NCBI RefSeq assembly: GCF_019645835.1
Contig: NZ_CP080998.1
Span: 1,364,001 to 1,428,000, forward strand
Reading direction: 5' to 3'
Source: Mycolicibacterium holsaticum DSM 44478 = JCM 12374
GTDB lineage: Bacteria; Actinomycetota; Actinomycetes; Mycobacteriales; Mycobacteriaceae
Length of the DNA: 64,000 bases
The notes below the pieces were generated by a model. The model made no database searches. It was not told where the DNA came from and saw only the letters and a program-made list of their open reading frames with translations. Both the position numbers and the translations under genes were made by a program. Below, one piece after another: positions 1 through 64,000 of this stretch (its first letter is position 1; each line of letters opens with the position of its first letter).

Positions 1-187
1 GCAGAATCGGAACGAAAATTCTTCGGCGGGTGAGCAATTCGACGACGAGGCCGAGCACCCGCGGTTGGTGGCGCACGATGCTGATGCTGACCACCACATC
101 GCGGACGCGGCCGATGGATTCACCGTCGGGGCCCAGTACCACCAGCCCCGCTAGCCGGGCCGCATAGACCCTGTTCACCGCCGCCAT
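1..187 (-). CDS. PRC-barrel/Mg-transport-associated protein, N-terminal part (Rv1232c-like)
   Basis: Only the first 62 codons are in the window; the gene runs off the left edge. Reading the minus strand from ATG at 187 gives an open frame starting MAAVNRVYAARLAG, followed by a stretch (LGPDGESIGRVRDVVV) typical of a PRC-barrel, the fold preceding CBS/MgtE-like modules in the Rv1232c family. That family assignment rests on synteny with the neighbouring proline-rich and stress-protein genes, recalled from M. tuberculosis, and on this short match. The start codon shares the CATG at 185-188 with the divergent ATG at 186, so the divergent promoters must lie inside coding sequence or very close to it. 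Function beyond a link to magnesium transport cannot be judged from the fragment. Confidence 0.72.
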   Translation of the reverse strand, partial: MAAVNRVYAARLAGLVVLGPDGESIGRVRDVVVSISIVRHQPRVLGLVVELLTRRRIFVPIL

Positions 188-212
188 GAATCAAAGGGTA
201 GAGAGTGTGGTT

Positions 213-1181
213 GTGGAAAACCGGTATCGACCCCGTAGAACTGTGCTTTCCGTTCCCGGCAGCAGCGCCAAGATGATCGAGAAGGCGAAGTCACTTCCCG
301 CCGACGAGGTGTTCCTGGACCTGGAGGACGCCGTGGCACCCGACGCCAAGGCCCAGGCCCGCGGCGCCGTCGCGGCGGCCCTGGCCGAGCCTGGTTGGTC
401 CAGCCAACTGCGCGGGGTGCGGGTCAACGACTGGACCACACCGTGGACCCACGCCGATCTCATCGAAGTGGTGTCGGCCGTCGCGTCGGCGCCGGACGCG
501 TCACTGGACATCGTCGTGTTGCCCAAGGTGGCCGACGTTTCCCATATCCAGGCCCTGGATCTGCTGCTGAGCCAACTCGAGACGACGCACGGCCTGCCGG
601 TCGGCGGCATCGGGATCGAGGCCCAGATCGAAAATGCGCAGGGGCTGACCAACATTGACGCAATCGCCGGCGCGCCGCGGGTGCAGGCACTCGTGCTGGG
701 CCCGGCCGACATGGCGGCCAGCCTGAACATGCGCACCCTCGAGGTCGGCGAACAGCCCGAGGGCTACGACGTCGGCGATGCGCATCATCATGTGCTGATG
801 CGGATCCTGGTCGCCGCACGGACCCACGGCGTCCTGGCCATCGACGGTCCGTACCTGAAGATTCGCGACATCGACGGGTTCCGTCGGGTGGCGGGCCGGT
901 CGGCCGCGCTGGGTTATGACGGCAAGTGGGTGCTGCATCCCGACCAGATCGCCGCAGGCAACGAGATTTTCAGCCCGCGCCAAAAGGACTACGACCACGC
1001 CGAGTTGATCCTGGAGGCCTACGAATGGCACACCTCGCGCGCGGGCGGCGCCAGGGGCGCGGTGATGCTCGGCGACGAGATGATCGACGAAGCCAGCCGA
1101 AAGATGGCATTGGTGATCGCAGGTAAGGGCCGCGCGGCGGGCATGGAACGCATGGAGTCGCCGTTTCAGCCGCCGTCCTGA
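213..1181 (+). CDS. CitE-like HpcH/HpaI family lyase, probable L-malyl-CoA / beta-methylmalyl-CoA lyase
   Basis: Mg-dependent TIM-barrel C-C lyase of the citrate lyase beta/malyl-CoA lyase family. The sequence shows the PGSSAKMIEKA opening, the acidic LDLEDAV strand (about residues 34-41), GIEAQIENAQG with its metal-ligand glutamate, and LGPADMAASL. The extra C-terminal region (YDGKWVLHPDQI and a tail of about 70 residues) and 322-aa length fit malyl-CoA lyases (about 320 aa) better than the shorter CitE (about 270 aa) of M. tuberculosis. I chose GTG 213 because the family usually begins close to ENRYRPRR; GTG 207 (preceded by AAAGGG at 193-198) and ATG 186 are alternatives. A cytosolic role in cleaving malyl-CoA to glyoxylate and acetyl-CoA is inferred; methylmalyl-CoA or citramalyl-CoA are possible substrates. 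Confidence 0.88.
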   Translation: MENRYRPRRTVLSVPGSSAKMIEKAKSLPADEVFLDLEDAVAPDAKAQARGAVAAALAEPGWSSQLRGVRVNDWTTPWTHADLIEVVSAVASAPDASLDIVVLPKVADVSHIQALDLLLSQLETTHGLPVGGIGIEAQIENAQGLTNIDAIAGAPRVQALVLGPADMAASLNMRTLEVGEQPEGYDVGDAHHHVLMRILVAARTHGVLAIDGPYLKIRDIDGFRRVAGRSAALGYDGKWVLHPDQIAAGNEIFSPRQKDYDHAELILEAYEWHTSRAGGARGAVMLGDEMIDEASRKMALVIAGKGRAAGMERMESPFQPPS

Positions 1182-1191
1182 CGCGACGAGG

Positions 1192-1884
1192 TCAGGAGCT
1201 CAAGAAGGCGATGCCGGTGACCACGCTGATGAGGAATGTCAACGCACCGATGACGATGCCGGCGATGGCCATTCCGCGCCCGCCCTCACCGGAGGTCTTG
1301 ATCTGGTTGAGCGCGATGATCCCGAGCACGATGCCGATGATCGAGCCGATGCCGCACAGGAACGGAATCACGCCGATGACGGAGGCCACCAGGGAGCCGA
1401 TCGCCATCGAATTGACCTTCTGGCCGGGGGTGCCGTACGCACCGCCGTATCCGGGTGCCGGGTAGCCCGCTGGCCCGTATCCCGGCGGCGGCTGGCCATA
1501 TCCGGGCGGCGGGGGCCCGTAGCCCTGTGTGGGCGCCCCGTAGGGCGGCGCCGCGCCGTAGGGCGGCGGCGGGTATGACGGCGCGCCGAAGCCTGACGGA
1601 TCCGAGTACTGCGGCGGTGGCGGATAGCCCCCTGGCGGGGGATAGCCGGCGGGGTAGGACGTCGGGTCGTAGCTCGCCGGGGGCTGATACGGCCCGCCGG
1701 GCGGGCTGAACGCGGGCGGCGACGGGTAGCCGGGTTGGTCAGCGGCCTGCTCGCGGTGCGGTTGCGCTTCCGGCGGTGTTTCGGTCGACTGGTCCCGTGC
1801 CTGCTCGACTGGCGTCGGCTCGGACGCACCTCGGTTGGAATCGGATGGTGTCGTTTCTCCTGAGTCCTCGCCGGGATTTGTCAT
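1192..1884 (-). CDS. Proline/glycine-rich membrane protein with DUF4190-like C-terminus (Rv1233c-like)
   Basis: 230 aa from ATG 1884, chosen over an upstream in-frame start because MTNPGEDSG begins a natural acidic N-terminus. About the first 150 residues are low-complexity P/G/Y repeats (many PPPGYG and PSYPP units), followed by two hydrophobic segments, one around VNSMAIGSLVASVIGVIPFLCGIG with the adjacent IIGIVLGIIALNQI, the other near the C-terminus (AIAGIVIGALTFLISVVTGIAFL). That layout matches actinobacterial DUF4190 proteins, small membrane proteins of unknown function. It ends 10 bp from the convergent lyase gene and is transcribed divergently from the next gene. Confidence 0.85.
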   Translation of the reverse strand: MTNPGEDSGETTPSDSNRGASEPTPVEQARDQSTETPPEAQPHREQAADQPGYPSPPAFSPPGGPYQPPASYDPTSYPAGYPPPGGYPPPPQYSDPSGFGAPSYPPPPYGAAPPYGAPTQGYGPPPPGYGQPPPGYGPAGYPAPGYGGAYGTPGQKVNSMAIGSLVASVIGVIPFLCGIGSIIGIVLGIIALNQIKTSGEGGRGMAIAGIVIGALTFLISVVTGIAFLSS

Positions 1885-1990
1885 GCTTTTCAACCTAGCG
1901 CAAGTGCTGGGCACGATTGCGGCCGTTCAAGCGTTGATCCGGTTGGGAGAATCACCTGATCAGGCGCGTGATTAAGGAGATTGAATACCG

Positions 1991-2518
1991 ATGACCAGCC
2001 CGTTTCAACCTGGACCGAAGCCCGGTGCCGCCCCGGGCACGCCGAGCGTGGGGCGCGGTGCCCCTCCGCCGCTGCCCACGCCGCCGAAGGGATGGCCGAT
2101 CGGGTCGTATCCGACCTACGCCGAGGCGCAGCGCGCCGTCGACTACCTGTCGGATCAGGAGTTCCCGGTGCAGCAGGTCACGATCGTCGGGGTGGACTTG
2201 ATGCAGGTCGAACGCGTTACCGGCCGGCTGACATGGCCGAAGGTGCTCGGCGGCGGTGTGCTGACCGGCGCGTGGCTGGGGTTGTTCATCGGCCTGATCC
2301 TGGGGTTCTTCAGCCCCAACCCGTGGAGTGCACTGGCCACCGGCCTGATCGCCGGTGTGTTCTTCGGGCTGATCACATCGGCGATCCCGTACGCGATGGC
2401 GCGCGGCACAAGAGATTTCAGCTCGACGATGCAGCTGGTGGCAGGACGCTACGACGTGCTGTGCGATCCGCAGAACGCCGAACGCGGACGGGATCTGCTG
2501 GCGCGCTTGACGATCTGA
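1991..2518 (+). CDS. Membrane protein with general stress protein 17M-like domain (Rv1234-like)
   Basis: 175 aa starting at ATG 1991 with an AAGGAG ribosome site at 1974-1979. After a Pro-rich lead of about 35 residues comes a domain resembling GsiB/17M-type stress proteins (PTYAEAQRAVDYLSDQEFPVQQVTIVG, then LMQVERVTGRLTW), followed by a Gly-rich hydrophobic hairpin of about 55 residues (GGGVLTGAWLGLFIGLILGFF and ATGLIAGVFFGLITSAIPYAM) that should cross the membrane twice. Function is unknown. It precedes the trehalose importer in the same order as in M. tuberculosis (recalled) but is separated from it by 220 bp carrying two repeat structures, so co-transcription is doubtful. Confidence 0.85.
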   Translation: MTSPFQPGPKPGAAPGTPSVGRGAPPPLPTPPKGWPIGSYPTYAEAQRAVDYLSDQEFPVQQVTIVGVDLMQVERVTGRLTWPKVLGGGVLTGAWLGLFIGLILGFFSPNPWSALATGLIAGVFFGLITSAIPYAMARGTRDFSSTMQLVAGRYDVLCDPQNAERGRDLLARLTI

Positions 2519-2524
2519 TCCCGC

Positions 2525-2578
2525 GCGAGCGTGTGCGGGCGACACGCCGTCTGCTCACGCGAGTTTGCGCACGTTCGC
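2525..2578. repeat. Palindromic intergenic repeat R1, copy 1
   Basis: A GCGAGCGTGTGCG arm is answered by TGCGCACGTTCGC at the other end, with an internal GACACGCCG segment. The same architecture recurs at 10909-10968 and 43817-43876, in the same orientation. This copy has the most diverged arms of the three. It could fold as a cruciform or RNA hairpin and may act as a terminator for the stress-protein gene. Confidence 0.75.
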
Positions 2579-2588
2579 AATTGCGTAA

Positions 2589-5083
<2,495 letters not shown>

Positions 5084-5084
5084 G

Positions 5085-5921
5085 ATGGCTGAGCGGGTGA
5101 ATGCCCGGCGCGCGACGGGCTGGACGGTCGTCAACGCGCTGGTGGTGGTCTACGCGCTGCTTCCGGTGCTGTGGATCCTGAGCCTGTCGTTGAAGCCGAC
5201 GTCGACTGTCAAGGACGGCAAGCTGATTCCGGACGGGATCACCTTCGACAACTACAAGGGCATCTTCCAGGGCAACGTCTTCTCCTCGGCGCTGATCAAC
5301 TCCATCGGTATCGGTCTGATCACCACGCTGATCGCGGTGGTCATCGGCGGCATGGCCGCATACGCGGTGGCCCGGCTGACGTTTCCGGGCAAGCGGCTGC
5401 TGATCGGCGTCGCCCTGCTCATCGCGATGTTTCCGCAAATCTCGCTTGTGACACCGCTTTTCAACATCTGGCGCAGCATCGGGCTGTTCGACACCTGGCC
5501 GGGGCTGATCATCCCGTACATCACCTTCGCGTTGCCGCTGGCGATCTACACGCTGTCGGCGTTCTTCCGGGAGATCCCATGGGATCTGGAGAAGGCGGCC
5601 AAGATGGACGGCGCCACGCCGTGGCAGGCCTTCCGCAAGGTGATCGCACCGTTGGCGGCGCCCGGCATCGTCACCGCGGCGATCCTGGTGTTCATCTTCG
5701 CGTGGAACGACCTGCTGCTGGCCCTGTCGCTGACGGCGACCGAGCGCGCGATCACCGCGCCGGTGGCGATCGCCAACTTCACCGGCAGTTCACAGTTCGA
5801 GGAGCCGACCGGATCGATCGCGGCGGGCGCGATGGTCATCACCGTCCCGATCATTATCTTTGTTCTCATCTTCCAACGACGGATCGTCGCCGGCCTGACG
5901 TCCGGTGCGGTGAAGGGGTAG
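5085..5921 (+). CDS. sugB: Trehalose ABC importer permease SugB
   Basis: 278 aa, MalG-type permease with six predicted helices and the EAA loop [23 protein letters not shown]. It begins one base after the sugA stop and ends 4 bp before sugC. With SugA it makes the heterodimeric membrane pore of the trehalose importer. Family, length and order all agree with the mycobacterial system. Confidence 0.95.
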
Positions 5922-5925
5922 TTCG

Positions 5926-7143
5926 ATGGCCGAAATCGTGTTGGACCGGGTGACCAAGAGTTACGCGGGCGGTGCAACGGCCGTCAAGGAGCTGTCGCTG
6001 ACGATCGCCGACGGCGAGTTCATCATCCTGGTCGGGCCGTCGGGCTGCGGAAAGTCCACCACGCTGAACATGATCGCCGGGCTGGAGGACATCACCTCCG
6101 GGGAGTTGCGCATCGGCGGTGAACGGGTCAACGAGAAGGCGCCCAAGGACCGCGACATCGCGATGGTGTTCCAGTCCTATGCGCTGTACCCGCACATGAC
6201 CGTCCGGCAGAACATCGCCTTCCCGCTGACCCTGGCGAAGATGAAGAAGGAAGACATCGCCCGCAAGGTCGACGAAGCCGCGAAAATCCTTGACCTGAGC
6301 GAACTGCTGGACCGCAAGCCGGCCCAGCTGTCCGGCGGTCAACGGCAGCGGGTCGCGATGGGCCGCGCAATCGTCCGCGATCCCAAGGCGTTTCTGATGG
6401 ACGAGCCGCTGTCCAACCTGGATGCCAAACTACGCGTGCAGATGCGTTCGGAGATCTCGCGGTTACAGGATCGGTTGGGGACCACGACGGTCTACGTCAC
6501 CCACGACCAGACCGAGGCCATGACGTTGGGCGACCGGGTGGTGGTGATGCTGGCCGGGGTCGCGCAGCAGATCGGCACTCCCGATGAGCTTTACAAGAAC
6601 CCGGCCAACCTGTTCGTGGCGGGCTTCATCGGGTCACCGGCGATGAACTTCCTGCCCGCCACCATCACCGACGTGGGCATGCGACTGCCGTTCGGAGAAG
6701 TCACGCTGACCCCGGAAGCTTCGGCGCTGTTGGCCCGCCGTCAGGCACCGGCCAACGTGATCGTCGGCATCCGACCCGAGCACATCGAGGACGCCGCGGT
6801 GCTCGACGTGTACGCGCGCATCAGTGCGTTCACCTTCGACGTGACGGTCGACATGGTCGAGTCGTTGGGCGCCGACAAGTACGTGCACTTCAAGAGCGAG
6901 GGTGCCGGGGCGCGGTCGGCCCAGCTCGCGGAGTTGGCCGCCGAGTCCGGTACCGGCGAAAACGAGTTCATCGCAAGGGTTTCCACCGATTCCACGGCCA
7001 AGCAGGGTGACACCATTCAGCTGGCGGTCGACACGTCGAAACTGGTGGTCTTCGACCCGGACACCGGTAGGAACCTCACCCTCCCCGAGGTCACCGCTGG
7101 CGAGGTGTCTGCGGCATCGGCCGAAGCGCCGTCGGCCGAGTGA
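5926..7143 (+). CDS. sugC: Trehalose ABC importer ATPase SugC
   Basis: 405-aa MalK/UgpC-type ATP-binding subunit. Walker [10 protein letters not shown] (37-45), signature LSGGQ (135-139) and Walker B FLMDE (156-160) are intact, followed by the switch histidine in [10 protein letters not shown]. The C-terminal 150 residues form the OB-fold regulatory domain ([10 protein letters not shown]). It hydrolyses ATP to drive trehalose import through SugAB. Its TGA overlaps a GTG start of the next gene, so a fifth, non-transporter protein is probably made from the same mRNA. Confidence 0.95.
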
Positions 7144-7745
7144 TCGACGTCCTGGGGCTGGTGCGCGCGCACGTCGGCGAGCACTTCGCCCGGGCCGGCA
7201 TCACCGCGGACCCCGACGTGGCAAGCGTCACGTTCCTCGGTACCGAGAACATCGACGTGCTGCGCTTCGGGCCCGACGGCCGACCCGGTTCCGAGGACGT
7301 CGTTCACTATGTCTCGCTGGGCTGTTCGCGGCATCCGATGTTCGACCCCACCGAGATGGTCACCGACGCGCTGCACGGTCCGCGCGCCGAGATCTGCGTG
7401 GCGCTGCGCGGTGCCTCGCCGCATGGGCTGGTGCGGTCCATCGCGATCGTGGCGGCGGCCCCCGCCGTCGAGGGGCTGGTGCTCGAGCCGAACGCGCTCA
7501 TCGACCTCGAGTCACCGCTGTGGGACGGGGCGCCGTTCACCGCGTTCCTGCTGGCGACCAGTGACATCGACGACGTCGCGTTGCCGCCACCGCTGCCGCC
7601 GGTGACGGTGTTGTCGGCGACGCCGATCACCGCCACGGAGGCGGCCTGGGTGCGGCTCAAGGGCGCCGACGCGATGCGCGAGGCGTGGCAGCAGGACGGG
7701 GTCGACGTGCTCGATCCTGAGCGGCGAGCCGCCAGACCGACCTGA
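7140..7745 (+). CDS. SUFU (suppressor-of-fused) domain protein
   Basis: 201 aa, soluble. The sequence fits the bacterial SUFU-domain family: N-terminal alpha segment, [15 protein letters not shown], the strand [37 protein letters not shown] and the late [23 protein letters not shown]. Bacterial members lack a known biochemical role. GTG 7140 overlaps the sugC stop as GTGA, so it is translated with the trehalose importer. From memory, the equivalent place in M. tuberculosis carries corA instead. A link to trehalose recycling is only implied by the coupling. Confidence 0.85.
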
Positions 7746-7831
7746 GCGGCGAGCGGCACCGGAGATCAGCAGGGTGACGGCGGTGCGCTAGGTTCGAGCG
7801 GGAAACCATCTGGATTCAAGGAGCATCTGAC

Positions 7832-8821
7832 GTGAGCACAACACCCCTCAAGGTCGCCGTCACCGGTGCGGCCGGCCAGATCGGCTACAGCCTGTTGTTC
7901 CGCATCGCGAGCGGCTCGCTGCTGGGCCCTGACCGCCCGATCGAACTGCGTCTGCTCGAGATCGAGCCCGCACTCAAAGCGCTCGAGGGTGTCGTGATGG
8001 AGCTCGACGACTGCGCGTTCCCGCTGCTGGCCGGAGTCGAGATCGGCGCCGACGCCAACAAGATCTTCGACGGCGCGAACCTGGCACTGCTGGTCGGTGC
8101 CCGCCCGCGTGGACCGGGCATGGAGCGCAGCGATCTGCTCGAGGCCAACGGCGCGATCTTCACCGCCCAGGGCAAGGCCCTCGGCGAGGTGGCCGCCGAC
8201 GACATCCGCATCGGCGTGACCGGTAACCCGGCCAACACCAACGCGTTGATCGCGATGTCCAACGCCCCCGACATCCCGCGCGAGCGGTTCACGGCGCTGA
8301 CCCGACTGGACCACAACCGGGCGATCAGCCAGCTGGCCCGCAAGACCGGCGCCAAGGTGACCGACATCAAGAAGATGACGATCTGGGGCAACCACTCGGC
8401 CACGCAGTACCCCGACCTGTTCAACGCCGAGGTGGCGGGCAGAAACGCCGCCGAGGTGGTCAACGACCAGGACTGGATCGAGAACGACTTCATCCCCACG
8501 GTCGCCAAGCGTGGCGCCGCGATCATCGACGCGCGCGGTGCCTCGTCGGCGGCCTCGGCCGCGTCGGCGACCGTCGACGCCGCGCGCGACTGGCTGTTGG
8601 GCACGCCGAAGGACGACTGGGTGTCGATGGCGGTGGTCTCCGACGGCAGCTACGGCGTGCCGGAGGGCCTGATCTCGTCGTTCCCGGTGACCACCGAGAA
8701 CGGCAACTGGAAGATCGTGCAGGGGCTGGAGGTCAACGACTTCTCCCGCGCCCGCATCGACAAGACGACAGGTGAACTTGCTGATGAGCGCAAGGCGGTC
8801 ACCGACCTCGGCCTCATCTGA
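7832..8821 (+). CDS. mdh: Malate dehydrogenase
   Basis: 329 aa, NAD-dependent LDH/MDH superfamily enzyme interconverting malate and oxaloacetate in the TCA cycle. The dinucleotide motif GAAGQIG is at residues 12-18; LTRLDHNRA carries the conserved Asp and [12 protein letters not shown] the catalytic His. Length agrees with MDH type 2 (cytosolic-type) enzymes of actinobacteria. GTG 7832 follows AAGGAG at about 7818-7823. It is followed 42 bp later by a malic enzyme, so two malate-consuming reactions are encoded side by side. Confidence 0.96.
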
Positions 8822-8850
8822 GTCGATTAGGTTACCTACCGGTTCGTCGC

Positions 8851-8856
8851 TACCCT
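8851..8856 (+). promoter_or_regulatory. Candidate -10 (TACCCT) for leaderless malic enzyme mRNA
   Basis: TACCCT fits the mycobacterial TANNNT -10 and ends 7 bp before the GTG at 8864, so transcription would begin at or beside the start codon. No ribosome-binding site precedes this GTG, which supports a leaderless transcript. An 11-bp palindrome TAGGTTACCTA lies just upstream at 8828-8838. Confidence 0.4.
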
Positions 8857-8863
8857 CGACCCC

Positions 8864-10048
8864 GTGTCGCAAGCGGTGGAAGAGCATTCGGTGACCGAAT
8901 CCAACATCGTCCTTTCTGACGACGAGATATTTGCTGCCCATGTCGGCGGCAAGCTCGGCGTACAACTCAAGGCGCCGCTGGATACTCAGCGCGCGCTGTC
9001 GATCGCCTACACCCCCGGGGTAGCGCAGGTCAGCCGGGCGATCGCCGCGGACCACACGTTGGCCGCCCGCTACACCTGGGCCAACCGCCTGGTCGCGGTG
9101 GTCAGCGACGGCAGCGCGGTGCTGGGCATCGGCGACGTCGGCCCGGCCGCGTCGCTGCCGGTGATGGAGGGCAAGTGCGCGCTGTTCAAGGAGTTCGCCG
9201 ACCTCGACTCGATCCCGCTGGTGCTGGACACCAAGGATCCCGACGAGATCGTGGAGACGCTGATCCGGCTGCGCCCGACATTCGGCGCGGTCAACCTCGA
9301 GGACATCTCCGCGCCGCGCTGCTTTGAGATCGAACGCCGCCTGATCGACGCGCTGGACTGCCCCGTCATGCACGATGACCAGCACGGCACCGCAATCGTG
9401 GTGCTGGCGGCGCTGATCGGTGCGGCGGCCGTCGTCGAGCGTGACCCGGCGTCGCTGCGCGTCGTGGTCTCCGGCGCGGGCGCAGCGGGTGTGGCGTGTG
9501 CAAAGATCCTGCTGGCCAAGGGGATCCGCGACATCACGGTGCTGGACTCGCAGGGCATCGTGCACAAAGACCGGGAAAGCCTCAACGCCTACAAGACCGA
9601 GATGGCCGAGCAGACCAACCCGCGCGGGCTGACCGGCGGATTGGCCGAGGCGCTCGACGGCGCCGACGTGTTCCTCGGGTTGTCCGCGGGTGTGGTGCCA
9701 CCCGAACTGGTTGCGACGATGTCCCCGGACGCCATCGTGTTCGCGCTGTCCAACCCCGACCCGGAGATCCATCCCGACGACGCGAAGAAGTACGCCGCCG
9801 TGGTGGCCACCGGGCGTAGCGATTTCCCCAACCAGATCAACAACGTGCTGGCGTTCCCGGGTGTGTTCCGCGGCGCGCTGGACGCCGGGGCGCGACGCAT
9901 CACCGAAGAGATGAAGGTGGCCGCCGCCGAGGCGATCTTCTCGGTGGTCGCCGACGACCTTTCGCCCGATTGCATCGTGCCCAGTGTGTTGGACCCACGC
10001 GTCGGACCCGCTGTGGCACAAGCGGTGGCCGCCGCCGCCGGCACCTGA
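8864..10048 (+). CDS. NAD(P)-dependent malic enzyme (short, MaeB-like catalytic form)
   Basis: 394 aa. Decarboxylates malate to pyruvate with reduction of NAD(P). The catalytic domain shows YTPGVAQVSR (catalytic Tyr), EGKCALFKEFADLDSIPLVLDTKDPDEI and the metal-binding block NLEDISAPRCFEIE with MHDDQHGTAIVVLA. The NAD-binding domain has VVSGAGAAGVACAKILL. It lacks the phosphotransacetylase-like C-terminal domain of long MaeB enzymes. The GTG start is leaderless-like, with TACCCT 7 bp upstream; a second GTG at codon 11 of the same frame is possible. It forms a small malate node with mdh. Confidence 0.93.
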   Translation: MSQAVEEHSVTESNIVLSDDEIFAAHVGGKLGVQLKAPLDTQRALSIAYTPGVAQVSRAIAADHTLAARYTWANRLVAVVSDGSAVLGIGDVGPAASLPVMEGKCALFKEFADLDSIPLVLDTKDPDEIVETLIRLRPTFGAVNLEDISAPRCFEIERRLIDALDCPVMHDDQHGTAIVVLAALIGAAAVVERDPASLRVVVSGAGAAGVACAKILLAKGIRDITVLDSQGIVHKDRESLNAYKTEMAEQTNPRGLTGGLAEALDGADVFLGLSAGVVPPELVATMSPDAIVFALSNPDPEIHPDDAKKYAAVVATGRSDFPNQINNVLAFPGVFRGALDAGARRITEEMKVAAAEAIFSVVADDLSPDCIVPSVLDPRVGPAVAQAVAAAAGT

Positions 10049-10050
10049 CG

Positions 10051-10896
10051 ATGTCCGTCCGGTGGCTGGTGTCGGCGCTCGTCGCGCTGCTCGTCCTGGC
10101 CACCGCGGGATGCGGCGACGACGCGGCAGCACCATCCATCGCGGTCGGCTCCACACCTGACCCCGAGGCGTCGGTGATCGCACACCTCTACGCGGCGGCG
10201 CTGCGGTTCTACGGCAGCCCGGCGCACGTCGAACCCGCGACCGATCCGCTGGCCCAACTGGACTCCGGCGACGTCCGCGTCGTGCCCGGCTTCACCGGGC
10301 AGCTGCTGCACCGGTTCATGCCCGACGCGACGGCGCGGTCGGCAGCGCAGGTGTACCGGGATCTGTTGTCGGCCTTACCCGAAGGTGTCGCCGCGGGTGA
10401 CTACACGATGTCGGCGGAGGACAAGCCCACGCTCGCGGTCACCGAGCCGACGGCTGACGCGTGGGGCGGCCGTGACGTCACCGCGGCGGTGCACAACTGC
10501 GCCAAGCTGCGCGTCGGCCACGTCGTCGATGAACCAGGACCCGCCGCGCTCGGCACCTGCGAGCTGGGGAAGTCACGTGAATTCCCGGACAGCGCAACGC
10601 TGTTCGCGGCGGTGCTGGCGGGGGAGATCAACGCGGGGTGGACGACGACCGCTGCGACGGGTATTCCCACGGAGCTGTTGACGTTGTCGGACAAGACGTC
10701 GCTGATCCGCGCGCAGAACCTGGTGCCGTTGTACCGCCGCAACGAACTCGACGAACGGCAGGTGCTCGCGCTCAACGAGGTGGCCGGGGTGTTGGACACC
10801 GCGGCGCTCGCGCAGATGCGCGCCGATGTCGCCGACGGTGAAGACCCGGCCCGCGTCGCGGACGCGTTCCTGGCCGAACACCCCCTCGGCGACTGA
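10051..10896 (+). CDS. lpqZ: Substrate-binding lipoprotein LpqZ (OpuAC/OpuC-type glycine-betaine binding fold)
   Basis: 281 aa starting at ATG 10051, three bases after the malic enzyme stop. A signal sequence VSALVALLVLATAGC ends in the lipobox TAGC, so the protein is anchored outside the membrane. The body resembles quaternary-amine/osmoprotectant binding proteins (ASVIAHLYAAALRFYG, DVRVVPGFTGQLLHRF, RRNELDERQVLALNEVAGVL). No permease or ATPase gene is nearby, so the ligand and any transporter partner are unknown. Position between mdh and the SDR matches Rv1244 as I recall it. Confidence 0.88.
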   Translation: MSVRWLVSALVALLVLATAGCGDDAAAPSIAVGSTPDPEASVIAHLYAAALRFYGSPAHVEPATDPLAQLDSGDVRVVPGFTGQLLHRFMPDATARSAAQVYRDLLSALPEGVAAGDYTMSAEDKPTLAVTEPTADAWGGRDVTAAVHNCAKLRVGHVVDEPGPAALGTCELGKSREFPDSATLFAAVLAGEINAGWTTTAATGIPTELLTLSDKTSLIRAQNLVPLYRRNELDERQVLALNEVAGVLDTAALAQMRADVADGEDPARVADAFLAEHPLGD

Positions 10897-10908
10897 CCCT
10901 CTTTCTCC

Positions 10909-10968
10909 GCGAGCGTGCGTGTCACCGAGCGCCACGCCGTCGAATTCGACGAGTTTGCGCACGCTCGC
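10909..10968. repeat. Palindromic intergenic repeat R1, copy 2
   Basis: Arms GCGAGCGTGCG and CGCACGCTCGC are perfect reverse complements, enclosing GTGTC and CACGCCG inner elements. It fills the 82-bp gap between the convergent lpqZ and SDR genes, so as RNA it would form a hairpin at the 3' end of both transcripts. It shares the CCCTCTT-CTCC lead-in with the copy at 43817. Confidence 0.85.
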
Positions 10969-10978
10969 CGGACAGCGG

Positions 10979-11809
10979 TCAGTGTGCGTTGGGCACCAGC
11001 CGCGACATCACCGTGTTGAAGAGCCGCTGATAGCCCGACCCGGTGATCCGCACGATCGCGTCGAGCACCTTGGCGTCCGGGCCGACGAGCACGCGGGGCC
11101 TGTTCTTCCGGACGGCGGCCAGTATTTCGCGCGCCGCCTTCTCCGGGGTGGTGATCGTCAGCCGGGTGTCGAAAGTCTTTGTCAGGCCTTCCTTGTCGAC
11201 CCCCTCGGCGGCCGTCGAGTTGCGCATGATCGCGGTCTTGATGCCGCCGGGATGCACGGTCGTCACCTTCACCGGATGCCGGTTGGCGATCATCTCCTGG
11301 CGCAGCGCCTCGGTGAACCCGCGCACGGCGAACTTCGCCGAGTTGTATGCGGCCTGGCCGGGAACCGAGAAGATTCCGAACAGGCTGGAGACGTTGACGA
11401 CGTGGCCGTCACCGGAGGCGATCAGGTGCGGCAGAAACGCCTTGGTGCCGTTGACCACACCCCAGAAATCGACGTCCATGACACGCTCGATGTCCTTGTA
11501 CGGCGTCACCTCGACATCGCCGACGTAGGCGATGCCGGCGTTGTTGTAGACCTGATTGACGGTGCCGAAATGCGCCACCACCGACTCGGCGTACAACTCG
11601 AAGGCTTCGCGTTCGGTGACGTCGAGGCGGTCGGCCTTCACCGGCGCGCCGATCGCCTTGAGCCGCTGCTCGGTGACGGCCAGCCCTTCGGTGTCGACGT
11701 CGCTGATCGCCAGCTTGGCGCCCGACCGGCCCAGCTCGATCGCCAGCGCCTGCCCAATACCCGATCCGGCACCGGTCACCACGGCGACCTTTCCGGCGAA
11801 GCCCTCCAT
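10979..11809 (-). CDS. Short-chain dehydrogenase/reductase (Rv1245c-like)
   Basis: 276 aa, classical SDR. The cofactor motif is TGAGSGIGQALA near residue 12, NNAG occurs as VYNNAGIAYVG, and the active site shows VNVSSLFGIFSVPGQAAYNSAKFA with the Ser, Tyr and Lys in the usual spacing. AGGAG lies about 7 bp upstream of ATG 11809. The substrate is unknown. The extended C-terminus (about 80 residues past the active site, ending SRLVPNAH) resembles membrane-peripheral mycobacterial SDRs. It is transcribed away from kgd's 3' end with a 127-bp gap. Confidence 0.92.
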   Translation of the reverse strand: MEGFAGKVAVVTGAGSGIGQALAIELGRSGAKLAISDVDTEGLAVTEQRLKAIGAPVKADRLDVTEREAFELYAESVVAHFGTVNQVYNNAGIAYVGDVEVTPYKDIERVMDVDFWGVVNGTKAFLPHLIASGDGHVVNVSSLFGIFSVPGQAAYNSAKFAVRGFTEALRQEMIANRHPVKVTTVHPGGIKTAIMRNSTAAEGVDKEGLTKTFDTRLTITTPEKAAREILAAVRKNRPRVLVGPDAKVLDAIVRITGSGYQRLFNTVMSRLVPNAH

Positions 11810-11936
11810 AACCGCTCCTCTGGTCGTGAACTCGAAACGAGGCTACCGGTACCGGCGGTAGCGCCTACAGCGGGCCGCCGTGTCCGGTGCGAGCGTGCGC
11901 AGACCCGCGACGCTCAGCGGGGTGTCGGGTCCGCTC

Positions 11937-14900
11937 TCAGGCGAAGGCTTCGTCGATGATCTCCTGCTGCTCGACGGCGTGCACCTTCGACGAGCCCGAC
12001 GAGGGCGCCGACATCGCCCGGCGCGAGATGCGTTGGATGCCGCCGAGCTTCTCCGGCAACACCTCGGGCAACGTCAACCCGAACGTCGGCCACGCACCCT
12101 GGTTGGCCGGCTCTTCCTGCACCCAGAAGTACTGCTCGACGTTCGGGTACTGGTCGAGCGTTTCGGCCAGCCGCCGGCGGGGCAGCGGGGCGAGCTGCTC
12201 GACGCGCACGATCGCGACGTCGTCGCGTTCCTCCTTGTTCTTGCGGGCCACCAGCTCGTAGTACAGCTTGCCGCTGCACAACAAGATCCGGCGCACCTTG
12301 CTGCGGTCACCGTCGCCCTCGGCGAAGGTGGGCTCCTCGATCACCGAGCGGAACTTGGCCTCGGTGAACTCCTTGAGGTCGCTGACCGCTGCCTTGTTGC
12401 GCAGCATCGACTTCGGGGTGAACACGATCAGCGGGCGGTGGATACCGTCCAAACCGTGTCTGCGCAGCAGATGGAAGTAGTTCGCCGGCGTCGACGGCAC
12501 CGCGATCGTCATCGAGCCCTCGGCCCACAGCTGCAGGAACCGCTCGATGCGGCCCGACGTGTGGTCGGGGCCCTGGCCTTCGTGACCGTGGGGCAGCAGC
12601 AGCACCACGTCGGAGCGCTGACCCCACTTGGCTTCACCCGAGCTGATGAACTCGTCGATGATCGACTGCGCGCCGTTGACGAAGTCGCCGAACTGCGCCT
12701 CCCACAGCACCAGTGCGTCCGGATTACCCACGGAGTAGCCGTATTCGAAGCCCACCGCGGCGAACTCCGACAGCGCCGAGTCGTACACCATCAGCCGGCC
12801 GCCGGTCGGGTTGCCGTCGGGATCGACGGTGAGCAGTTGCAGCGGGGTGAACTCCTCGCCCGTCTTGCGGTCGATGATCACCGAATGCCGCTGGCTGAAC
12901 GTGCCGCGGCGGGTGTCCTGCCCGGACAACCGGATCAGCTTGCCTTCGGCCAAGAACGAGCCGAGCGCCAGCAGTTCGGCGAACGCCCAGTCCACCTTGC
13001 CCTCGTAGGCCATCTCGCGCCGCTTCTCCAACACCGGCTTCACCCGCGGATGCACGGTAAAGCCTTCCGGCAGCGCAAGGTGGGCATCACCGATGCGGGC
13101 CAGCAGCGATTTGTCCACCCCGGTGTGCATCCCGGCGGGCACCATCTGGTCGGCCTCCACCGACGCACTGGGTTCGATCGCGTGCTTTTCGAGTTCGCGC
13201 ACTTCGTTGAACACGCGTTCCAGCTGGCCCTGGTAGTCGCGCAGCGCGTCCTCGGCTTCTTTCATCGAGATGTCGCCGCGGCCGATCAGCGCTTCGGTGT
13301 AGGTCTTGCGCACACCACGCTTGACGTCGATCGCGTCGTACATCGCCGGCTGCGTCATCGACGGGTCGTCGCCCTCGTTGTGGCCGCGGCGGCGGTAGCA
13401 GATCATGTCGATGACGACGTCCTTCTTGAACTTCTGCCGGAAGTCCACCGCCAGACGCGCCACCCACACCGCGGCCTCGGGATCGTCACCGTTGACGTGG
13501 AAGATCGGCGCCCCGATCATCTTGGCGACGTCGGTGCAGTACTCCGATGACTTGGCATCGGAAGGCGATGTGGTGAAACCGATCTGGTTGTTGACGACGA
13601 TGTGGATCGTGCCGCCCGTGCGGTAGCCGCGCAGCAGTGCGAGGTTGAGCGTCTCGGCCACCACACCCTGGCCCGCGAACGCGGCGTCACCGTGCAGCAT
13701 CAGCGGCACGACGGTGAAGCCGGTGTCGTCGTCGCCTTCGTTCTCGATGTCGATCAGGTCCTGTTTGGCCCGGACCAGACCCTCCAGCACCGGGTCCACC
13801 GCCTCCAAATGTGACGGGTTGGCGACCAGCGACACCTCGATGTCGTTGTCGCCGAACATCTGGATGAACGTGCCGGTCGCACCCAGGTGGTACTTGACGT
13901 CACCGGAGCCGTGCGCCTGCGACGGGTTCAGGTTGCCCTCGAACTCGCTGAAGATCTGCGAGTACGGCTTTCCGACGATGTTGGCCAGCACGTTGAGCCG
14001 ACCGCGGTGCGGCATGCCGATGACCACCTCGTCGAGGCCGTGCTCGGCGCACTGGTCGATGACGGCGTCCATGGTCGGAATGACCGTCTCCGCCCCTTCC
14101 AGCGAGAACCGTTTCTGCCCAACATATTTCGTCTGCAGGAACGTCTCGAACGCCTCGGCGGCGTTGAGCCGGCTCAGAATGTACTTCTGCTGCGCGACGG
14201 TCGGTTTGTCGTGTCTGCCCTCGATCCGCTCCTGCAGCCACTGCTGCTGTTCGGGTTCGAGGATGTGGGTGTACTCCACCCCGACGTGGCGGCAGTACGC
14301 GTCGCGCAGCACCGCGAGCACATCGCGCAGTTTCTTGTGCTCGGCGCCGGCGAACCCGTTGACCTTGAACTCGCGGTCGAGGTCCCACAGCGTCAGGCCG
14401 TGGGTCAGCACGTCGAGATCGGGGTGACTGCGGAACCGGTTCTTGTCCAGTCGCAGCGGGTCGATGTCGGCCATCAGGTGACCGCGGTTGCGGTAATCGG
14501 CGATCAACTCGATGACGCGGGCGTTCTTGTCCTCGATCGAGTCGGGGTTGTCGGTGCGCCAGCGCACCGGCTCGTAGGGGATGCTCAGCTCGCGGAAGAT
14601 CTCGTCGAAGAAATCGTCGGAGAGCAACAGCTCGTGCATCGTGCGCAGGAAGTCCCCGGACTCCGCGCCCTGGATGATGCGGTGGTCGTAGGTGGAGCTC
14701 AGCGTGACCAGCTTGCCGATGCCCAGGTCCGCGATGCGTTCCGGGCTGGCGCCCTGGAACTCGGCCGGGTACTCCATCGCGCCGACACCGATGATCGCGC
14801 CCTGCCCACGCATCAGCCGGGGCACCGAGTGCACGGTGCCGATGGTGCCCGGGTTGGTCAACGAAATCGTCACGCCCGAAAAGTCGTCGCCGGTCAGCTT

Positions 14901-15689
14901 GCCGTCCCTGGCCCGCCGCACGATGTCCTCGTAGGCGGCGATGAACTGGCCGAAGCGCATGGACTCGGCCTTCTTGATGGCCGCCACCACCAGCTGCCGG
15001 CTGCCACCCTTGCCCTGCAGGTCGATCGCCAGTCCCAGGTTCGTGTGGGCGGGCGTGACGGCGTTGGGTTTTCCGTCGATCTCGGTGAAGTGACGGTTCA
15101 TGTTCGGGAAATTGTTGACCGCCTGAACCAGCGCATAACCGATCAGGTGGGTGAACGAGATCTTGCCGCCGCGGGTCCGCTTGAGGTGGTTGTTGATGAC
15201 GATCCGGTTGTCGATCATCAGTTTGGCTGGGATGGCGCGCACGCTGGTGGCGGTGGGCACCTCCAACGAGGCCGACATGTTCTTGACGACCGCCGCGGCC
15301 GCCCCGCGCAGCACCTGGGTCTCGTCGCCGTCGGGCTGCGGTGCGGCGGTCTTGGCCTTCGGTTGTGCCTGGTCGCTGTTCGGCTTGCTGTCTTTGGGCT
15401 CAGCCGCCTTGGGTTCAGGTTTTTTCGCCGCCGCGGACTTCTTGGGCTCGGCTGGCTTTGCCGCGGAGCCCTTCGGTGCGGGTGCGGGCGCGGGTTCAGG
15501 CGGGGAGACGGGCGCCGCGGCGCGTTGACCGTTACCGTCGGCGACCTCACTGTCGGTGGTTGGCTCGGGGGAGTAGTCGACCAGGAATTCATGCCAACTG
15601 GGATCTACCGACGAGGGATCCTCGCGGAACTTGCGATACATCTCCTCGACCAACCACTCGTTCTGTCCGAATGGTGAAGGTGAGCTCAC
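11937..15689 (-). CDS. kgd: Multifunctional 2-oxoglutarate metabolism enzyme Kgd (SucA-type)
   Basis: 1,250 aa from GTG 15689, which gives the family start [20 protein letters not shown]; a longer in-frame start exists 30 bp upstream. Domain order: short E1 N-terminal helix, a linker of about 80 residues rich in Ala, Pro and Lys, an E2-type acyltransferase domain lacking a lipoyl domain ([20 protein letters not shown], ending in [13 protein letters not shown]) and a thiamine-diphosphate E1 domain ([38 protein letters not shown]). Members perform 2-oxoglutarate decarboxylation, carboligation and, with partner E2/E3 enzymes, dehydrogenase activity, and are controlled by the FHA protein GarA. 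A strong antisense reading frame across it is a GC artefact. Confidence 0.97.
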
Positions 15690-15855
15690 GGTAGCTACTC
15701 GCCTCGATTCTCGCGTCACGCAAGCGCGGTGAAACGCTTGCCATGTTCTGTGCGGTTACCCGCCTTTCCACCGCCCTAAAGGCTAGCGCCGAAGCAACCG
15801 TCAAGCCACGACAACGGCGTTATGGCCCATCGTCGCCTGGGGCGCCCACGCTAGT

Positions 15856-16602
15856 TCACGGTGCCGGCAACACGTGCAGCGCCGAGGGCCAGCGCGGGGG
15901 CGGGCTGCCGAACGCCTTCTGGGCGTTGGCCACGATGCGTTTGCCCATCAGACGATTGCCGACTCCGCCGACGACGGCGCCGATGCCCACCGGCAGCAGC
16001 TTGCCGAAGGCGATCGCTCCGCGCTTGAGCGTGTAGCGCTTGACGAAGTACCGCAGCAGGCGGGAGTTCAGCTGCGACACCGCCGGCAGCGGCAACGTCG
16101 CGGCCCCGTCGGCGACCCACGCGCCGCTGGTGCGGCCCGACCCGATCAGGTCGGCCAGCGCCGCCTTGCCGTCGTCGCCGACGAGCACGCCGAGCACCAT
16201 GGCGCGGCGGCGCTCCCGGTGCTCGACGGGAATTCCGTGCACTTCGGCGACGGCGAGCACATACAGCGTCGTCGCCTCCAGGAACACCACGGTCTCCCCG
16301 GCGACCGCCGACAGCGCGGTCAACGTGCCGATGCCGGGAACCGCGGCCGCGGAGCCGACGGCCGCACCGCTGGCCATCACCGCCGCCAGATACTGCGTCT
16401 CAAGCTTTTTCACGATCTCGGCAGGCGTCGCACCCGGGTTACGTTCGCGGATGCGGTCGACGTAGGCCTTGACCGCCGGCGCCTGCACCCGCGAACCGCG
16501 TTCGATGACCCCGGAAAGCACCTTGGCTGCAGCGCTGGGATCCTCGGCGGCGCCGTCGTGGGTAGCGGGCAGCTGCTTCTTGGCCCTTGATCGGGCATTC
16601 AT
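15856..16602 (-). CDS. EcsC-like membrane-associated protein (Rv1249c-like)
   Basis: 248 aa. A Lys/Arg-rich start (MNARSRAKKQ) is followed by an amphipathic region and a hydrophobic stretch (VMASGAAVGSAAAVPGIGTLTALSAVAGETVVFLEATTLYVLAVAEVHG) typical of EcsC-family proteins, then a second hydrophobic patch (FGKLLPVGIGAVVGGVGNRLMGKRIV). Function is unknown. It lies downstream of kgd with a 166-bp gap that should hold the kgd promoter, and diverges from the Bcr/CflA exporter. Confidence 0.82.
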   Translation of the reverse strand: MNARSRAKKQLPATHDGAAEDPSAAAKVLSGVIERGSRVQAPAVKAYVDRIRERNPGATPAEIVKKLETQYLAAVMASGAAVGSAAAVPGIGTLTALSAVAGETVVFLEATTLYVLAVAEVHGIPVEHRERRRAMVLGVLVGDDGKAALADLIGSGRTSGAWVADGAATLPLPAVSQLNSRLLRYFVKRYTLKRGAIAFGKLLPVGIGAVVGGVGNRLMGKRIVANAQKAFGSPPPRWPSALHVLPAP

Positions 16603-16746
16603 CGGCGGCCTCCCCGGTCCGAACGGCTGACTTCAGGCTATCCGTTTCACATAACGCACGACTCCGGGCTGGTGTGCCCGAGGTGATCGCACTCACTGTG
16701 TGCCCGATCGGGAAGAAAATAATGAGAAGCGACGCTAACCATCTTC

Positions 16747-18066
16747 ATGGCAACATCACCGGCTGTGGACCTGACGCGCACGGCTTCCGAGATCTCTGGA
16801 TCGATCTCCGGATCCAAGCCGCCGAGCCGCACCCGGATGATCCTCGTCCTGGGTGTCATGGTGGCGCTCGGTCCGCTCACCATCGATATGTATCTGCCCG
16901 CTCTGCCCGAGATCGGGGAGCAGCTCGGGGTGTCATCGTCGGTCGCGCAGCTCACCTTGACCGGGACGTTGGCGGGTCTGGCGCTGGGCCAGCTGATCGT
17001 GGGGCCGTTGTCGGATTCGCTGGGCCGGCGACGGCCGCTGATGGCCGGCATCGTGCTGCACATGGTGGCGTCGCTGCTGTGCCTGCTCGCGCCGAACATC
17101 ACCGTTCTGGGCCTGGCCCGCGGGCTGCAGGGCATGGGTGCCGCCGCGACCGCGGTGGTGGCCATCGCCGTGGTCGGCGACCTGTTCACGGAGTCGGCTG
17201 CCGCCACCGTGATGTCGCGGTTGATCCTGGTGCTCGGGGTCGCGCCCGTTCTGGCTCCGTCGCTGGGAGCCGCGGTGTTGTTGACCGCGTCCTGGCATTG
17301 GGTGTTCGCCGCGCTGGTCGTGATGGCAGGCGCGCTGTTGGTGGTTGCCGCGCTGGCGCTGCCCGAGACCCTGCCCGTGTCGCACCGCAGGCCGCTGAAG
17401 GTGCGCGGCATCATCGCCACCTACGGCGAACTGCTGCGCGACGTGCGCTTCGTGGTTCTGGTTCTGGTCGCCGCGCTGAGCATGTCGGGTCTGTTCGCCT
17501 ACATCGCGGGCGCGTCGTTCGTGCTGCAGGGCCGCTACGGCCTCGATCAGCAGGTGTTCGCGCTGGTGTTCGCGGCCGGGGCCATCGCGCTGATCGGCGC
17601 GACGCAGTTCAACGTCGTGCTGCTGCGGCGGTTCGCCCCGCCGGCCATCATGCTGTGCGCGCTGGTGGCCGCGACGGCGGCCGGCGCCGTCTTCATCGGG
17701 CTGTCGGTCACCCACGTCGGCGGGCTGTGGGGCTTCGTCGTTCCGGTGTGGGCGATCCTGGCCGCCCTGGGCCTGGTCCTGCCCAACGCGCCCGCGGTGG
17801 CGTTGTCCCGGCATCCGGAGGCCGCGGGCACGGCGGCGGCGCTGCTCGGTGCCGCGCAGTTCGGGTTGGGTGCGGCGGTGGCGCCGGTGGTCGGCGTGCT
17901 CGGCAACGACCAGATCGCGCTGGCTCTGGTGATGACGATGGGTATGGTGGTCGCGTTGTTCGCGCTGGCACCCACGCTGCGCGGCGGATACCACCACGCG
18001 GAGGGTGCGCCGGCGGTCGACCACGGGTACGGCGTCATCGGCGACACCGTCCCCGAGCCCGCCTGA
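16747..18066 (+). CDS. Bcr/CflA-family multidrug efflux MFS transporter
   Basis: 439 aa with 12 predicted helices (DHA1 family). The opening LVLGVMVALGPLTIDMYLPALPEIGEQLGVSSS is diagnostic for Bcr/CflA drug exporters, and the loop motif GPLSDSLGRRRPLM follows helix 2. It should extrude drugs or metabolites with proton exchange across the inner membrane. It is followed by a second MFS exporter of a different family on the same strand 88 bp later, with a perfect short palindrome in between. Confidence 0.92.
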   Translation: MATSPAVDLTRTASEISGSISGSKPPSRTRMILVLGVMVALGPLTIDMYLPALPEIGEQLGVSSSVAQLTLTGTLAGLALGQLIVGPLSDSLGRRRPLMAGIVLHMVASLLCLLAPNITVLGLARGLQGMGAAATAVVAIAVVGDLFTESAAATVMSRLILVLGVAPVLAPSLGAAVLLTASWHWVFAALVVMAGALLVVAALALPETLPVSHRRPLKVRGIIATYGELLRDVRFVVLVLVAALSMSGLFAYIAGASFVLQGRYGLDQQVFALVFAAGAIALIGATQFNVVLLRRFAPPAIMLCALVAATAAGAVFIGLSVTHVGGLWGFVVPVWAILAALGLVLPNAPAVALSRHPEAAGTAAALLGAAQFGLGAAVAPVVGVLGNDQIALALVMTMGMVVALFALAPTLRGGYHHAEGAPAVDHGYGVIGDTVPEPA

Positions 18067-18086
18067 CCCTGCGTTACCCGTGTGCA

Positions 18087-18100
18087 CCCGACTTGTCGGG
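18087..18100. repeat. Perfect short palindrome CCCGACTTGTCGGG
   Basis: Six-base arms CCCGAC and GTCGGG flank TT, within a looser TGTG...CACA frame. It lies 21 bp past the Bcr/CflA stop and 55 bp before the next exporter start, so it could be a weak terminator hairpin or an operator for the second exporter. Confidence 0.4.
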
Positions 18101-18154
18101 ACCGCACAAGCTCCGTAGCGTCGGCTGAATCGTCACGTACTTAGTTGACTCGAG

Positions 18155-20074
18155 ATGCCTTCACACCTGATTCCCCCGCCAACCGGCCGTGCCTCGGCAG
18201 TGCGACACGAGCTCAGCCGCCTGCTGTCGCGGGAACCCGCCGACGTCGCCGGCCGCTCGTGGAGCGCGCTGTGGGCGATGATGGTCGGGTTCTTCATGAT
18301 CCTGGTCGACGCGACCATCGTGGCGGTCGCCAATCCGTCGCTGATGGACGAGTTGGGCGCCGACTACGACGCCGTCATCTGGGTGACCAGCGCCTACCTG
18401 CTGGCCTACGCCGTGCCGCTGTTGGTGGCCGGGCGGCTCGGCGACCGGTTCGGCCCGAAGAACCTCTACGTCATCGGGTTGAGCATGTTCACCGCCGCCT
18501 CGCTGTGGTGTGGCCTCTCCGGCACGATCGGGATGCTGGTGGCCGCCCGGGTACTGCAGGGCGTCGGGGCTTCGTTGTTGACGCCGCAGACCCTGTCGAC
18601 GATCACCAGGATCTTCCCGGCCGACCGTCGCGGCGTCGCGATGGGTGTGTGGGGCGCGACCGCCGGCGTCGCGACGCTGGTCGGTCCGTTGGCCGGGGGC
18701 TTCCTGCTCGACGGCCTCGGCTGGCAGTGGATCTTCTTCGTGAACGTGCCCGTCGGCGTCCTCGGTGTGGTGCTGGCCGCCCGCCTGGTGCCCCAACTGC
18801 CCAGGCGCAAGCAGCCTTTCGACATCCCGGGCGTGCTGTTGTCCGGCATCGGCATGTTCATGATCGTGTTCGCCCTGCAGGAGGGCCAGGCCAACCAGTG
18901 GGCGCCGTGGATATTCGGCACTATCGCAGGCGGGGTCGGTTTCATGGCCGCGTTTTTGATCTGGCAGTCGGTCAACCCCCGCGAGCCGCTCATCCCGTTG
19001 GCGATTTTCCGTGACCGCGACTTCTATCTGTCCAACCTCGGTGTCGCCACGATCGGGTTCGTCGTTACCGGGATGATGGTGCCGATCATGTTCTACGCCC
19101 AAGGGGTGTGCGGGCTTTCACCGACCCGCGCGGCGGTGCTCATCGCGCCGATGGCGATCGTCACCGGCGTGCTGGCACCGTTCGTCGGCAAGATCGTCGA
19201 CCGATCACATCCGCGGCCGGTGGTGGGTTTCGGGTTCTCCGTGCTGGCCATCTCGATGACGTGGCTGTCGATCGAGATGACACCGACCACGCCGATCTGG
19301 CGGCTCGTGCTTCCGCTGACGGTGACCGGCGTGGGCATGGCGTTCATCTGGTCACCGCTGGCCGCCACCGCCACCCGTAATCTGGCCGTCGACCGCGCCG
19401 GCGCGGGCTCAGGCGTCTACAACGCCACCCGTCAGGTCGGGGCGGTGTTGGGCAGCGCCGGTATTGCGGCGTTCATGACCTGGCGGATCGGCGCGGTCAT
19501 GCCGCCGACGGCCGACCGGGCCACCCGGGTGTCGGGCGGCGTGATGGAGCTGCCCACGTTCCTTCACAAACCGTTCGCCGCGGCGATGTCGCAGGCAATG
19601 CTGTTGCCGGCGTTCGTCGCATTGATCGGGGTGGTGCTGGCACTGTTCTTCGTGGGCTTCGAACGCGACCCGGTCGACGGCCCCGACGGCCTTGACCCCG
19701 ACGCCGGTGCCGGTCCGGCCGTCGACTACGGCGGGGACGAGACGTTCGTCGACGACGACGACGACTACCTCGAGTACACCGTGTCGTGGGACGAACCCGA
19801 ACCCGAACCGGATCCGTCGCGCTGGCAGGCAAGACTGGACCAGCTGCTCGCCGACGTCCCGTCGACCCCAACCGCGTCGCCCGATCGTGAACCGATCGGC
19901 CACGCACACAACGGGTTTCACATCGATAGCCGGCAGCGGTTCCGGCCGATGGGGCGCAGGCCGCTGGCCGAGCCCCCGTCGTCGGTGCGCGACACGTATC
20001 AGTTGCCGACCGGCCATCACCATCGGCACCCGCGACATCGCCGCTCCGACGAGTCGCGGCCTCGCGGCGACTGA
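18155..20074 (+). CDS. DHA2-family (14-helix) MFS drug exporter with long acidic, His-rich tail (Rv1250-like)
   Basis: 639 aa. Helices begin at [26 protein letters not shown], the DHA2 opening, with the loop [17 protein letters not shown] and motif C-like [19 protein letters not shown]. Fourteen helices end near residue 505. The remaining 135 residues are cytosolic, strongly acidic ([23 protein letters not shown]) and end in a basic His-rich segment ([11 protein letters not shown]). Such tails may bind partners or metal. By family it exports drugs or amphiphilic metabolites; the natural substrate is unknown. Confidence 0.92.
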
Positions 20075-20108
20075 CGAACTCCTCGACCGCACAATCGCCT
20101 CGCTCGGC

Positions 20109-21458
20109 TTATGTGTCGAAAAGCACTGCGGGGTTGAGGTATCCGGTCGGGTCGAAAGCTGTCTTCACCGCTCGCATGGCCGCGATGTCGGCGTCGGTGC
20201 GTGACATCGCGAGGTAGTCGCGCTTGCGGGTGCCGACGCCGTGCTCAGAGCTGACGTTGCCGCCGAGGCGGGCGATCAACGCCATCATCGACGAGTACAA
20301 CCTGCGCTCCGCGTCCGGCCCGCAGCGCAACACGTTCAGATGCAGGTTGCCCTCGCCGATGTGGCCGAACAGCACCGGGATCGCCGCGGGGGCGTGTTCT
20401 GCGACGAGGAGTGACGCGCTCTCGGCGAACTCCGAAATGCCCGAAAGGGGCAGCGAGACATCGAATTTCAGTGGCGGACCGTACACACCCAGCACCTCGG
20501 CGACCGCCTCGCGCACTTGCCACAACCGCTGCTGTGCGGCGGCATCGACGCCGACCGCCGGTTCACCTGTCAGTTTGGCGCCGTCGAGCGCGCCCGCCAG
20601 CCGCTCGGTCTGGTCGTCATCGCCGGCCAGTTCGATCAGCAGCTGCCAGGCACCGTCGACGGGGGCGGGCACGCCGACATGCTCGGCGGTCAGCGCGCTC
20701 GCGCGGGCGTCGACCAACTCCAGTGCGGCGATGCCGTCCAGATCCCGGAATACCCGGCCGGTTTCGATGAGCGCCTCCAGGTCGGCGAACCCGCAGATCG
20801 CGGTCACCCGGGACCGTGGCAAGGGATGCAGCCGCAGATCCAGCCCGGTGATCACGCCGAGCGTGCCCTCGGCGCCGATGAACAGGGACGCCAGGTCATA
20901 TCCGGTGTTGTCCATCCGCACCTGGCTGTGCCGGTGCAGCACCGTGCCGTCGGGCAGCGCCACGTCCAGCCCGATGACCTGCTCACCCATGTTGCCGTAG
21001 CGCACGGTGCGCAGCCCGCCGGCGTTCGTCGACGCCATACCGCCGACGGTGGCCGAATCGCGCGCGGCCAGATCGACACCGAACACCAGGCCCGACGCGG
21101 CCGCTGCGCGCTGCACCTCGACCAGCGTCGCACCGGCACCGACGTGGATCCGCCGCTCGACGACGTCGACCTCGCCGACGTCGCGCAGCCGTTCGGTGGA
21201 CAGCAGGACGTCGTCGTGCTCGGGCACCGTGCCGGCGACCAGCGAGGTGCGCCCGCCCTGCACGGTGACGCAGACACCGGCGTCGCGGCAGCTTCGCAGC
21301 ACGGCGGCGACCTCGTCTGTCGTTCCCGGCCGCACCAGCGCGGCGGCGTTGCCTCGGTAGCGCCCGGTGTGGTCGACGGTGCGTCCGGCCAACAGGTCAG
21401 GGTCGGTGCTCACATGGGCGGCGCCGACGATCGCGGCCAGCCGGTCGGTCAAGCTCAT
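20109..21458 (-). CDS. FAD-binding oxidoreductase (GlcD/D-lactate dehydrogenase family)
   Basis: 449 aa, VAO/PCMH-type flavoprotein oxidising a 2-hydroxy acid. FAD-binding residues lie in VTVQGGRTSLVAGTVPEHDDVLLSTERL and DSATVGGMASTNAGGLRTVRYGNM, followed by GAEGTLGVITGLDLRLHPLP. The C-terminal FAD-oxidase domain carries FGHIGEGNLHLNV and EHGVGTRKRDYL. Its ATG overlaps the stop of the nuclease-helicase gene (ATGA, 21455-21458), so it is translationally coupled to it, an unexpected pairing. A second, related flavoprotein lies at 32353-33726. The substrate (lactate, glycolate or hydroxyglutarate) is not resolved. Confidence 0.9.
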   Translation of the reverse strand: MSLTDRLAAIVGAAHVSTDPDLLAGRTVDHTGRYRGNAAALVRPGTTDEVAAVLRSCRDAGVCVTVQGGRTSLVAGTVPEHDDVLLSTERLRDVGEVDVVERRIHVGAGATLVEVQRAAAASGLVFGVDLAARDSATVGGMASTNAGGLRTVRYGNMGEQVIGLDVALPDGTVLHRHSQVRMDNTGYDLASLFIGAEGTLGVITGLDLRLHPLPRSRVTAICGFADLEALIETGRVFRDLDGIAALELVDARASALTAEHVGVPAPVDGAWQLLIELAGDDDQTERLAGALDGAKLTGEPAVGVDAAAQQRLWQVREAVAEVLGVYGPPLKFDVSLPLSGISEFAESASLLVAEHAPAAIPVLFGHIGEGNLHLNVLRCGPDAERRLYSSMMALIARLGGNVSSEHGVGTRKRDYLAMSRTDADIAAMRAVKTAFDPTGYLNPAVLFDT

Positions 21459-24400
21459 CCCGTGGGTGTATCACATGGCGCCAGTGCGAGAAACGCGCCG
21501 AGCTCGACAAGTCGGTCCGGCGTCGTCGGCAGATAGTCGGTCAGCAGCGCAGAGCGCACGATCACACACAGGTATTTGGCCCGGCTCACCGCGACGTTGA
21601 GGCGATTCCGGTTGAGCAGGAACGCGATTCCCCGCGGAACATCGTCTGCCGACGACGCGGTCATCGACACGAAGACCACGGGAGCCTGCCTGCCCTGGAA
21701 CTTGTCGACGGTGCCGACTTCGACGTCGGGGTATCCCGCGGCGTCGAGGCGGCGACGCAGGGCCACCACCTGTGCGTTGTACGGCGTGACGACGAGAATG
21801 TGGTGCTGGCTCAACGGCACCGTGCCGTCCTCGTCGGACCACGGGGTGCCCAGCAGGCGCGCGATCTCGGCGACGATCGCATCGGCCTCCTCGGGGCTCT
21901 CGGTCGAATTACCGGTGTGGTCGACGGTGAGCACCTGCAGCCCCGGCGCGTGTCCGTCGAGCACGCGCGCTGCGGTGATGCTGTCGAACGATTGGAGCCT
22001 GCCGTCATAGGACAGCCGCGATACCGTCGAACACACCGCCGGGTGCATCCGGAAGGAGCGGTCCAGGAAGTAGCCGAGTTCGCTTGGCAGCGTGTGTCTT
22101 CCGTCGATCAGCCAGCCCAGCGCTGAGCGGTCGACCGGCTCGGGGTGGGTGCCCTGGCTCACCTGCGGCAGCTGCTGCGGATCACCGAGCAGCATCAGGT
22201 TGCGGGCTGCCGGAGCGACGGCGATGGTGTTGGCCAGGCTGTACTGGCCTGCCTCCTCGACCACGAGCACGTGTAGTGACTGGCGCGGAACCTTGGCGGG
22301 GTTGGCGAAGTCCCAGCCCGTGCCGCCGATCACACAGCCGACGCCGCCGGTGGTGTGCTCGTCGATGAACGCAGCGAACTCGGGGTTGGTCAGCTCGGTC
22401 CAGCCACAGTTGACGCTGTTGAGCTTCTTGGCCACATGCGCGCCGTCGACACCGGCCTTCAGCACGTCGGCGAAAAGGTTCTCTACCACCGCATGTGACT
22501 GGGCCACCACGCCGACGCGCCACCCGTGGGCGTTGACCAGTCGTTCGATCACCCGTGCCGAGGTGTATGTCTTACCGGTGCCCGGCGGCCCGTGCACCGC
22601 GAGATAGGAGGCGTCGAGGTCGAGCAACGCGGCGGTGATGTCGTCTTCGATCGCGGCGCCGTGCGGCAGCGGGTTGCCACTGCGGGTACGCGGGGTGCGA
22701 CGCAGCAGGATGTCGGTCACGGCGTCACACGGCACCATCGGCAGCCCGGCCGCCACCGCGGCCGCGGTGGCCTCGATCGACTCCTCCAACGGCTTTGTGT
22801 TGATCGGCGGACCCGGTGTCAGCGCGAAGGGCAGCTGATCGAACACGTCGCCGTTCTTCGGCTGCCTCTCGGCGACGACGACTTCGGTCGGCACTTGCGG
22901 GTCGTTGCATTCGAGGACGGTGACGGCGCCGAATGCGCGGCGGTCCGGATCGTCGGCCAGCCCCGCGGGGGCCGGCGGGTCGTAGAGCGCGTACATCTCG
23001 CGGGTCAGTTCGCCGTTGGCGAGTTCCCCGTAGAGCCGAAGGTGCCGTTGCGGTTTGCGGGCCTTGGGCGGCCGGTGCCAGTCGTGTTCGATCACGGCCC
23101 GGTCGGCGACGAACACATCGCCGTCGTCGGCCCACTCGTCGACGGGGTTGTTGACCCGATCGAAGTGGCTCCACCAGAACGGTTTGTGCTCCCGGCGGTG
23201 AAAGCCGCGGGCGGCGGCGAACATCGCGACGGCGGTCTGCTCGGGGGTGCGTGCCGAGACGCCGTCGCCTGCGAACTTGAGCAGTCTGCGTTCGAGGGCG
23301 TCCCCGATCTCGATGGCGGCCTCGTCGTCGCGCACCGGCTGGGGTCCGCGCGGCGGCACCCCGGCTTCGATGGCGCGGGCCATCAGCCAGTCGCGCAACC
23401 GGCGCGTCGAGCGGCAGTCGTAAAGGTTGTAATCCTCGATCTGCTTGAGCACGGCGGCGGCTTCGTCGCTGCGTTCCTCGTCGCGCAGCGCGCAGTAGCG
23501 GGCGTACTGGGTGATGGAGTCGGTGGCCGTGGTCACCTCGCCGCTGCGCAGCTCGTTGCCCATGTAGAGCGGTTCCAGCGACTTGATGCTGTAGTTCTCT
23601 GTCCCCACCCGAATGCTTTTGCGTACCAATGGATACAGGTCCACCAGCACGCCGTTGCGGAGCAGTTCGTCGACGTCGTTCTCGCCGACGCCGTAGCGGC
23701 CGGCCAGACGCAGCAGCGTGCTCTTCTCGTAGGCTGCGTAGTGGTAGATGTGCATGCCGGGGTAGCGCCGCAACCGCTTGCGCACCATGGCTAAAAAGTC
23801 GATCAGCGCCTGGCGTTCGCTGGCCCGGTCGTGCGCCCAGAACGGGTGGAATTCGCCTCCGACGGTGAGTACCCCCCACAGGTATTCCAGGCCCCACTCG
23901 CGGCCGTCGGTGGTCCACAGCGGGTCGCCTTCGAAGTCGAAGAACAGGTCGCCCCTGTTCTCATCGGGCAGCACCATCAGCGGCTGCGGGTCCACCACCT
24001 CATAGGCGGGCTTGCCGTCGACTTTCGGGGTCAACTGCAGCCGCGCTTGGGTCCGCAGCGCGGTGAGCGCCCGCGATGACAGTTCGGGCACCGCACCTTC
24101 ATGTCGCGCGAGTTCGGTGACGGTGGTGATGCCCGCGTCGATGAGCCGGGACCGCTGACTGACCCGCATGCCCGCCACGAGCAGCAGATCGTCGGTCGCG
24201 CGAACCTGGACCTCACATTCGGGGCAGCGGAAACAGGCGCGCACCGTCTCGTCCGACCAGTCGACCGGCGCGCCGGACGCGAAATGGTCGTCGAGCAGGC
24301 GCTGCAGGGCGGCGCGCCGGCCCTGGTACACCGGAAGCAACTCGTCGAGACGGTAGCGGGCGGTGGCGTCGTCACCGAGCACCAGCTCGACTTCATCGGC

Positions 24401-24874
24401 CACCGGAATACCTGCAGCCGAAAGTGTTTCGGCGTAGGCGGCCAGCTGCAGCAGCGCCTCCACCTTGACCGAACGGGCCAGTTTGGTGTCGCGCAGCAGG
24501 TAGCGGTCCCCGTCGAGAATGAGGAAGTCGGCGAACCCGACGAACCGGCCGTCGAACATCGCCGCCTGATAGATCACCGGAGCGCGTCGCTCGACGGCGC
24601 GCCGGGTCTGTTCGGCCGCGCCGGTCAGCCCCTCGACCGTGGACGGCGGCCTGCCGATGATCGCGACGTCGGCCATGTCGCGCAGCCGATCCAGGTGGCG
24701 CCGCTCGTGTTCACCGCCGAGCTCGGCGGTTCTGGCGAGCAGCTCGTCGTCCACGCTGACTGCAGGGCCGCGGCCCAGCTTCGCGTCGAACGCGCGCAGC
24801 AGCGCGTACTCGCAGCGCGCCGCCGCCGCGAGGTCTGAGGCGCTGTAGATGACGCGGTCGTCGGTGACGAACAC
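21455..24874 (-). CDS. TM0106-family RecB-like nuclease / RNase H-like / SF1 helicase (Rv1251c-like)
   Basis: 1,139 aa. The N-terminal RecB/Cas4-type nuclease shows G113-x-x-D116 (GFADF), D129-x-K131, and a four-cysteine Fe-S pattern: C21 before, and C214, C217, C220 (CX2CX2C) after the nuclease core. Next comes an RNase H-like exonuclease domain with FDFEGDP and HIYHYAAYEKSTLL. The C-terminal half is an SF1 Upf1-like helicase with Walker A GPPGTGKT, motif II VVEEAGQ, GDPQQLPQV, and motifs V/VI in VGTVDKFQGRQAPVVFVSM and NRLNVAVSRAKYL. DNA repair or defence is plausible but unproven for this family. It is upstream of and coupled to a flavoprotein gene. Confidence 0.92.
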   Translation of the reverse strand: MFVTDDRVIYSASDLAAAARCEYALLRAFDAKLGRGPAVSVDDELLARTAELGGEHERRHLDRLRDMADVAIIGRPPSTVEGLTGAAEQTRRAVERRAPVIYQAAMFDGRFVGFADFLILDGDRYLLRDTKLARSVKVEALLQLAAYAETLSAAGIPVADEVELVLGDDATARYRLDELLPVYQGRRAALQRLLDDHFASGAPVDWSDETVRACFRCPECEVQVRATDDLLLVAGMRVSQRSRLIDAGITTVTELARHEGAVPELSSRALTALRTQARLQLTPKVDGKPAYEVVDPQPLMVLPDENRGDLFFDFEGDPLWTTDGREWGLEYLWGVLTVGGEFHPFWAHDRASERQALIDFLAMVRKRLRRYPGMHIYHYAAYEKSTLLRLAGRYGVGENDVDELLRNGVLVDLYPLVRKSIRVGTENYSIKSLEPLYMGNELRSGEVTTATDSITQYARYCALRDEERSDEAAAVLKQIEDYNLYDCRSTRRLRDWLMARAIEAGVPPRGPQPVRDDEAAIEIGDALERRLLKFAGDGVSARTPEQTAVAMFAAARGFHRREHKPFWWSHFDRVNNPVDEWADDGDVFVADRAVIEHDWHRPPKARKPQRHLRLYGELANGELTREMYALYDPPAPAGLADDPDRRAFGAVTVLECNDPQVPTEVVVAERQPKNGDVFDQLPFALTPGPPINTKPLEESIEATAAAVAAGLPMVPCDAVTDILLRRTPRTRSGNPLPHGAAIEDDITAALLDLDASYLAVHGPPGTGKTYTSARVIERLVNAHGWRVGVVAQSHAVVENLFADVLKAGVDGAHVAKKLNSVNCGWTELTNPEFAAFIDEHTTGGVGCVIGGTGWDFANPAKVPRQSLHVLVVEEAGQYSLANTIAVAPAARNLMLLGDPQQLPQVSQGTHPEPVDRSALGWLIDGRHTLPSELGYFLDRSFRMHPAVCSTVSRLSYDGRLQSFDSITAARVLDGHAPGLQVLTVDHTGNSTESPEEADAIVAEIARLLGTPWSDEDGTVPLSQHHILVVTPYNAQVVALRRRLDAAGYPDVEVGTVDKFQGRQAPVVFVSMTASSADDVPRGIAFLLNRNRLNVAVSRAKYLCVIVRSALLTDYLPTTPDRLVELGAFLALAPCDTPTG

Positions 24875-24911
24875 GCTGCCACTGTAGGCGAGCCCCCCGA
24901 CACCCCAAGTT

Positions 24912-24973
24912 GGCGCGAACGTGGGTTACCCGCACGCGGTGTCGGCCTCGAGCGTGTCACGAGCCCACACTCG
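24912..24973. repeat. Palindromic repeat R2, left copy
   Basis: About 62 bp beginning GGCGCGAACGTGGG and ending GAGCCCACACTCG, itself an imperfect palindrome. The 20 bases at 24917-24936 recur exactly, in inverted orientation, at 26021-26040, and similarity extends across the whole element. With the right copy it brackets the DUF559 gene. It occupies a 189-bp gap between the divergent nuclease-helicase and DUF559 genes. Confidence 0.85.
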
Positions 24974-25063
24974 TCATCCCCAACGGCATGCCCATCCACA
25001 GGCCGGCCCGTGCGCACCGTCGCTCCGGCCGATCGTGTGAGACGCGGTGCCGACAGTCACCGC

Positions 25064-25978
25064 ATGAACACAAAATCCCTGCCGTTCATCGGCACCGAAG
25101 CGGCGGCGGCCGGCCTGGTGACCAGGCGCACGCTGGTCAGCCGCCACGACATGGTCTATCGAAATGTCTACCTGCCCAAAGGCGTGAAGCTGACACCGGA
25201 CAGACGAGCGGTGGCCGCCTGGCTGTGGTCCGCGCGAAACGCCACCCTCGCCGGAATGTCCGCATCGGCGCTGTACGGATCTCGATGGATTGGCGAAGAG
25301 TTACCGGCCGAGCTGATTCGCACTGAGGCCTGCCCCGTCGAGGGCATTCTCATACATCGCAACAAATTGCGCGACGACGAGGTCGGCGTCGTGCACGGAT
25401 TGCCGGTGACCACGCCGGCGCGCACGGCGTTCGACATCGGACGCAGAAAAGGTCTCGAGCGGGCGATCATCCGTGTTGACGCGTTGGCCAACGCCACCGG
25501 TCTCAAGGCGGGCGATGTCATGCGTCTCGCCGACACCCGTCGCGGTGCCCGCGGCATGGTGCAGCTACGGCGGGTATTGGCGCTGATGGACGGCGGTTCC
25601 GAATCGCCGCAGGAAACCCGGACACGCCTGCTGTTGATCGCCGGCGGGTTTCCGAAGCCGCAAACACAGATTCTCGTCGTCGACGAATACGGTTCCTTCG
25701 TAGGTCGCATCGACATGGGGTGGGCGGAATTCAAGGTCTGTGTCGAATACGACGGTCGGCAACATTGGGACGATCCCGCGCAACACGCATACGACATCGA
25801 CCGGCTGGCCGAACTGACCGCGCAAGGCTGGCTGATCATTCGGGTGAGTCGAGATCTGTTGCGCTACCGGCCGCATGTATTTCTGGCCCGCGTGCGGGAT
25901 GCGATGCAGGCAAGAGGGTGGCCGCAGGCGCACAAGGTACGGCCCGACGCGCGGATTTCCGGGCTCGAGCCCCACTAG
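25064..25978 (+). CDS. AbiEi-antitoxin-like / DUF559 (Vsr-fold endonuclease-like) protein
   Basis: 304 aa from ATG 25064. The N-terminal half resembles the AbiEi antitoxin-type winged-helix module (ARNATLAGMSASALYGSRWI, GLPVTTPARTAFDIGR). The C-terminal half has the DUF559/Vsr restriction-fold pattern: ESPQETRTRLLLIAGGFPKPQTQI, GRIDMGWAEFKVCVEYDG with D and E in metal-binding positions, and YDIDRLAELTAQGWLIIRVS. No toxin gene is adjacent, so this is not a standard AbiE pair. From memory the gene is absent between the flanking homologues in M. tuberculosis. It is bracketed by inverted copies of R2. Confidence 0.85.
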   Translation: MNTKSLPFIGTEAAAAGLVTRRTLVSRHDMVYRNVYLPKGVKLTPDRRAVAAWLWSARNATLAGMSASALYGSRWIGEELPAELIRTEACPVEGILIHRNKLRDDEVGVVHGLPVTTPARTAFDIGRRKGLERAIIRVDALANATGLKAGDVMRLADTRRGARGMVQLRRVLALMDGGSESPQETRTRLLLIAGGFPKPQTQILVVDEYGSFVGRIDMGWAEFKVCVEYDGRQHWDDPAQHAYDIDRLAELTAQGWLIIRVSRDLLRYRPHVFLARVRDAMQARGWPQAHKVRPDARISGLEPH

Positions 25979-25980
25979 GC

Positions 25981-26044
25981 CGCCGAACGTGGGCTCGATG
26001 CACGTCTACCGCCAGAACGCCGTGCGGGTAACCCACGTTCGGCG
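25981..26044. repeat. Palindromic repeat R2, right copy (inverted)
   Basis: Begins CGCCGAACGTGGG and ends CCCACGTTCGGCG, a near-perfect palindrome at its ends. Its reverse complement aligns over about 60 bp with 24912-24973. It starts 2 bp after the DUF559 stop and lies 29 bp from the end of the convergent lprE gene, so it may also act as a bidirectional terminator hairpin. Confidence 0.87.
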
Positions 26045-26073
26045 CCGCGGCGCCGCGACGTCCAACAAAAGGG

Positions 26074-26637
26074 TCAGCCCGGCGTGTTGCCGATCAGCTC
26101 CACCCCGTTGCCGTTCCACCGGAACTTCACCACGCTGTCCAAGCCCGGCACCCCGTTGGAGTAGCGCAGCGCGACGGTGTCACCGGTGCTGGCGGTCGGA
26201 TCGATGCCGTTGAAACCGTAGGTGGCAGGCACCCCGCTGGGGATGAACTTGCCCAGGTGGAACATCACCGCGCGGGTGTTGGGGTTCTCGGCGTTGGTGT
26301 TGGCCTTGACGATCACCACCGACAACTGCGCGCATTGGTTGTAGTTGCCCGCCAGCGGCTCAGGACTCCAGCCCTGTTCGCTGCGCGGGTCGCGGGGCAA
26401 CTCCGCAACCGCCTTGGCGATCTCGGGCGCGGCGAGGTTGACCTCGCACGGGTCTGCTGCCGCCGTCGTGCCCGGTGCGGGCGTCGACGGCACCGGCGAC
26501 GGCGCAGCGGTGGCCGGGACAGGTGGTGGCGCCGTCGGGCCCGGCGTCTTCGAGACGGTTGAGTCACCCGCCCCGCAGCCGGCGAGCAGAACTGCCGATA
26601 TCGCGATGCCACCGCAGAACCGAACCGTGCACTTCAC
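26074..26637 (-). CDS. lprE: Lipoprotein LprE (LppP/LprE family)
   Basis: 187 aa. Signal peptide FCGGIAISAVLLAGC ends in the lipobox LAGC, then a Pro/Thr/Ala-rich spacer of about 35 residues and a globular domain (CEVNLAAPEIAKAVAELP, NYNQCAQLSVVIVKANTNAENPNTRAVMFHLGKFIPSGVPATYGFNG). Two further cysteines could form a disulfide. The protein is exported and membrane-anchored; its biochemical role is unknown. It is transcribed divergently from deaD. Confidence 0.9.
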   Translation of the reverse strand: MKCTVRFCGGIAISAVLLAGCGAGDSTVSKTPGPTAPPPVPATAAPSPVPSTPAPGTTAAADPCEVNLAAPEIAKAVAELPRDPRSEQGWSPEPLAGNYNQCAQLSVVIVKANTNAENPNTRAVMFHLGKFIPSGVPATYGFNGIDPTASTGDTVALRYSNGVPGLDSVVKFRWNGNGVELIGNTPG

Positions 26638-26757
26638 CTAACCCACCCTCGCAAATTGCGTCGAGCAGATCGCGTCGACACACCGCGGAACCCGGCCGGC
26701 GTTCTGTGACGCAAGTGACGACAGTGCCATGTGGCGATTCGGTGACACAACGGGCAT

Positions 26758-26763
26758 TAGAAT
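26758..26763 (+). promoter_or_regulatory. Candidate -10 (TAGAAT) for a leaderless deaD mRNA
   Basis: TAGAAT ends 8 bp before the ATG at 26772, placing the transcription start at or next to the start codon; no AGGAGG-like site precedes this ATG. Confidence 0.42.
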
Positions 26764-26771
26764 CCCAGCTG

Positions 26772-28484
26772 ATGACGTCCTCTGAGTCGGACACGAACCA
26801 GGCACCTCCGACTGCCGAATTGACCTTTTCTGACCTGCAGATTCACCCGGCGGTGCTGCAGGCCGTCGCCGACGTCGGATATGAGTCGCCGTCCGCGGTC
26901 CAGGCGGCCACCATCCCGGCGATGATGGCCGGCTCCGACGTGGTCGGCCGGGCCCAGACCGGCACCGGCAAGACCGCCGCCTTCGCCATCCCGATCCTGT
27001 CGAAGATCGATCCCGACAACCGGGCCACCCAGGCGCTCGTGCTGGCTCCCACGCGCGAGTTGGCGCTGCAGGTCGCCGAGGCGTTCGGACGGTACGGCGC
27101 GCACCTGCCCAAGATCAACGTGCTGCCGATCTACGGCGGATCGTCCTACGGCCCGCAGTTGGCGGGGCTCAAGCGCGGTGCACAGGTCGTCGTCGGCACC
27201 CCCGGGCGGGTGATCGATCACCTGGAGAAGGGCCGGTTGGACCTGTCGCATCTGGACTATCTGGTGCTCGACGAGGCCGACGAAATGCTGCAGATGGGCT
27301 TCGTCGAGGACGTCGAGCGGATCCTGGCCGAGACCCCCGAGTACAAGCAGGTGGCGTTGTTCTCGGCGACGATGCCGTCCGCGATCCGCAAGATCACCAC
27401 CAAGTACCTGCACGACCCCGTCGAGGTCACGGTCAAGTCGAAAACTGCGACCGCCGAGAACATTTCCCAGCGCTACATCCAGGTCGCCGGGCACCGCAAG
27501 ATGGACGCGCTGACCCGGGTGCTGGAGGTGGAAGAGGGCGACGCGATGATCGTGTTCGTCCGCACCAAGCAGGCCACCGAGGAAGTGGCCGAACGGCTGC
27601 GGTCGCGCGGCTTCTCCGCGGCCGCCATCAACGGCGACATCCCGCAGGCGCAGCGCGAACGCACCATCGCCGCGCTGAAAGACGGCAGCATCGACATCCT
27701 CGTCGCCACCGATGTCGCCGCGCGCGGGCTCGACGTCGAGCGGATCTCCCACGTCCTGAACTACGACATCCCCCACGACACCGAGTCGTACGTGCACCGC
27801 ATCGGGCGCACCGGGCGGGCCGGCCGCTCGGGTGCGGCGCTGCTGTTCGTCACCCCACGGGAACGGCACCTGCTCAAGGCCATCGAAAAAGCCACCCGCT
27901 CCAAGCTCGTCGAAGCCGACCTGCCGACTGTCGAAGACGTCAACGCCCAGCGCGTCGCCAAGTTCCGCGACTCGATCACCGATGCGCTCAACGCGCCCGG
28001 AGTCGACCTGTTCCGCAGCATGATCGAGGACTACGAGCGCGAAAACGACGTCCCCATGGTCGATATCGCCGCGGCGCTCGCGGTGCAGTCCCGGGACGGC
28101 GAGCAGTTCCTGATGTCAGAACCGCCGCCGGAGAAGCGTCGCCGCGACGAGCGGCCCGAACGTGCCGAGCGGCCCGACCGCGGACCCAGACAAGCCCGCC
28201 GACCCGGACAGGGCTTCGCCACGTATCGCATCGCAGTGGGCAAGCGGCACAAGGTGAGTCCGGGCGCGATCGTCGGCGCCATCGCCAACGAGGGCGGGCT
28301 GAACCGCAGCGACTTCGGGCACATCTCGATCCGGCCCGATCATTCGCTGGTGGAACTGCCTGCCAAGCTGTCCCGCGAGACGGTGAAAGCCCTGGAGCGC
28401 ACCCGCATTCAGGGCATCCTGATCAACTTGCAGCCCGACCGTCCGCCACGCAAGGGCGGGAAACCCAGCCGCAAATCGAAATGA
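26772..28484 (+). CDS. deaD: DEAD-box ATP-dependent RNA helicase (DeaD/CsdA)
   Basis: 570 aa, cold-shock and ribosome-assembly type RNA helicase. The Q motif region (TFSDLQIHPAVLQAVADVGYESPSAVQ), Walker A AQTGTGKTAAF, PTRELALQ, TPGRVIDHL, DEAD (LVLDEADEML), SAT and the C-terminal HRIGRTGRAGR are all present. After the helicase core come a basic linker and an RNA-binding C-terminal domain (YRIAVGKRHKVSPGAIVGAIANEGGLNRSDFGHISI) of the DbpA type. ATG 26772 is the chosen start because a -10 sits just upstream and the reading frame before it has no helicase character. Its stop overlaps the acyltransferase ATG (ATGA). Confidence 0.95.
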   Translation: MTSSESDTNQAPPTAELTFSDLQIHPAVLQAVADVGYESPSAVQAATIPAMMAGSDVVGRAQTGTGKTAAFAIPILSKIDPDNRATQALVLAPTRELALQVAEAFGRYGAHLPKINVLPIYGGSSYGPQLAGLKRGAQVVVGTPGRVIDHLEKGRLDLSHLDYLVLDEADEMLQMGFVEDVERILAETPEYKQVALFSATMPSAIRKITTKYLHDPVEVTVKSKTATAENISQRYIQVAGHRKMDALTRVLEVEEGDAMIVFVRTKQATEEVAERLRSRGFSAAAINGDIPQAQRERTIAALKDGSIDILVATDVAARGLDVERISHVLNYDIPHDTESYVHRIGRTGRAGRSGAALLFVTPRERHLLKAIEKATRSKLVEADLPTVEDVNAQRVAKFRDSITDALNAPGVDLFRSMIEDYERENDVPMVDIAAALAVQSRDGEQFLMSEPPPEKRRRDERPERAERPDRGPRQARRPGQGFATYRIAVGKRHKVSPGAIVGAIANEGGLNRSDFGHISIRPDHSLVELPAKLSRETVKALERTRIQGILINLQPDRPPRKGGKPSRKSK

Positions 28485-29623
28485 CACTGTCGCGCGGGTT
28501 GGATGCGCAGGGCGGGCTGGAGTCCGTCAGCAGGCCCGAGCGGGTCGCCTCGCTCACCGGTATCCGGGCCGTCGCCGCGCTGCTGGTGATGCTCACCCAC
28601 GCCGCCTACACCACCGGCAAGTATCCGCAGGGCTACGTCGGGCTGGTGTATTCGCGCATGGAGATCGGTGTGCCGGTGTTCTTCGTGCTCAGCGGTTTTC
28701 TGCTGTTCCGGCCGTGGGTGAAGGCCGCTGCGTCGGACAAACCGGCGCCGTCGGTACGCCGCTACGCCTGGCACCGGGTTCGTCGCATCATGCCTGCCTA
28801 CGTCGTCACGGTGCTGGCGGCCTATCTCGTCTACCACTTCCGCACCGCCGGACCCAACCCCGGGCACACGTGGGAGGGCCTGTTTCGCAACCTGACGCTC
28901 ACCCAGATCTACACCGACCACTATCTGTATTCGTTTCTGCACCAAGGCCTTACCCAGATGTGGAGCTTGGCCGTCGAGGTGGCGTTCTACGTTGTGCTTC
29001 CGGTGCTGGCCTACCTGCTGCTGGTGGTGCTCTGTCGTCGACGGTGGCGGCCCGCGCTGCTGTTGACCGGGCTGGGTGGGCTCGCGTTGATCTCACCCGC
29101 GTGGCTGGTGCTGGTGCACACCACCGACTTTCTGCCCGACGGGGGCAAGCTGTGGTTGCCGACGTATCTGGCGTGGTTCGTCGGCGGCATGGTCCTGGCG
29201 GCGTTGCAGCCGCTGGGCGTGCGGGCGTACGCGCTGGCCTGTATCCCGCTGGCGGTGGTCTGCTACTTCATCGTCTCCACGCCGATCGCCGGTGAACCCA
29301 CCACCTCGCCGACCGAGTTGCGCGAGGCGCTGGCCAAGACCGGGTTCTACGCGGTGATCGCCACGTTGATGGTGGCCCCGCTGGCGCTGGGGGACCGCGG
29401 ACTGTATTCGCGGTTTCTTGCCAGCCGACCGATGGTGTTCCTCGGCGAAATCTCCTACGAGATCTTCCTCATCCACCTGATCACGATGGAGTTGGTGATG
29501 GTGGAGATCGTGCGCTACCCGATCTACACGGGCTCGGTTTTCTGGCTGTTCACGATCACGTTCGTGGTCACCGTGCCGCTGTCGTGGCTGTTGCACCGGT
29601 TCACCCGCGTACGCGGCGGGTAG
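28481..29623 (+). CDS. Acyltransferase 3 family membrane protein (Rv1254-like)
   Basis: 380 aa, about 10 transmembrane helices. It starts with ERVASLTGIRAVAALLVMLTHAAY, holding the catalytic histidine expected of OafA/acyltransferase-3 proteins, and continues with GVPVFFVLSGFLLFRPWV and WSLAVEVAFYVVLPVLAYL. Such enzymes move acyl groups onto sugars or lipids on the outer side of the inner membrane. The acceptor is unknown. Four-base overlap with deaD implies coupled translation, although the two functions look unrelated. Confidence 0.9.
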   Translation: MTLSRGLDAQGGLESVSRPERVASLTGIRAVAALLVMLTHAAYTTGKYPQGYVGLVYSRMEIGVPVFFVLSGFLLFRPWVKAAASDKPAPSVRRYAWHRVRRIMPAYVVTVLAAYLVYHFRTAGPNPGHTWEGLFRNLTLTQIYTDHYLYSFLHQGLTQMWSLAVEVAFYVVLPVLAYLLLVVLCRRRWRPALLLTGLGGLALISPAWLVLVHTTDFLPDGGKLWLPTYLAWFVGGMVLAALQPLGVRAYALACIPLAVVCYFIVSTPIAGEPTTSPTELREALAKTGFYAVIATLMVAPLALGDRGLYSRFLASRPMVFLGEISYEIFLIHLITMELVMVEIVRYPIYTGSVFWLFTITFVVTVPLSWLLHRFTRVRGG

Positions 29624-29631
29624 CCTCGTTC

Positions 29632-29650
29632 TTAGGTTAAGCTGCCCTAA
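29632..29650 (+). promoter_or_regulatory. IdeR/DtxR iron box upstream of siderophore-interacting protein
   Basis: TTAGGTTAAGCTGCCCTAA matches the mycobacterial IdeR consensus TTAGGTTAGGCTAACCTAA at 16 of 19 positions and keeps the outer TTAGG/CCTAA symmetry. It ends 30 bp before ATG 29681, where bound IdeR-Fe(II) would be expected to block transcription under iron sufficiency. Confidence 0.85.
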
Positions 29651-29680
29651 CAAACCGATTCATTGAGGGGCTGTTTTCAT

Positions 29681-30397
29681 ATGTCCGACAAGAAGCCGAC
29701 CCGCGGGTTCCAGGGCGCGGTGCTCAAGCTGCTGCGTGCGGGCGACTACCAGCTGACCGTCACCGGACGGCGTGAGGTCACCGCGCACTATCTGCGGCTG
29801 AGCTTCACCGCCGGTGGGATGCTCACCGACCGGGCGCTGCATCCGACGATGTGGATCCGGATGTGGTTCGCCGACGGGGAAAAGCTGCATCAGCGCGGCT
29901 TCACGCTGGTGGACCCCAACCCGGAGGCCGACACCGTCGACATCGAGTTCGCGCTGCACGACGGCGTCGCCTCGCAGTGGGCCCAGAACGCCCGGCCCGG
30001 CGACACCATCGAGGTGACGGTCCTCGGCAGCAACTTCACGCTGCCCGAACCGCAACCCGCCGGCTATGTCATCGTCGGCGACACCGCGTCGCTGCCCGCG
30101 ATCAACTCGCTGCTGCAGGCGATCGGTGACACCCCGGCGCGGGTGTACCTGGAGGCCAGCCACGACGACGACAAGCAGTTGCCCGTGGCGCGAAGCACCG
30201 ACGTGGTGTGGGTGGAGCGTAAGAACTCCGGCGAGGCGTTGGTGCAGGCCGTCAGCTCGGCGGCGTTCGACGCCTCCGACCATTTCGGTTGGGTGGCCTG
30301 TGACAACCGCACCACCCGCGCGGTCGCCAAGGTGTTCCGGGAAAACTACAAGATCCCGAAGAAATCCATCAAGGCGCAGGCGTACTGGGTGGCCTGA
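29681..30397 (+). CDS. Siderophore-interacting protein (FAD-dependent ferric-siderophore reductase family)
   Basis: 238 aa from ATG 29681, with GAGGGG about 9 bp upstream. The N-terminal FAD-binding barrel includes REVTAHYLRLSFTAGGML and MWIRMWFADGEKLHQRGFTLVDPNPEADTVDIEFALHD; the nicotinamide-binding half has YVIVGDTASLPAINSLLQAIGD. Family members (ViuB/YqjH type) reduce imported Fe(III)-siderophores to release iron in the cytosol. The IdeR box directly upstream supports an iron-starvation role, releasing iron from mycobactin-type chelates. It is convergent with tetR, separated by 4 bp. Confidence 0.92.
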   Translation: MSDKKPTRGFQGAVLKLLRAGDYQLTVTGRREVTAHYLRLSFTAGGMLTDRALHPTMWIRMWFADGEKLHQRGFTLVDPNPEADTVDIEFALHDGVASQWAQNARPGDTIEVTVLGSNFTLPEPQPAGYVIVGDTASLPAINSLLQAIGDTPARVYLEASHDDDKQLPVARSTDVVWVERKNSGEALVQAVSSAAFDASDHFGWVACDNRTTRAVAKVFRENYKIPKKSIKAQAYWVA

Positions 30398-30401
30398 GCG
30401 G

Positions 30402-30983
30402 CTACTGCGTGGTCTGGGTGCTCGGCAGCACGATCGGCATGACGAACTCCTCGAGCATCGACCGTTCGTCGGCCTCGTCGTGACCCGGGAACACCAGCAG
30501 CGACGTCATCACCCGCACCAGCCACCTGGCGCGGTGCGCCACCACCTCGGGCTCGTCGGGTGCCAGCGAGATGACGAACGCCTCGGTCAGCGCCTTGATC
30601 ACCTCGGACTGTTCGGCCATGTCGGCGCCGATCGGCCGCTGCGTCTTGGCGAACCACGATGCCAGCGCGGGACTTTCGCGCACATTGCGCAGCGACGCCA
30701 GCATGCCCTCGATGAGCCGTTCGCGCGGGTCTGCCACCGAGCCGACCTGATCGGTCATCTCGCGGTAGAGCCGGTAGGCCTCGCGGTGCACGTAGGCGGT
30801 GTAGAGCGCGTCGCGGCTGTCGAAATACCGATACAGCGTCGCGCGTGAACAGCCTGCGGCCGAGGCGATTTCATGCATACCGACCGTGGCCGCCTCCTGT
30901 TCGGCGAACAGCTCGCCTGCGGCGTCCAGGATGCGGTCCGCAGCGACTTCGGTGCGTCGCGCGGCCAGCCAGTCGCCCGCCAT
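30402..30983 (-). CDS. TetR-family regulator (Rv1255c-like)
   Basis: 193 aa. The N-terminal helix-turn-helix reads RILDAAGELFAEQEAATVGMHEIASAAGCSRATLYRYFDSRDALYTAYV, a standard TetR DNA-binding domain; the C-terminal ligand domain is unassigned. Its ATG overlaps the cyp130 stop by one base, so it is made from the same mRNA. A candidate operator palindrome at 32261-32283 lies just before the P450 gene, suggesting autoregulation of the pair by a P450 substrate or product. Confidence 0.92.
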   Translation of the reverse strand: MAGDWLAARRTEVAADRILDAAGELFAEQEAATVGMHEIASAAGCSRATLYRYFDSRDALYTAYVHREAYRLYREMTDQVGSVADPRERLIEGMLASLRNVRESPALASWFAKTQRPIGADMAEQSEVIKALTEAFVISLAPDEPEVVAHRARWLVRVMTSLLVFPGHDEADERSMLEEFVMPIVLPSTQTTQ

Positions 30984-32248
30984 CAGCCGCTGACCGTGAA
31001 CGGGACGGACAGTGGTCGTCGCACGTAACTTCCTCCCGACCAGACGATTCCGTCCTCGTCGACGGCGAACTCGGGGATCCGGGACAGCAGCTCGGTGAGC
31101 GCGACGCGCGATTGCATCCGGGCGGCCGCGGCGCCCAGGCAGTGATGCGCACCGTGGCTGAAAGTCAGGATGTTGCGTGGCTTTCGTGTCACGTCGAGTT
31201 CTGCGGCGTCGTCGCCGAACTGACGTTCGTCGCGGTTGGCCGAGCCGTACAGGAACATCACCCGGCGTCCTTCGGGCACCGTGGTGTCATGGATCGTGAC
31301 GTCGCGGGTCACCGTGCGGCCCAGCATCTGCACCGGTGAGGTCAGCCGCAGGAATTCGTCGACGGAATCCGGTATCAGGTCGGGGTTTTCGACCAGCAGC
31401 CGGCGTTGGTCGGGTCGCTGGTGCAGCAGCTGCACCGAACCGCCGAGCATGCCGGTAGTGGTGTCGTTACCGCCGGTGACCATCGTGAACGTGAACGCAA
31501 GTATCGACAGCACCCCGGAGATGTCCCCGTCGGCGCCGACGCCAGCGGACACCAGGTGCGAGACGGTGTCGTCTTCGGGTGCCACCCGGCGACGTTCGAT
31601 CAGCGCGGTGAAGTACGCCATCATTTCGCCCACCGCGTCACCGGCGGTGCCCAGCGCGCCGGCGATCCCACCGTCGGCGGTGCTGGCGGCCACGATCGCG
31701 TCGGTCCAACCGTCGAACTTGTCGCGGTCGGCCTCGGGCACGCCGAGGTAGTGCGCGACGACCATCGACGGCAGCGGCTTGAACAACTCGGCGACGATGT
31801 CACCGCCGCCGTTGGCCCGAATGCGCTCGACTCGCTCGATCACGTACTCGCGCACCTTGGGTTCGACCGCCTCGACCTGTCGGGGGGTGAACCCGCGCGA
31901 CACCAGCTTGCGGAACTCGGTGTGCACCGGGGGGTCCTGCATGACCATCGGCGGATTGTCGGCCAGACCGATCAGGTCGAGCTCGCCGTAGTTGACCGTC
32001 AGCCCCTGTGCCGACGAGAACGTCTCGTGGTCGCGGGCGGCCGCCCAGATGTCGGCGTGCCGGGACAGCACGTAGTAGTCGCGGGGGCGAGCCCCCAATG
32101 TGCCGGAGTCCGGCCTGCCCTCGGGGATGACGTGGTGCACGGGGTCGTGGTCACGCAGCGCCTGGTACATCGCCCACGGAGCGCGCCAGGTGCTGGCGTT
32201 GGCGAGCTGGAAGCGTGCCGGCGAATTGTGAGACAGGGTCGCTGTCAT
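30983..32248 (-). CDS. cyp130: Cytochrome P450 (CYP130-like)
   Basis: 421 aa, soluble bacterial P450. The I-helix reads TMVTGGNDTTTGM with the oxygen-activating Thr, the ExxR motif is in EFLRLTSP, and the heme loop is FSHGAHHCLGAAAARMQ with the axial Cys. Synteny with tetR and an FAD oxidase matches Rv1255c-Rv1257c as recalled, supporting CYP130. Natural substrate is unknown; CYP130 binds azoles. Electrons would come from an unlinked ferredoxin and reductase. Confidence 0.92.
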   Translation of the reverse strand: MTATLSHNSPARFQLANASTWRAPWAMYQALRDHDPVHHVIPEGRPDSGTLGARPRDYYVLSRHADIWAAARDHETFSSAQGLTVNYGELDLIGLADNPPMVMQDPPVHTEFRKLVSRGFTPRQVEAVEPKVREYVIERVERIRANGGGDIVAELFKPLPSMVVAHYLGVPEADRDKFDGWTDAIVAASTADGGIAGALGTAGDAVGEMMAYFTALIERRRVAPEDDTVSHLVSAGVGADGDISGVLSILAFTFTMVTGGNDTTTGMLGGSVQLLHQRPDQRRLLVENPDLIPDSVDEFLRLTSPVQMLGRTVTRDVTIHDTTVPEGRRVMFLYGSANRDERQFGDDAAELDVTRKPRNILTFSHGAHHCLGAAAARMQSRVALTELLSRIPEFAVDEDGIVWSGGSYVRRPLSVPFTVSG

Positions 32249-32260
32249 GTCTCATTGGTA

Positions 32261-32283
32261 TGACACTGCCCGGGACTGTGTCA
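32261..32283 (-). promoter_or_regulatory. Candidate TetR operator before cyp130-tetR
   Basis: Arms TGACAC (32261-32266) and GTGTCA (32278-32283) are perfect reverse complements with an 11-bp spacer centred on CCCGGG; 18 of 23 positions are symmetric. A second TGTC/TGACA pair partly overlaps it. Lying 13-35 bp before the P450 start, it is well placed for repression. Confidence 0.55.
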
Positions 32284-32292
32284 ATAGCATCC

Positions 32293-32347
32293 GGCGATTC
32301 GGGTGTACTTCGTTCCGCTCACCGTGACCAAGTACACCGAAATCGCC
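32293..32347. repeat. Long inverted repeat (18-bp arms, 19-nt loop) after the FAD oxidase gene
   Basis: GGCGATTCGGGTGTACTT at 32293-32310 pairs with AAGTACACCGAAATCGCC at 32330-32347 at 16 of 18 positions. It ends 5 bp from the stop of the minus-strand flavoprotein gene, so its RNA would form a strong 3' hairpin without a U tract. It could be a terminator or an intergenic repeat family. Confidence 0.7.
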
Positions 32348-32352
32348 AGGGG

Positions 32353-33726
32353 TCAGATGCCCGCGCCGGGGTTGAGGATGTTGTCGGGGTCCAGCGCCGC
32401 CTTGATGCGACGGTTGAGCTCCATGGCCTCCGGGCCGAGTTGACCGGCCAGCCAGGGCCGTTTGAGCCGGCCGACCCCGTGTTCACCGGTGATCGTGCCG
32501 CCCAGACCGACGGCGAGGTCCATGATCTCGCCGAAGGCGGCCTGCGCGTGTTCGGTCATCACCGGATCGGCGGGGTCGTACACGATCAGCGGGTGGGTGT
32601 TGCCGTCACCGGCATGGGCGATCACCGAGATCATCAATTCGTGGTTTGCCGCGATCTTCGCCACGCCGGCCACCAGGTCCGCCAACGCGGGCAGCGGCAC
32701 ACCGACATCTTCGAGCAGCAGCGACCCCTTCATCTCCACGGCGGGTATGCAGAACCGGCGTGCGGCGACGAACGCCTCGCCCTCGTCTGGATCCGATGTC
32801 GAAAACACCTCTTTGGCACCGTGATCGCCGAAAACCTGCGCCATGAACTCCGCGTCGGCGGCGCCCGAGGGTCCGCGGTCGTCGCTGGCGGCCACCATCA
32901 TCGCGGCCGCGGTGCGGTCCAGGCCCATCCGTAGCTTGTCCTCGACGGCGTTGATGGCCGCCGAATCCATGAACTCCAGCATCGACGGGCGGATTCTGCC
33001 CGTGATGGCGACGACGGCGTTGGCCGCGGCTTCCACCGAGTCGAAGGTCGCCACGACGGTGCACGCGCTGTGCTGTGCAGGCAACAGTTTGAGGGTGACC
33101 TCGGTGACGACGCCGAGTGTGCCCTCGCTTCCGACGAACAGCTTGGTCAGCGGCAAGCCCGCGACGTCCTTGAGCCGTGGCCCGCCCAACCGCACCGCGG
33201 TCCCGTCGGCCAGCACCACCTGTAATCCGAGTACGTAATCGGTGGTGACGCCGTACTTCACGCAGCACAGCCCGCCGGCGTTGGTCGCGATGTTGCCGCC
33301 GATGCTGCAGATCTCGAACGAGGACGGATCCGGCGGATACCACAGCCCGTGCTCGGCGACCGCCTTCTTGACCTCGGCGTTGAGCAGTCCCGGTTGCACG
33401 ACGGCCGTGCGGGTGACCGGGTCCACGGCGATATCGCGCATCTTCTCGGTGGTCAGCACGATCGCCCCGTCCAGAGCGGTTGCGCCGCCGGACAGCCCGG
33501 TGCCCATCCCGCGCGGCACGACGGCGATCTTGTGCTTGGTGGCCCAGCGCAGCGCCGTCTGCACGTCCTCGGTGCTGCGCGGCCGCACCACGGCCAGCGG
33601 TGTTCCCGCGCTCGGGTCGAACGCGCGGTCGTGCCGATACGACGCAAGGATGTCGGGATCGGTGACGACCATGCCTTCCGAACCCTCAGGGGTTTGGGCG
33701 ATCAACTCGTCCAGGACGGACTCCAC
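32353..33726 (-). CDS. FAD-linked oxidase, GlcD-type 2-hydroxyacid dehydrogenase (Rv1257c-like)
   Basis: 457 aa. FAD-binding features: VVPRGMGTGLSGGATALDGAIVLTTEKM, CSIGGNIATNAGGLCCVKYGVTTDYVLGL and GSEGTLGVVTEVTLKLLP; C-terminal cap HAGDGNTHPLIVYDP and EHGVGRLKRPWL. These match glycolate/D-lactate oxidase subunits (GlcD), with the electron acceptor probably a quinone or Fe-S partner. It is a paralogue-level relative of the flavoprotein at 20109-21458. An 18-bp-armed hairpin follows its stop and separates it from cyp130 on the same strand. Confidence 0.93.
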   Translation of the reverse strand: MESVLDELIAQTPEGSEGMVVTDPDILASYRHDRAFDPSAGTPLAVVRPRSTEDVQTALRWATKHKIAVVPRGMGTGLSGGATALDGAIVLTTEKMRDIAVDPVTRTAVVQPGLLNAEVKKAVAEHGLWYPPDPSSFEICSIGGNIATNAGGLCCVKYGVTTDYVLGLQVVLADGTAVRLGGPRLKDVAGLPLTKLFVGSEGTLGVVTEVTLKLLPAQHSACTVVATFDSVEAAANAVVAITGRIRPSMLEFMDSAAINAVEDKLRMGLDRTAAAMMVAASDDRGPSGAADAEFMAQVFGDHGAKEVFSTSDPDEGEAFVAARRFCIPAVEMKGSLLLEDVGVPLPALADLVAGVAKIAANHELMISVIAHAGDGNTHPLIVYDPADPVMTEHAQAAFGEIMDLAVGLGGTITGEHGVGRLKRPWLAGQLGPEAMELNRRIKAALDPDNILNPGAGI

Positions 33727-33779
33727 ACCGCAATCCTACGAGAGCAGATGAAATCCGAACGCTGCCAACCGACCAGAGT

Positions 33780-33785
33780 TATAGT
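33780..33785 (+). promoter_or_regulatory. Candidate -10 (TATAGT) for a leaderless LuxR-ATPase mRNA
   Basis: TATAGT is close to the TATAAT consensus and ends 6 bp before GTG 33792, so the mRNA would begin at the start codon; no ribosome site is visible. Confidence 0.5.
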
Positions 33786-33791
33786 CGCGCC

Positions 33792-36425
33792 GTGATCAGC
33801 GGGAATCCGCTGGCGGGGCGCGACGGCGAATTGGACGTGATTCGTCGCGCGCTCGGCGGGGGTGGCGGCACATCCGGCGTGGTGATCGTCGGATCTGCGG
33901 GCGTGGGCAAAACCCGGCTGGCCCGCGAAGTGCTGACCCGCGCAGAGCGCGCCGGAGAGCGCACCAACTGGATCGTCGGGACGGAGTCCGCTCGAGCTCT
34001 GCCGCTCGGCGCGTTCACCGCGCTGATCAGCGATCCGATGGGTGAGCCCATGCCAAATGTGCGACGCGTGATCAATTCGTTTGTCGACCAACAGCATCGG
34101 GGTCGGGTCCTGATCGGCGTCGACGACGCCCACCTGCTCGACGGACTGTCCGCACACGTCGTGCACCAGCTCGCGCAGAGCCGCGGCGCCCGTCTCGTGG
34201 TGACGGTGCGGTCCGGCGCCGATCAACCGGACGCCGTCACCGCACTGTGGAAAGACGGCCTGCTGGCCCGTCTGGACCTGGAACCGTTATCGGCCGAGGC
34301 GACCCGGGTCATGATCGAGGACGTGCTCGGCGGCGCCGTCGATGCGCGCAGCGCCCGACGGTTCTGGAAGCTCACCGACGGTAACGCGCTGTTCCTGCAG
34401 CAGCTGGTCAAGGATCAGGTGGCGGCGGGCCGGATGCGGTCCTCGGCCGGGGTGTGGATGTGGGACGGCGACGTGGCGGTCTCGCAGAGCATCACCGACA
34501 TGGTCGGCAGGCAACTGTGCGAACTCGACCCGCAGGTCGCCCTCGTCGTCGACACCCTGTCGCAGTGTGAGCCGCTGGCCGTCGACGCGCTGTGCGATCT
34601 GGTGGGGCGCGCCGACCTCGAGACCGCCGAGCAGTTGCATCTGATCACCGTCGAGCGCGCGGCCGGAACACTGATGGCCCGGTTGGCGCATCCGCTGTTC
34701 GGCGAGTTGCGCAGGGCCACGGCGGGGGAGATGTACCTGTCGAAGATCCGCGGCAGGTTGGCTGAACGGCTTGCCAAGGACCCCGACGCCGACATGCGGG
34801 CGACGGTGCGCCGCGCGCTGCTGGCCATGGACTCGGACCTGCCGCCCGATCCGCAACTGTGTCTGCAGTCCGCGCGCTACGCGATGACGCTGCTCGACCT
34901 GGACCTCGCCGACCGATTCGCCGCGGCGGCGGTGGCGGCCGGCGCGCCCGAAGCCCCCGCCGTGCGGGCGATGAACCTGCTTCTGCTGGGCCGCGGCGGT
35001 CCGGCCGAGGAGGCGCTGCGAGAGCTCAGCGACGACGGGGCCCAAGGCGCCCACCAGTGGGCCACGCTGCGCGCCACCAACCTGGTCTGGATGCTGGGCC
35101 GCTGCCATGATGCCGCGGTCATCCTCGAGGAGTTGGCCCGAGGACCGGAGTCGCCGGCCGAGCAGACCGCGCGCATCGCGATCGAGGCATGCGTTGACGC
35201 GGTTTGGGCGCGCTGCCGCCAAGCCGAGGAAAAGGCAAGGGCAGCACTGGATTCCGACATGTCCTCGGATTTTCACGCCATGATGGCCGCGGTGGCCCGG
35301 ACAATGGCGCTGGGCGCGCTGGGGCGCGCCGAGGAACTGACGACGGTCGCAGAGGCGGCGTTGGAGCGGGCCATGACCTCCTTCCAGGCGTCCCACATGC
35401 GGTTCTGGTTCGCCAGCGTGTACGCCCGTGCATGCCGCTTGACCGGGCGCATCGAGGAGTGCGAGGCGATGGTGCAGCGCATCGCCGAATCCGCCACCGA
35501 AGTGCCCGGCCTGGCCTACGCGAACCTCGCCTCCTTGCTGGGCCACTCCGAACTGATGCGCGGAAACGCCAAGGCGGCGGTGAAGCTTCTGCACGAGGCG
35601 CTGGCCGGTGTCGAAAGACACGGCATCACAACGGGTCTACGGCCCGCAACGTACTTCGCGCTCGCCGAGGGACACGCGAAACTGGGTGAGGCCGATGCGG
35701 CCAATACGGCGATGGCCCTGGCGCAGAACTGTGTTCCCTCCGACTACCTGTTCATGCAGACCACGCTGAGCATCGCCACCGGGTGGGCGCTCGCCGCGAA
35801 CGGCTGCCTCGCCGAGGCGATGGCGACCGTCGGGTCCGCGGCGCGGCAGGCCCGTGAGCGCGAGCAGCCCACGCACGAGCTGGCCTGCCTGCAGGCGGCG
35901 GCGCAGTGGGGTGACACGTCGTGGGCGGCAAGGTCCGGTGAGCTGGCCGATGAACTGGCGCTGGCGCTTGCCAGTGCTGTTGCGCGGCATACCGAATCGC
36001 TTGCCGCCGACGACGGCGAAGGTCTGCTGGCCGCGTCCAACGAATACCTTGGGATCGGTGACCGCGCGACCGCCGCGGACGTCGCCGCTCAGGCGGCGGT
36101 CGCCTTCACCCGCGGTCAGCAACGCAAGCGCGGGCTATATGCCGCCGCAGTGGCCACCGAACTCAGCGACGCCTGCGGCGGGCTCTGTACGCCGGCGTTG
36201 CGGGCGCCCGCCGGCCAGCCGCTCACGGGACGGCAACGCGAGGTCGTCGAGTTGGTGGTGGCAGGCCTGTCGAACCGGGAGATCGCCAAGCGGCTGGTGA
36301 TGTCGGTGCGCAGCGTCGAGGGCCACGTCTACCGCGCGTGTCAGCGGGTAGGCGCGAGCACGCGCGAAGAACTTGCCGCGATCGCGCGGAAAGGGCCATC
36401 CGCCGGACGCCGGGGCGCCGGCTAG
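33792..36425 (+). CDS. Large ATP-binding LuxR-family (LAL-type) transcriptional regulator
   Basis: 877 aa. An AAA/STAND ATPase at the N-terminus has Walker A GSAGVGKT (34-41) and Walker B-like VLIGVDDAHLLDG. The long middle region is helical with TPR-like repeats (for example QTARIAIEACVDAVWARC). The C-terminal LuxR/GerE helix-turn-helix reads LTGRQREVVELVVAGLSNREIAKRLVMSVRSVEGHVYRACQRVG. LAL regulators act as signal-responsive activators; ligand and target are unknown. The stop shares CTAG at 36422-36425 with the stop of the small minus-strand gene. Confidence 0.93.
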   Translation: MISGNPLAGRDGELDVIRRALGGGGGTSGVVIVGSAGVGKTRLAREVLTRAERAGERTNWIVGTESARALPLGAFTALISDPMGEPMPNVRRVINSFVDQQHRGRVLIGVDDAHLLDGLSAHVVHQLAQSRGARLVVTVRSGADQPDAVTALWKDGLLARLDLEPLSAEATRVMIEDVLGGAVDARSARRFWKLTDGNALFLQQLVKDQVAAGRMRSSAGVWMWDGDVAVSQSITDMVGRQLCELDPQVALVVDTLSQCEPLAVDALCDLVGRADLETAEQLHLITVERAAGTLMARLAHPLFGELRRATAGEMYLSKIRGRLAERLAKDPDADMRATVRRALLAMDSDLPPDPQLCLQSARYAMTLLDLDLADRFAAAAVAAGAPEAPAVRAMNLLLLGRGGPAEEALRELSDDGAQGAHQWATLRATNLVWMLGRCHDAAVILEELARGPESPAEQTARIAIEACVDAVWARCRQAEEKARAALDSDMSSDFHAMMAAVARTMALGALGRAEELTTVAEAALERAMTSFQASHMRFWFASVYARACRLTGRIEECEAMVQRIAESATEVPGLAYANLASLLGHSELMRGNAKAAVKLLHEALAGVERHGITTGLRPATYFALAEGHAKLGEADAANTAMALAQNCVPSDYLFMQTTLSIATGWALAANGCLAEAMATVGSAARQAREREQPTHELACLQAAAQWGDTSWAARSGELADELALALASAVARHTESLAADDGEGLLAASNEYLGIGDRATAADVAAQAAVAFTRGQQRKRGLYAAAVATELSDACGGLCTPALRAPAGQPLTGRQREVVELVVAGLSNREIAKRLVMSVRSVEGHVYRACQRVGASTREELAAIARKGPSAGRRGAG

Positions 36426-36586
36426 AGCGGCTCGTCGATACTGGATTCGGCTTCTTCCAAGAGCGTTTCGACCGCGCCCGCCAGGTGGGCTGCCGCGTAG
36501 TGACCGTCGCCGCGGCGCCATTCGTTCTTGAAGCGGTCGAGTTCTCTTCGCACGTCACCGAGCGTTTCGTCGCTCACCCTCGCCAT
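36422..36586 (-). CDS. Small conserved-looking hypothetical protein (54 aa)
   Basis: Starts at ATG 36586, preceded by GGAGGG five bases upstream; the in-frame upstream extension to 36661 lacks such a site. The product (MARVSDETLGDVRRELDRF... ending ESSIDEPL) is acidic, soluble and helical, without a recognisable domain. It ends convergently with the LuxR-family gene, their stop codons overlapping in one palindromic CTAG. The ribosome site and amphipathic composition make it a likely real gene. Confidence 0.6.
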   Translation of the reverse strand: MARVSDETLGDVRRELDRFKNEWRRGDGHYAAAHLAGAVETLLEEAESSIDEPL

Positions 36587-36728
36587 GAACCCTCCACGAA
36601 TCCCCAGTAGCCCGATGCCGCCGCCCTCAGCACGATCGGGGCCAGTTACCGAGGTAACCATGGATGAGGCGAAACGTGTTGAAAATGAGCATAGTTGTCA
36701 GCACGCCAACGCCGTTTGACGCCAACGG

Positions 36729-37976
36729 TTACTGGTCGGCGCGCTCGGCGAGGGCCTGCGGTGAACGGTCCAGATCGCGCAGCGCCGGTAGGAAGATCGC
36801 CACGATACCGAGAAGCACCAGCGGCAGCGACAACGCCAGAAACGTCGTCTGCAGACCCGCGGCGTCGGCCAGCGGACCCGCGATGATCAATCCCAGCGGG
36901 CCCGCGGCATACGCCAGCGAGCCCATCACCCCGACCACCCGGCCACGCAGATGCCCAGGTGCGCGCGTCTGCATGACGTAGTTGTAGATCGGTTGGATCG
37001 GGCCGTAGACGAACCCGGCGAGTGCGGACAGCAGCAGGATCACCGGCAGCGGTGGCAGGAACGCAATGAAGGTCATCGCGACGCCGAGAGTCAACACGGC
37101 CGTGACCATCGTGACCCGCCGGCTCATGAACTTCGACGTCACCGCGTAGGCCAGCGCGCCGGCCAGACCGCCGATGCTCAGCGCCATCAACACCCACCCG
37201 AGTTGGGCCGGCTCGTCGCGGTCGGTGAAGTACTTCGGGAACAGCACGCTCTCCATCGGCATGTACAGCCCGAACACCGCGAGGTCGATCAGCGCCAGCA
37301 CCCGCAGAACCCGCAGGTTCCAGACGAACCGCAAGCCCTCCACGACCCCGTCCCAGACGCCGTCGGGCAGCGCGCTGCGGTCGGGTTTGCCCGCACCCTC
37401 CAGGCGAAGCGCCGCCATCGCGAAGATCGACAGCACGAACACCGCCGCGGTCACCCACATCGTGTTCACCCCGCCGATCGTGGCGATCAACAAGCCGCCG
37501 ATCCCGGGTCCCACGATGTAGGCGAGGTTGAACGCGGCTTCGTAGGCGCTGTTGGCCCGGTCCAACGTCCAACCGGCGCGGTCGGCGGCCTCGGGCAGCA
37601 TCGTCTCGCGGGCCGTCATCCCCGACGGGTCGAAGAACGCCCCGAGCGCTGCCAGGCCGGCCAGCACCGCGACGTTGAGCACCTCGGCGCCGAACGTCAA
37701 CGCCAGCACCGGCACCGCGGCCACCGACAGCGCAGAGAGCGCGTCGGAAATCATCGACACCCGCCTGCGACCCAGGTAGTCGACCGCCGCGCCTGCGATG
37801 ATCGTCGCCACCAGCAGCGGCAGCGTACCCGCCATCGCCACGATCGATGCGTCTAGCGCGGATCCGTTGCGCTGCAGGACAAGCCACGGAAACGCGACCA
37901 ACGAGATGCCGTTGCCCGCTCCGGCCGTCAACGCGGAGAACAGAATCAGGGCCAGCGGTCCGCGTTTACTGTCCAT
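36729..37976 (-). CDS. MFS multidrug exporter, Tap-like (Rv1258c-like)
   Basis: 415 aa, 12 helices of the DHA3 (MefA/Tap) type. Typical features are [51 protein letters not shown] and the region [48 protein letters not shown]. Homologues in mycobacteria export aminoglycosides, tetracycline and other drugs and belong to the WhiB7 regulon. I did not identify a WhiB7 promoter signature upstream. It diverges from udgB with only 51 bp between the starts. Confidence 0.92.
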
Positions 37977-38027
37977 CTGGGGTATCTAACCTCGGCCGGG
38001 GCCGGTAGGCACGCCAATTTTCCTCCC

Positions 38028-38867
38028 GTGCACAGTGGTGTGGTGAAGCTGGCCCATCCCCGTACTGGAAAGCTGTTCGACTCCCCGGTGCCACCGGGTT
38101 CTGGTTGGCCCGGTGATCCGGCCACCCCCGCCACCGCGGTGGCGGCGACGGCGGCTCAGGTGGCGTCGGTGGCCGGCGCCGCGCAGACCATCGAGGAGCT
38201 GGACGCCGCTATGTCGATGTGCCGGGCCTGCCCGCGTCTGGTGCAGTGGCGTGAAGAGGTGGCTGTGGTGAAGCGGAAATCCTTCGCAGGCGAGCCGTAT
38301 TGGGGGCGTCCCATTCCGGGGTTCGGGGCGAAGCGGCCGCGGGTGATGATCGTCGGGTTGGCGCCCGCAGCGCATGGCGCCAACCGCACCGGCAGGGTGT
38401 TCACGGGCGACCGCTCCGGCGACTTTCTCATCGCCGCCATGCACCGCTCCGGGCTGGCCAATCAGGCGGTTTGCGTGGATGCCGCGGACGGCTTGCGGCT
38501 CAACCAGACCCGGGTGGCCGCCGCCGTTCGCTGCGCACCTCCGGGTAACGCTCCGACACCGGCCGAGCGGGCCACGTGTGCACCGTGGCTCGATGCGGAA
38601 TGGCGCCTGATGTCCCCGACCGTGCGGGTGATCATCGCGCTGGGCGGGTTCGCCTGGCGAGCGGCGTTGCAGATGGTGCGTACCGGCGGAGGGACGGTGG
38701 GCAAGCCCGCACCCCAATTCGGCCACGCCGCAACGGCGAAACTGGGTGACCTCACGTTGATCGGCTGCTATCACCCCAGCCAGCAGAACACGTTCACCGG
38801 CAAGCTCACCCCGCAGATGCTCGACGAGGTGTTCCGGCTGGCCGGCGATCTGGCCTCCGTCGGATAG
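38028..38867 (+). CDS. udgB: Type 5 uracil-DNA glycosylase UdgB
   Basis: 279 aa. Removes uracil, and in some members hypoxanthine or ethenocytosine, from DNA in base excision repair. Fe-S cysteines C65 and C68 ([10 protein letters not shown]) are followed by the family A motif [14 protein letters not shown] and a late block [16 protein letters not shown] with the catalytic-loop histidine. GTG 38028 is used; in-frame GTGs four and five codons later are possible. It belongs with at least one other base-excision glycosylase in the window (43882-44376). Confidence 0.92.
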
Positions 38868-38979
38868 TCGCGCACTGCGCATCGGCCGATCCAGCGGCTG
38901 CTCCAGGAGCAACCCGATGCGCACACGCTGTTCAGGGCGGCCAGGGAACGTATAGGTGCGTCACCGCGTTGACCTAGCC

Positions 38980-40017
38980 ATGCGGCTTTCTGTCCTTGAC
39001 CTCGTTCCGGTTCGTACCGATCAGTCGACCTCTGATGCGCTGGCGGCGTCGACGCAGCTCGCCCAGACCGCCGACCGTCTCGGCTACACCCGCTACTGGG
39101 TCGCCGAGCACCACAACATGCCGTCGGTCGCGGCGACCAGCCCGCCGGTGTTGATCGCGCACCTGGCCGCTCACACCACCCATGTGCGGCTGGGGTCCGG
39201 CGGGGTGATGCTGCCCAACCACGCGCCGCTGGCGGTGGCCGAACAGTTCGCGCTGCTGGAGGCCGCCCATCCCGGACGTATCGACCTGGGCATCGGCCGG
39301 GCGCCCGGCTCGGACCCGGTGACCTCATGGGCCCTGCGCAACGCGGCCGGTCGCGACGATCGTGACATCGAGGCGTTCCCCGACTACCTCGACGACCTCG
39401 TCGCGCTGATGGGCGAGCGCGGGGTGCGGGTGCCGATCCCCAACGAGCGCTACATCCTCAAGGCCACCCCGGCCGCGGTGACGGTGCCGAAGCTGTGGCT
39501 GCTGGGCTCGTCGATGTACTCGGCGCATCTGGCCGCCGCCAAGGGCCTGCCGTACGTGTTCGCCCATCACTTCTCCGGCAAGGGCACCGCCGAGGCGCTG
39601 GAGGTGTACCGGTCGAAGTTCCGGCCAAGCGATCAGGCCCCTGAACCGCTGACGTTTCTGACCGTCAACGCGGTGGTCGCCGAAACACCGCAGGAAGCAA
39701 AGGCGTTGATGCTGCCCAACCTGCACATGATGGCCAGGCTGCGCACGGGTCAACCGCTTGGCCCGCTCGAACTCGTCGAGGACGCCGAAGAGTCGACGCT
39801 GACACCGCACGCGCAGCGCATCGCCGAGGACGCGCTACAGCGCGCGGTCGTCGGCACCCCCGCGCAGGCAGCCGAGCAGATGCGCGCCCTTGCTGCCGAG
39901 TTCGACGTCGACGAGGTCATGGTCAACCCGGTCGCGTCGGCGCGCCGCGGCACCGGCCCGGCCACCGCACCCGCTCGTGACAAGACGTTGGAACTGCTGG
40001 CCAAAGAACTGTTCTGA
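38980..40017 (+). CDS. Luciferase-like monooxygenase-family oxidoreductase (MsnO8/group 1 type)
   Basis: 345 aa from ATG 38980 (MRLSVLDLVPV). TIM-barrel LLM protein with the group hallmarks RYWVAEHHNMPSVAATSPPVLIAHLA, RLGSGGVMLPNHAPL and HPGRIDLGIGRAPGSDP. Members use FMNH2 or F420 cofactors. In mycobacteria F420 is common, and a Ddn-like F420-associated protein lies next to it in convergent orientation, which fits but does not prove F420 use. Substrate unknown. Confidence 0.9.
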   Translation: MRLSVLDLVPVRTDQSTSDALAASTQLAQTADRLGYTRYWVAEHHNMPSVAATSPPVLIAHLAAHTTHVRLGSGGVMLPNHAPLAVAEQFALLEAAHPGRIDLGIGRAPGSDPVTSWALRNAAGRDDRDIEAFPDYLDDLVALMGERGVRVPIPNERYILKATPAAVTVPKLWLLGSSMYSAHLAAAKGLPYVFAHHFSGKGTAEALEVYRSKFRPSDQAPEPLTFLTVNAVVAETPQEAKALMLPNLHMMARLRTGQPLGPLELVEDAEESTLTPHAQRIAEDALQRAVVGTPAQAAEQMRALAAEFDVDEVMVNPVASARRGTGPATAPARDKTLELLAKELF

Positions 40018-40059
40018 CCTCGCGAGCTGGGCCCACGCGCAAGCTGGGGAACGCGTAGG

Positions 40060-40089
40060 ACCCCCTGAGATCCCCGTTTTTTTGGGGGT
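40060..40089. terminator. Possible bidirectional hairpin between LLM and Ddn-like genes
   Basis: ACCCCC at 40060-40065 can pair with GGGGGT at 40084-40089, and CCCC at 40072-40075 offers an alternative partner flanking a run of seven T. It lies between convergent genes. The stem is short, so this is a weak call. Confidence 0.3.
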
Positions 40090-40109
40090 GTTCGCGTGTC
40101 TGCCCGCGC

Positions 40110-40562
40110 TCAAAGACGAGGCCTAAGCACGACGACCGGGATCGGGCGCGATGTCCGCTTCTGATAGTTCTGGTAGCGGTCGGCGTTGTTCTTGTTGACG
40201 ATGCGCCACAACCTCGGATAGTCGGGATCGTCGGGCAGCACCGGCTTGGCCGTCACCGCGAACCGCTTGGGGCCCACGTTGATCTCGATGTTCGGGTCGG
40301 CCTTCAGGTTGTGGTACCAACCGGGGGCTTTGGGGTCCCCGCCCTTGGATGCGACGACGAGATAACTGTCGCCGTCCCTGGCGTAGGTCAACGAATTGGT
40401 GCGCTGAATCCCGGTTTTCGCGCCGACGGTGTGCAGCAGCAGGTTGGGCGGGGTACCGGGCAGGATGCGGTGCCCGATGCGGCCATTGGTGCCCTGGTAG
40501 ATCTTGTCGTGCAGCCTCAGCATCGGCAGGCCGATGTACCGCTCCCACAGGGGCATGCTCAT
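40110..40562 (-). CDS. Deazaflavin-dependent nitroreductase family protein, Ddn-like (Rv1261c-like)
   Basis: 150 aa, split beta-barrel F420-binding family (PF04075 type). The core GAKTGIQRTNSLTYARDGDSYLVVASKGGDPKAPGWYHNL has the family's Gly/Lys/Thr and Trp-Tyr-His positions. Relatives reduce quinones or prodrugs with F420H2. The N-terminal helix (MLRLHDKIYQGTNGRIGHRILPG) could associate with the membrane. It ends the minus-strand pair with the HIT gene, with 4 bp between them. Confidence 0.9.
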   Translation of the reverse strand: MSMPLWERYIGLPMLRLHDKIYQGTNGRIGHRILPGTPPNLLLHTVGAKTGIQRTNSLTYARDGDSYLVVASKGGDPKAPGWYHNLKADPNIEINVGPKRFAVTAKPVLPDDPDYPRLWRIVNKNNADRYQNYQKRTSRPIPVVVLRPRL

Positions 40563-40566
40563 GTGC

Positions 40567-41004
40567 TCAGTCTTGCGCAGCCTCGTCGAGTTGCGCCAGT
40601 GCCTCCCGCAGCAGCCGTCCGCTCTCTTCGCGGTCGGGATCGTGGCGCAGCAGCATGCCCTTGGCGAAGGACAGCTTGTCGCCGGAGCGACGCGGCAACA
40701 CGTGCAGGTGGATGTGGAACACGGTTTGGAACGCGGCCTTTCCGTCGTTGATGACGACGTTGTTGCCGTCGGCGTGCAGCCCGGAGTTTCGAGCGGCCCG
40801 CGCGATGCGTTGCCCGAGCTTCACCATCGCCGCGACGGTCTCCGGCGGTGTGTCGGTCAGATCGACGGTGTGACGCTTGGGAATGACCAGCGTGTGGCCC
40901 CGGGTGAACGGTCGGATGTCCAGCAGGGCGAGGTAATCGTCGTCCTCGTAGATCCGGATGGCCGGGGCTTCACCGGCGACGATCGCGCAGAACACACAAG
41001 ACAT
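40567..41004 (-). CDS. HIT-family nucleotide hydrolase/transferase (Rv1262c-like)
   Basis: 145 aa. Cytosolic histidine-triad protein with CVFCAIVAGEAPA at the start and the triad HIHLHVLPR (H-x-H-x-H) around residue 100. Such proteins hydrolyse AMP conjugates such as adenosine phosphoramidates. ATG 41004 has TAACGT six bases upstream and no ribosome site, so it may be leaderless. Confidence 0.93.
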   Translation of the reverse strand: MSCVFCAIVAGEAPAIRIYEDDDYLALLDIRPFTRGHTLVIPKRHTVDLTDTPPETVAAMVKLGQRIARAARNSGLHADGNNVVINDGKAAFQTVFHIHLHVLPRRSGDKLSFAKGMLLRHDPDREESGRLLREALAQLDEAAQD

Positions 41005-41020
41005 TCCGCCACGTTAGCGG

Positions 41021-41488
41021 TTATGTGTTCGCCGTCGCCCACTCGGACAACCGGCGGTCGCGTTCCTCGGGTGAGACGTCCTCGACCCGGGTCATCACCG
41101 TCCAGCGCTGGCCGAACGGGTCGAGGATCGACGCGAACCGGTCACCGGTGACGAACGTCTGCGCCGGCTCACGAATGGCCGCACCGGCCTGTTCGGCCTT
41201 GGTGACGACGTCGTCGACGTCTGGGCAATACAGCGCGACGGAATGGGTGGCCGCGGCGTCGGGATCGGGTGCGGCGATGTCGTAGGCCTGCGCGGGGTCG
41301 CCGAGTTGGAGCCGGCCGTTGCCGAAGTCCAACTCGGCGTGCGCCACCGTCCCGTCTGGTCCGTCCATCCGGTCGACGACCGTGGCCCCGAACACCGAAA
41401 CGTAGAAGTCGATCGCCATCGACGCGCCGTCGATGCACAGGAACGGGGTCAGGCTGGTGTATCCGTCGGGAATCGGTTTCACGCTCAT
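41021..41488 (-). CDS. VOC/glyoxalase-family protein (PhnB-like)
   Basis: 155 aa from ATG 41488 (MSVKPIPDGYTSLTPFLCIDGASMAIDFYVSVFGA); the upstream in-frame extension has no family similarity. Vicinal-oxygen-chelate fold with paired beta-alpha-beta modules and a C-terminal DPFGQRWTVMTRVEDVSPEE typical of PhnB-like members. Enzymatic role and metal use cannot be judged. It diverges from an AraC regulator with an 85-bp gap, so the regulator may control it. Confidence 0.88.
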   Translation of the reverse strand: MSVKPIPDGYTSLTPFLCIDGASMAIDFYVSVFGATVVDRMDGPDGTVAHAELDFGNGRLQLGDPAQAYDIAAPDPDAAATHSVALYCPDVDDVVTKAEQAGAAIREPAQTFVTGDRFASILDPFGQRWTVMTRVEDVSPEERDRRLSEWATANT

Positions 41489-41573
41489 GTCGGCAAGTCT
41501 CATCGCCGGCAGGCGGCGTTGAATTGGAGATCCGCGACAGAATGTCCGCATCGACGACAACAAGGAGTTCTCG

Positions 41574-42410
41574 GTGTCTGAATCCACGCCGGGGGAGCGG
41601 GCGGAACCACCCGTGCGCGGCGTCGTCGGCCGCACCCACACCGCGTCGACGTTCGACCTCGACAGGTGGCCCCCCTCCGACGCGGCGGCCAGGTTCGTCG
41701 AGTACTTCTGGTCGGTGACCTGGGACCTTCGCGGTCAGAACCCGTTCGACAGCACGGTGATCACGTTTCCCTCGATGCACATCACCCACGAATGGGGCGA
41801 CGACAGTCCGCGCCACGGCTTTTCCTTGCCGAACACTCTGGTGCACGGTGTGGTCGAACGGGTCTTTCACACGACGATCGCCGGACGGGGTGCGGTCGTC
41901 GGCGCACGGTTTCTGCCCGGCGGTTTCGCGGCCCGCTTCGGCTGCGACGCCTCCGAATTCACCGGGCGCGTAGAGCCGGTGGGCGACGAGTTGTTCGGTG
42001 GCCCAATTGATCTGGACGACGACGTCGGCGCCGCCTCCCAGACGCTTGACGACCTTATCGCCGGGTACCCGGGAACACCGGACAGCACGTACACGACCTT
42101 GGGCGCGTTGCTCCGCCGGATCCGCGAGGACGGTCGACTGCACCGCGTGGAGCAGGTGATGCGCCTTTCACCGTGGGGTACCCGCACCACCCAGCGGATC
42201 TTCCGCCGTTACGTCGGGGTCCCGGTCAAGTGGGTGCTGTGCCGCTACCGGCTGCAGCAGGCGGCGCTGGAGATCGAGAGCCACGCCGAGATGGATTTCG
42301 CCGACCTGGCCATCCGCCTCGGCTGGTACGACCAGGCTCATTTCATCAACGACTTTCGGAACATGCTGGGCTGCACACCCGGGGAGTATGCCGCCCGATA
42401 CGGCGGCTGA
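41574..42410 (+). CDS. AraC-family transcriptional regulator
   Basis: 278 aa from GTG 41574. The N-terminal half (DAAARFVEYFWSVTWDLRG, VVGARFLPGGFAARFG) matches the ligand domain common to AraC regulators of the DUF6597 type. The C-terminal HTH pair includes GTRTTQRIFRRYVGVPVKWVLCRYRLQQAA and DFADLAIRLGWYDQAHFINDFRNMLGCTPGEYA. It sits between the divergent VOC gene and the downstream amidase, either of which may be its target; ligand unknown. Confidence 0.9.
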   Translation: MSESTPGERAEPPVRGVVGRTHTASTFDLDRWPPSDAAARFVEYFWSVTWDLRGQNPFDSTVITFPSMHITHEWGDDSPRHGFSLPNTLVHGVVERVFHTTIAGRGAVVGARFLPGGFAARFGCDASEFTGRVEPVGDELFGGPIDLDDDVGAASQTLDDLIAGYPGTPDSTYTTLGALLRRIREDGRLHRVEQVMRLSPWGTRTTQRIFRRYVGVPVKWVLCRYRLQQAALEIESHAEMDFADLAIRLGWYDQAHFINDFRNMLGCTPGEYAARYGG

Positions 42411-42415
42411 ACCGC

Positions 42416-42421
42416 TACGCT
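42416..42421 (+). promoter_or_regulatory. Candidate -10 (TACGCT) for a leaderless amidase mRNA
   Basis: TACGCT ends 7 bp before ATG 42429 and no ribosome-binding site is present in the 18-bp gap after the AraC gene. Confidence 0.4.
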
Positions 42422-42428
42422 GCCGCGG

Positions 42429-43805
42429 ATGGAGACCCGTGAGCTCGCCTTCGCAGGTGCCGCCGAACAGGCCAGACGACTGGCGGCAGGCACGATCACC
42501 GCGCCGGAATTGCTGGAGTGCTACCTGGACCGCATCGCGCGGCTCGACCCGCAGCTGAGGGCGTATCGCATCGTGCTCGCCGACTCTGCGCGCCAGGAAG
42601 CCGGCCTCGCGCAGGATCGACTGAACGCAGGCGAGCGCCTTCCGCTGCTCGGCGTGCCGATCGCGATCAAGGACGACGTCGATGTCGCCGGGGCGACGAC
42701 GACATATGGCACCGCGGCCCACGGCCCGGCGCCTACCCGCGATGCCGAGGTGGTGCGGCGGCTGCGCGATGCGGGGGCGGTCATCATCGGTAAGACCGCG
42801 GTACCCGAGATGACGATCTGGCCGTTCACCGAGACGGTCAGCTACGGCGCGACGCGCAACCCGTGGAACACCGACTACACCCCCGGCGGAAGCAGCGGAG
42901 GCAGCGGCGCGGCGGTCGCGGCGGGCCTGGCGGCGATGGCGCTGGGTTCTGACGGCATGGGTTCGATTCGGATCCCCTCGACGTGGTGCGGGCTGTTCGG
43001 CATCAAACCCCAACGCGATCGGGTGCCGATGACGCCGCACGACGACGCGTGGAACGGGTTGAGCGTCAACGGGCCGATGGCCAGAACCGTCGAGGATGCG
43101 GCGCTGTTCCTCGATGTGACGGTAGGCGATTCGGCGTTCGTCGCCGCCGCCGGCAAAGCACCTGGCCGGCTGCGGATCGCGTTGAGCACCAAGGTGCCAC
43201 CGCCGCTGCTCGCCCGGATCGGCAGGTCCCAACGGGCCGCCGTGGACGAGGCGGGCGTGCTGTTGCGCGAACTCGGCCACGACGTGGTGGTGGCCGATCC
43301 GGACTATCCTCGCACGGCGATCGCGCATGCGTTGTCGCGCTACTTCAAGGGTGTCTCCGACGAGGTGCGGTTACTTCCGCACCCCGACCGCCTGGAAGCG
43401 CGTACGCGCGCGTTCGCCAGGATCGGCGGGCTGGTCTCCGGTCAGCGCATGACCCGTATTCGGGCCGCGGAACGTGAACTCGCCCAACGCGTCCAGTCGA
43501 TCTTCGACGATGTCGACGTGGTCGTCACACCGGGCACCGCGACCGGGCCGTCGCGCATCGGCGCGTACCAACGCAGGGGCGCGGTGTCGACCCTGAACCT
43601 GGTGGCTGCGCGCGTGCCGTTCCAGGCGATGTTCAACGTGACCGGGCAGCCCGCCGCCGTCGTACCGTGGGGCGTGGACGGCACCGGTGTGCCGACGTCG
43701 ATTCAGTTGGTCGGCCGCCCGTCCGACGAGGCCACGCTGCTGTCCCTGGGCGCGCAGATCGAGAAGGCCCGGCCGTGGGCGCAGCGCCGGCCGCCGGTGT
43801 CCTAG
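42429..43805 (+). CDS. amiB2: Amidase (amidase signature family, AmiB2-like)
   Basis: 458 aa. Amidase-signature hydrolase with a Ser-cisSer-Lys triad: Lys in PIAIKDDVDVAG, and the serines in the Gly/Ser-rich PGGSSGGSGAAVAAGLAAMALGSDGMGSIRIPS. The length and position before the adenylate cyclase fit AmiB2 as recalled. It cleaves an amide bond of unknown substrate in the cytosol. Transcription may start at its ATG. Confidence 0.93.
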   Translation: METRELAFAGAAEQARRLAAGTITAPELLECYLDRIARLDPQLRAYRIVLADSARQEAGLAQDRLNAGERLPLLGVPIAIKDDVDVAGATTTYGTAAHGPAPTRDAEVVRRLRDAGAVIIGKTAVPEMTIWPFTETVSYGATRNPWNTDYTPGGSSGGSGAAVAAGLAAMALGSDGMGSIRIPSTWCGLFGIKPQRDRVPMTPHDDAWNGLSVNGPMARTVEDAALFLDVTVGDSAFVAAAGKAPGRLRIALSTKVPPPLLARIGRSQRAAVDEAGVLLRELGHDVVVADPDYPRTAIAHALSRYFKGVSDEVRLLPHPDRLEARTRAFARIGGLVSGQRMTRIRAAERELAQRVQSIFDDVDVVVTPGTATGPSRIGAYQRRGAVSTLNLVAARVPFQAMFNVTGQPAAVVPWGVDGTGVPTSIQLVGRPSDEATLLSLGAQIEKARPWAQRRPPVS

Positions 43806-43816
43806 CCCTCTTCTCC

Positions 43817-43876
43817 GTGAGTGTGCGTGTCTGCGGCCGACACGCCGACAAAATTCGCGACTTTGCGCACGCTCGC
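43817..43876. repeat. Palindromic intergenic repeat R1, copy 3
   Basis: Outer arms GTGAGTGTGCG and CGCACGCTCGC surround an inner hairpin GTGTC-TGCGGCC-GACAC. It fills the 76-bp gap between two convergent genes, as copy 2 does, and shares the CCCTCTTCTCC lead-in. Confidence 0.85.
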
Positions 43877-43881
43877 GACCG

Positions 43882-44376
43882 CTACCGACGTATCGCCTCG
43901 CGCCACGCCGCCAACTTTTCCGCATAGCGCATCGTCTGCGCCGGGCTGGTCGACGGCAGCCGGCGGTACCGGACCGTCGGCGCCGCGCCGACGAGGCGGT
44001 AGTAGTTCTTCTCCGCTGCCGCACCGTTGAACAGCACCCGCCCGATGCCCGGATAGTCGATGAACAGCTTCCCAAAGTCGTTGGGCACCATGCTGTCCGG
44101 CTGCACCGCGGCGTCGAGGCTGCCGAGCCGTTTGCACGAGCGCAGAACATCCCAGACGGCGACCCTGTGTGCGGTCAGCGCGGCCACCCGCGCGTGGTAG
44201 GGGTCATCGGCGCCGAAACCGAAGATCTCGCCGGTGATCCGCCAGAACGCGTTGCGCGGGTTCCCGTAGTACTGCTGGGCAGACAACGACATCGCGCTGG
44301 GCATGTTGCCGAGTATCAGCGTGTGCGCGCCCTCGGCGATGATCGGCGGTAACCCGTACAGAACCGGCGTGGCCAT
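43882..44376 (-). CDS. DNA-deoxyinosine glycosylase (hypoxanthine-DNA glycosylase, UDG superfamily)
   Basis: 164 aa. LILGNMPSAMSLSAQQYYGNPRNAFWRI is the motif 1 region of the HDG group of the uracil-DNA glycosylase superfamily, and LPSTSPAQTM near the end is its motif 2. The protein should excise hypoxanthine from DNA. It is single-domain and lacks Fe-S cysteines, in contrast to the UdgB at 38028. Not part of the M. tuberculosis order as I recall it. Confidence 0.88.
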   Translation of the reverse strand: MATPVLYGLPPIIAEGAHTLILGNMPSAMSLSAQQYYGNPRNAFWRITGEIFGFGADDPYHARVAALTAHRVAVWDVLRSCKRLGSLDAAVQPDSMVPNDFGKLFIDYPGIGRVLFNGAAAEKNYYRLVGAAPTVRYRRLPSTSPAQTMRYAEKLAAWREAIRR

Positions 44377-44405
44377 GGCAGCGAATATGACACGACGCGG
44401 CGGTA

Positions 44406-44411
44406 TACGTT
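44406..44411 (+). promoter_or_regulatory. Candidate -10 (TACGTT) for leaderless adenylate cyclase mRNA
   Basis: TACGTT, overlapping TATACG, ends 6 bp before GTG 44418; the 41-bp gap to the divergent glycosylase start contains no ribosome site for the cyclase. Confidence 0.35.
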
Positions 44412-44417
44412 GGGCCG

Positions 44418-45533
44418 GTGGCCGAAGATCTCGACATCGCGTCGTCCGGGTTGCTCGATGGCCTCGACGGCGAAGCCCGCGCCGAACGTGCCGAGCTGAT
44501 CGAGTGGTTGTTGGGCCGGGGTTTTTCCGTCGAGCAGATTCGCGGCGAGGTGTCGCCGATGCTGTTGCCGGCGGGCCGTCTGGTCGGCAACGACGGCGTG
44601 CATGTGTCGGCGCGACAGATCTGCGAGGAAACCGGCATCGACCTGGATCTGCTGGAGGCCTTGCAGTCGGCGCTGGGTCTGCCGAGAGCCGAGGATCCCG
44701 GCGCCGCGGTGCACCTGCGCGCCGACAGCGAAGCGGCCGTGCGCGCCAAGGTCTTCCTCGACGTGGGGCTCAGCCGCGAGCAGGTGATCAGCGTGGCCCG
44801 AGTGCTCGGACACGGTTTGGCGCAGACGGCCGAAGCCATGCGTGAAGTGGTGCTCGAAGCGGTGATCGCGCCCGGTGCCACCGAGTTGCAGCTCGCCAAG
44901 GCCTACGAGGGCCTGGTGCAAGAGGTCTCCCCGCTGCTGGGGCCGCTGTGCGATGACGTGCTGCACATCCAACTACGGCACACGCTGGAAACCGAGGCGG
45001 TCAGCACGGCCGAACGTGCCGCTGGGGCACTGCCCGGTGCCCGCACGGTCGCCGTGATGTTCGCCGACCTCGTCGGCTTCACTCGCCTCGGTGAGGCGGT
45101 GCCGCCGGAGGAACTGGAAACCCTGGCCAGCCGGCTGGCGAACCTGACCCGCGATGCGGTCGCGCCGCCGGTGCGGTTCGTCAAGACCATCGGGGACGCG
45201 GTGATGCTGGTCAGCACCGATCCCCGGGCGCTGCTCGACACGGCGCTCGAACTGCTTGCCGCAGCGGAGAAGTACGACGACTTCCCGCAACTGCGCATCG
45301 GGTTGGCACATGGATCCGCGGTGAGCCGGGCCGGCGACTGGTTCGGCAGCCCGGTGAATCTGGCCAGCCGGGTGACGAGCGTGGCACGGCCGGGTTCGGT
45401 GCTGGTCGCCGAAAGTGTCCGCGACGCGATCGGTTCGGCCGACCGGTTCGCGTGGTCGTTCGCCGGTGCGCGTCGGCTCAAGGGCGTGAAAGGTGACGTC
45501 AAGCTGTTCCGGGCCCGACGAACGGCCGGCTGA
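44418..45533 (+). CDS. Class III adenylate cyclase with N-terminal autoinhibitory domain (Rv1264-like)
   Basis: 371 aa. The N-terminal 200 residues are the helical pH-responsive module of Rv1264-type cyclases ([39 protein letters not shown]). The catalytic domain has both metal aspartates ([14 protein letters not shown] and [13 protein letters not shown]), and [14 protein letters not shown] with the transition-state Asn/Arg. It should form homodimers making cAMP, with activity rising at acid pH if it resembles Rv1264. GTG 44418 is likely leaderless. Confidence 0.93.
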
Positions 45534-45547
45534 CATACCATCCAGGC

Positions 45548-45952
45548 ATGATCCGAGTGATCACCGCTCTGTGGGCGTCGACCGTCGTGCTGGTCGGTAT
45601 GGCGAACGTGCCCACCGCGCATGCGCAGCCACCTCCGCCGCCGGGCCCGTGCTCCTTCACGCTGTCGCCGCCGCAGGTCGTTCAGGTGTCGGGTGCCGAC
45701 ATGGTCACCGCGACCGTGACCCCGGTCGGCTGTCTGGGCATGTTCGAACCGAAGTTCGGGGTGGCGTGTGTGCATGTCCAGGGCGGACCGGGTAAATGCG
45801 CACAGTCCCGGGGGGCGCAGTCCGCGCAGGTGTACGAGCCGTATCACCCTGGTACCACGTATGTCTCGTCGGGACGGGGCTGTGGCGCGATGTTCGATTT
45901 CACCACCGACCCGAACTGCCAGGTGCTCGGGCCGGTCACCGCAACGCTGTGA
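45548..45952 (+). CDS. Small secreted protein with Sec-type signal peptide
   Basis: 134 aa. Signal peptide ITALWASTVVLVGMANVPTAHA ends at an AHA cleavage site, followed by a Pro-rich start (QPPPPPGP). The mature chain of about 105 residues has six cysteines, including CLGMFEPKFGVACVH, CAQ and a late GRGCGAMFDFTTDPNCQ, likely paired as disulfides outside the cell. No domain is recognised. It ends 6 bp from the convergent copper ATPase gene. Confidence 0.85.
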   Translation: MIRVITALWASTVVLVGMANVPTAHAQPPPPPGPCSFTLSPPQVVQVSGADMVTATVTPVGCLGMFEPKFGVACVHVQGGPGKCAQSRGAQSAQVYEPYHPGTTYVSSGRGCGAMFDFTTDPNCQVLGPVTATL

Positions 45953-45958
45953 CGTCCG

Positions 45959-48157
45959 CTACCGCGATGGTGTGAAGCGACGCAGCCGCAGGCTGTTGCT
46001 GACCACGAAGACCGAGCTGAAAGCCATTGCGGCCCCGGCGATCATCGGGTTCAGCAAGCCGGCGGCGGCCAACGGCAGCGCAGCGACGTTGTACGCGAAC
46101 GCCCAGAACAGGTTGCCCTTGATGGTGCCCAACGTCTTGCGGGACAGGCGAATCGCGTCGGGAACCGCGCGCAGATCGTCGCGCACCAGCGTCAGGTCGC
46201 TGGCCTCGATCGCGACGTCGGTGCCGCTGCCCATCGCCATCCCCAGATCGGCCTGTGCCAGCGCCGCGGCGTCGTTGACGCCGTCGCCGACCATCGCCAC
46301 CACCTTGCCGTCGGCCTGCAGCCCCTTGACGGCCTCGACCTTCTCGTGCGGCAGTACCTCGGCGATCACCTCGTCGATGCCGACCTGACGTGCCACCGCC
46401 TTGGCGGCCGCCCGGTTGTCGCCGGTCAACATGATCGGCGTCAGCCCCAGCGCACGCAGTTCTGCGATGGCGCCGGCCGACGTGGGTTTGACCGCGTCGG
46501 CGACCACCAGCGCCCCGCGTGCGGTGCCGTCCCAGGCGACGACGACGGCGGTGCGCCCCTCCGCCTGCGCGCGCCGCATGGCCTGGGCGAGGCTGTCGGG
46601 CATCGTCACCAACCGCGGCCTGCCTACCACCACCTCGTGCCCGTCGACCACACCCTGCACACCGAGACCGCGCAGGTTGGTGAACTCCTGCGCGACGGGC
46701 AGCTCACCGAGCTTGTCGCGTGCGGCGGTGGCGATCGCCTTGGCGATCGGATGTTCGGAGCCGTGTTCCAGCGCACCGGCCAGCCGCAGCACTTGATCGG
46801 GTTCTTCGCCGTCGGCGGTGAGCACGTCGAGCAGCGTCATCGTCCCGGTGGTGACCGTTCCGGTCTTGTCCAACACGATGGTGTCGATGCGCCGGGTGGA
46901 CTCCAGCACCTCGGGGCCCCGGATCAGGATTCCCAGCTGTGCGCCGCGGCCGGTCCCGACCATCAGCGCGGTCGGGGTGGCCAGCCCCAGCGCGCACGGG
47001 CAGGCGATGATCAACACCGCCACCGCGGCGGTGAACGCCGCGGCCACCGATATTCCTGTGGCCAGCCAGAATCCGAGCGTCGCCAGCGACAGGGCGATGA
47101 CAACCGGCACGAAGACACCCGACACCCGATCCGCGAGCCGCTGAACCTGCGCCTTCTCGTTCTGCGCCTCCTCGACCAGCCGGGCCATCTGCGCCAGCGC
47201 AGTGTCGGAGCCGATCCGGTTGGCCCGCACCACGAGCCGGCCGTCGACGTTGATCGTCGCGCCGGTCACCTGATCGCCCGGACCGACGTCCACCGGCACC
47301 GACTCGCCCGTCAACATTGATGCGTCCACAGCCGAATTGCCCTCGACGACAACGCCGTCCGTGGCGATCTTCTCCCCTGGGCGCACCACGAACTGGTCGC
47401 CGACGGCCAACTGGTCGAGTGGAATACGTTGTTCGGCACCGTTTCTGAGCACCGCGACGTCCTTGGCGCCCAGCTCCAGCAGCGCACGAAGCGCGGCACC
47501 GGCCCGGCGCTTGGCGCGGGCCTCGAAGTAACGCCCGGCCAGCACGAACGTCGTCACCCCCGCGGCCACCTCGAGATAGATGCTGCCGGTGCCGTCGGTG
47601 CGGCTGATCGTCAACTCGAACGGATGGGTCATGCCCGGCATACCGGCCGTACCCCAGAACAGCGCGTAGAGCGACCATCCCAACGCGGCGAGGGTGCCCA
47701 TCGAGATCAAGGTGTCCATCGTCGCCGTGCGGTGTCGCAGGTTGGCCCACGCCGCCCGGTGGAACGGCCACGCACCCCAGACCACCACCGGCGCCGCCAA
47801 CGTCAACGACAACCACTGCCAGTTGGTGAACTGCAGCGCAGGCACCATCGCCATCGCGATCACCGGGACCGTCAGCGCCAGCGAGATCAGCAACCGGTCG
47901 CGCAGCAATGCGGCGGGGTCCTGCTCGCCCGGCGCGTCAGCGGAAACGCCAGCGGGCAAATACGCTTGGTAACCGGCGTCTTCGACCGTGTTCACCAGGA
48001 CCTCCGGCGTCACGCTGTCGCCGTAGGTGACCCGCGCCTTCTCGGTCGCGAAGTTGACGGACGCGCTGACGCCGTCAATCTTGTTGAGCTTCCTTTCGAT
48101 CCGGTTCGCGCACGACGCACACGTCATCCCGTCGATCGACAACTCGATCGTCGACAT
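45959..48157 (-). CDS. Copper-translocating P1B-type ATPase (CtpA/CtpB-like)
   Basis: 732 aa. An N-terminal metal-binding domain has [12 protein letters not shown] (Cys13, Cys16). The pump core contains [13 protein letters not shown], the membrane metal site [17 protein letters not shown] (CPC), the phosphorylated Asp in [23 protein letters not shown] and [18 protein letters not shown]. It exports Cu(I) at the cost of ATP. The CopZ-like gene ends one base upstream, and the shared promoter region carries a CsoR-type palindrome, so copper induction is expected. Whether it is the CtpA, CtpB or CtpV orthologue is not settled. Confidence 0.94.
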
Positions 48158-48158
48158 G

Positions 48159-48365
48159 TCAGCTGGCCAGTTGGTAGCCGGCGTCTTCGACGGCGCGCCG
48201 GATTGCGACGGGGTCCACCGGGGTATCGCTGTCGATGGTCACCGCACCGCTGGCGACATCGACCGCCACGGCCCTGACACCTGCGATCTCGCCGATCTCC
48301 TCACGGACCGACGCGGCGCAGTGGGCGCAGGTCATCCCGGCGACGGTGATTGTCGTTGTGCTCAT
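48159..48365 (-). CDS. CopZ-like heavy-metal-associated copper chaperone
   Basis: 68 aa from ATG 48365; a longer in-frame extension upstream is an antisense shadow of the deacylase gene. The whole protein is one HMA domain ([27 protein letters not shown]), with Cu-binding Cys13 and Cys16. It would carry Cu(I) in the cytosol to the adjacent ATPase. Its stop is one base before the ATPase ATG, so the two are co-translated. Confidence 0.93.
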
Positions 48366-48380
48366 TACCCCAGCGTACCG

Positions 48381-48397
48381 ATACCCCCATGGGGTAT
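48381..48397. promoter_or_regulatory. CsoR-type copper operator palindrome
   Basis: ATACCCC (48381-48387) and GGGGTAT (48391-48397) are perfect reverse complements around CAT, in the 85 bp between divergent copZ and dtd. The TACCCC/GGGGTA pattern fits operators of Cu(I)-sensing CsoR repressors, which release DNA when copper binds. It lies 16 bp before the chaperone start. No csoR gene is in the window. Confidence 0.7.
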
Positions 48398-48450
48398 GCA
48401 AACGGGGTCGAGAAGTGCGCTGTCCGGCGCACGTGGCAGCATCTGCGACC

Positions 48451-48885
48451 ATGCGTGTCCTGGTGCAACGGGTGCTTACGGCCGCGGTGAAAGTCGACGG
48501 CGAGGTGGTCGGGGCCGCAGAGCGCCCCGGGGTCCAGGGCTTGCTCGCCCTCGTCGGGGTCACCCACGACGACGACGAGGCCAAGGCGCAGCGCCTCGCC
48601 GAAAAACTCTGGCAGCTACGCATTCTCGACGACGAGAAGTCCGCATCCGAGGTCGGCGCACCGATCCTGGTCGTCAGCCAGTTCACCCTGTACGCCAACA
48701 CCGCCAAGGGAAGGCGGCCGGCGTGGAACGCCGCGGCGCCCCGTGCGGTCGCCGAGCCTTTGGTGGACGCCTTCGCCGACGCCCTACGGGGGCTCGGGGC
48801 CCAGGTGCAGACCGGGGTGTTCGGCGCCCATATGCAGGTCGAGCTCGTCAACGACGGTCCGGTGACGCTGCTGCTGGAAATGTGA
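48451..48885 (+). CDS. dtd: D-aminoacyl-tRNA deacylase
   Basis: 144 aa from ATG 48451. DTD proofreading enzyme hydrolysing D-amino acids from mischarged tRNA. Starts [21 protein letters not shown]; the SQF motif is in [19 protein letters not shown] and the Gly-Pro motif in [11 protein letters not shown]. Length equals the family norm. It diverges from the copper operon. Confidence 0.95.
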
Positions 48886-49001
48886 TCGCCATCGGCGAAT
48901 GGGCAGTGGTTAGCGCGGCGCCCTCGGAGGGTTGCACCGATCACGAAGTCGGGCCCGTAAAACGCCACGCGATCTAGGCGGAACACTGGCATCCTGAGCA
49001 G

Positions 49002-49205
49002 ATGGCGAAGGAAATCGGCCGGATCCGCGCGCAGAGCGCGCTAGCGGTGGTCAAGCAGCATCCGGTCATGGTGCTGTTCGCGGTGTCGCCGGTGATCGCC
49101 GCGCTGGCCCTGGTGTGGTTGTGGGTCAACCCGACGTTGGCCGTTCTGCTGTTGATCGCGGCGGTGGCCGGCGGTGCCGCGGTCCTGCTGCGCAAGCGCA
49201 ACTAG
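49002..49205 (+). CDS. Small two-helix membrane protein
   Basis: 67 aa, starting MAKEIGRIRAQSALAVVKQ, with helices VMVLFAVSPVIAALALVWLWV and LAVLLLIAAVAGGAAVLL and a basic C-terminal RKRN. No ribosome site is obvious. Function unknown; it is the last gene before the long promoter region of the catabolic island. Confidence 0.65.
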   Translation: MAKEIGRIRAQSALAVVKQHPVMVLFAVSPVIAALALVWLWVNPTLAVLLLIAAVAGGAAVLLRKRN

Positions 49206-49373
49206 CGCGCCGCGTTGCGTTAGTGGCCCGCGAGGTGGCGGCGGGCCCCAGTTGAACTCTCCTGCGAACTTGTAGCGCCGAGTGGCGACGAGCGCGACAA
49301 ATCCGCGCCAAACCTCACCGTCGGCTCATCAACCAGGGGCGACGGTGCTGTTGTCGGGATCGGTCTCGATCCG

Positions 49374-49403
49374 TTGATTGTTCTCCTGGCGATAAAGTAT
49401 GAT
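49374..49403 (+). promoter_or_regulatory. SigA-type promoter of the synthetase operon
   Basis: TTGATT (49374-49379) and TATGAT (49398-49403) form a -35/-10 pair with an 18-bp spacer. The operator at 49402-49412 overlaps the downstream edge of the -10, which suggests repression by occlusion. The leader to ATG 49531 would be about 120 nt. Confidence 0.55.
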
Positions 49404-49412
49404 GTCGGACAT
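49402..49412. promoter_or_regulatory. Operator site A of the island (ATGTC-G-GACAT)
   Basis: Perfect 5+1+5 palindrome overlapping the -10. Read on the minus strand, 49410-49402 is GTCCGACAT, a 9-mer also found at 61722-61730 and 62567-62575. Confidence 0.6.
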
Positions 49413-49530
49413 TAACCTGTATGCAGGTCTTGGCACCGTGTGCCCTGCACGTATTGGAGAGACCCATGTGCGACTCCGCGCTGATCGGCGATGTCGCGAT
49501 CCCGACCCGCCGGCACGTCGAGGGGCAGCC

Positions 49531-51171
49531 ATGAGCGGTCCCTCCCTCGGCGCTATGACGGTGGGTGAGGCGCTTGCGACGGTGGCGGCTGCCCATCCCG
49601 ATGCGCCGTATGTGACCGCCGGTTCGGCCGAGCTCACCTTCGCCGAACTCTGGTCGAGCAGTGAACGATTGGCCACCGGGTTCGCCGAATTCGGGCTGCG
49701 GAAAGGGGACCATGTCACCACCGCGCTGACCAACCGGATCGAGTGGGTGCTCATCGCGTTTGCTCTTGCTCGGCTGGGTGTGGTCAACGTGCTCGCCAAC
49801 CCCAGGTATCGAACGGGTGAGCTGGCCTACCTGGTCGCACACTCGCAGTCCCGTTGCGTCATCTCCGACGGCGCTCTGGACGCGGAGTTCGAGTCGGCCC
49901 TCGCCGATGAGCGGGCCACGTTGGGCGGACCGGCCGACGTCAACGAGGTAGTACGCATTCGCATCGAAGACGAAGTGGGCCAGCCGGATCCGCAGTGGGA
50001 GGCCCTGGCGGGCGCGCACGCTGACACCGACCTCATTGCCAGCGCGGCCGGACCGCTCAACGCCCAGGATGTGCTCTACATCATCTACACCTCGGGCACC
50101 ACGGGCCGGCCCAAGGGCAGCATGACGCGGCACGGCCCCGCCCTGCAGAACGCGTTCAACAGCGGAGAGCGGATGGGTTTCGACAGCAGCGACCGGCTCC
50201 TGTGCTATCTACCCATGACCCACTGCTTCGGGGCAGTCAACGCACTGCTGAACACCCTCACCCATGGGTGCCGCATCGATCTGCTGAAGGAATTCGATCC
50301 GGGGTTGGTCCTTGATCTGGTCGAGGAGCGCGGGATCACCGCGTTATACGGTGTGCCAACGCATTTCACCATGCTCTGTGCTGCCGCCACGGACGGGCGC
50401 GCCCGGGATCTGCACACCTTGGTCAAAGGCTGTTGCGGCGGTGGAGAGATAACGGAGGAACTGCAGGGCGCGATCGACGACCACCTGGGGATCACGGGAC
50501 TCACCCACGCCTACGGGATGAGCGAGTCGACCGCGCTCATCACCCAGAGTGACCACGCCTGGCCGCGTGAACGTCGCCTTGGGACCGCGGGTTTACCTAT
50601 GCCGGGCGTCGAAGTGCGGATCACCGATTCCGATTCCGGCGTGGAATGTCCGGTCGGCTGCGCGGGCGAGCTCGCGATACGTGGCTTCAACGTTCACGCC
50701 GGATACTTCATGCTCGACCCCGATCCCTCGCTTCGGGCCGACGGTTGGTGGGAGACCGGCGACATCGCAGCGCGTGGACCCGACGGAACAATCACCATCC
50801 GCGGCCGCTCCAAGGACATGTACAAGACCAGCGGGTTCAACGTCTACCCCGTCGAAGTCGAAGCCTGCCTGGTTCGCCATCCTGCGGTCGCCGAGGTGGC
50901 GGTCGTCGGTGTTCCCGACCCGCGCAAGCAGGAAGTCGGTGCCGCCTTCGTCGTACCCACACCAGAAGCTGTCATCGACCCCTCGGAGTTGCAGGCGCTG
51001 GCTCGTACCGAGTTGGTGGGTTACAAGACACCCGAATACATCTTCGTCGTCGATGAGCTTCCGCGTAGCTCGGCCACGCTCAAGGTGCAAAAGCATGTGC
51101 TGCGGGCGCGGGCGCGAAGCCTGCTGGAAACGCCGGACTCCGTCGACACGGCGCGGGTCGGCTCGCCGTGA
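49531..51171 (+). CDS. Acyl-CoA synthetase (AMP-forming)
   Basis: 546 aa from ATG 49531 (MSGPSLGAMTVGEAL) with GAGGGGC upstream. ANL-superfamily ligase: P-loop YTSGTTGRPKG, AYGMSESTALIT, the ATP-binding WWETGDIAARGPDGTITIRGRSKDMYKTSGFNVYPVEVE, and a C-terminal Lys in SATLKVQKHVL. It activates a carboxylic acid to its CoA thioester at the start of the pathway. Sequence looks closer to carnitine/medium-chain ligases than to long-chain FadD enzymes, but the substrate is not predictable. Its TGA overlaps the GTG of the crotonase gene (GTGA). Confidence 0.93.
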   Translation: MSGPSLGAMTVGEALATVAAAHPDAPYVTAGSAELTFAELWSSSERLATGFAEFGLRKGDHVTTALTNRIEWVLIAFALARLGVVNVLANPRYRTGELAYLVAHSQSRCVISDGALDAEFESALADERATLGGPADVNEVVRIRIEDEVGQPDPQWEALAGAHADTDLIASAAGPLNAQDVLYIIYTSGTTGRPKGSMTRHGPALQNAFNSGERMGFDSSDRLLCYLPMTHCFGAVNALLNTLTHGCRIDLLKEFDPGLVLDLVEERGITALYGVPTHFTMLCAAATDGRARDLHTLVKGCCGGGEITEELQGAIDDHLGITGLTHAYGMSESTALITQSDHAWPRERRLGTAGLPMPGVEVRITDSDSGVECPVGCAGELAIRGFNVHAGYFMLDPDPSLRADGWWETGDIAARGPDGTITIRGRSKDMYKTSGFNVYPVEVEACLVRHPAVAEVAVVGVPDPRKQEVGAAFVVPTPEAVIDPSELQALARTELVGYKTPEYIFVVDELPRSSATLKVQKHVLRARARSLLETPDSVDTARVGSP

Positions 51172-52013
51172 CGGGCACAGGATCAGCGACTTCCGGAGCG
51201 GATCTCGTTGTCGAGCAAAAGGATCGGGTGAGGATCCTGACGCTCAGCCGACCCGATACCCACAATGCGATCTCGTTCAAGCTGGCATGTGCGGTAGCCG
51301 AGGCGGTCGAGGCGGCCGGTGCGGACGAGGCAACGCGCGTCGTGGTGATCCGAGGTGCAGGTAGATCCTTCTCGGCGGGATATGACCTCGGCACAGGTTC
51401 GTACGGTTCGCGCTCGGTCGAGGAGAACGCCAAGTACCTCCGCGAGATGTCCAGGCAGTGGGAGCGCGTGTACTACTGCCCGATACCGGTGATTGCACAG
51501 GTGCATGGTTACTGCCTGGCCGGGGGAACCGATCTCGCCGGGCACTGTGACATCACGATGGTGGCCGACGACGCCACCATCGGGTTCCCGGCAGTGCGGT
51601 CCCTGGGGGTGGCGCTCACCCAGATGTGGGTGTACCATGTCGGCCCTCAATGGGCTAAGCGGCTGTTGCTCACCGGCGACACGATGACCGGGAAGCTCGC
51701 TGCCCGTATCGGCTTCGCTCTCGACTCGGTCCCGGCCGCTGATCTCGGCGATGAGGTGATGGCTCTGGCCAGACGGATGTCGATGGTCGAACGGGAAATG
51801 CTGGTCGGCAACAAGCATGTCATCAACCATGGCATCGACCTGATGGGCCGGGAAGCGCTGCAGGACCTGGCCGCGGAACAAGACGCCTTGGCCCATGAGA
51901 CACCTCCGGCGCGTGCGTTTGCCGCGATGATCCACCGCGACGGCCTGCGGGCCGCGCTGCGAGCCCGCGACGAGCCGTTCGGAGACTCCAGACTGGATGT
52001 ACACGGTGAGTGA
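51168..52013 (+). CDS. Enoyl-CoA hydratase/isomerase (crotonase) superfamily protein, atypical active site
   Basis: 281 aa. Crotonase fold with the oxyanion-hole loop VIRGAGRSFSAGYDLG and VIAQVHGYCLAGG. In classical hydratases two catalytic glutamates sit in GGGxE and PE-type motifs; here the first position is Asp122 (AGGTDLAGHCD) and the second Ala142 (GFPAVRSLG). The enzyme is thus unlikely to be a standard hydratase and might be an isomerase, lyase or hydrolase. It is translationally coupled to the synthetase and overlaps the following dehydrogenase gene. Confidence 0.92.
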   Translation: MTGTGSATSGADLVVEQKDRVRILTLSRPDTHNAISFKLACAVAEAVEAAGADEATRVVVIRGAGRSFSAGYDLGTGSYGSRSVEENAKYLREMSRQWERVYYCPIPVIAQVHGYCLAGGTDLAGHCDITMVADDATIGFPAVRSLGVALTQMWVYHVGPQWAKRLLLTGDTMTGKLAARIGFALDSVPAADLGDEVMALARRMSMVEREMLVGNKHVINHGIDLMGREALQDLAAEQDALAHETPPARAFAAMIHRDGLRAALRARDEPFGDSRLDVHGE

Positions 52014-53181
52014 ACCTTTCGACGACTTCCCGGGCTCCGCTGCATGGGATGCCGAGGAGCGAGCGTTCCGCGCGCAGATCCGCCGGCATCTGACCGACAA
52101 CCGCGCGCCGGTGTTCGACCGCTTCGACATGAAGAACTCACTGGTCGAAACATTGGCATGGCATCGGCGGCTGGCCGCGGCGGGATTCCCGTTGCCGGTG
52201 TGCCCGACCGAACTCGGAGGCCGGCCCCGTTCGGTCGCCCTACAACTGGTGCAGGCCGAGGAGATGGCCGCGGTCGGTGCGAACTTCTCGGTCAACATCG
52301 TCGGCATCTCGATGTTGACGCCGCTCCTGCTGGCGTTGGGCAGCCCCGAACAGCAAGCGCGGTGGCTTCCGCCGGTCGGGCGCGGAGAAGAGTTGTGGTG
52401 TCAGCTCTTCAGCGAGCCCGAGGCGGGCTCCGACCTGTTCGGCATGCGAACGACCGCGATCACCGACGGTGTGACCCTGCGGGTCAACGGGCAGAAGATC
52501 TGGAGCAGCACCGCCGAGCACGCCGACTTCGGATTGATGCTCGCCCGCACCGAGCCGGGATCGGCGGGTAAACACGGCATCGGCTGCTTCGTGGTGGACA
52601 TGAAGTCGCCGGGCATAGACGTGCGGCCCATCAAGCAGATCGGCGGTTCGGCGGAGTTCGCCGAGGTGTTCTTCGATGACGTCACCGTCCCGATGACGAA
52701 CGTGATCGGCGCGCCCAACGACGGCGCCACCGCAGCGCTGAGAGTACTTGCTGCCGAACGCAGCGGTCTGACGATGGGAAGCTACGCCGTCTTCGCCGCA
52801 CAGTTCCGCGACGTGGCGCGGCTCTGCGCCCAGCGGGGGACCCGAGGGCACCGCGACGCGTTGGCCAAGCTGTGGGAGGCGTTGGCGGTGCAGCGGCTCA
52901 ACGCCATTCGCCAGGCCAGCGCCGAGACCGAGGAACCGATCCAGTTGTTGGCCCTGGCCGCAGCGGGCAAGCTGCGCAGCGGCGCGCTGTCGGTCATGAT
53001 GCAGGATCTTCGCGCCGAACTGCTCGGCATGTCGGCGGCCGCCATCGATCCGGACGATCATGCCGCGGCATTGGGCGGTGAACGGTTCGTGAGTTCCCTG
53101 GGGCTGAGCCTCGGCGGCGGAACCCATCAGATGCAGCGCAACGCGATCGCCGACGGGCTGCTCAGAATGCCACGTTCCTAG
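51997..53181 (+). CDS. Acyl-CoA dehydrogenase, subunit 1 of a pair
   Basis: 394 aa from ATG 51997; GTG 52006 is an alternative, overlapping the crotonase gene by 8 bp. ACAD fold with WCQLFSEPEAGSDLFGMRTTA and VNGQKIWSSTAEHADFGLMLARTEP (FAD and substrate loops), and the closing GGGTHQMQRNAIADGLL in place of the commoner Arg-Asp-Ala tail. Adjacent FadE pairs in mycobacteria often form alpha2beta2 enzymes in steroid side-chain or branched-chain oxidation, so it likely works with the next gene. Reaction: alpha,beta-desaturation of an acyl-CoA with an ETF acceptor. Confidence 0.93.
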   Translation: MYTVSEPFDDFPGSAAWDAEERAFRAQIRRHLTDNRAPVFDRFDMKNSLVETLAWHRRLAAAGFPLPVCPTELGGRPRSVALQLVQAEEMAAVGANFSVNIVGISMLTPLLLALGSPEQQARWLPPVGRGEELWCQLFSEPEAGSDLFGMRTTAITDGVTLRVNGQKIWSSTAEHADFGLMLARTEPGSAGKHGIGCFVVDMKSPGIDVRPIKQIGGSAEFAEVFFDDVTVPMTNVIGAPNDGATAALRVLAAERSGLTMGSYAVFAAQFRDVARLCAQRGTRGHRDALAKLWEALAVQRLNAIRQASAETEEPIQLLALAAAGKLRSGALSVMMQDLRAELLGMSAAAIDPDDHAAALGGERFVSSLGLSLGGGTHQMQRNAIADGLLRMPRS

Positions 53182-53217
53182 CGACGACCGCGGGGTCGCC
53201 GACGATCGGAGGATGAC

Positions 53218-54363
53218 ATGCGTCTGCGTTTCAGCGAAGAACAGCAGGACCTACGGCGCGCGGTGCGCGATTTGTTCGCGAGCTGCGCCACAGAGTCTGA
53301 GGTTCGTCGCCTCATGGACACCCCGGAAGGCTGGGATCGCGCCATCTGGTCGCAGATAGCCGCGATGGGGCTGATCAGCCTCGCGATCCCGGAGACCTTC
53401 GGCGGTGACGGCGGCGGCTGGGACGACGTCGGCGTGGTATTGGAGGAAGCCGGACGGTCGCTGTTGTGCGCCCCGTACTTCTCGACCGTCATGCTGGGAG
53501 TCAACACCTTGTTGGCATCCAACGACCCAGCAGCACAACGCGATTACCTTCCGGACATCGCGGCAGGGGAGTTGACCGCGACATTGGCGGTGCTCGAGGA
53601 TACCGGCCGGTGGGATGAGGACGCGGTGGCCCTCCGCGCGACACCCACTTCGACTGGATACCGCGTCGACGGCCACAAGTCCTACGTTATCGACGGCGCG
53701 ACGGCCGGCGTTGTCTTCGTTGTCGGACGAACGGCTAAGGGTCTCAGCCTGTTTGCCGTCGAGCGCGGTGCGCCCGGACTGCGCTGTACAGCGTTGGAGA
53801 CGGTGGATCTGACCCGCAAACAGGCAAGGCTGGAGTTTGCCGATACGCCGGCGCGGCTGCTCGGCGACGAGGGGGCCGGCTGGGCCCTGGTCAGGCGGAT
53901 CATCGATCGTGCGGCGATCGGGTTGGCCGCCGAGCAAGTCGGCGGCGCCCAACAAGCCTTGGACATGGCGGTGTCGTATGCGAAGGTGCGTCACCAATTC
54001 GGCCGTCCTATCGGATCATTCCAGGCGATCAAACACGCCTGTGCCGACATGCTGGTCGAAGTCGAATCCGCCCGCAGTGTCGCGTACTACGGTCTGCTGG
54101 CCGCAGCGGAACCCGACAGCGACCTGTCGCTGATCGCAGGCCTGGCCAAGGCGCACTGTTCGGATGCCTACGCCCACGTGGCATCGCAGTGCATCCTGGT
54201 GCACGGTGCCATCGGCTACACCTGGGAGCATGCAGCGCAGCTGCACTTCAAGCGTGCGAAGACCGGTCAACTCATGTTCGGCACGCCGACGGCTCATCGG
54301 GAGGCGCTGGCGGATCGGTTGTGCCCGGCAGGACGTCCTGTTGAGACTCTTGACATACATTAG
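53218..54363 (+). CDS. Acyl-CoA dehydrogenase, subunit 2 of a pair
   Basis: 381 aa with GGAGGA ahead of ATG 53218. N-terminal helical domain (MRLRFSEEQQDLRRAVRDLFA), weakly conserved middle barrel (TATLAVLEDTGRWDEDAVALRA) and a well-conserved C-terminal domain: RHQFGRPIGSFQAIKHACADM and VHGAIGYTWEHAAQLHFKRAK, the latter with a Glu near the catalytic base position. The weaker FAD loop and strong C-terminal motifs fit the complementary subunit of heteromeric ACADs. It ends the four-gene operon; an operator overlaps its stop codon. Confidence 0.93.
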   Translation: MRLRFSEEQQDLRRAVRDLFASCATESEVRRLMDTPEGWDRAIWSQIAAMGLISLAIPETFGGDGGGWDDVGVVLEEAGRSLLCAPYFSTVMLGVNTLLASNDPAAQRDYLPDIAAGELTATLAVLEDTGRWDEDAVALRATPTSTGYRVDGHKSYVIDGATAGVVFVVGRTAKGLSLFAVERGAPGLRCTALETVDLTRKQARLEFADTPARLLGDEGAGWALVRRIIDRAAIGLAAEQVGGAQQALDMAVSYAKVRHQFGRPIGSFQAIKHACADMLVEVESARSVAYYGLLAAAEPDSDLSLIAGLAKAHCSDAYAHVASQCILVHGAIGYTWEHAAQLHFKRAKTGQLMFGTPTAHREALADRLCPAGRPVETLDIH

Positions 54364-54365
54364 TC

Positions 54366-54387
54366 AATAGTCAATTGTTGGACTATT
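54366..54387. promoter_or_regulatory. Operator site E (AATAGTC-N8-GACTATT)
   Basis: Perfect 7-bp arms with an 8-bp spacer; a tandem TAGTCAA-TAGTCAA run begins at 54361. It begins 2 bp after the dehydrogenase stop and lies about 30 bp before the kinase-family gene, and shares the GTC-N8-GAC spacing with sites C and D. Confidence 0.6.
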
Positions 54388-54418
54388 AGCTGCAACACAC
54401 CGCACCGACGGGGGACAC

Positions 54419-55468
54419 ATGGCTGCACCGGTGGAGGCTGATGTCGAACGGGCCGCGCTATTGGCGGGATGGCTTGCCGAGGCGCTGTCGACGGGCCCAC
54501 TGGAAGTCGTCGACTACGCGCGGTCCGCGGGCGGTTACAGCAATGACACCTTCATCCTGACCGTCAAGGAAGTCGGTGCGAACTCGCCGCGACGATTCGT
54601 ATTCCGCTGGGCGCCAGATGTTCCGATCTTCCTCGACTACGACATCCTGGCTCAAGCGCGGACAATGCGCGGACTGGCCGCCGGGAATCTCCCGGTGCCC
54701 GACGTGGTCGGTGTCGAAGACGATCCCACGTTGATCGGAAAGCCGTTTTACGCCATGAGTTATGTCGAGGGACGATTTCCACCCGACACGCCGCCGGGAC
54801 CGCACGGACACGGCCTGTTTTTCGAGTCCACACCCGCTGAGCGACGACGCATGCACGACCAGGTGATCGGCGCGATGGCCGAGTTGCACCGTATCGATTG
54901 GCGCTCACTTGACCTGCCGGATCTGGGCTCTCCTGATTCGGGATTGGCGGCCCTCGACGCGCAGATTCAGTACTGGGAGGACATGCTTGCCTGGGCGACC
55001 GACGAACCGATGCCGTTGATGGGTAAGGCTTTCGATTGGGTCAAAGATCATCGCTATGAACCCAGCAGGCTGAGCCTGTGCTGGGGCGATGCGCATCACG
55101 GCAACGTGCTCTATCACGACGGCGAACTGTCCGCGGTGCTGGACTGGGAGATGGCCCATATCGGACCGCCCGAGGCCGACATCGCCTGGATGCTGGCCTG
55201 TGACCATATCCACGTGGATTCCCATGGCTTTCCGCGCCTCCCCGGACTTCCCGACGACGACGAGGTGTTCGCCCACTACGCCGAGGTTTCCGGACATCCG
55301 ATCGAAAACCGGCAGTTCCACGAAGTGTTCGGCGCGCTGCGTTGCGCGATCACCGTCGCGCAGAGCGCCCGCAAGTTCAAACTGCTAGGCATCCAAGGTT
55401 GGCCCCAGGACATGGCCAGCAACAATCCCGCGATTCGGCTTCTCGCTGAGGTGCTGGCCGCCGAATAG
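54419..55468 (+). CDS. APH-fold phosphotransferase (ACAD10/11-, LvaA-type acyl-CoA-associated kinase)
   Basis: 349 aa. Protein-kinase-like fold: FRWAPDVPIFLDYDILAQARTMRGL, AMSYVEGRF, and the catalytic loop LSLCWGDAHHGNVLYHDG (Asp and Asn) followed by metal-binding VLDWEMAHIGPPEADIAWML. This subgroup of APH proteins accompanies acyl-CoA dehydrogenases. Related kinases phosphorylate hydroxyacyl-CoAs, preparing elimination by an ACAD-like partner (LvaA and human ACAD10/11). Substrate here is inferred to be a hydroxyacyl-CoA intermediate. Operator site E lies before it and the gene leads the two RDH-motif genes. Confidence 0.9.
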   Translation: MAAPVEADVERAALLAGWLAEALSTGPLEVVDYARSAGGYSNDTFILTVKEVGANSPRRFVFRWAPDVPIFLDYDILAQARTMRGLAAGNLPVPDVVGVEDDPTLIGKPFYAMSYVEGRFPPDTPPGPHGHGLFFESTPAERRRMHDQVIGAMAELHRIDWRSLDLPDLGSPDSGLAALDAQIQYWEDMLAWATDEPMPLMGKAFDWVKDHRYEPSRLSLCWGDAHHGNVLYHDGELSAVLDWEMAHIGPPEADIAWMLACDHIHVDSHGFPRLPGLPDDDEVFAHYAEVSGHPIENRQFHEVFGALRCAITVAQSARKFKLLGIQGWPQDMASNNPAIRLLAEVLAAE

Positions 55469-55528
55469 GTGCTCAGTTCGACCGGCTGAAGTGCACTGCT
55501 GACCGGCAATCTGACATTGGAGCAGATC

Positions 55529-56443
55529 ATGCTTGCTGACAACGACGAGTTCCTGCACACCCCGGATGCCTCACCGATCTGGCAGGAGAACTACTTCTTC
55601 GTCGGACGCGACGATTCCACCGACACCGTTGTCTACCTGCATCTGGAACGGATGCCCAGCCGCAACGAGGTCGAGGCGAAGGCCTTCGTCGAGGTGGCCG
55701 GCAACAGATGTTCGGCGGTTGTTGCTCACCACGGCGACGACTGTTTCGACATACCGGGGGTAAGCGTTGCCGTGGAACAACCGTTCCGCCGGTGGCGCGT
55801 GGCGGTGAACCTGGCCGGAGAAGACGACGGACCTGGCGGTTGGGCTGCCGAAAGAACGGATGGGCCAACGCGGTTCGGGTTCGACCTCGAGGTCACCTCG
55901 ACACTGGCGCCGACCGATTGGGGACCTGCGGCGGCCGCGCTGGGTAGACCGGACGTCATCCTCGATCACTACGAGGTGCCGTGTGTCTGGTCGGGCACGG
56001 TCTGGTGCGGCGACTCTCAGGTGTCGGCCACCGGACTGCTGGTGCGCGACCACAGCTGGGGCCCCCGCGATCTTGCGACGTTCGATCTGGCGTTCTGGAC
56101 ACCGATGGTGTTCGCCGATGCCACGATGTTCATCAGCGCGGTGACGATGCTGGTCGGTGGCCGCCACGTCGGCTTCACCTTCATCGACACCGGTTCGGGC
56201 GCAGTTCTTTTCGAGCAGCCCTGGGTCCGCGTGGCCGGCTTCCCCGAACGCAGGGGTTACGGTTCGGCATCGTGGCGGTGCCTCGGAGCCGACCGCGAAG
56301 AACGCGTGGAGATCGATGTCGCCAGCCACGTACCCGTCCGCTACCCCCGGATGGGCGATGGCCACTACTTCAACGACGCGCTCGGCGTGGCGACGTGGGG
56401 CGCCCATCAGGGCCTGGGAATCATCGAACTCAACCGGCACTGA
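55529..56443 (+). CDS. RDHSWGPR-motif protein A (hypothetical, DUF7064/7065-like)
   Basis: 304 aa from ATG 55529, with GGAG at 55519-55522 six bases upstream. No domain of known function is recognised. The N-terminal half (WQENYFFVGRDDSTDTVVYLHLERMP) and the RDHSWGPR motif (173-180) recur in the next gene. Many short beta-like segments, no signal peptide and no strong membrane helix suggest a soluble beta-rich protein, perhaps of the lipocalin-like AttH/CrtC type. It lies between the kinase gene and its paralogue. Confidence 0.82.
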   Translation: MLADNDEFLHTPDASPIWQENYFFVGRDDSTDTVVYLHLERMPSRNEVEAKAFVEVAGNRCSAVVAHHGDDCFDIPGVSVAVEQPFRRWRVAVNLAGEDDGPGGWAAERTDGPTRFGFDLEVTSTLAPTDWGPAAAALGRPDVILDHYEVPCVWSGTVWCGDSQVSATGLLVRDHSWGPRDLATFDLAFWTPMVFADATMFISAVTMLVGGRHVGFTFIDTGSGAVLFEQPWVRVAGFPERRGYGSASWRCLGADREERVEIDVASHVPVRYPRMGDGHYFNDALGVATWGAHQGLGIIELNRH

Positions 56444-56491
56444 GGCAAAGGACCGCCTGCGGCGTGACGCGCACACAAGGAGACCGGGCAC

Positions 56492-57496
56492 ATGACAGAC
56501 GCATCCGATGACCGGATACAACCGCTGGCCGATGACCGGCCGGCGAACTGGAGCGAAAATCTGATCCTCACGTCATTCGACCGATCCAGCGGACTCTCGG
56601 TCTATGTCCACATGGGTCGAATGGCCCCCGAGGCCGATGTGTGGGAGGGCGTGCTCAGCGTCTTTCTGCCCGACCGTGAGCATCTCCTGGTAAGTCGCAC
56701 GTTCGGATCCGATGCTTGCCGAAGCGCGGCATCCAGCGGCAACCTGGTCTTCAGTTGCGACACCCCGCTTCAGCGGTGGAGCCTGCGCTACGACGGGATG
56801 GCCCGGCGCGTCACGAGTTCCGCGGCGGCCGCCGCGCCGATCGCCGACGGTCCGGTCGAACGGTTACGGGTGGACCTGACCCTCGACGGACTCCACGACG
56901 CCTGGGTGATGAACAAGGCGGCGCTCTCCCAGCAGTCATGGGGGCACTTCCACCTCGAACAAGCCTGCCGGGTCCACGGCCATGTCGTGGTCGAGGGCAG
57001 CCCGATACCCCTTGAATGCACCGGCTTTCGCGATCACACCTATGGTGCGCGCTCCTACGGACCGCTCACGCACGAGGCCTGGGTGAACTGTGTCTTTCCC
57101 AGCGGGCGCGTCATCATGGCCATGCTGGTGGAGGAGGCCGGTGCACCGCCGCTTCGCACCGGCTTCGTTGTCGCCGAAGGCCTAGCCCGGCCGTTGACAA
57201 TGGTGGCCGCGCCCGCGCTGACATCCGCGGCCGGTCTGCCTGCCGCCGTCGAGGTCACGTTGGAAACCGGCGCCAAGCGCAGCACGGCGGCCGTCGTTCA
57301 GTGTCATGCCATGTCCTACACGTTGCAGGCACCGGTGGGATTCTCGCTCGGCGTCTCCTATGAGGACCCGGATTCCGTTGTGCTTGTCGAAGGCCCGGCC
57401 ATCTTCGACTGGGACGGTGAACAGGGCTTCGGTTGGCTTGAACGGCTCCGCCGGGTGCGCGCTTTGCGGCGCCCGAACGTGACGGCCCCGCGCTGA
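56492..57496 (+). CDS. RDHTYGAR-motif protein B, paralogue of the preceding gene
   Basis: 334 aa with AAGGAG upstream of ATG 56492. It shares the layout of protein A: WSENLILTSFDRSSGLSVYVHMGRM near the start, PLQRWSLRYDG mid-way (PFRRWRVAVN in A) and R180-DHTYGAR187 in place of RDHSWGPR. Only these blocks align well, so the two probably diverged to form two halves of a heteromer or two binding specificities. No signal peptide. Function unknown. Confidence 0.85.
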   Translation: MTDASDDRIQPLADDRPANWSENLILTSFDRSSGLSVYVHMGRMAPEADVWEGVLSVFLPDREHLLVSRTFGSDACRSAASSGNLVFSCDTPLQRWSLRYDGMARRVTSSAAAAAPIADGPVERLRVDLTLDGLHDAWVMNKAALSQQSWGHFHLEQACRVHGHVVVEGSPIPLECTGFRDHTYGARSYGPLTHEAWVNCVFPSGRVIMAMLVEEAGAPPLRTGFVVAEGLARPLTMVAAPALTSAAGLPAAVEVTLETGAKRSTAAVVQCHAMSYTLQAPVGFSLGVSYEDPDSVVLVEGPAIFDWDGEQGFGWLERLRRVRALRRPNVTAPR

Positions 57497-57572
57497 GCGC
57501 ACGGATGTCCGCCCCCAACGGGGAGTACACCATTTTCTATGCCGAAGGACCATTAGGTGTTAGCATGTCGAA

Positions 57573-57588
57573 TGTCTGGTATTAGACA
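57573..57588. promoter_or_regulatory. Operator site D (TGTCT-N6-AGACA) before the membrane micro-protein genes
   Basis: Perfect 5-bp arms, equivalent to GTC-N8-GAC as in sites C and E, in the 133-bp gap after protein B. It is 41 bp before the first micro-protein ATG. Confidence 0.58.
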
Positions 57589-57629
57589 GTTAGGTCTGGC
57601 GAACTAGGACCATCGGAAAGGGGAGCACC

Positions 57630-57764
57630 ATGTCGAGGTCCTACGAAAACCGCAGGCGGCGTCGAGGGGTTTTGGCCTTCCTCGGCGGTTATCTGGGTTT
57701 CATGCTCACGGTCATCGCGTTGCAGGCCGTACACAGCAACCAGTTGGGTTATGGCCTGTTCTGA
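57630..57764 (+). CDS. 44-aa single-helix membrane micro-protein
   Basis: A basic start (MSRSYENRRRRRG) precedes one helix, VLAFLGGYLGFMLTVIALQAV, and a short polar end. GGGGAG lies before ATG 57630. The positive-inside rule places the N-terminus in the cytosol. With two more micro-proteins and a larger membrane protein in tight array it looks like a subunit of a membrane complex. Too short for homology judgement. Confidence 0.72.
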   Translation: MSRSYENRRRRRGVLAFLGGYLGFMLTVIALQAVHSNQLGYGLF

Positions 57765-57777
57765 AAGGACGTTTCGA

Positions 57778-57894
57778 ATGAACAACGCTTATCTGCCATT
57801 GCGGGACATCCTGTGGTACGGCCTGATGGTCGGCGCGGACGTCCTCATCTTCATGTTCTGGTGGTTCGTGATGAGCCGCCTTGGCGATCGCTAA
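57778..57894 (+). CDS. 38-aa single-helix membrane micro-protein
   Basis: Begins 14 bp after the preceding stop with AAAGGA upstream of ATG 57778. The chain is MNNAYLPLRDILWYG followed by a helix through MVGADVLIFMFWWFVM and an RLGDR tail, rich in Trp and Met. Likely a membrane-complex subunit; function unknown. Confidence 0.72.
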   Translation: MNNAYLPLRDILWYGLMVGADVLIFMFWWFVMSRLGDR

Positions 57895-57911
57895 CGAGTG
57901 GGGACAACGAT

Positions 57912-58097
57912 ATGACCGAACCGACGAAGGAACCCGCCGCCGCATCCGTCGACGACGAGCACCGTTGGGCCGACCTCGACCCCCTGGTCAAGTTCGGCGT
58001 CGTGCTGGCCGCGCTTCTGTTCACCGGCGTCATCATTGAGGGTGCTTCGCTGGTCCCCTATGCCCTGATCCAAAACGGCTGGACGCCAGGAAGATAA
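57912..58097 (+). CDS. 61-aa single-helix membrane protein
   Basis: ATG 57912 follows the previous stop by 17 bp. An acidic soluble lead (EPAAASVDDEHRWADLDP) precedes one helix, LVKFGVVLAALLFTGVIIEGASLV, and a short tail ending NGWTPGR. Spaced and oriented as a member of the same operon. Confidence 0.75.
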   Translation: MTEPTKEPAAASVDDEHRWADLDPLVKFGVVLAALLFTGVIIEGASLVPYALIQNGWTPGR

Positions 58098-58110
58098 CGG
58101 AGGACAGGGT

Positions 58111-58830
58111 ATGTCGACATCACTTGAACCGGCGCGCGCGGACTCTGCCGAAGACTTTGACGTACAAGCTGGACGGATACGGCGGGCGGAGAAGTGGTTC
58201 TTCGCCGGTGTCATCATCACTGGCTCGATTCTGGTGGGCCCCTTGGGCTTACCCGTACTGGCCTACGGTGTCTACCAGCTGTGGAAGATATCCAAGGAGG
58301 GACGCCACGCCGTCCGGCCCTGGCACGTGTCGGTGATCGGGGCGTTCGCCATCATCGATGCGGCAGCCAACTTCGTCGGGTGGTCATTTTGCACCTTCGC
58401 GGCTCGAACCGGCGTTTCCTGGTCGATTCTGCGGGACGGTTACGGGTTCGGATTCGACGGCTTCTACTACGCCGATTACGGAAGCAGCTTCCTGATCAAC
58501 GGTGTCGCAGGGCCGGGTGAACAGTCCTACATCTTCATGGCGATGTTCGTCCTCTGGCCGATGCGGCTGTGCGCAGCGTGGGCGTTCCTGAAGATGAAGC
58601 GGTGGGGTTTCCGGTGGATGATCACCACTACCTGGATGCTCGTGCTGTTCTGGGTGGGCTGGACGACCAACGGACTGATTCACTTCGATGAGCGTTTCGG
58701 TGCAGCCGGAGGCGACCCCGCGTTCGGGTTCCTGGGCTGGTGGATTTTCAACAGCATGTACATCCTCGGCCCCATCGTGATGGTTCCGTACCTCTACACG
58801 GTGAACAAGGAGCTGTGGAGCGAGGAGTGA
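58111..58830 (+). CDS. 239-aa multi-pass membrane protein of the micro-protein operon
   Basis: ATG 58111 has GGAGG about 10 bp upstream and follows the 61-aa gene by 13 bp. About five to six helices are visible: WFFAGVIITGSILVGPLGLPVLA, PWHVSVIGAFAIIDAAANFVGW, SYIFMAMFVLWPMRLCAAWAFL, WMITTTWMLVLFWVGWTTNGL and GWWIFNSMYILGPIVMVPYLY. A Tyr/Phe/Gly-rich loop (GYGFGFDGFYYADYGSSFLI) lies between. There is weak resemblance in size and topology to AveC-like membrane cyclase-family proteins, not enough to assign. Function unknown. Confidence 0.85.
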   Translation: MSTSLEPARADSAEDFDVQAGRIRRAEKWFFAGVIITGSILVGPLGLPVLAYGVYQLWKISKEGRHAVRPWHVSVIGAFAIIDAAANFVGWSFCTFAARTGVSWSILRDGYGFGFDGFYYADYGSSFLINGVAGPGEQSYIFMAMFVLWPMRLCAAWAFLKMKRWGFRWMITTTWMLVLFWVGWTTNGLIHFDERFGAAGGDPAFGFLGWWIFNSMYILGPIVMVPYLYTVNKELWSEE

Positions 58831-58892
58831 GGGAATTCCAGCCGTCGGCTCCGGGGGAGGAGCCGGCGGCTGGACGCATCCCAAGGGGTCGG

Positions 58893-59651
58893 CTACGGGG
58901 AGTGCGCCTCGAGCGGCGTCACGCCTTGGGCCAGTAGACCGCCGTCCACCGGCAGGACATGGCCGGTGATGAAGCTCGCGTCATCGGAGATCAGGAACCG
59001 GATGGCGGCGGCAACCTCGTCGACGGAGCCGGCACGGCCCAACGGCGTACTACGCCTGACGCTTTCGATGAACCGTGGTGGAGCGTTCGCCACCAGCCGG
59101 GTGTCGATCACGCCGGGTGCCACGACGTTGACCCGCACTCCTGCGCGGGCATACTCGATGGCGGCCTGTCGGGCCAGGCTGATCACTGCACCCTTCGACG
59201 CCACATAGGCGGCCAGGCCGGTGGTGCCCCCGATCGCGGTGGCCGAGGACGTACAGACGATAGCGCCCCCACCGGCGTTGATCATGGCCGGCAACACGGC
59301 CCGCATGCCCAACCAGGTCCCCGTGCAGTTGACCGCGTGAAGGCGCTCCCACTCGGGTAGGCCGATCTCGAGGACGGTGTCGCGCTCTCGGGCGACCACG
59401 CCGTGCACGAGGGCCAACCCGTCGATCCGGCCCACCCGGTCCACCAGCGCGGTCCACGCCTCGGCGTCGCGCACGTCCATGGCGTGTCCGACCAGCAGTC
59501 CATCTCCAGGATCTTCGGCTGCGGTGTCGGTCGCGGCCGCGATGTCGACCACATGGGTCAGGGCGCCCCGACGGGCGAAGGTGAGCGCGGTAGCGCGGCC
59601 GATACCTGACCCGCCACCGGTCACGATCACCGTCTTGCGCCGCAGGCTCAC
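58893..59651 (-). CDS. Short-chain dehydrogenase/reductase of the island
   Basis: 252 aa from GTG 59651 (SLRRKTVIVTGGG...), because the upstream in-frame extension overlaps the carboxylase end and lacks SDR character. Motifs: TGGGSGIGRATALTF, the active site SSATAIGGTTGLAAYVASKGA (Ser, Tyr, Lys) and the C-terminal SDEVAAAIRFLISDDASFITGHVLPVDGG-type closing block. Oxidises a hydroxyl or reduces a ketone on a pathway intermediate, probably as an acyl-CoA. It is 43 bp downstream of the carboxylase gene and co-directional. Confidence 0.92.
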   Translation of the reverse strand: MSLRRKTVIVTGGGSGIGRATALTFARRGALTHVVDIAAATDTAAEDPGDGLLVGHAMDVRDAEAWTALVDRVGRIDGLALVHGVVARERDTVLEIGLPEWERLHAVNCTGTWLGMRAVLPAMINAGGGAIVCTSSATAIGGTTGLAAYVASKGAVISLARQAAIEYARAGVRVNVVAPGVIDTRLVANAPPRFIESVRRSTPLGRAGSVDEVAAAIRFLISDDASFITGHVLPVDGGLLAQGVTPLEAHSP

Positions 59652-59694
59652 CGGCTCGCGCCGTCGAGCGTCGGTGTGTCCCTGCTCATTCCGG

Positions 59695-61683
59695 TCAATT
59701 CCCGGCTTCGTCGAGGTCGTCTTCGAGCACCACGAGTACCTCCCCGGCATCCACCTGGTCGCCGGGCGACACCTTCACAGCGACGACAGTGGCCGGCCCG
59801 GCTGCGGTGATGGTGTGCTCCATCTTCATCGCCTCCAGCACCACAAGCGAATCGCCCTTGGCCACCCGGGAACCCACCTCCACGCCCACTCGGATGGCGG
59901 TGCCGGGCATCGGTGCCACCAGGGAACCGGCTTCGACCCGAGACTCCGGTTCGGCGAAGCGATTCCGCACGGACAGCGGCAACACCGCCTCCGGGCCACT
60001 GACATAGAGGCGCTCCGGGGTGAACTCGACAACCAACCGGCGGCGCACCCCGTCCAGGGAGATGTCGACCAGCTCGGGCGAACTGTGGTGGATAGACACG
60101 TTCGGTGTCGTGCCGTCCAGTTCGATGTCATATCCGTTGTGGCGCGTCAGGATCCGCGTCGAGTGCGTGGTATCGCCGTCGTCGAGCAGCACTTCCTGCG
60201 GGATCGACGGGGTCGACCGGAAGCCGGCCGGTATGCTGCGCAGCACCGTCGCGGTGGCGCGACCTCGTTCGACCACGGCGAGCGCGGCGGCAACGATATA
60301 AGCCGGGTGTGCCGCTGCCACTTCCCGACGTCCCTGCTTGACCAGGTCGGTGGGCGAGTGTTCGGACAGGAACGCCGTGGTGGTCTCGCCGCGACAGTAG
60401 GCGGGATGCCGCAGGACCCCGACCAGCAAGTCGCGGTTGGAAGTGACACCGTCCACGCAGGCATGCTGGAGGGCTGCGGCGAGAGCCGCGGCGGCCTCCG
60501 CGCGGGAGTCACGGTGGGCGATGACCTTGGCCAGCAGCGGGTCGTAGTGGATGGACACCTCCGATCCGGTGCCGACCCCGGTATCCACCCGGATGCCGGG
60601 CCGATCCGGAATGGTGAACCGGGCAAGCGTTCCCGACGCCGGCAAGAACCCGGCCGCGACGTCCTCGGCGTAGAGCCGGGCCTCGATCGCATGCCCGACG
60701 ATGTGAATGTCGGCCAATTCCCGGGGTAACGGTTCACCGGCGGCCACGATTAGTTGTAGGCGAACGAGGTCGAGACCGGTGGTGAGTTCGGTGACCGGAT
60801 GTTCGACCTGCAGGCGGGTGTTCATCTCCAGGAAATAGAAGCCGCCGTCGGTATCCAACAGGAACTCGACGGTGCCGGCCCCGACGTAGTCGATGGCCTT
60901 GGCGGCGGCGACCGCGGCGGCGCCCATGGCCTCGCGCAGCGGTGGGTCCACCGCGGGCGACGGGGCCTCCTCGAGAACCTTCTGATAGCGCCGCTGTATC
61001 GAGCATTCGCGTTCCCCGAGGTGGAAAACCTGACCGTGCTCGTCGCCGAAGACCTGAACCTCGATATGCCTGGCGCCGAGCAGATAACGCTCCAAGAACA
61101 CCGTGTCGTCGCCGAATGCTGCGCGCGCTTCGCGGCGACAGGCAGCGACGTGTTCGACAAGGGTGGTCTCGTCGTGCACCAGCCGCATGGCCTTTCCGCC
61201 CCCGCCGGCGCTCGCCTTGACCAAGAGTGGATAGCCGACGGTCTGGGCCGCTGCCACCACGTCATCGGACGGCGCAAGCTCGGCCGACGGCAGGAGGGGA
61301 ACCCCGGCGTCAGCCATCGTCCGCTTGGCCTCGGTCTTGGATCCCATTCGACGGATGGCCTCCGGGGATGGGCCGATCATCGTGATCCCCGCATCCGCGC
61401 AGCATTGCGCGAACGAAGCGTTCTCGGCCAGGAAACCGTAGCCGGGGTGGATGGCGTCGGCTTCGGTACGCCGAGCGGCCTCGATCACCCGCTCGATGTC
61501 GAGATAGCTCTCGGAGGGGGTGCTGCCGGCCAGGTGCACGGCGACGTCGGCGTCGCGGACGTGAAGCGCGTCCGCGTCGGCATCGGAGTACACGGCCGCG
61601 ACCCCGACGCCGAGTTCACGACACGTCCGGGTGATACGGCGGGCGATCTCGCCCCGGTTGGCGATTAGCACGCGCTGGAACAC
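59695..61683 (-). CDS. Biotin carboxylase/BCCP alpha subunit of an acyl-CoA carboxylase
   Basis: 662 aa. The ATP-grasp biotin carboxylase domain runs from RVLIANRGEIARRI to about residue 450, with KASAGGGGKAMRLV, EERQHVE-type blocks (GARHIEVQVFGDEHG) and MNTRLQVEHPVTE. A spacer follows, and a C-terminal BCCP domain carries the biotinyl Lys in VVLEAMKMEHTITA. It fits methylcrotonyl-, geranyl- or acetyl/propionyl-type alpha subunits of similar length. It should pair with the carboxyltransferase at 62630-64000, encoded divergently past the TIGR03084-like gene. Confidence 0.94.
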   Translation of the reverse strand: MFQRVLIANRGEIARRITRTCRELGVGVAAVYSDADADALHVRDADVAVHLAGSTPSESYLDIERVIEAARRTEADAIHPGYGFLAENASFAQCCADAGITMIGPSPEAIRRMGSKTEAKRTMADAGVPLLPSAELAPSDDVVAAAQTVGYPLLVKASAGGGGKAMRLVHDETTLVEHVAACRREARAAFGDDTVFLERYLLGARHIEVQVFGDEHGQVFHLGERECSIQRRYQKVLEEAPSPAVDPPLREAMGAAAVAAAKAIDYVGAGTVEFLLDTDGGFYFLEMNTRLQVEHPVTELTTGLDLVRLQLIVAAGEPLPRELADIHIVGHAIEARLYAEDVAAGFLPASGTLARFTIPDRPGIRVDTGVGTGSEVSIHYDPLLAKVIAHRDSRAEAAAALAAALQHACVDGVTSNRDLLVGVLRHPAYCRGETTTAFLSEHSPTDLVKQGRREVAAAHPAYIVAAALAVVERGRATATVLRSIPAGFRSTPSIPQEVLLDDGDTTHSTRILTRHNGYDIELDGTTPNVSIHHSSPELVDISLDGVRRRLVVEFTPERLYVSGPEAVLPLSVRNRFAEPESRVEAGSLVAPMPGTAIRVGVEVGSRVAKGDSLVVLEAMKMEHTITAAGPATVVAVKVSPGDQVDAGEVLVVLEDDLDEAGN

Positions 61684-61721
61684 GGGATCCTCTCGACGAA
61701 CGACGACATGCGATGAGCATA

Positions 61722-61730
61722 ATGTCGGAC
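61722..61730. promoter_or_regulatory. Operator site B (GTCCGACAT on minus strand)
   Basis: In AATGTCGGACAGTT, 39 bp before the carboxylase GTG. The minus-strand 9-mer equals that at sites A and C; full palindromy is lost by one base per arm. It lies in the 66-bp gap between the carboxylase and TIGR03084-like genes. Confidence 0.55.
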
Positions 61731-61749
61731 AGTTGAAATCATGCCGATA

Positions 61750-62544
61750 CTAGCCCACTAATCCGTGTGGGCGCCCGGGGCCGGGGGCGCCGGCGTAGGC
61801 CTGGGCGATTGCCATCCAGTCGGCGGCGTGCACCCCCTCGGTCCGTAGCGCGGTGTCCAGTACGTGGCGGCGCTGGGTGACGACCAGGCAGAAGTCGAGC
61901 GCCGCTCCGACAACCCGCTCGGGGGCGTCGCTGGAACCCCACGCCCAGGTGTCGCCGTCGGGGCTGGTGAGCGCCACCCGCACCTCGTGTTCGGGCGCTG
62001 GACGGTTGCGAAGCCGATAGCTCCACTCGCGAGTGGCGACGCCCAGATGTGCGATATGTCGCAGCCTGGCCGTCGGCGTCCGTTCGACTTTGACCACGTC
62101 GGCGATGTCTTGTCCGTGCGCCCACGTTTCCATCAGCCGGGCCGACATCATCGAGGTGGCGCTCATCGAGGGTCCGAACCAGGGAATACGTTTACCGGGA
62201 GCCAGCCCGTCGATCGCCGTCAGAAGCCGCCGAGACGCCTCCCGCCAGCGTGTCCGCAGGGCGGCCGGTGACAGCCGGCGTCCCTGCTCCAAGCCGGCGA
62301 GGACGGCTGGCTCGAAATCACCGTCGAGAGCGTCGCGCCACTGGATGTAGCCGTCCGGGTCGAGCGCGGCCTGCGCGGCGACCGTCTCCGACCACGCCAG
62401 ATGTGCGAGTTGATCGATGATCGCCCATCCTTCGGCGGGGGTGGGCGCGTCCCATTGGTCCGGCCCGACGGCTGCCAATGTGTGTTCCAGGTCGTCGTAC
62501 TCGGCGGCCAGATCGGCGCGGAGCTGGTTCGTCAGGGTGGACAA
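61750..62544 (-). CDS. TIGR03084-like family protein (DinB/MDMPI-type metal-binding fold)
   Basis: 264 aa from TTG 62544, which follows AGGAGG by nine bases; an upstream in-frame extension to 62631 is not needed. An N-terminal four-helix region has WAIIDQLAHLAWSETVAAQAAL and METWAHGQDIADVV, the histidines expected of the DinB/mycothiol-dependent metal site, followed by a C-terminal SCP2-like part (GDTWAWGSSDAPERVVGAALDFCLVVTQRRH). This family often accompanies acyl-CoA carboxylase genes in actinobacteria. Its reaction is unknown. Confidence 0.88.
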   Translation of the reverse strand: MSTLTNQLRADLAAEYDDLEHTLAAVGPDQWDAPTPAEGWAIIDQLAHLAWSETVAAQAALDPDGYIQWRDALDGDFEPAVLAGLEQGRRLSPAALRTRWREASRRLLTAIDGLAPGKRIPWFGPSMSATSMMSARLMETWAHGQDIADVVKVERTPTARLRHIAHLGVATREWSYRLRNRPAPEHEVRVALTSPDGDTWAWGSSDAPERVVGAALDFCLVVTQRRHVLDTALRTEGVHAADWMAIAQAYAGAPGPGRPHGLVG

Positions 62545-62561
62545 AGTATCGCGCCTCCTGG

Positions 62562-62585
62562 GTATAGTCCGACATTGGACAATAC
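62562..62585. promoter_or_regulatory. Operator site C in the divergent carboxylase promoter
   Basis: GTATAGTCC and GGACAATAC flank GACATT; arms match at 8 of 9 positions. It holds the core GTCCGACAT (62567-62575) and GTC-N8-GAC. TATAGT (62563-62568), a possible -10 for the carboxyltransferase with TGGACA at 62538-62543, lies inside it, so one repressor could control both divergent genes. Confidence 0.65.
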
Positions 62586-62629
62586 CCGTCCTCGGGTTGT
62601 TCGTCAGTCGAACTCGGCATAGGAGGCTC

Positions 62630-64000
62630 ATGCAGCGGCTCAGAACGTCGGTCGATCAGGGGGCGAGCGCTTACGTCGACAACCGGCAGGAGATGGAGCG
62701 CGCGCTGGCCGAGGTCCAGGCGCACGTGGGACAGGCGCTCGGTGGTGGTGGCCAGAAGTATGTGGACCGGCACCGCGAACGAGGGCGGTTGTTACCCAGG
62801 GAGCGGATCGAACTGCTCGTCGACATCGGCAGCCCGATGATCGAACTGTCGCCGCTGGCCGCTGTCGGGACCGGTTTTCCGACCGGTGGCAGCGTGGTGA
62901 CCGCGATCGGTGTCGTCGAGGGTGCGGAGTGCATGCTGATCGCCAGTGATCCCACCGTGCGGGGCGGGGCGATCAATCCCATATCGGTGACCAAGATCCT
63001 GCGGGCCATGGACATCGCCCGGGAGAACCGGTTGCCACTGTTGTTTCTTGTCGAGTCCGGCGGCGCGGACCTGCCCAGCCAGGGTGAGTTCTACCTGCGG
63101 GGCGGCAACCAGTTCCGGCACCTCACGCAGATGTCGGCGATGGGGGTGCCCACCGTCGCGCTGGTGTTCGGCAATGCCACCGCCGGTGGCGCCTACGTGC
63201 CCGGCATGTGCGACTACACGATCCTGATCAAGGACCAGAGCAAGGTGTTCCTGGGCGGGCCGCCGCTGGTGAAGATGGCCACCGGGGAGGAGTCCGATGA
63301 CGAGACTCTCGGTGGTGCCGAGATGCACGCCCGCGACTCGGGGCTGTGCGACTATCTTGCCGACGACGAGGTGGACTGCATTCGGCTTGCCAGACAGATC
63401 ATTTCGCATCTGGGCTGGCGCAAGCTCGGTCCGGAGCCGGGTCCCGTTGTCGAGCCGCTGGAGGATGCCGGGGACCTGCTCGGCATCGCCTCGGCAGATC
63501 CGAAGGTGCCCTTCGATATCCGCGAACTTCTCGCGCGGATCGTGGATGGCAGCGAGTTCGACGAATTCAAGCCCTACTACGGCCAGGCATTGCTGACTGG
63601 GTGGGCGCGAATTCACGGATATCTGGTCGGGATTCTGGCCAACAAACAGGGCGTCCTGTTCAACGAAGAGTCCGAGAAAGCCGCGCAGTTCATTCAATTG
63701 GCGAACCAGATGGATCAGCCGTTGATCTTCATCCACAACTGCACCGGGTTCATGGTCGGCGCCGAGTACGAGAAGCGGGGCATCGTCAAGGACGGGGCGA
63801 AACTGATCAACGCGGTGGCCAACAGCACGGTGCCGCATATCGCCCTGATGGCCGGTGCGTCCTACGGCGCGGGCAACTACGGTATGTCGGGCCGGCCGTT
63901 CAACCCGCGGTTCGCCTTCTCCTGGCCGACGGCGCGGGTGGCCGTGATGGGCGGAACACAACTGGCCGGCGTGCTCTCGATCGTCGCGCGCCAATCCGCG
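62630..64000 (+). CDS. Acyl-CoA carboxylase carboxyltransferase beta subunit (3' end outside window)
   Basis: 457 codons are open to the right edge without a stop, so the C-terminus lies outside. ATG 62630 has AGGAGG four bases upstream. CT-type crotonase fold: a lead helix (QKYVDRHRERGRLLPRERIELLVD), the acyl-CoA site ESGGADLPSQ, GNATAGGAYVPGMCDYT and ASYGAGNYGMSGRPFNPRF near the end. It transfers CO2 from biotin to the acyl-CoA with the alpha subunit at 59695. The sequence resembles methylcrotonyl/geranyl-CoA carboxylase beta subunits more than propionyl-CoA types, a judgement from motifs only. Confidence 0.93.
   Translation, partial: MQRLRTSVDQGASAYVDNRQEMERALAEVQAHVGQALGGGGQKYVDRHRERGRLLPRERIELLVDIGSPMIELSPLAAVGTGFPTGGSVVTAIGVVEGAECMLIASDPTVRGGAINPISVTKILRAMDIARENRLPLLFLVESGGADLPSQGEFYLRGGNQFRHLTQMSAMGVPTVALVFGNATAGGAYVPGMCDYTILIKDQSKVFLGGPPLVKMATGEESDDETLGGAEMHARDSGLCDYLADDEVDCIRLARQIISHLGWRKLGPEPGPVVEPLEDAGDLLGIASADPKVPFDIRELLARIVDGSEFDEFKPYYGQALLTGWARIHGYLVGILANKQGVLFNEESEKAAQFIQLANQMDQPLIFIHNCTGFMVGAEYEKRGIVKDGAKLINAVANSTVPHIALMAGASYGAGNYGMSGRPFNPRFAFSWPTARVAVMGGTQLAGVLSIVARQSA

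Follow-up and report, generated by a model that had tools for sequence, protein, structure and literature searches.

A horizontally acquired catabolic island in Mycolicibacterium holsaticum that may serve the degradation of a large cyclic isoprenoid

The window analysed here is a stretch of 64,000 nucleotides from Mycolicibacterium holsaticum DSM 44478. From position 49,207 onward it holds the first part of a catabolic island of about 57 kb, which reaches ~106,165 in coordinates continued past the window edge; because this edge lies inside the island, the finding is split in two. All of the gene types listed by an earlier, sequence-only reading are present as judged by Pfam and NCBIfam matches (ligase, crotonase, two acyl-CoA dehydrogenases (ACADs), APH-family kinase, two soluble proteins, SDR and carboxylase), and the beta-subunit gene does cross the window edge as that reading had noticed. 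Genes from 49531 to 58830 lie on the plus strand, those from 58893 to 62544 (SDR, BC and TIGR03084) on the minus strand, and CT again on the plus strand. Given these strand switches, the listed genes do not constitute a single transcription unit.

Table 1. Features in the window part of the island. Core and accessory denote genes with and without an ortholog in the island of G394, the other genome that carries it; percentages are identities to the G394 protein.
Feature	Position	Strand	Matches	Status
Island, window part (whole island: genome G000:C1 1413207-1470165)	49207..64000	.		
FACL1, AMP-forming acyl-CoA ligase	49531..51171	+	PF00501 E=6.5e-82, PF13193	core, 79%
ECH1, crotonase-family	51168..52013	+	PF00378 E=8.8e-37; NF006128 266 bits (cut-off 257)	core, 84%
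ACADa, alpha-type subunit of a probable heteromeric acyl-CoA dehydrogenase	51997..53181	+	PDB 4x28_A, 6wy8_B	core, 83%
ACADb, probable partner subunit	53218..54363	+	PDB 6wy8_A E=2.9e-41	core, 86%
APH-family kinase, possible (tertiary) alcohol kinase	54419..55468	+	PF01636 E=2.9e-30	accessory
DUF7064a, possible phospholyase-type protein	55529..56443	+	sub-threshold DUF7065/7064 matches; RDHSWGPR	accessory
DUF7064b, probable double-lipocalin protein, phospholyase type	56492..57496	+	DUF7064 39.1 bits (cut-off 24.7)	accessory
61-aa protein 5' of MP	57912..58097	+	one hydrophobic stretch by eye; no Pfam match	core, 70%
MP, multi-helix membrane protein	58111..58830	+	no Pfam match	core, 86%
SDR1	58893..59651	-		accessory
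BC, biotin carboxylase/BCCP alpha subunit	59695..61683	-		core, 84%
TIGR03084 family protein, between BC and CT	61750..62544	-	315 bits (cut-off 248)	accessory
CT, carboxyltransferase beta subunit, predicted GCC-like type	62630..64000, on to 64228	+	PF01039 E=6.4e-120	core, 93%

The island is horizontally acquired and mobile, as is evident from empty sites in relatives and from a second copy elsewhere in another genome. Specifically, the site is empty in all five relatives that were fetched (L103-L107), with flanks only 15-72 bp apart; on the left no flank match to these relatives extends past 49206, and on the right none starts before 106166. Two listings that cover the same 98 genomes show the flanking gene pair on one contig and at most 4 kb apart in 12 of the 97 other genomes, whereas the same pair is separated by ~58 kb in the genome of the window. 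GC content in 4-kb bins is 62.5-66.7% within the island and 65.6-71.3% beyond it. No exact direct repeat of 10 to 30 bases is shared by the two 450-base stretches compared at the island ends.

The second copy, in G394, comprises 35 of the 51 island genes in the same order, at 68-94% identity and at a different site: the flanking pair of that genome is ~1.8 kb apart, and its island copy lies ~0.54 Mb off. Window genes retained in this copy are those for FACL1, ECH1, the ACAD pair, the membrane module, BC and CT, and the order of the genes for P450, a Baeyer-Villiger monooxygenase (BVMO), four luciferase-like proteins and two esterases is kept as well. The 16 missing genes correspond to five insertion points, and the G394 island has no ortholog of the APH kinase, both DUF7064-type proteins, SDR1, TIGR03084, CaiB1, ACADc, SnoaL or any part of the mce operon. 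Thus, the listed genes are not one co-conserved pathway as had been proposed; the APH kinase and the two soluble proteins form an accessory module that is absent from G394. These five insertion points, together with strand changes that break up the gene list, would also suit a patchwork island in which two or more independent pathways lie side by side and the accessory genes are unrelated to the core.

The island also encodes P450, SDRs, luciferase-type flavoenzymes, two esterases and a BVMO (gene at 90744, continued) whose closest matches are PAMO and STMO. Type I BVMOs are recognised by the fingerprints FxGxxxHxxxW and [AG]GxWxxxx[FY]P[GM]xxxD, and both are found in the island enzyme, as FAGPSWHSARW and GGAWWTNTYPGCRVD. 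When BVMO and LLM3 were searched against plasmids, all matches were below 60%. Of the eight mce genes, five were scanned, and these contain MlaE, MlaD and Mce4_CUP1 domains. Paralogs of the membrane protein MP lie beside VWA/MoxR genes in 28 of 29 paralog loci, and its predicted model, which is poor, is weakly EXPERA-like (compared with the EBP/TMEM97 fold). Among named genomes, 24 stretches fit the MP pattern and none encoded a relative, in a search that also did not recover the G394 protein (86%).

The adjacent ACADa and ACADb genes had been taken to encode two desaturation steps. Each product matches different partner chains of known heteromeric enzymes: ACADa matches 4x28_A and 6wy8_B (Tcur3483) at ranks 2 and 4 among PDB chains, whereas ACADb has 6wy8_A (Tcur3481) as its best match and 4x28_D at rank 8. 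The best NCBIfam match of ACADb, to IpdE2, falls under the cut-off of that family. Given these partner-chain matches, we set aside two independent steps: the proteins look like one alpha/beta heteromeric enzyme. We take 4x28 to be ChsE4-ChsE5 and presume a steroid role for both this enzyme and that of 6wy8 (Tcur3481-Tcur3483). The island pair resembles them as neighbouring ACAD genes that hit different chains, but is divergent in sequence.

CT is a beta subunit with the published signature of geranyl-CoA carboxylase (GCC), and is predicted to be GCC-like. The rules that separate GCC beta from MCC and PCC, as stated in PMC4673880, are a Gly instead of Phe191 of MCC and the lack of an insertion. 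CT aligns to GCC (5ikl) ungapped, with Gly over Gly at the MCC Phe191 position, and the 3-residue insertion before this position is missing. The Gly in question is Gly162 by our own numbering. A 91-residue segment around it has 5ikl as its top PDB match. When 456 CT residues are searched, 5ikl ranks sixth, behind five enzymes named PCC, MCC, AccD1 or plain carboxyl transferase. This ranking, headed by PCC and MCC beta names, is what ordinary leucine- or propionyl-type carboxylation next to unrelated genes would lead one to expect. However, another CT of the genome (L043) does have the MCC Phe and insertion that the island CT lacks, typical PCC beta chains match CT far more weakly (E ~1e-67 versus 1e-135), and CT is 93% conserved inside the shared island. 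The CT signature leads us to reject a carboxylase of this kind even though the whole-length ranking leans the other way, and we regard this explanation as barely credible; nor does CT resemble in sequence the ordinary propionyl- or acetyl-CoA enzyme that the sequence-only reading had named as its counter-case. CT also has an extended N-terminus that PCC beta lacks, such that alignments begin at query residue 4 with MCC (3u9r) and 6 with GCC (5ikl), versus residues 21-35 in fourteen low-scoring PCC-group rows and likewise 21 with AccD1 (4q0g).

The sequence-only reading had proposed to look past position 64000 for an AtuA-like, an HMG-CoA-lyase-like or a TetR gene. The first is found in the island 40 kb beyond the edge (PF07287 E=2.9e-127, with AtuA_ferredoxin), and together with the GCC-type rules seen in CT it supports the earlier proposal of a CoA-dependent catabolic island with Atu-type carboxylation. 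The second family (PF00682) occurs at four places in the genome and at none in the island, where no thiolase was seen either; no TetR gene is present among the genes scanned, and the regulators seen are of the FadR/GntR type. In Pseudomonas, a lyase of the HMG-CoA-lyase type may also sit outside the Atu cluster. The Atu/Liu system of Pseudomonas for acyclic-terpene utilisation includes AtuA-H and geranyl-CoA carboxylase. The island shares with that system an AtuA family protein, a GCC-type beta subunit (Gly, no insertion), a ligase, a crotonase and ACADs, as if a citronellol/geraniol pathway had been transplanted into a mycobacterium. We consider such a transplant quite unlikely, because acyclic monoterpenes should call for neither the Mce importer nor the P450, the BVMO, the two esterases and the four luciferase-like proteins that G394 retains in the same order, and because the paired ACADs resemble heteromer chains with a presumed steroid role. 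Moreover, the island is much larger than the Pseudomonas system, its regulators are FadR-type, and an HMG-CoA lyase gene is not inside it.

GCC-type residues are also present in two further CT paralogs of the genome, one of them within a genus-wide AtuA operon, and thus the CT signature is no proof of a terpene substrate. This AccD2/AccA2-like operon (G000:C1 ~1.007-1.015 Mb), presumably Rv0971c-Rv0976c of M. tuberculosis, is related to the island genes (CT 62%, BC 50% and AtuA 56% identical) and shares the CT signature, but the island copy sits in a full catabolic context. An AtuA match occurs in 388 of 396 genomes, and the operon is genus-wide as far as AtuA shows. The role of AccD2-AccA2 was called an open question in a 2015 paper (PMC4347857).

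The APH kinase carries the motifs WGDxxxxN and LDWE and matches 3ats (E=7e-40) and 9fsg (E=6e-36) far better than ACAD11 (2e-11). No mention of PDB codes 9fsg, 9ft5 or 9fu5 was found in the literature searched. An APH kinase with an ACAD, an SDR and a ligase is also characteristic of levulinate LvaABCDE and mammalian ACAD10/11, in which the kinase phosphorylates a 4-hydroxyacyl-CoA and the ACAD removes the phosphate. The HCMR motif, described as essential in the ACADs of such 4-hydroxy-acid pathways in PMC12440821, is present in none of the five island ACADs, and on this ground we reject this mechanism. Given also that the kinase is nearer to 3ats and 9fsg, and that the G394 island lacks APH yet retains four of the five ACADs, a 4-hydroxy-acid pathway is very improbable.

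DUF7064 and DUF7065, both catalogued without an assigned function, are distant kin of the Rv3169 family of NCBI. DUF7064a matches them below cut-off only, and is related to DUF7064b by BLASTP (E=3e-6). The predicted model of DUF7064b has the fold of 25-phosphosteroid lyase (25-PSL), to which the DUF7064-type proteins are ~15% identical; AttH, Diels-Alderases and kievitone hydratase share this fold at tied Z, and therefore a hydratase or cyclase is possible. The R-D-[HR]-[ST]-x-G-x-R motif of 25-PSL is present and is aligned to GSRDRSWGVR of 25-PSL; all 17 aligned sequences share its R, D, H, G and R. A DUF7064 profile searched against the PDB up to E=1 hits solely two 25-PSL sequences, both weakly (E=0.058 and 0.74).

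Six of ten loci of 15-40 kb have an APH match no more than 10 kb away from a DUF7064-type gene, where ~3% would be expected per locus; the matches in L108 and L112 are weak, at 23-24% identity. These loci are the best DUF7064b hits (L074, L076 and L077; L075 was left out as the same place as L108), all three DUF7064 loci from the named-genome search (L108-L110), three of 15 plasmid records chosen before their neighbours were known (L111-L113), and a G567 stretch chosen because it adjoined an mce operon. None of 29 short DUF7064 loci (about +-1.5 kb) has an APH match, which indicates that the adjacency is not general. Mycobacterium sp. E1747 and M. branderi have the two genes side by side, and M. 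branderi has APH, DUF7064, ligase and two ACAD genes together. In G567, the DUF7064 gene is inside an mce operon 59-74% identical to that of the island, and the 40-kb stretch around it also includes APH and ACADa/b-like genes. Such recurrent groupings argue against the patchwork described above, which we consider unlikely but deserving of some weight.

The fold, the RDH[ST] motif and relatives that are often, though not always, near APH make a kinase/phospholyase dehydration of a tertiary alcohol plausible for the APH and DUF7064-type proteins, as far as sequence and models indicate. Sterolibacterium denitrificans similarly pairs a phosphotransferase-family kinase for 25-hydroxysteroids with a 25-PSL-fold protein bearing the R-D-[HR]-[ST] motif, and the chemistry proposed is the same: a tertiary alcohol would be dehydrated at the expense of ATP. 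The island differs in its mycobacterial host, in having two lyase-like genes and in their adjacency to the kinase gene; for S. denitrificans, PMC8449060 reports that no candidate for the lyase was found close to the gene of the kinase. More broadly, and with slightly less than even confidence, we suggest that DUF7064/DUF7065 proteins are phospholyases with APH-, ecdysteroid-kinase- or PEP-utiliser-type partners, which would represent a widespread, oxygen-independent and ATP-driven mycobacterial means to dehydrate tertiary or unreactive terpenoid and steroid alcohols; in G567, the mce operon that encloses the lyase-like gene would be the importer of the substrate.

Several weak and indirect similarities point to a large cyclic isoprenoid of terpenoid or steroid-like type as the probable substrate of the island, and we infer the following chemistry. 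P450, SDRs, the type I BVMO, luciferase-type flavoenzymes and the two esterases would open the skeleton, ligases would form CoA esters, and the alpha/beta ACAD, presumed to be tolerant of bulky acyl groups, would desaturate them. Where a methyl on the beta carbon blocks beta-oxidation, the GCC-like enzyme may carboxylate that methyl (the gamma carbon), followed by AtuA and crotonase, leading to C-C cleavage, and HCDH, ECH and ACAD genes would complete degradation. The accessory module of this strain would add the Mce importer, the APH kinase and the two DUF7064-type proteins, the latter three probably acting on an alcohol that is tertiary, or unreactive for another reason, by phosphorylating it and then eliminating the phosphate, which would yield an alkene. 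We hold a horizontally acquired island with this substrate and pathway to be somewhat more probable than not.

A whole putative degradation pathway is found as one block in two mycobacterial chromosomes, at a different site in each, and the putative genes for import and dehydration are optional to it. If the proposal is true, the island joins a rare CO2-adding step with the removal of stubborn hydroxyl groups by a kinase and a lyase, and would provide testable chemistry for two uncharacterised protein groups: AccD2-type carboxylases with AtuA, and DUF7064/7065-type proteins, whose role would be that of kinase-paired phospholyases.

Positions 49207 to about 106165 (numbering continued beyond 64000 on the same chromosome) constitute a mobile, probably catabolic island whose 51 genes were called by codon usage. 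The calls come from our own script and their start positions are approximate; the true starts of LLM4 and AtuA are probably further upstream. Most genes were assigned to families by Pfam or NCBIfam (SDR4 was scanned in part), and MceB, MceD and MceE were named by operon position and tblastn to G567, another genome. The gene types listed in the sequence-only reading are all present, and the stretch it described is part of this larger island. That reading also proposed seeking an AtuA gene past position 64000, and one lies within the island gene set.

Features of the island and related loci (window numbering, continued past 64000, unless a contig or genome is named; the window spans 1364001-1428000 of G000:C1; short gene names are our own)
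Feature	Position	Strand	Content
Copper genes	45959-48365		copper P-type ATPase, CopZ-like chaperone
Left border	~49206
First genes		+	FACL1-ECH1-ACADa-ACADb-APH-DUF7064a-DUF7064b-small protein-MP
Next		-	SDR1-BC-TIGR03084
CT		+	carboxyltransferase beta subunit
After CT			CaiB1, ACADc, SnoaL, LLM1-2, FACL2, CaiB2, FadR1, RibBA, HSL1, LLM3, VWA, MoxR
RibBA	72976-74199 (L008:9976-11199)
yrbE/mce	79041-88205		8 genes, after MoxR
After mce			P450, SDR2, BVMO, HSL2, ACADs, ECH2, HCDH1-2, ACADd, ECH3, SDR3
BVMO	90744
ACADd	96804-97997 (L078:14804-15997)
Last genes			ECH4, FadR2, SDR4, LLM4, AtuA, PTP
Right border	~106166
AtuA paralog	G000:C1 1013602-1015248		adjoins core AccD2-like operon (L041)
Second MP locus (L040)	G000:C1 1602001-1622000		two MP paralogs flanking VWA and MoxR genes
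Other DUF7064-type gene	3328038 (window genome)
Second island copy	4.32-4.36 Mb (G394)
DUF7064 in mce operon (L118/L119)	G567:C1 4890001-4930000		DUF7064 gene between yrbEB and mceA

We placed the borders by aligning both flanks to five relatives with blastn; in all five, only 15-72 bp separate the flanks. The flanking genes, identified by eye from their sequences as a dtd-like gene and a molybdopterin-type oxidoreductase, are by our reading 1.2-3.9 kb apart in 12 of 97 other genomes; among the others of the 97, either no close match to the second gene exists or the pair is far apart or on different contigs. In G394, which has its own island copy elsewhere, the pair is about 1.8 kb apart. Across 4-kb bins, GC content spans 62.5-66.7% within the island (bin starts 52001-100001) against 65.6-71.3% beyond it, which is not a large difference. 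Among the gene calls we noticed neither an integrase nor a transposase, and the ends yielded no repeats. The copper genes lie immediately outside the left border.

G394 was identified as the sole genome among 395 others with an AtuA near that of the island (83%; next best 57-58%). Over the 90 kb compared, its island retains 35 of the 51 genes in the same order at 68-94% identity, and has one additional ACAD-like gene between LLM4 and AtuA (27-28% to ACADc and ACADd). The 16 genes without an ortholog there are APH, DUF7064a, DUF7064b, SDR1, TIGR03084, CaiB1, ACADc, SnoaL and the eight mce genes. This pattern of presence and absence divides the island into a core (ligase, acyl-CoA dehydrogenase pair, membrane module, carboxylase, oxygenases and AtuA) and options (kinase, soluble proteins and importer). 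In the other 395 genus genomes, matches to DUF7064b reach 41% at most. Orthologs of the multi-helix membrane protein MP occur in 12 clusters of a large protein database (59-87% identity, nearly full length) and none was found among the GTDB r220 genomes searched, so the island seems rare. No title on this island or on DUF7064/7065 chemistry was found in the literature searched, which consisted largely of freely accessible papers.

Of 29 loci with an MP paralog, 28 have it beside VWA/MoxR genes, and MP-VWA-MoxR thus seems to recur as a module. The island VWA match is below threshold (20.2 bits versus the Pfam cut-off of 23.8), and MoxR combines an AAA_5 domain with a CbbQ/NorQ C-terminus. TetR regulators, P450s and DapB-like proteins were also recognized by eye at the second MP locus of this chromosome.

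The DUF7064 proteins are candidate phospholyases. The DUF7064b model is of high confidence (pLDDT 94.8), and 25-phosphosteroid lyase (25-PSL) fills the top five rows of its Foldseek search; AttH, Diels-Alderases and kievitone hydratase have the same fold at tied or close Z. With a profile of 17 family members, the sole PDB matches are again 25-PSL, both weak (E=0.058 and 0.74). In this weak profile alignment the invariant R-D-H-[ST]-x-G-x-R of the family aligns with R-D-R-S-W-G-V-R of 25-PSL. Product-bound entry 9g4c has N at the position of the motif D, a hint in our view that the Asp is catalytic. According to PMC8449060, the 25-hydroxysteroid kinase has at most 46% similarity to actinobacterial phosphotransferases, and its partner lyase gene was then unidentified. 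Plausibly, an APH kinase/phospholyase pair would dehydrate a substrate alcohol.

Similar gene combinations recur elsewhere. A M. branderi plasmid carries, by Pfam, TetR-APH-DUF7064/65-ligase-ACAD-ACAD; Mycobacterium sp. E1747 has DUF7064-DUF7064-APH. M. avium plasmid pP7a (L111) encodes three DUF7065 proteins, each adjacent to a gene whose annotation is PEP-utilising enzyme; the stretch also holds an APH gene and one resembling ecdysteroid kinases, possibly making it a multi-kinase dehydration cluster. At 59-74% identity the G567 mce operon belongs to the island's type, and the same 40 kb also contain APH and ACADa/b-like genes. Overall, APH lies within 10 kb in 6 of 10 DUF7064-type loci of 15-40 kb; G567 is the tenth, and its APH, at 15 kb, was not counted. 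Chance would give about 3% per locus (from ~9 APH matches per 5.6 Mb), and P=8e-8 for 6 of 9 loci serves as a guide only, since the sample is small, with some loci related to one another and some picked by hand. Counting against adjacency, none of 29 short DUF7064 loci has an APH match, and the other DUF7064-type gene of the window genome is near none of its nine APH places.

The putative Baeyer-Villiger monooxygenase (BVMO) has phenylacetone and steroid monooxygenases as its best matches (E about 1e-57) and bears both type I BVMO fingerprints; it would likely catalyze Baeyer-Villiger oxidation. LLM3 is nearest to luciferase-type monooxygenases, and no single clear relative of the island P450 was found. 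Sphingobium sp. Tom plasmids, including AP027315, carry distant relatives of BVMO, LLM3 and DUF7064; on AP027315 those of BVMO and LLM3 are ~110 kb apart. RibBA, 86% conserved in G394, lies amid several flavoenzyme genes and perhaps supplies them with flavin. The best match of ACADb is 6wy8_A (Tcur3481), with 4x28_D also among its matches, and ACADa has 4x28_A at rank 2 and 6wy8_B (Tcur3483) at rank 4. Since these are partner chains of the same PDB entries, presumably enzymes with a steroid role, ACADa and ACADb likely form one heteromer. ACADd has YDGT in place of the YEGT common to most ACADs, so its usual catalytic Glu may be Asp.

In PMC4673880, methylcrotonyl-CoA carboxylase (MCC) beta is distinguished by a three-residue insertion followed by Phe191, geranyl-CoA carboxylase (GCC) beta by Gly and no insertion, and propionyl-CoA carboxylase (PCC) beta by lack of the long N-terminal helix. 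As published for GCC beta, the Gly is present in the island CT and the insertion is missing; its N-terminus is long. Over 456 CT residues, five proteins named PCC, MCC, AccD1 or plain carboxyl transferase score above GCC 5ikl, which ranks only sixth. The Gly and missing insertion are common to the AccD2-like paralog (L041) and L042, and L043 has the MCC signature. AtuA, plainly present in the island, has matches at E<=1e-30 in 388 of 396 genus genomes; we know of no proof of its own activity. According to PMC4347857, M. smegmatis lacking AccD2-AccA2 grows like wild type on isovalerate; that paper leaves the role of the carboxylase open.

Because the AccD2-like paralog has the same CT residues and an adjoining AtuA, we read the island as holding a diverged copy of an AtuA-carboxylase module within a fuller pathway. 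A beta-methyl enoyl-CoA larger than methylcrotonyl-CoA would likely be gamma-carboxylated. The substrate could plausibly be a large cyclic isoprenoid, for example labdane- or sterol-like, which the Mce system would plausibly import.
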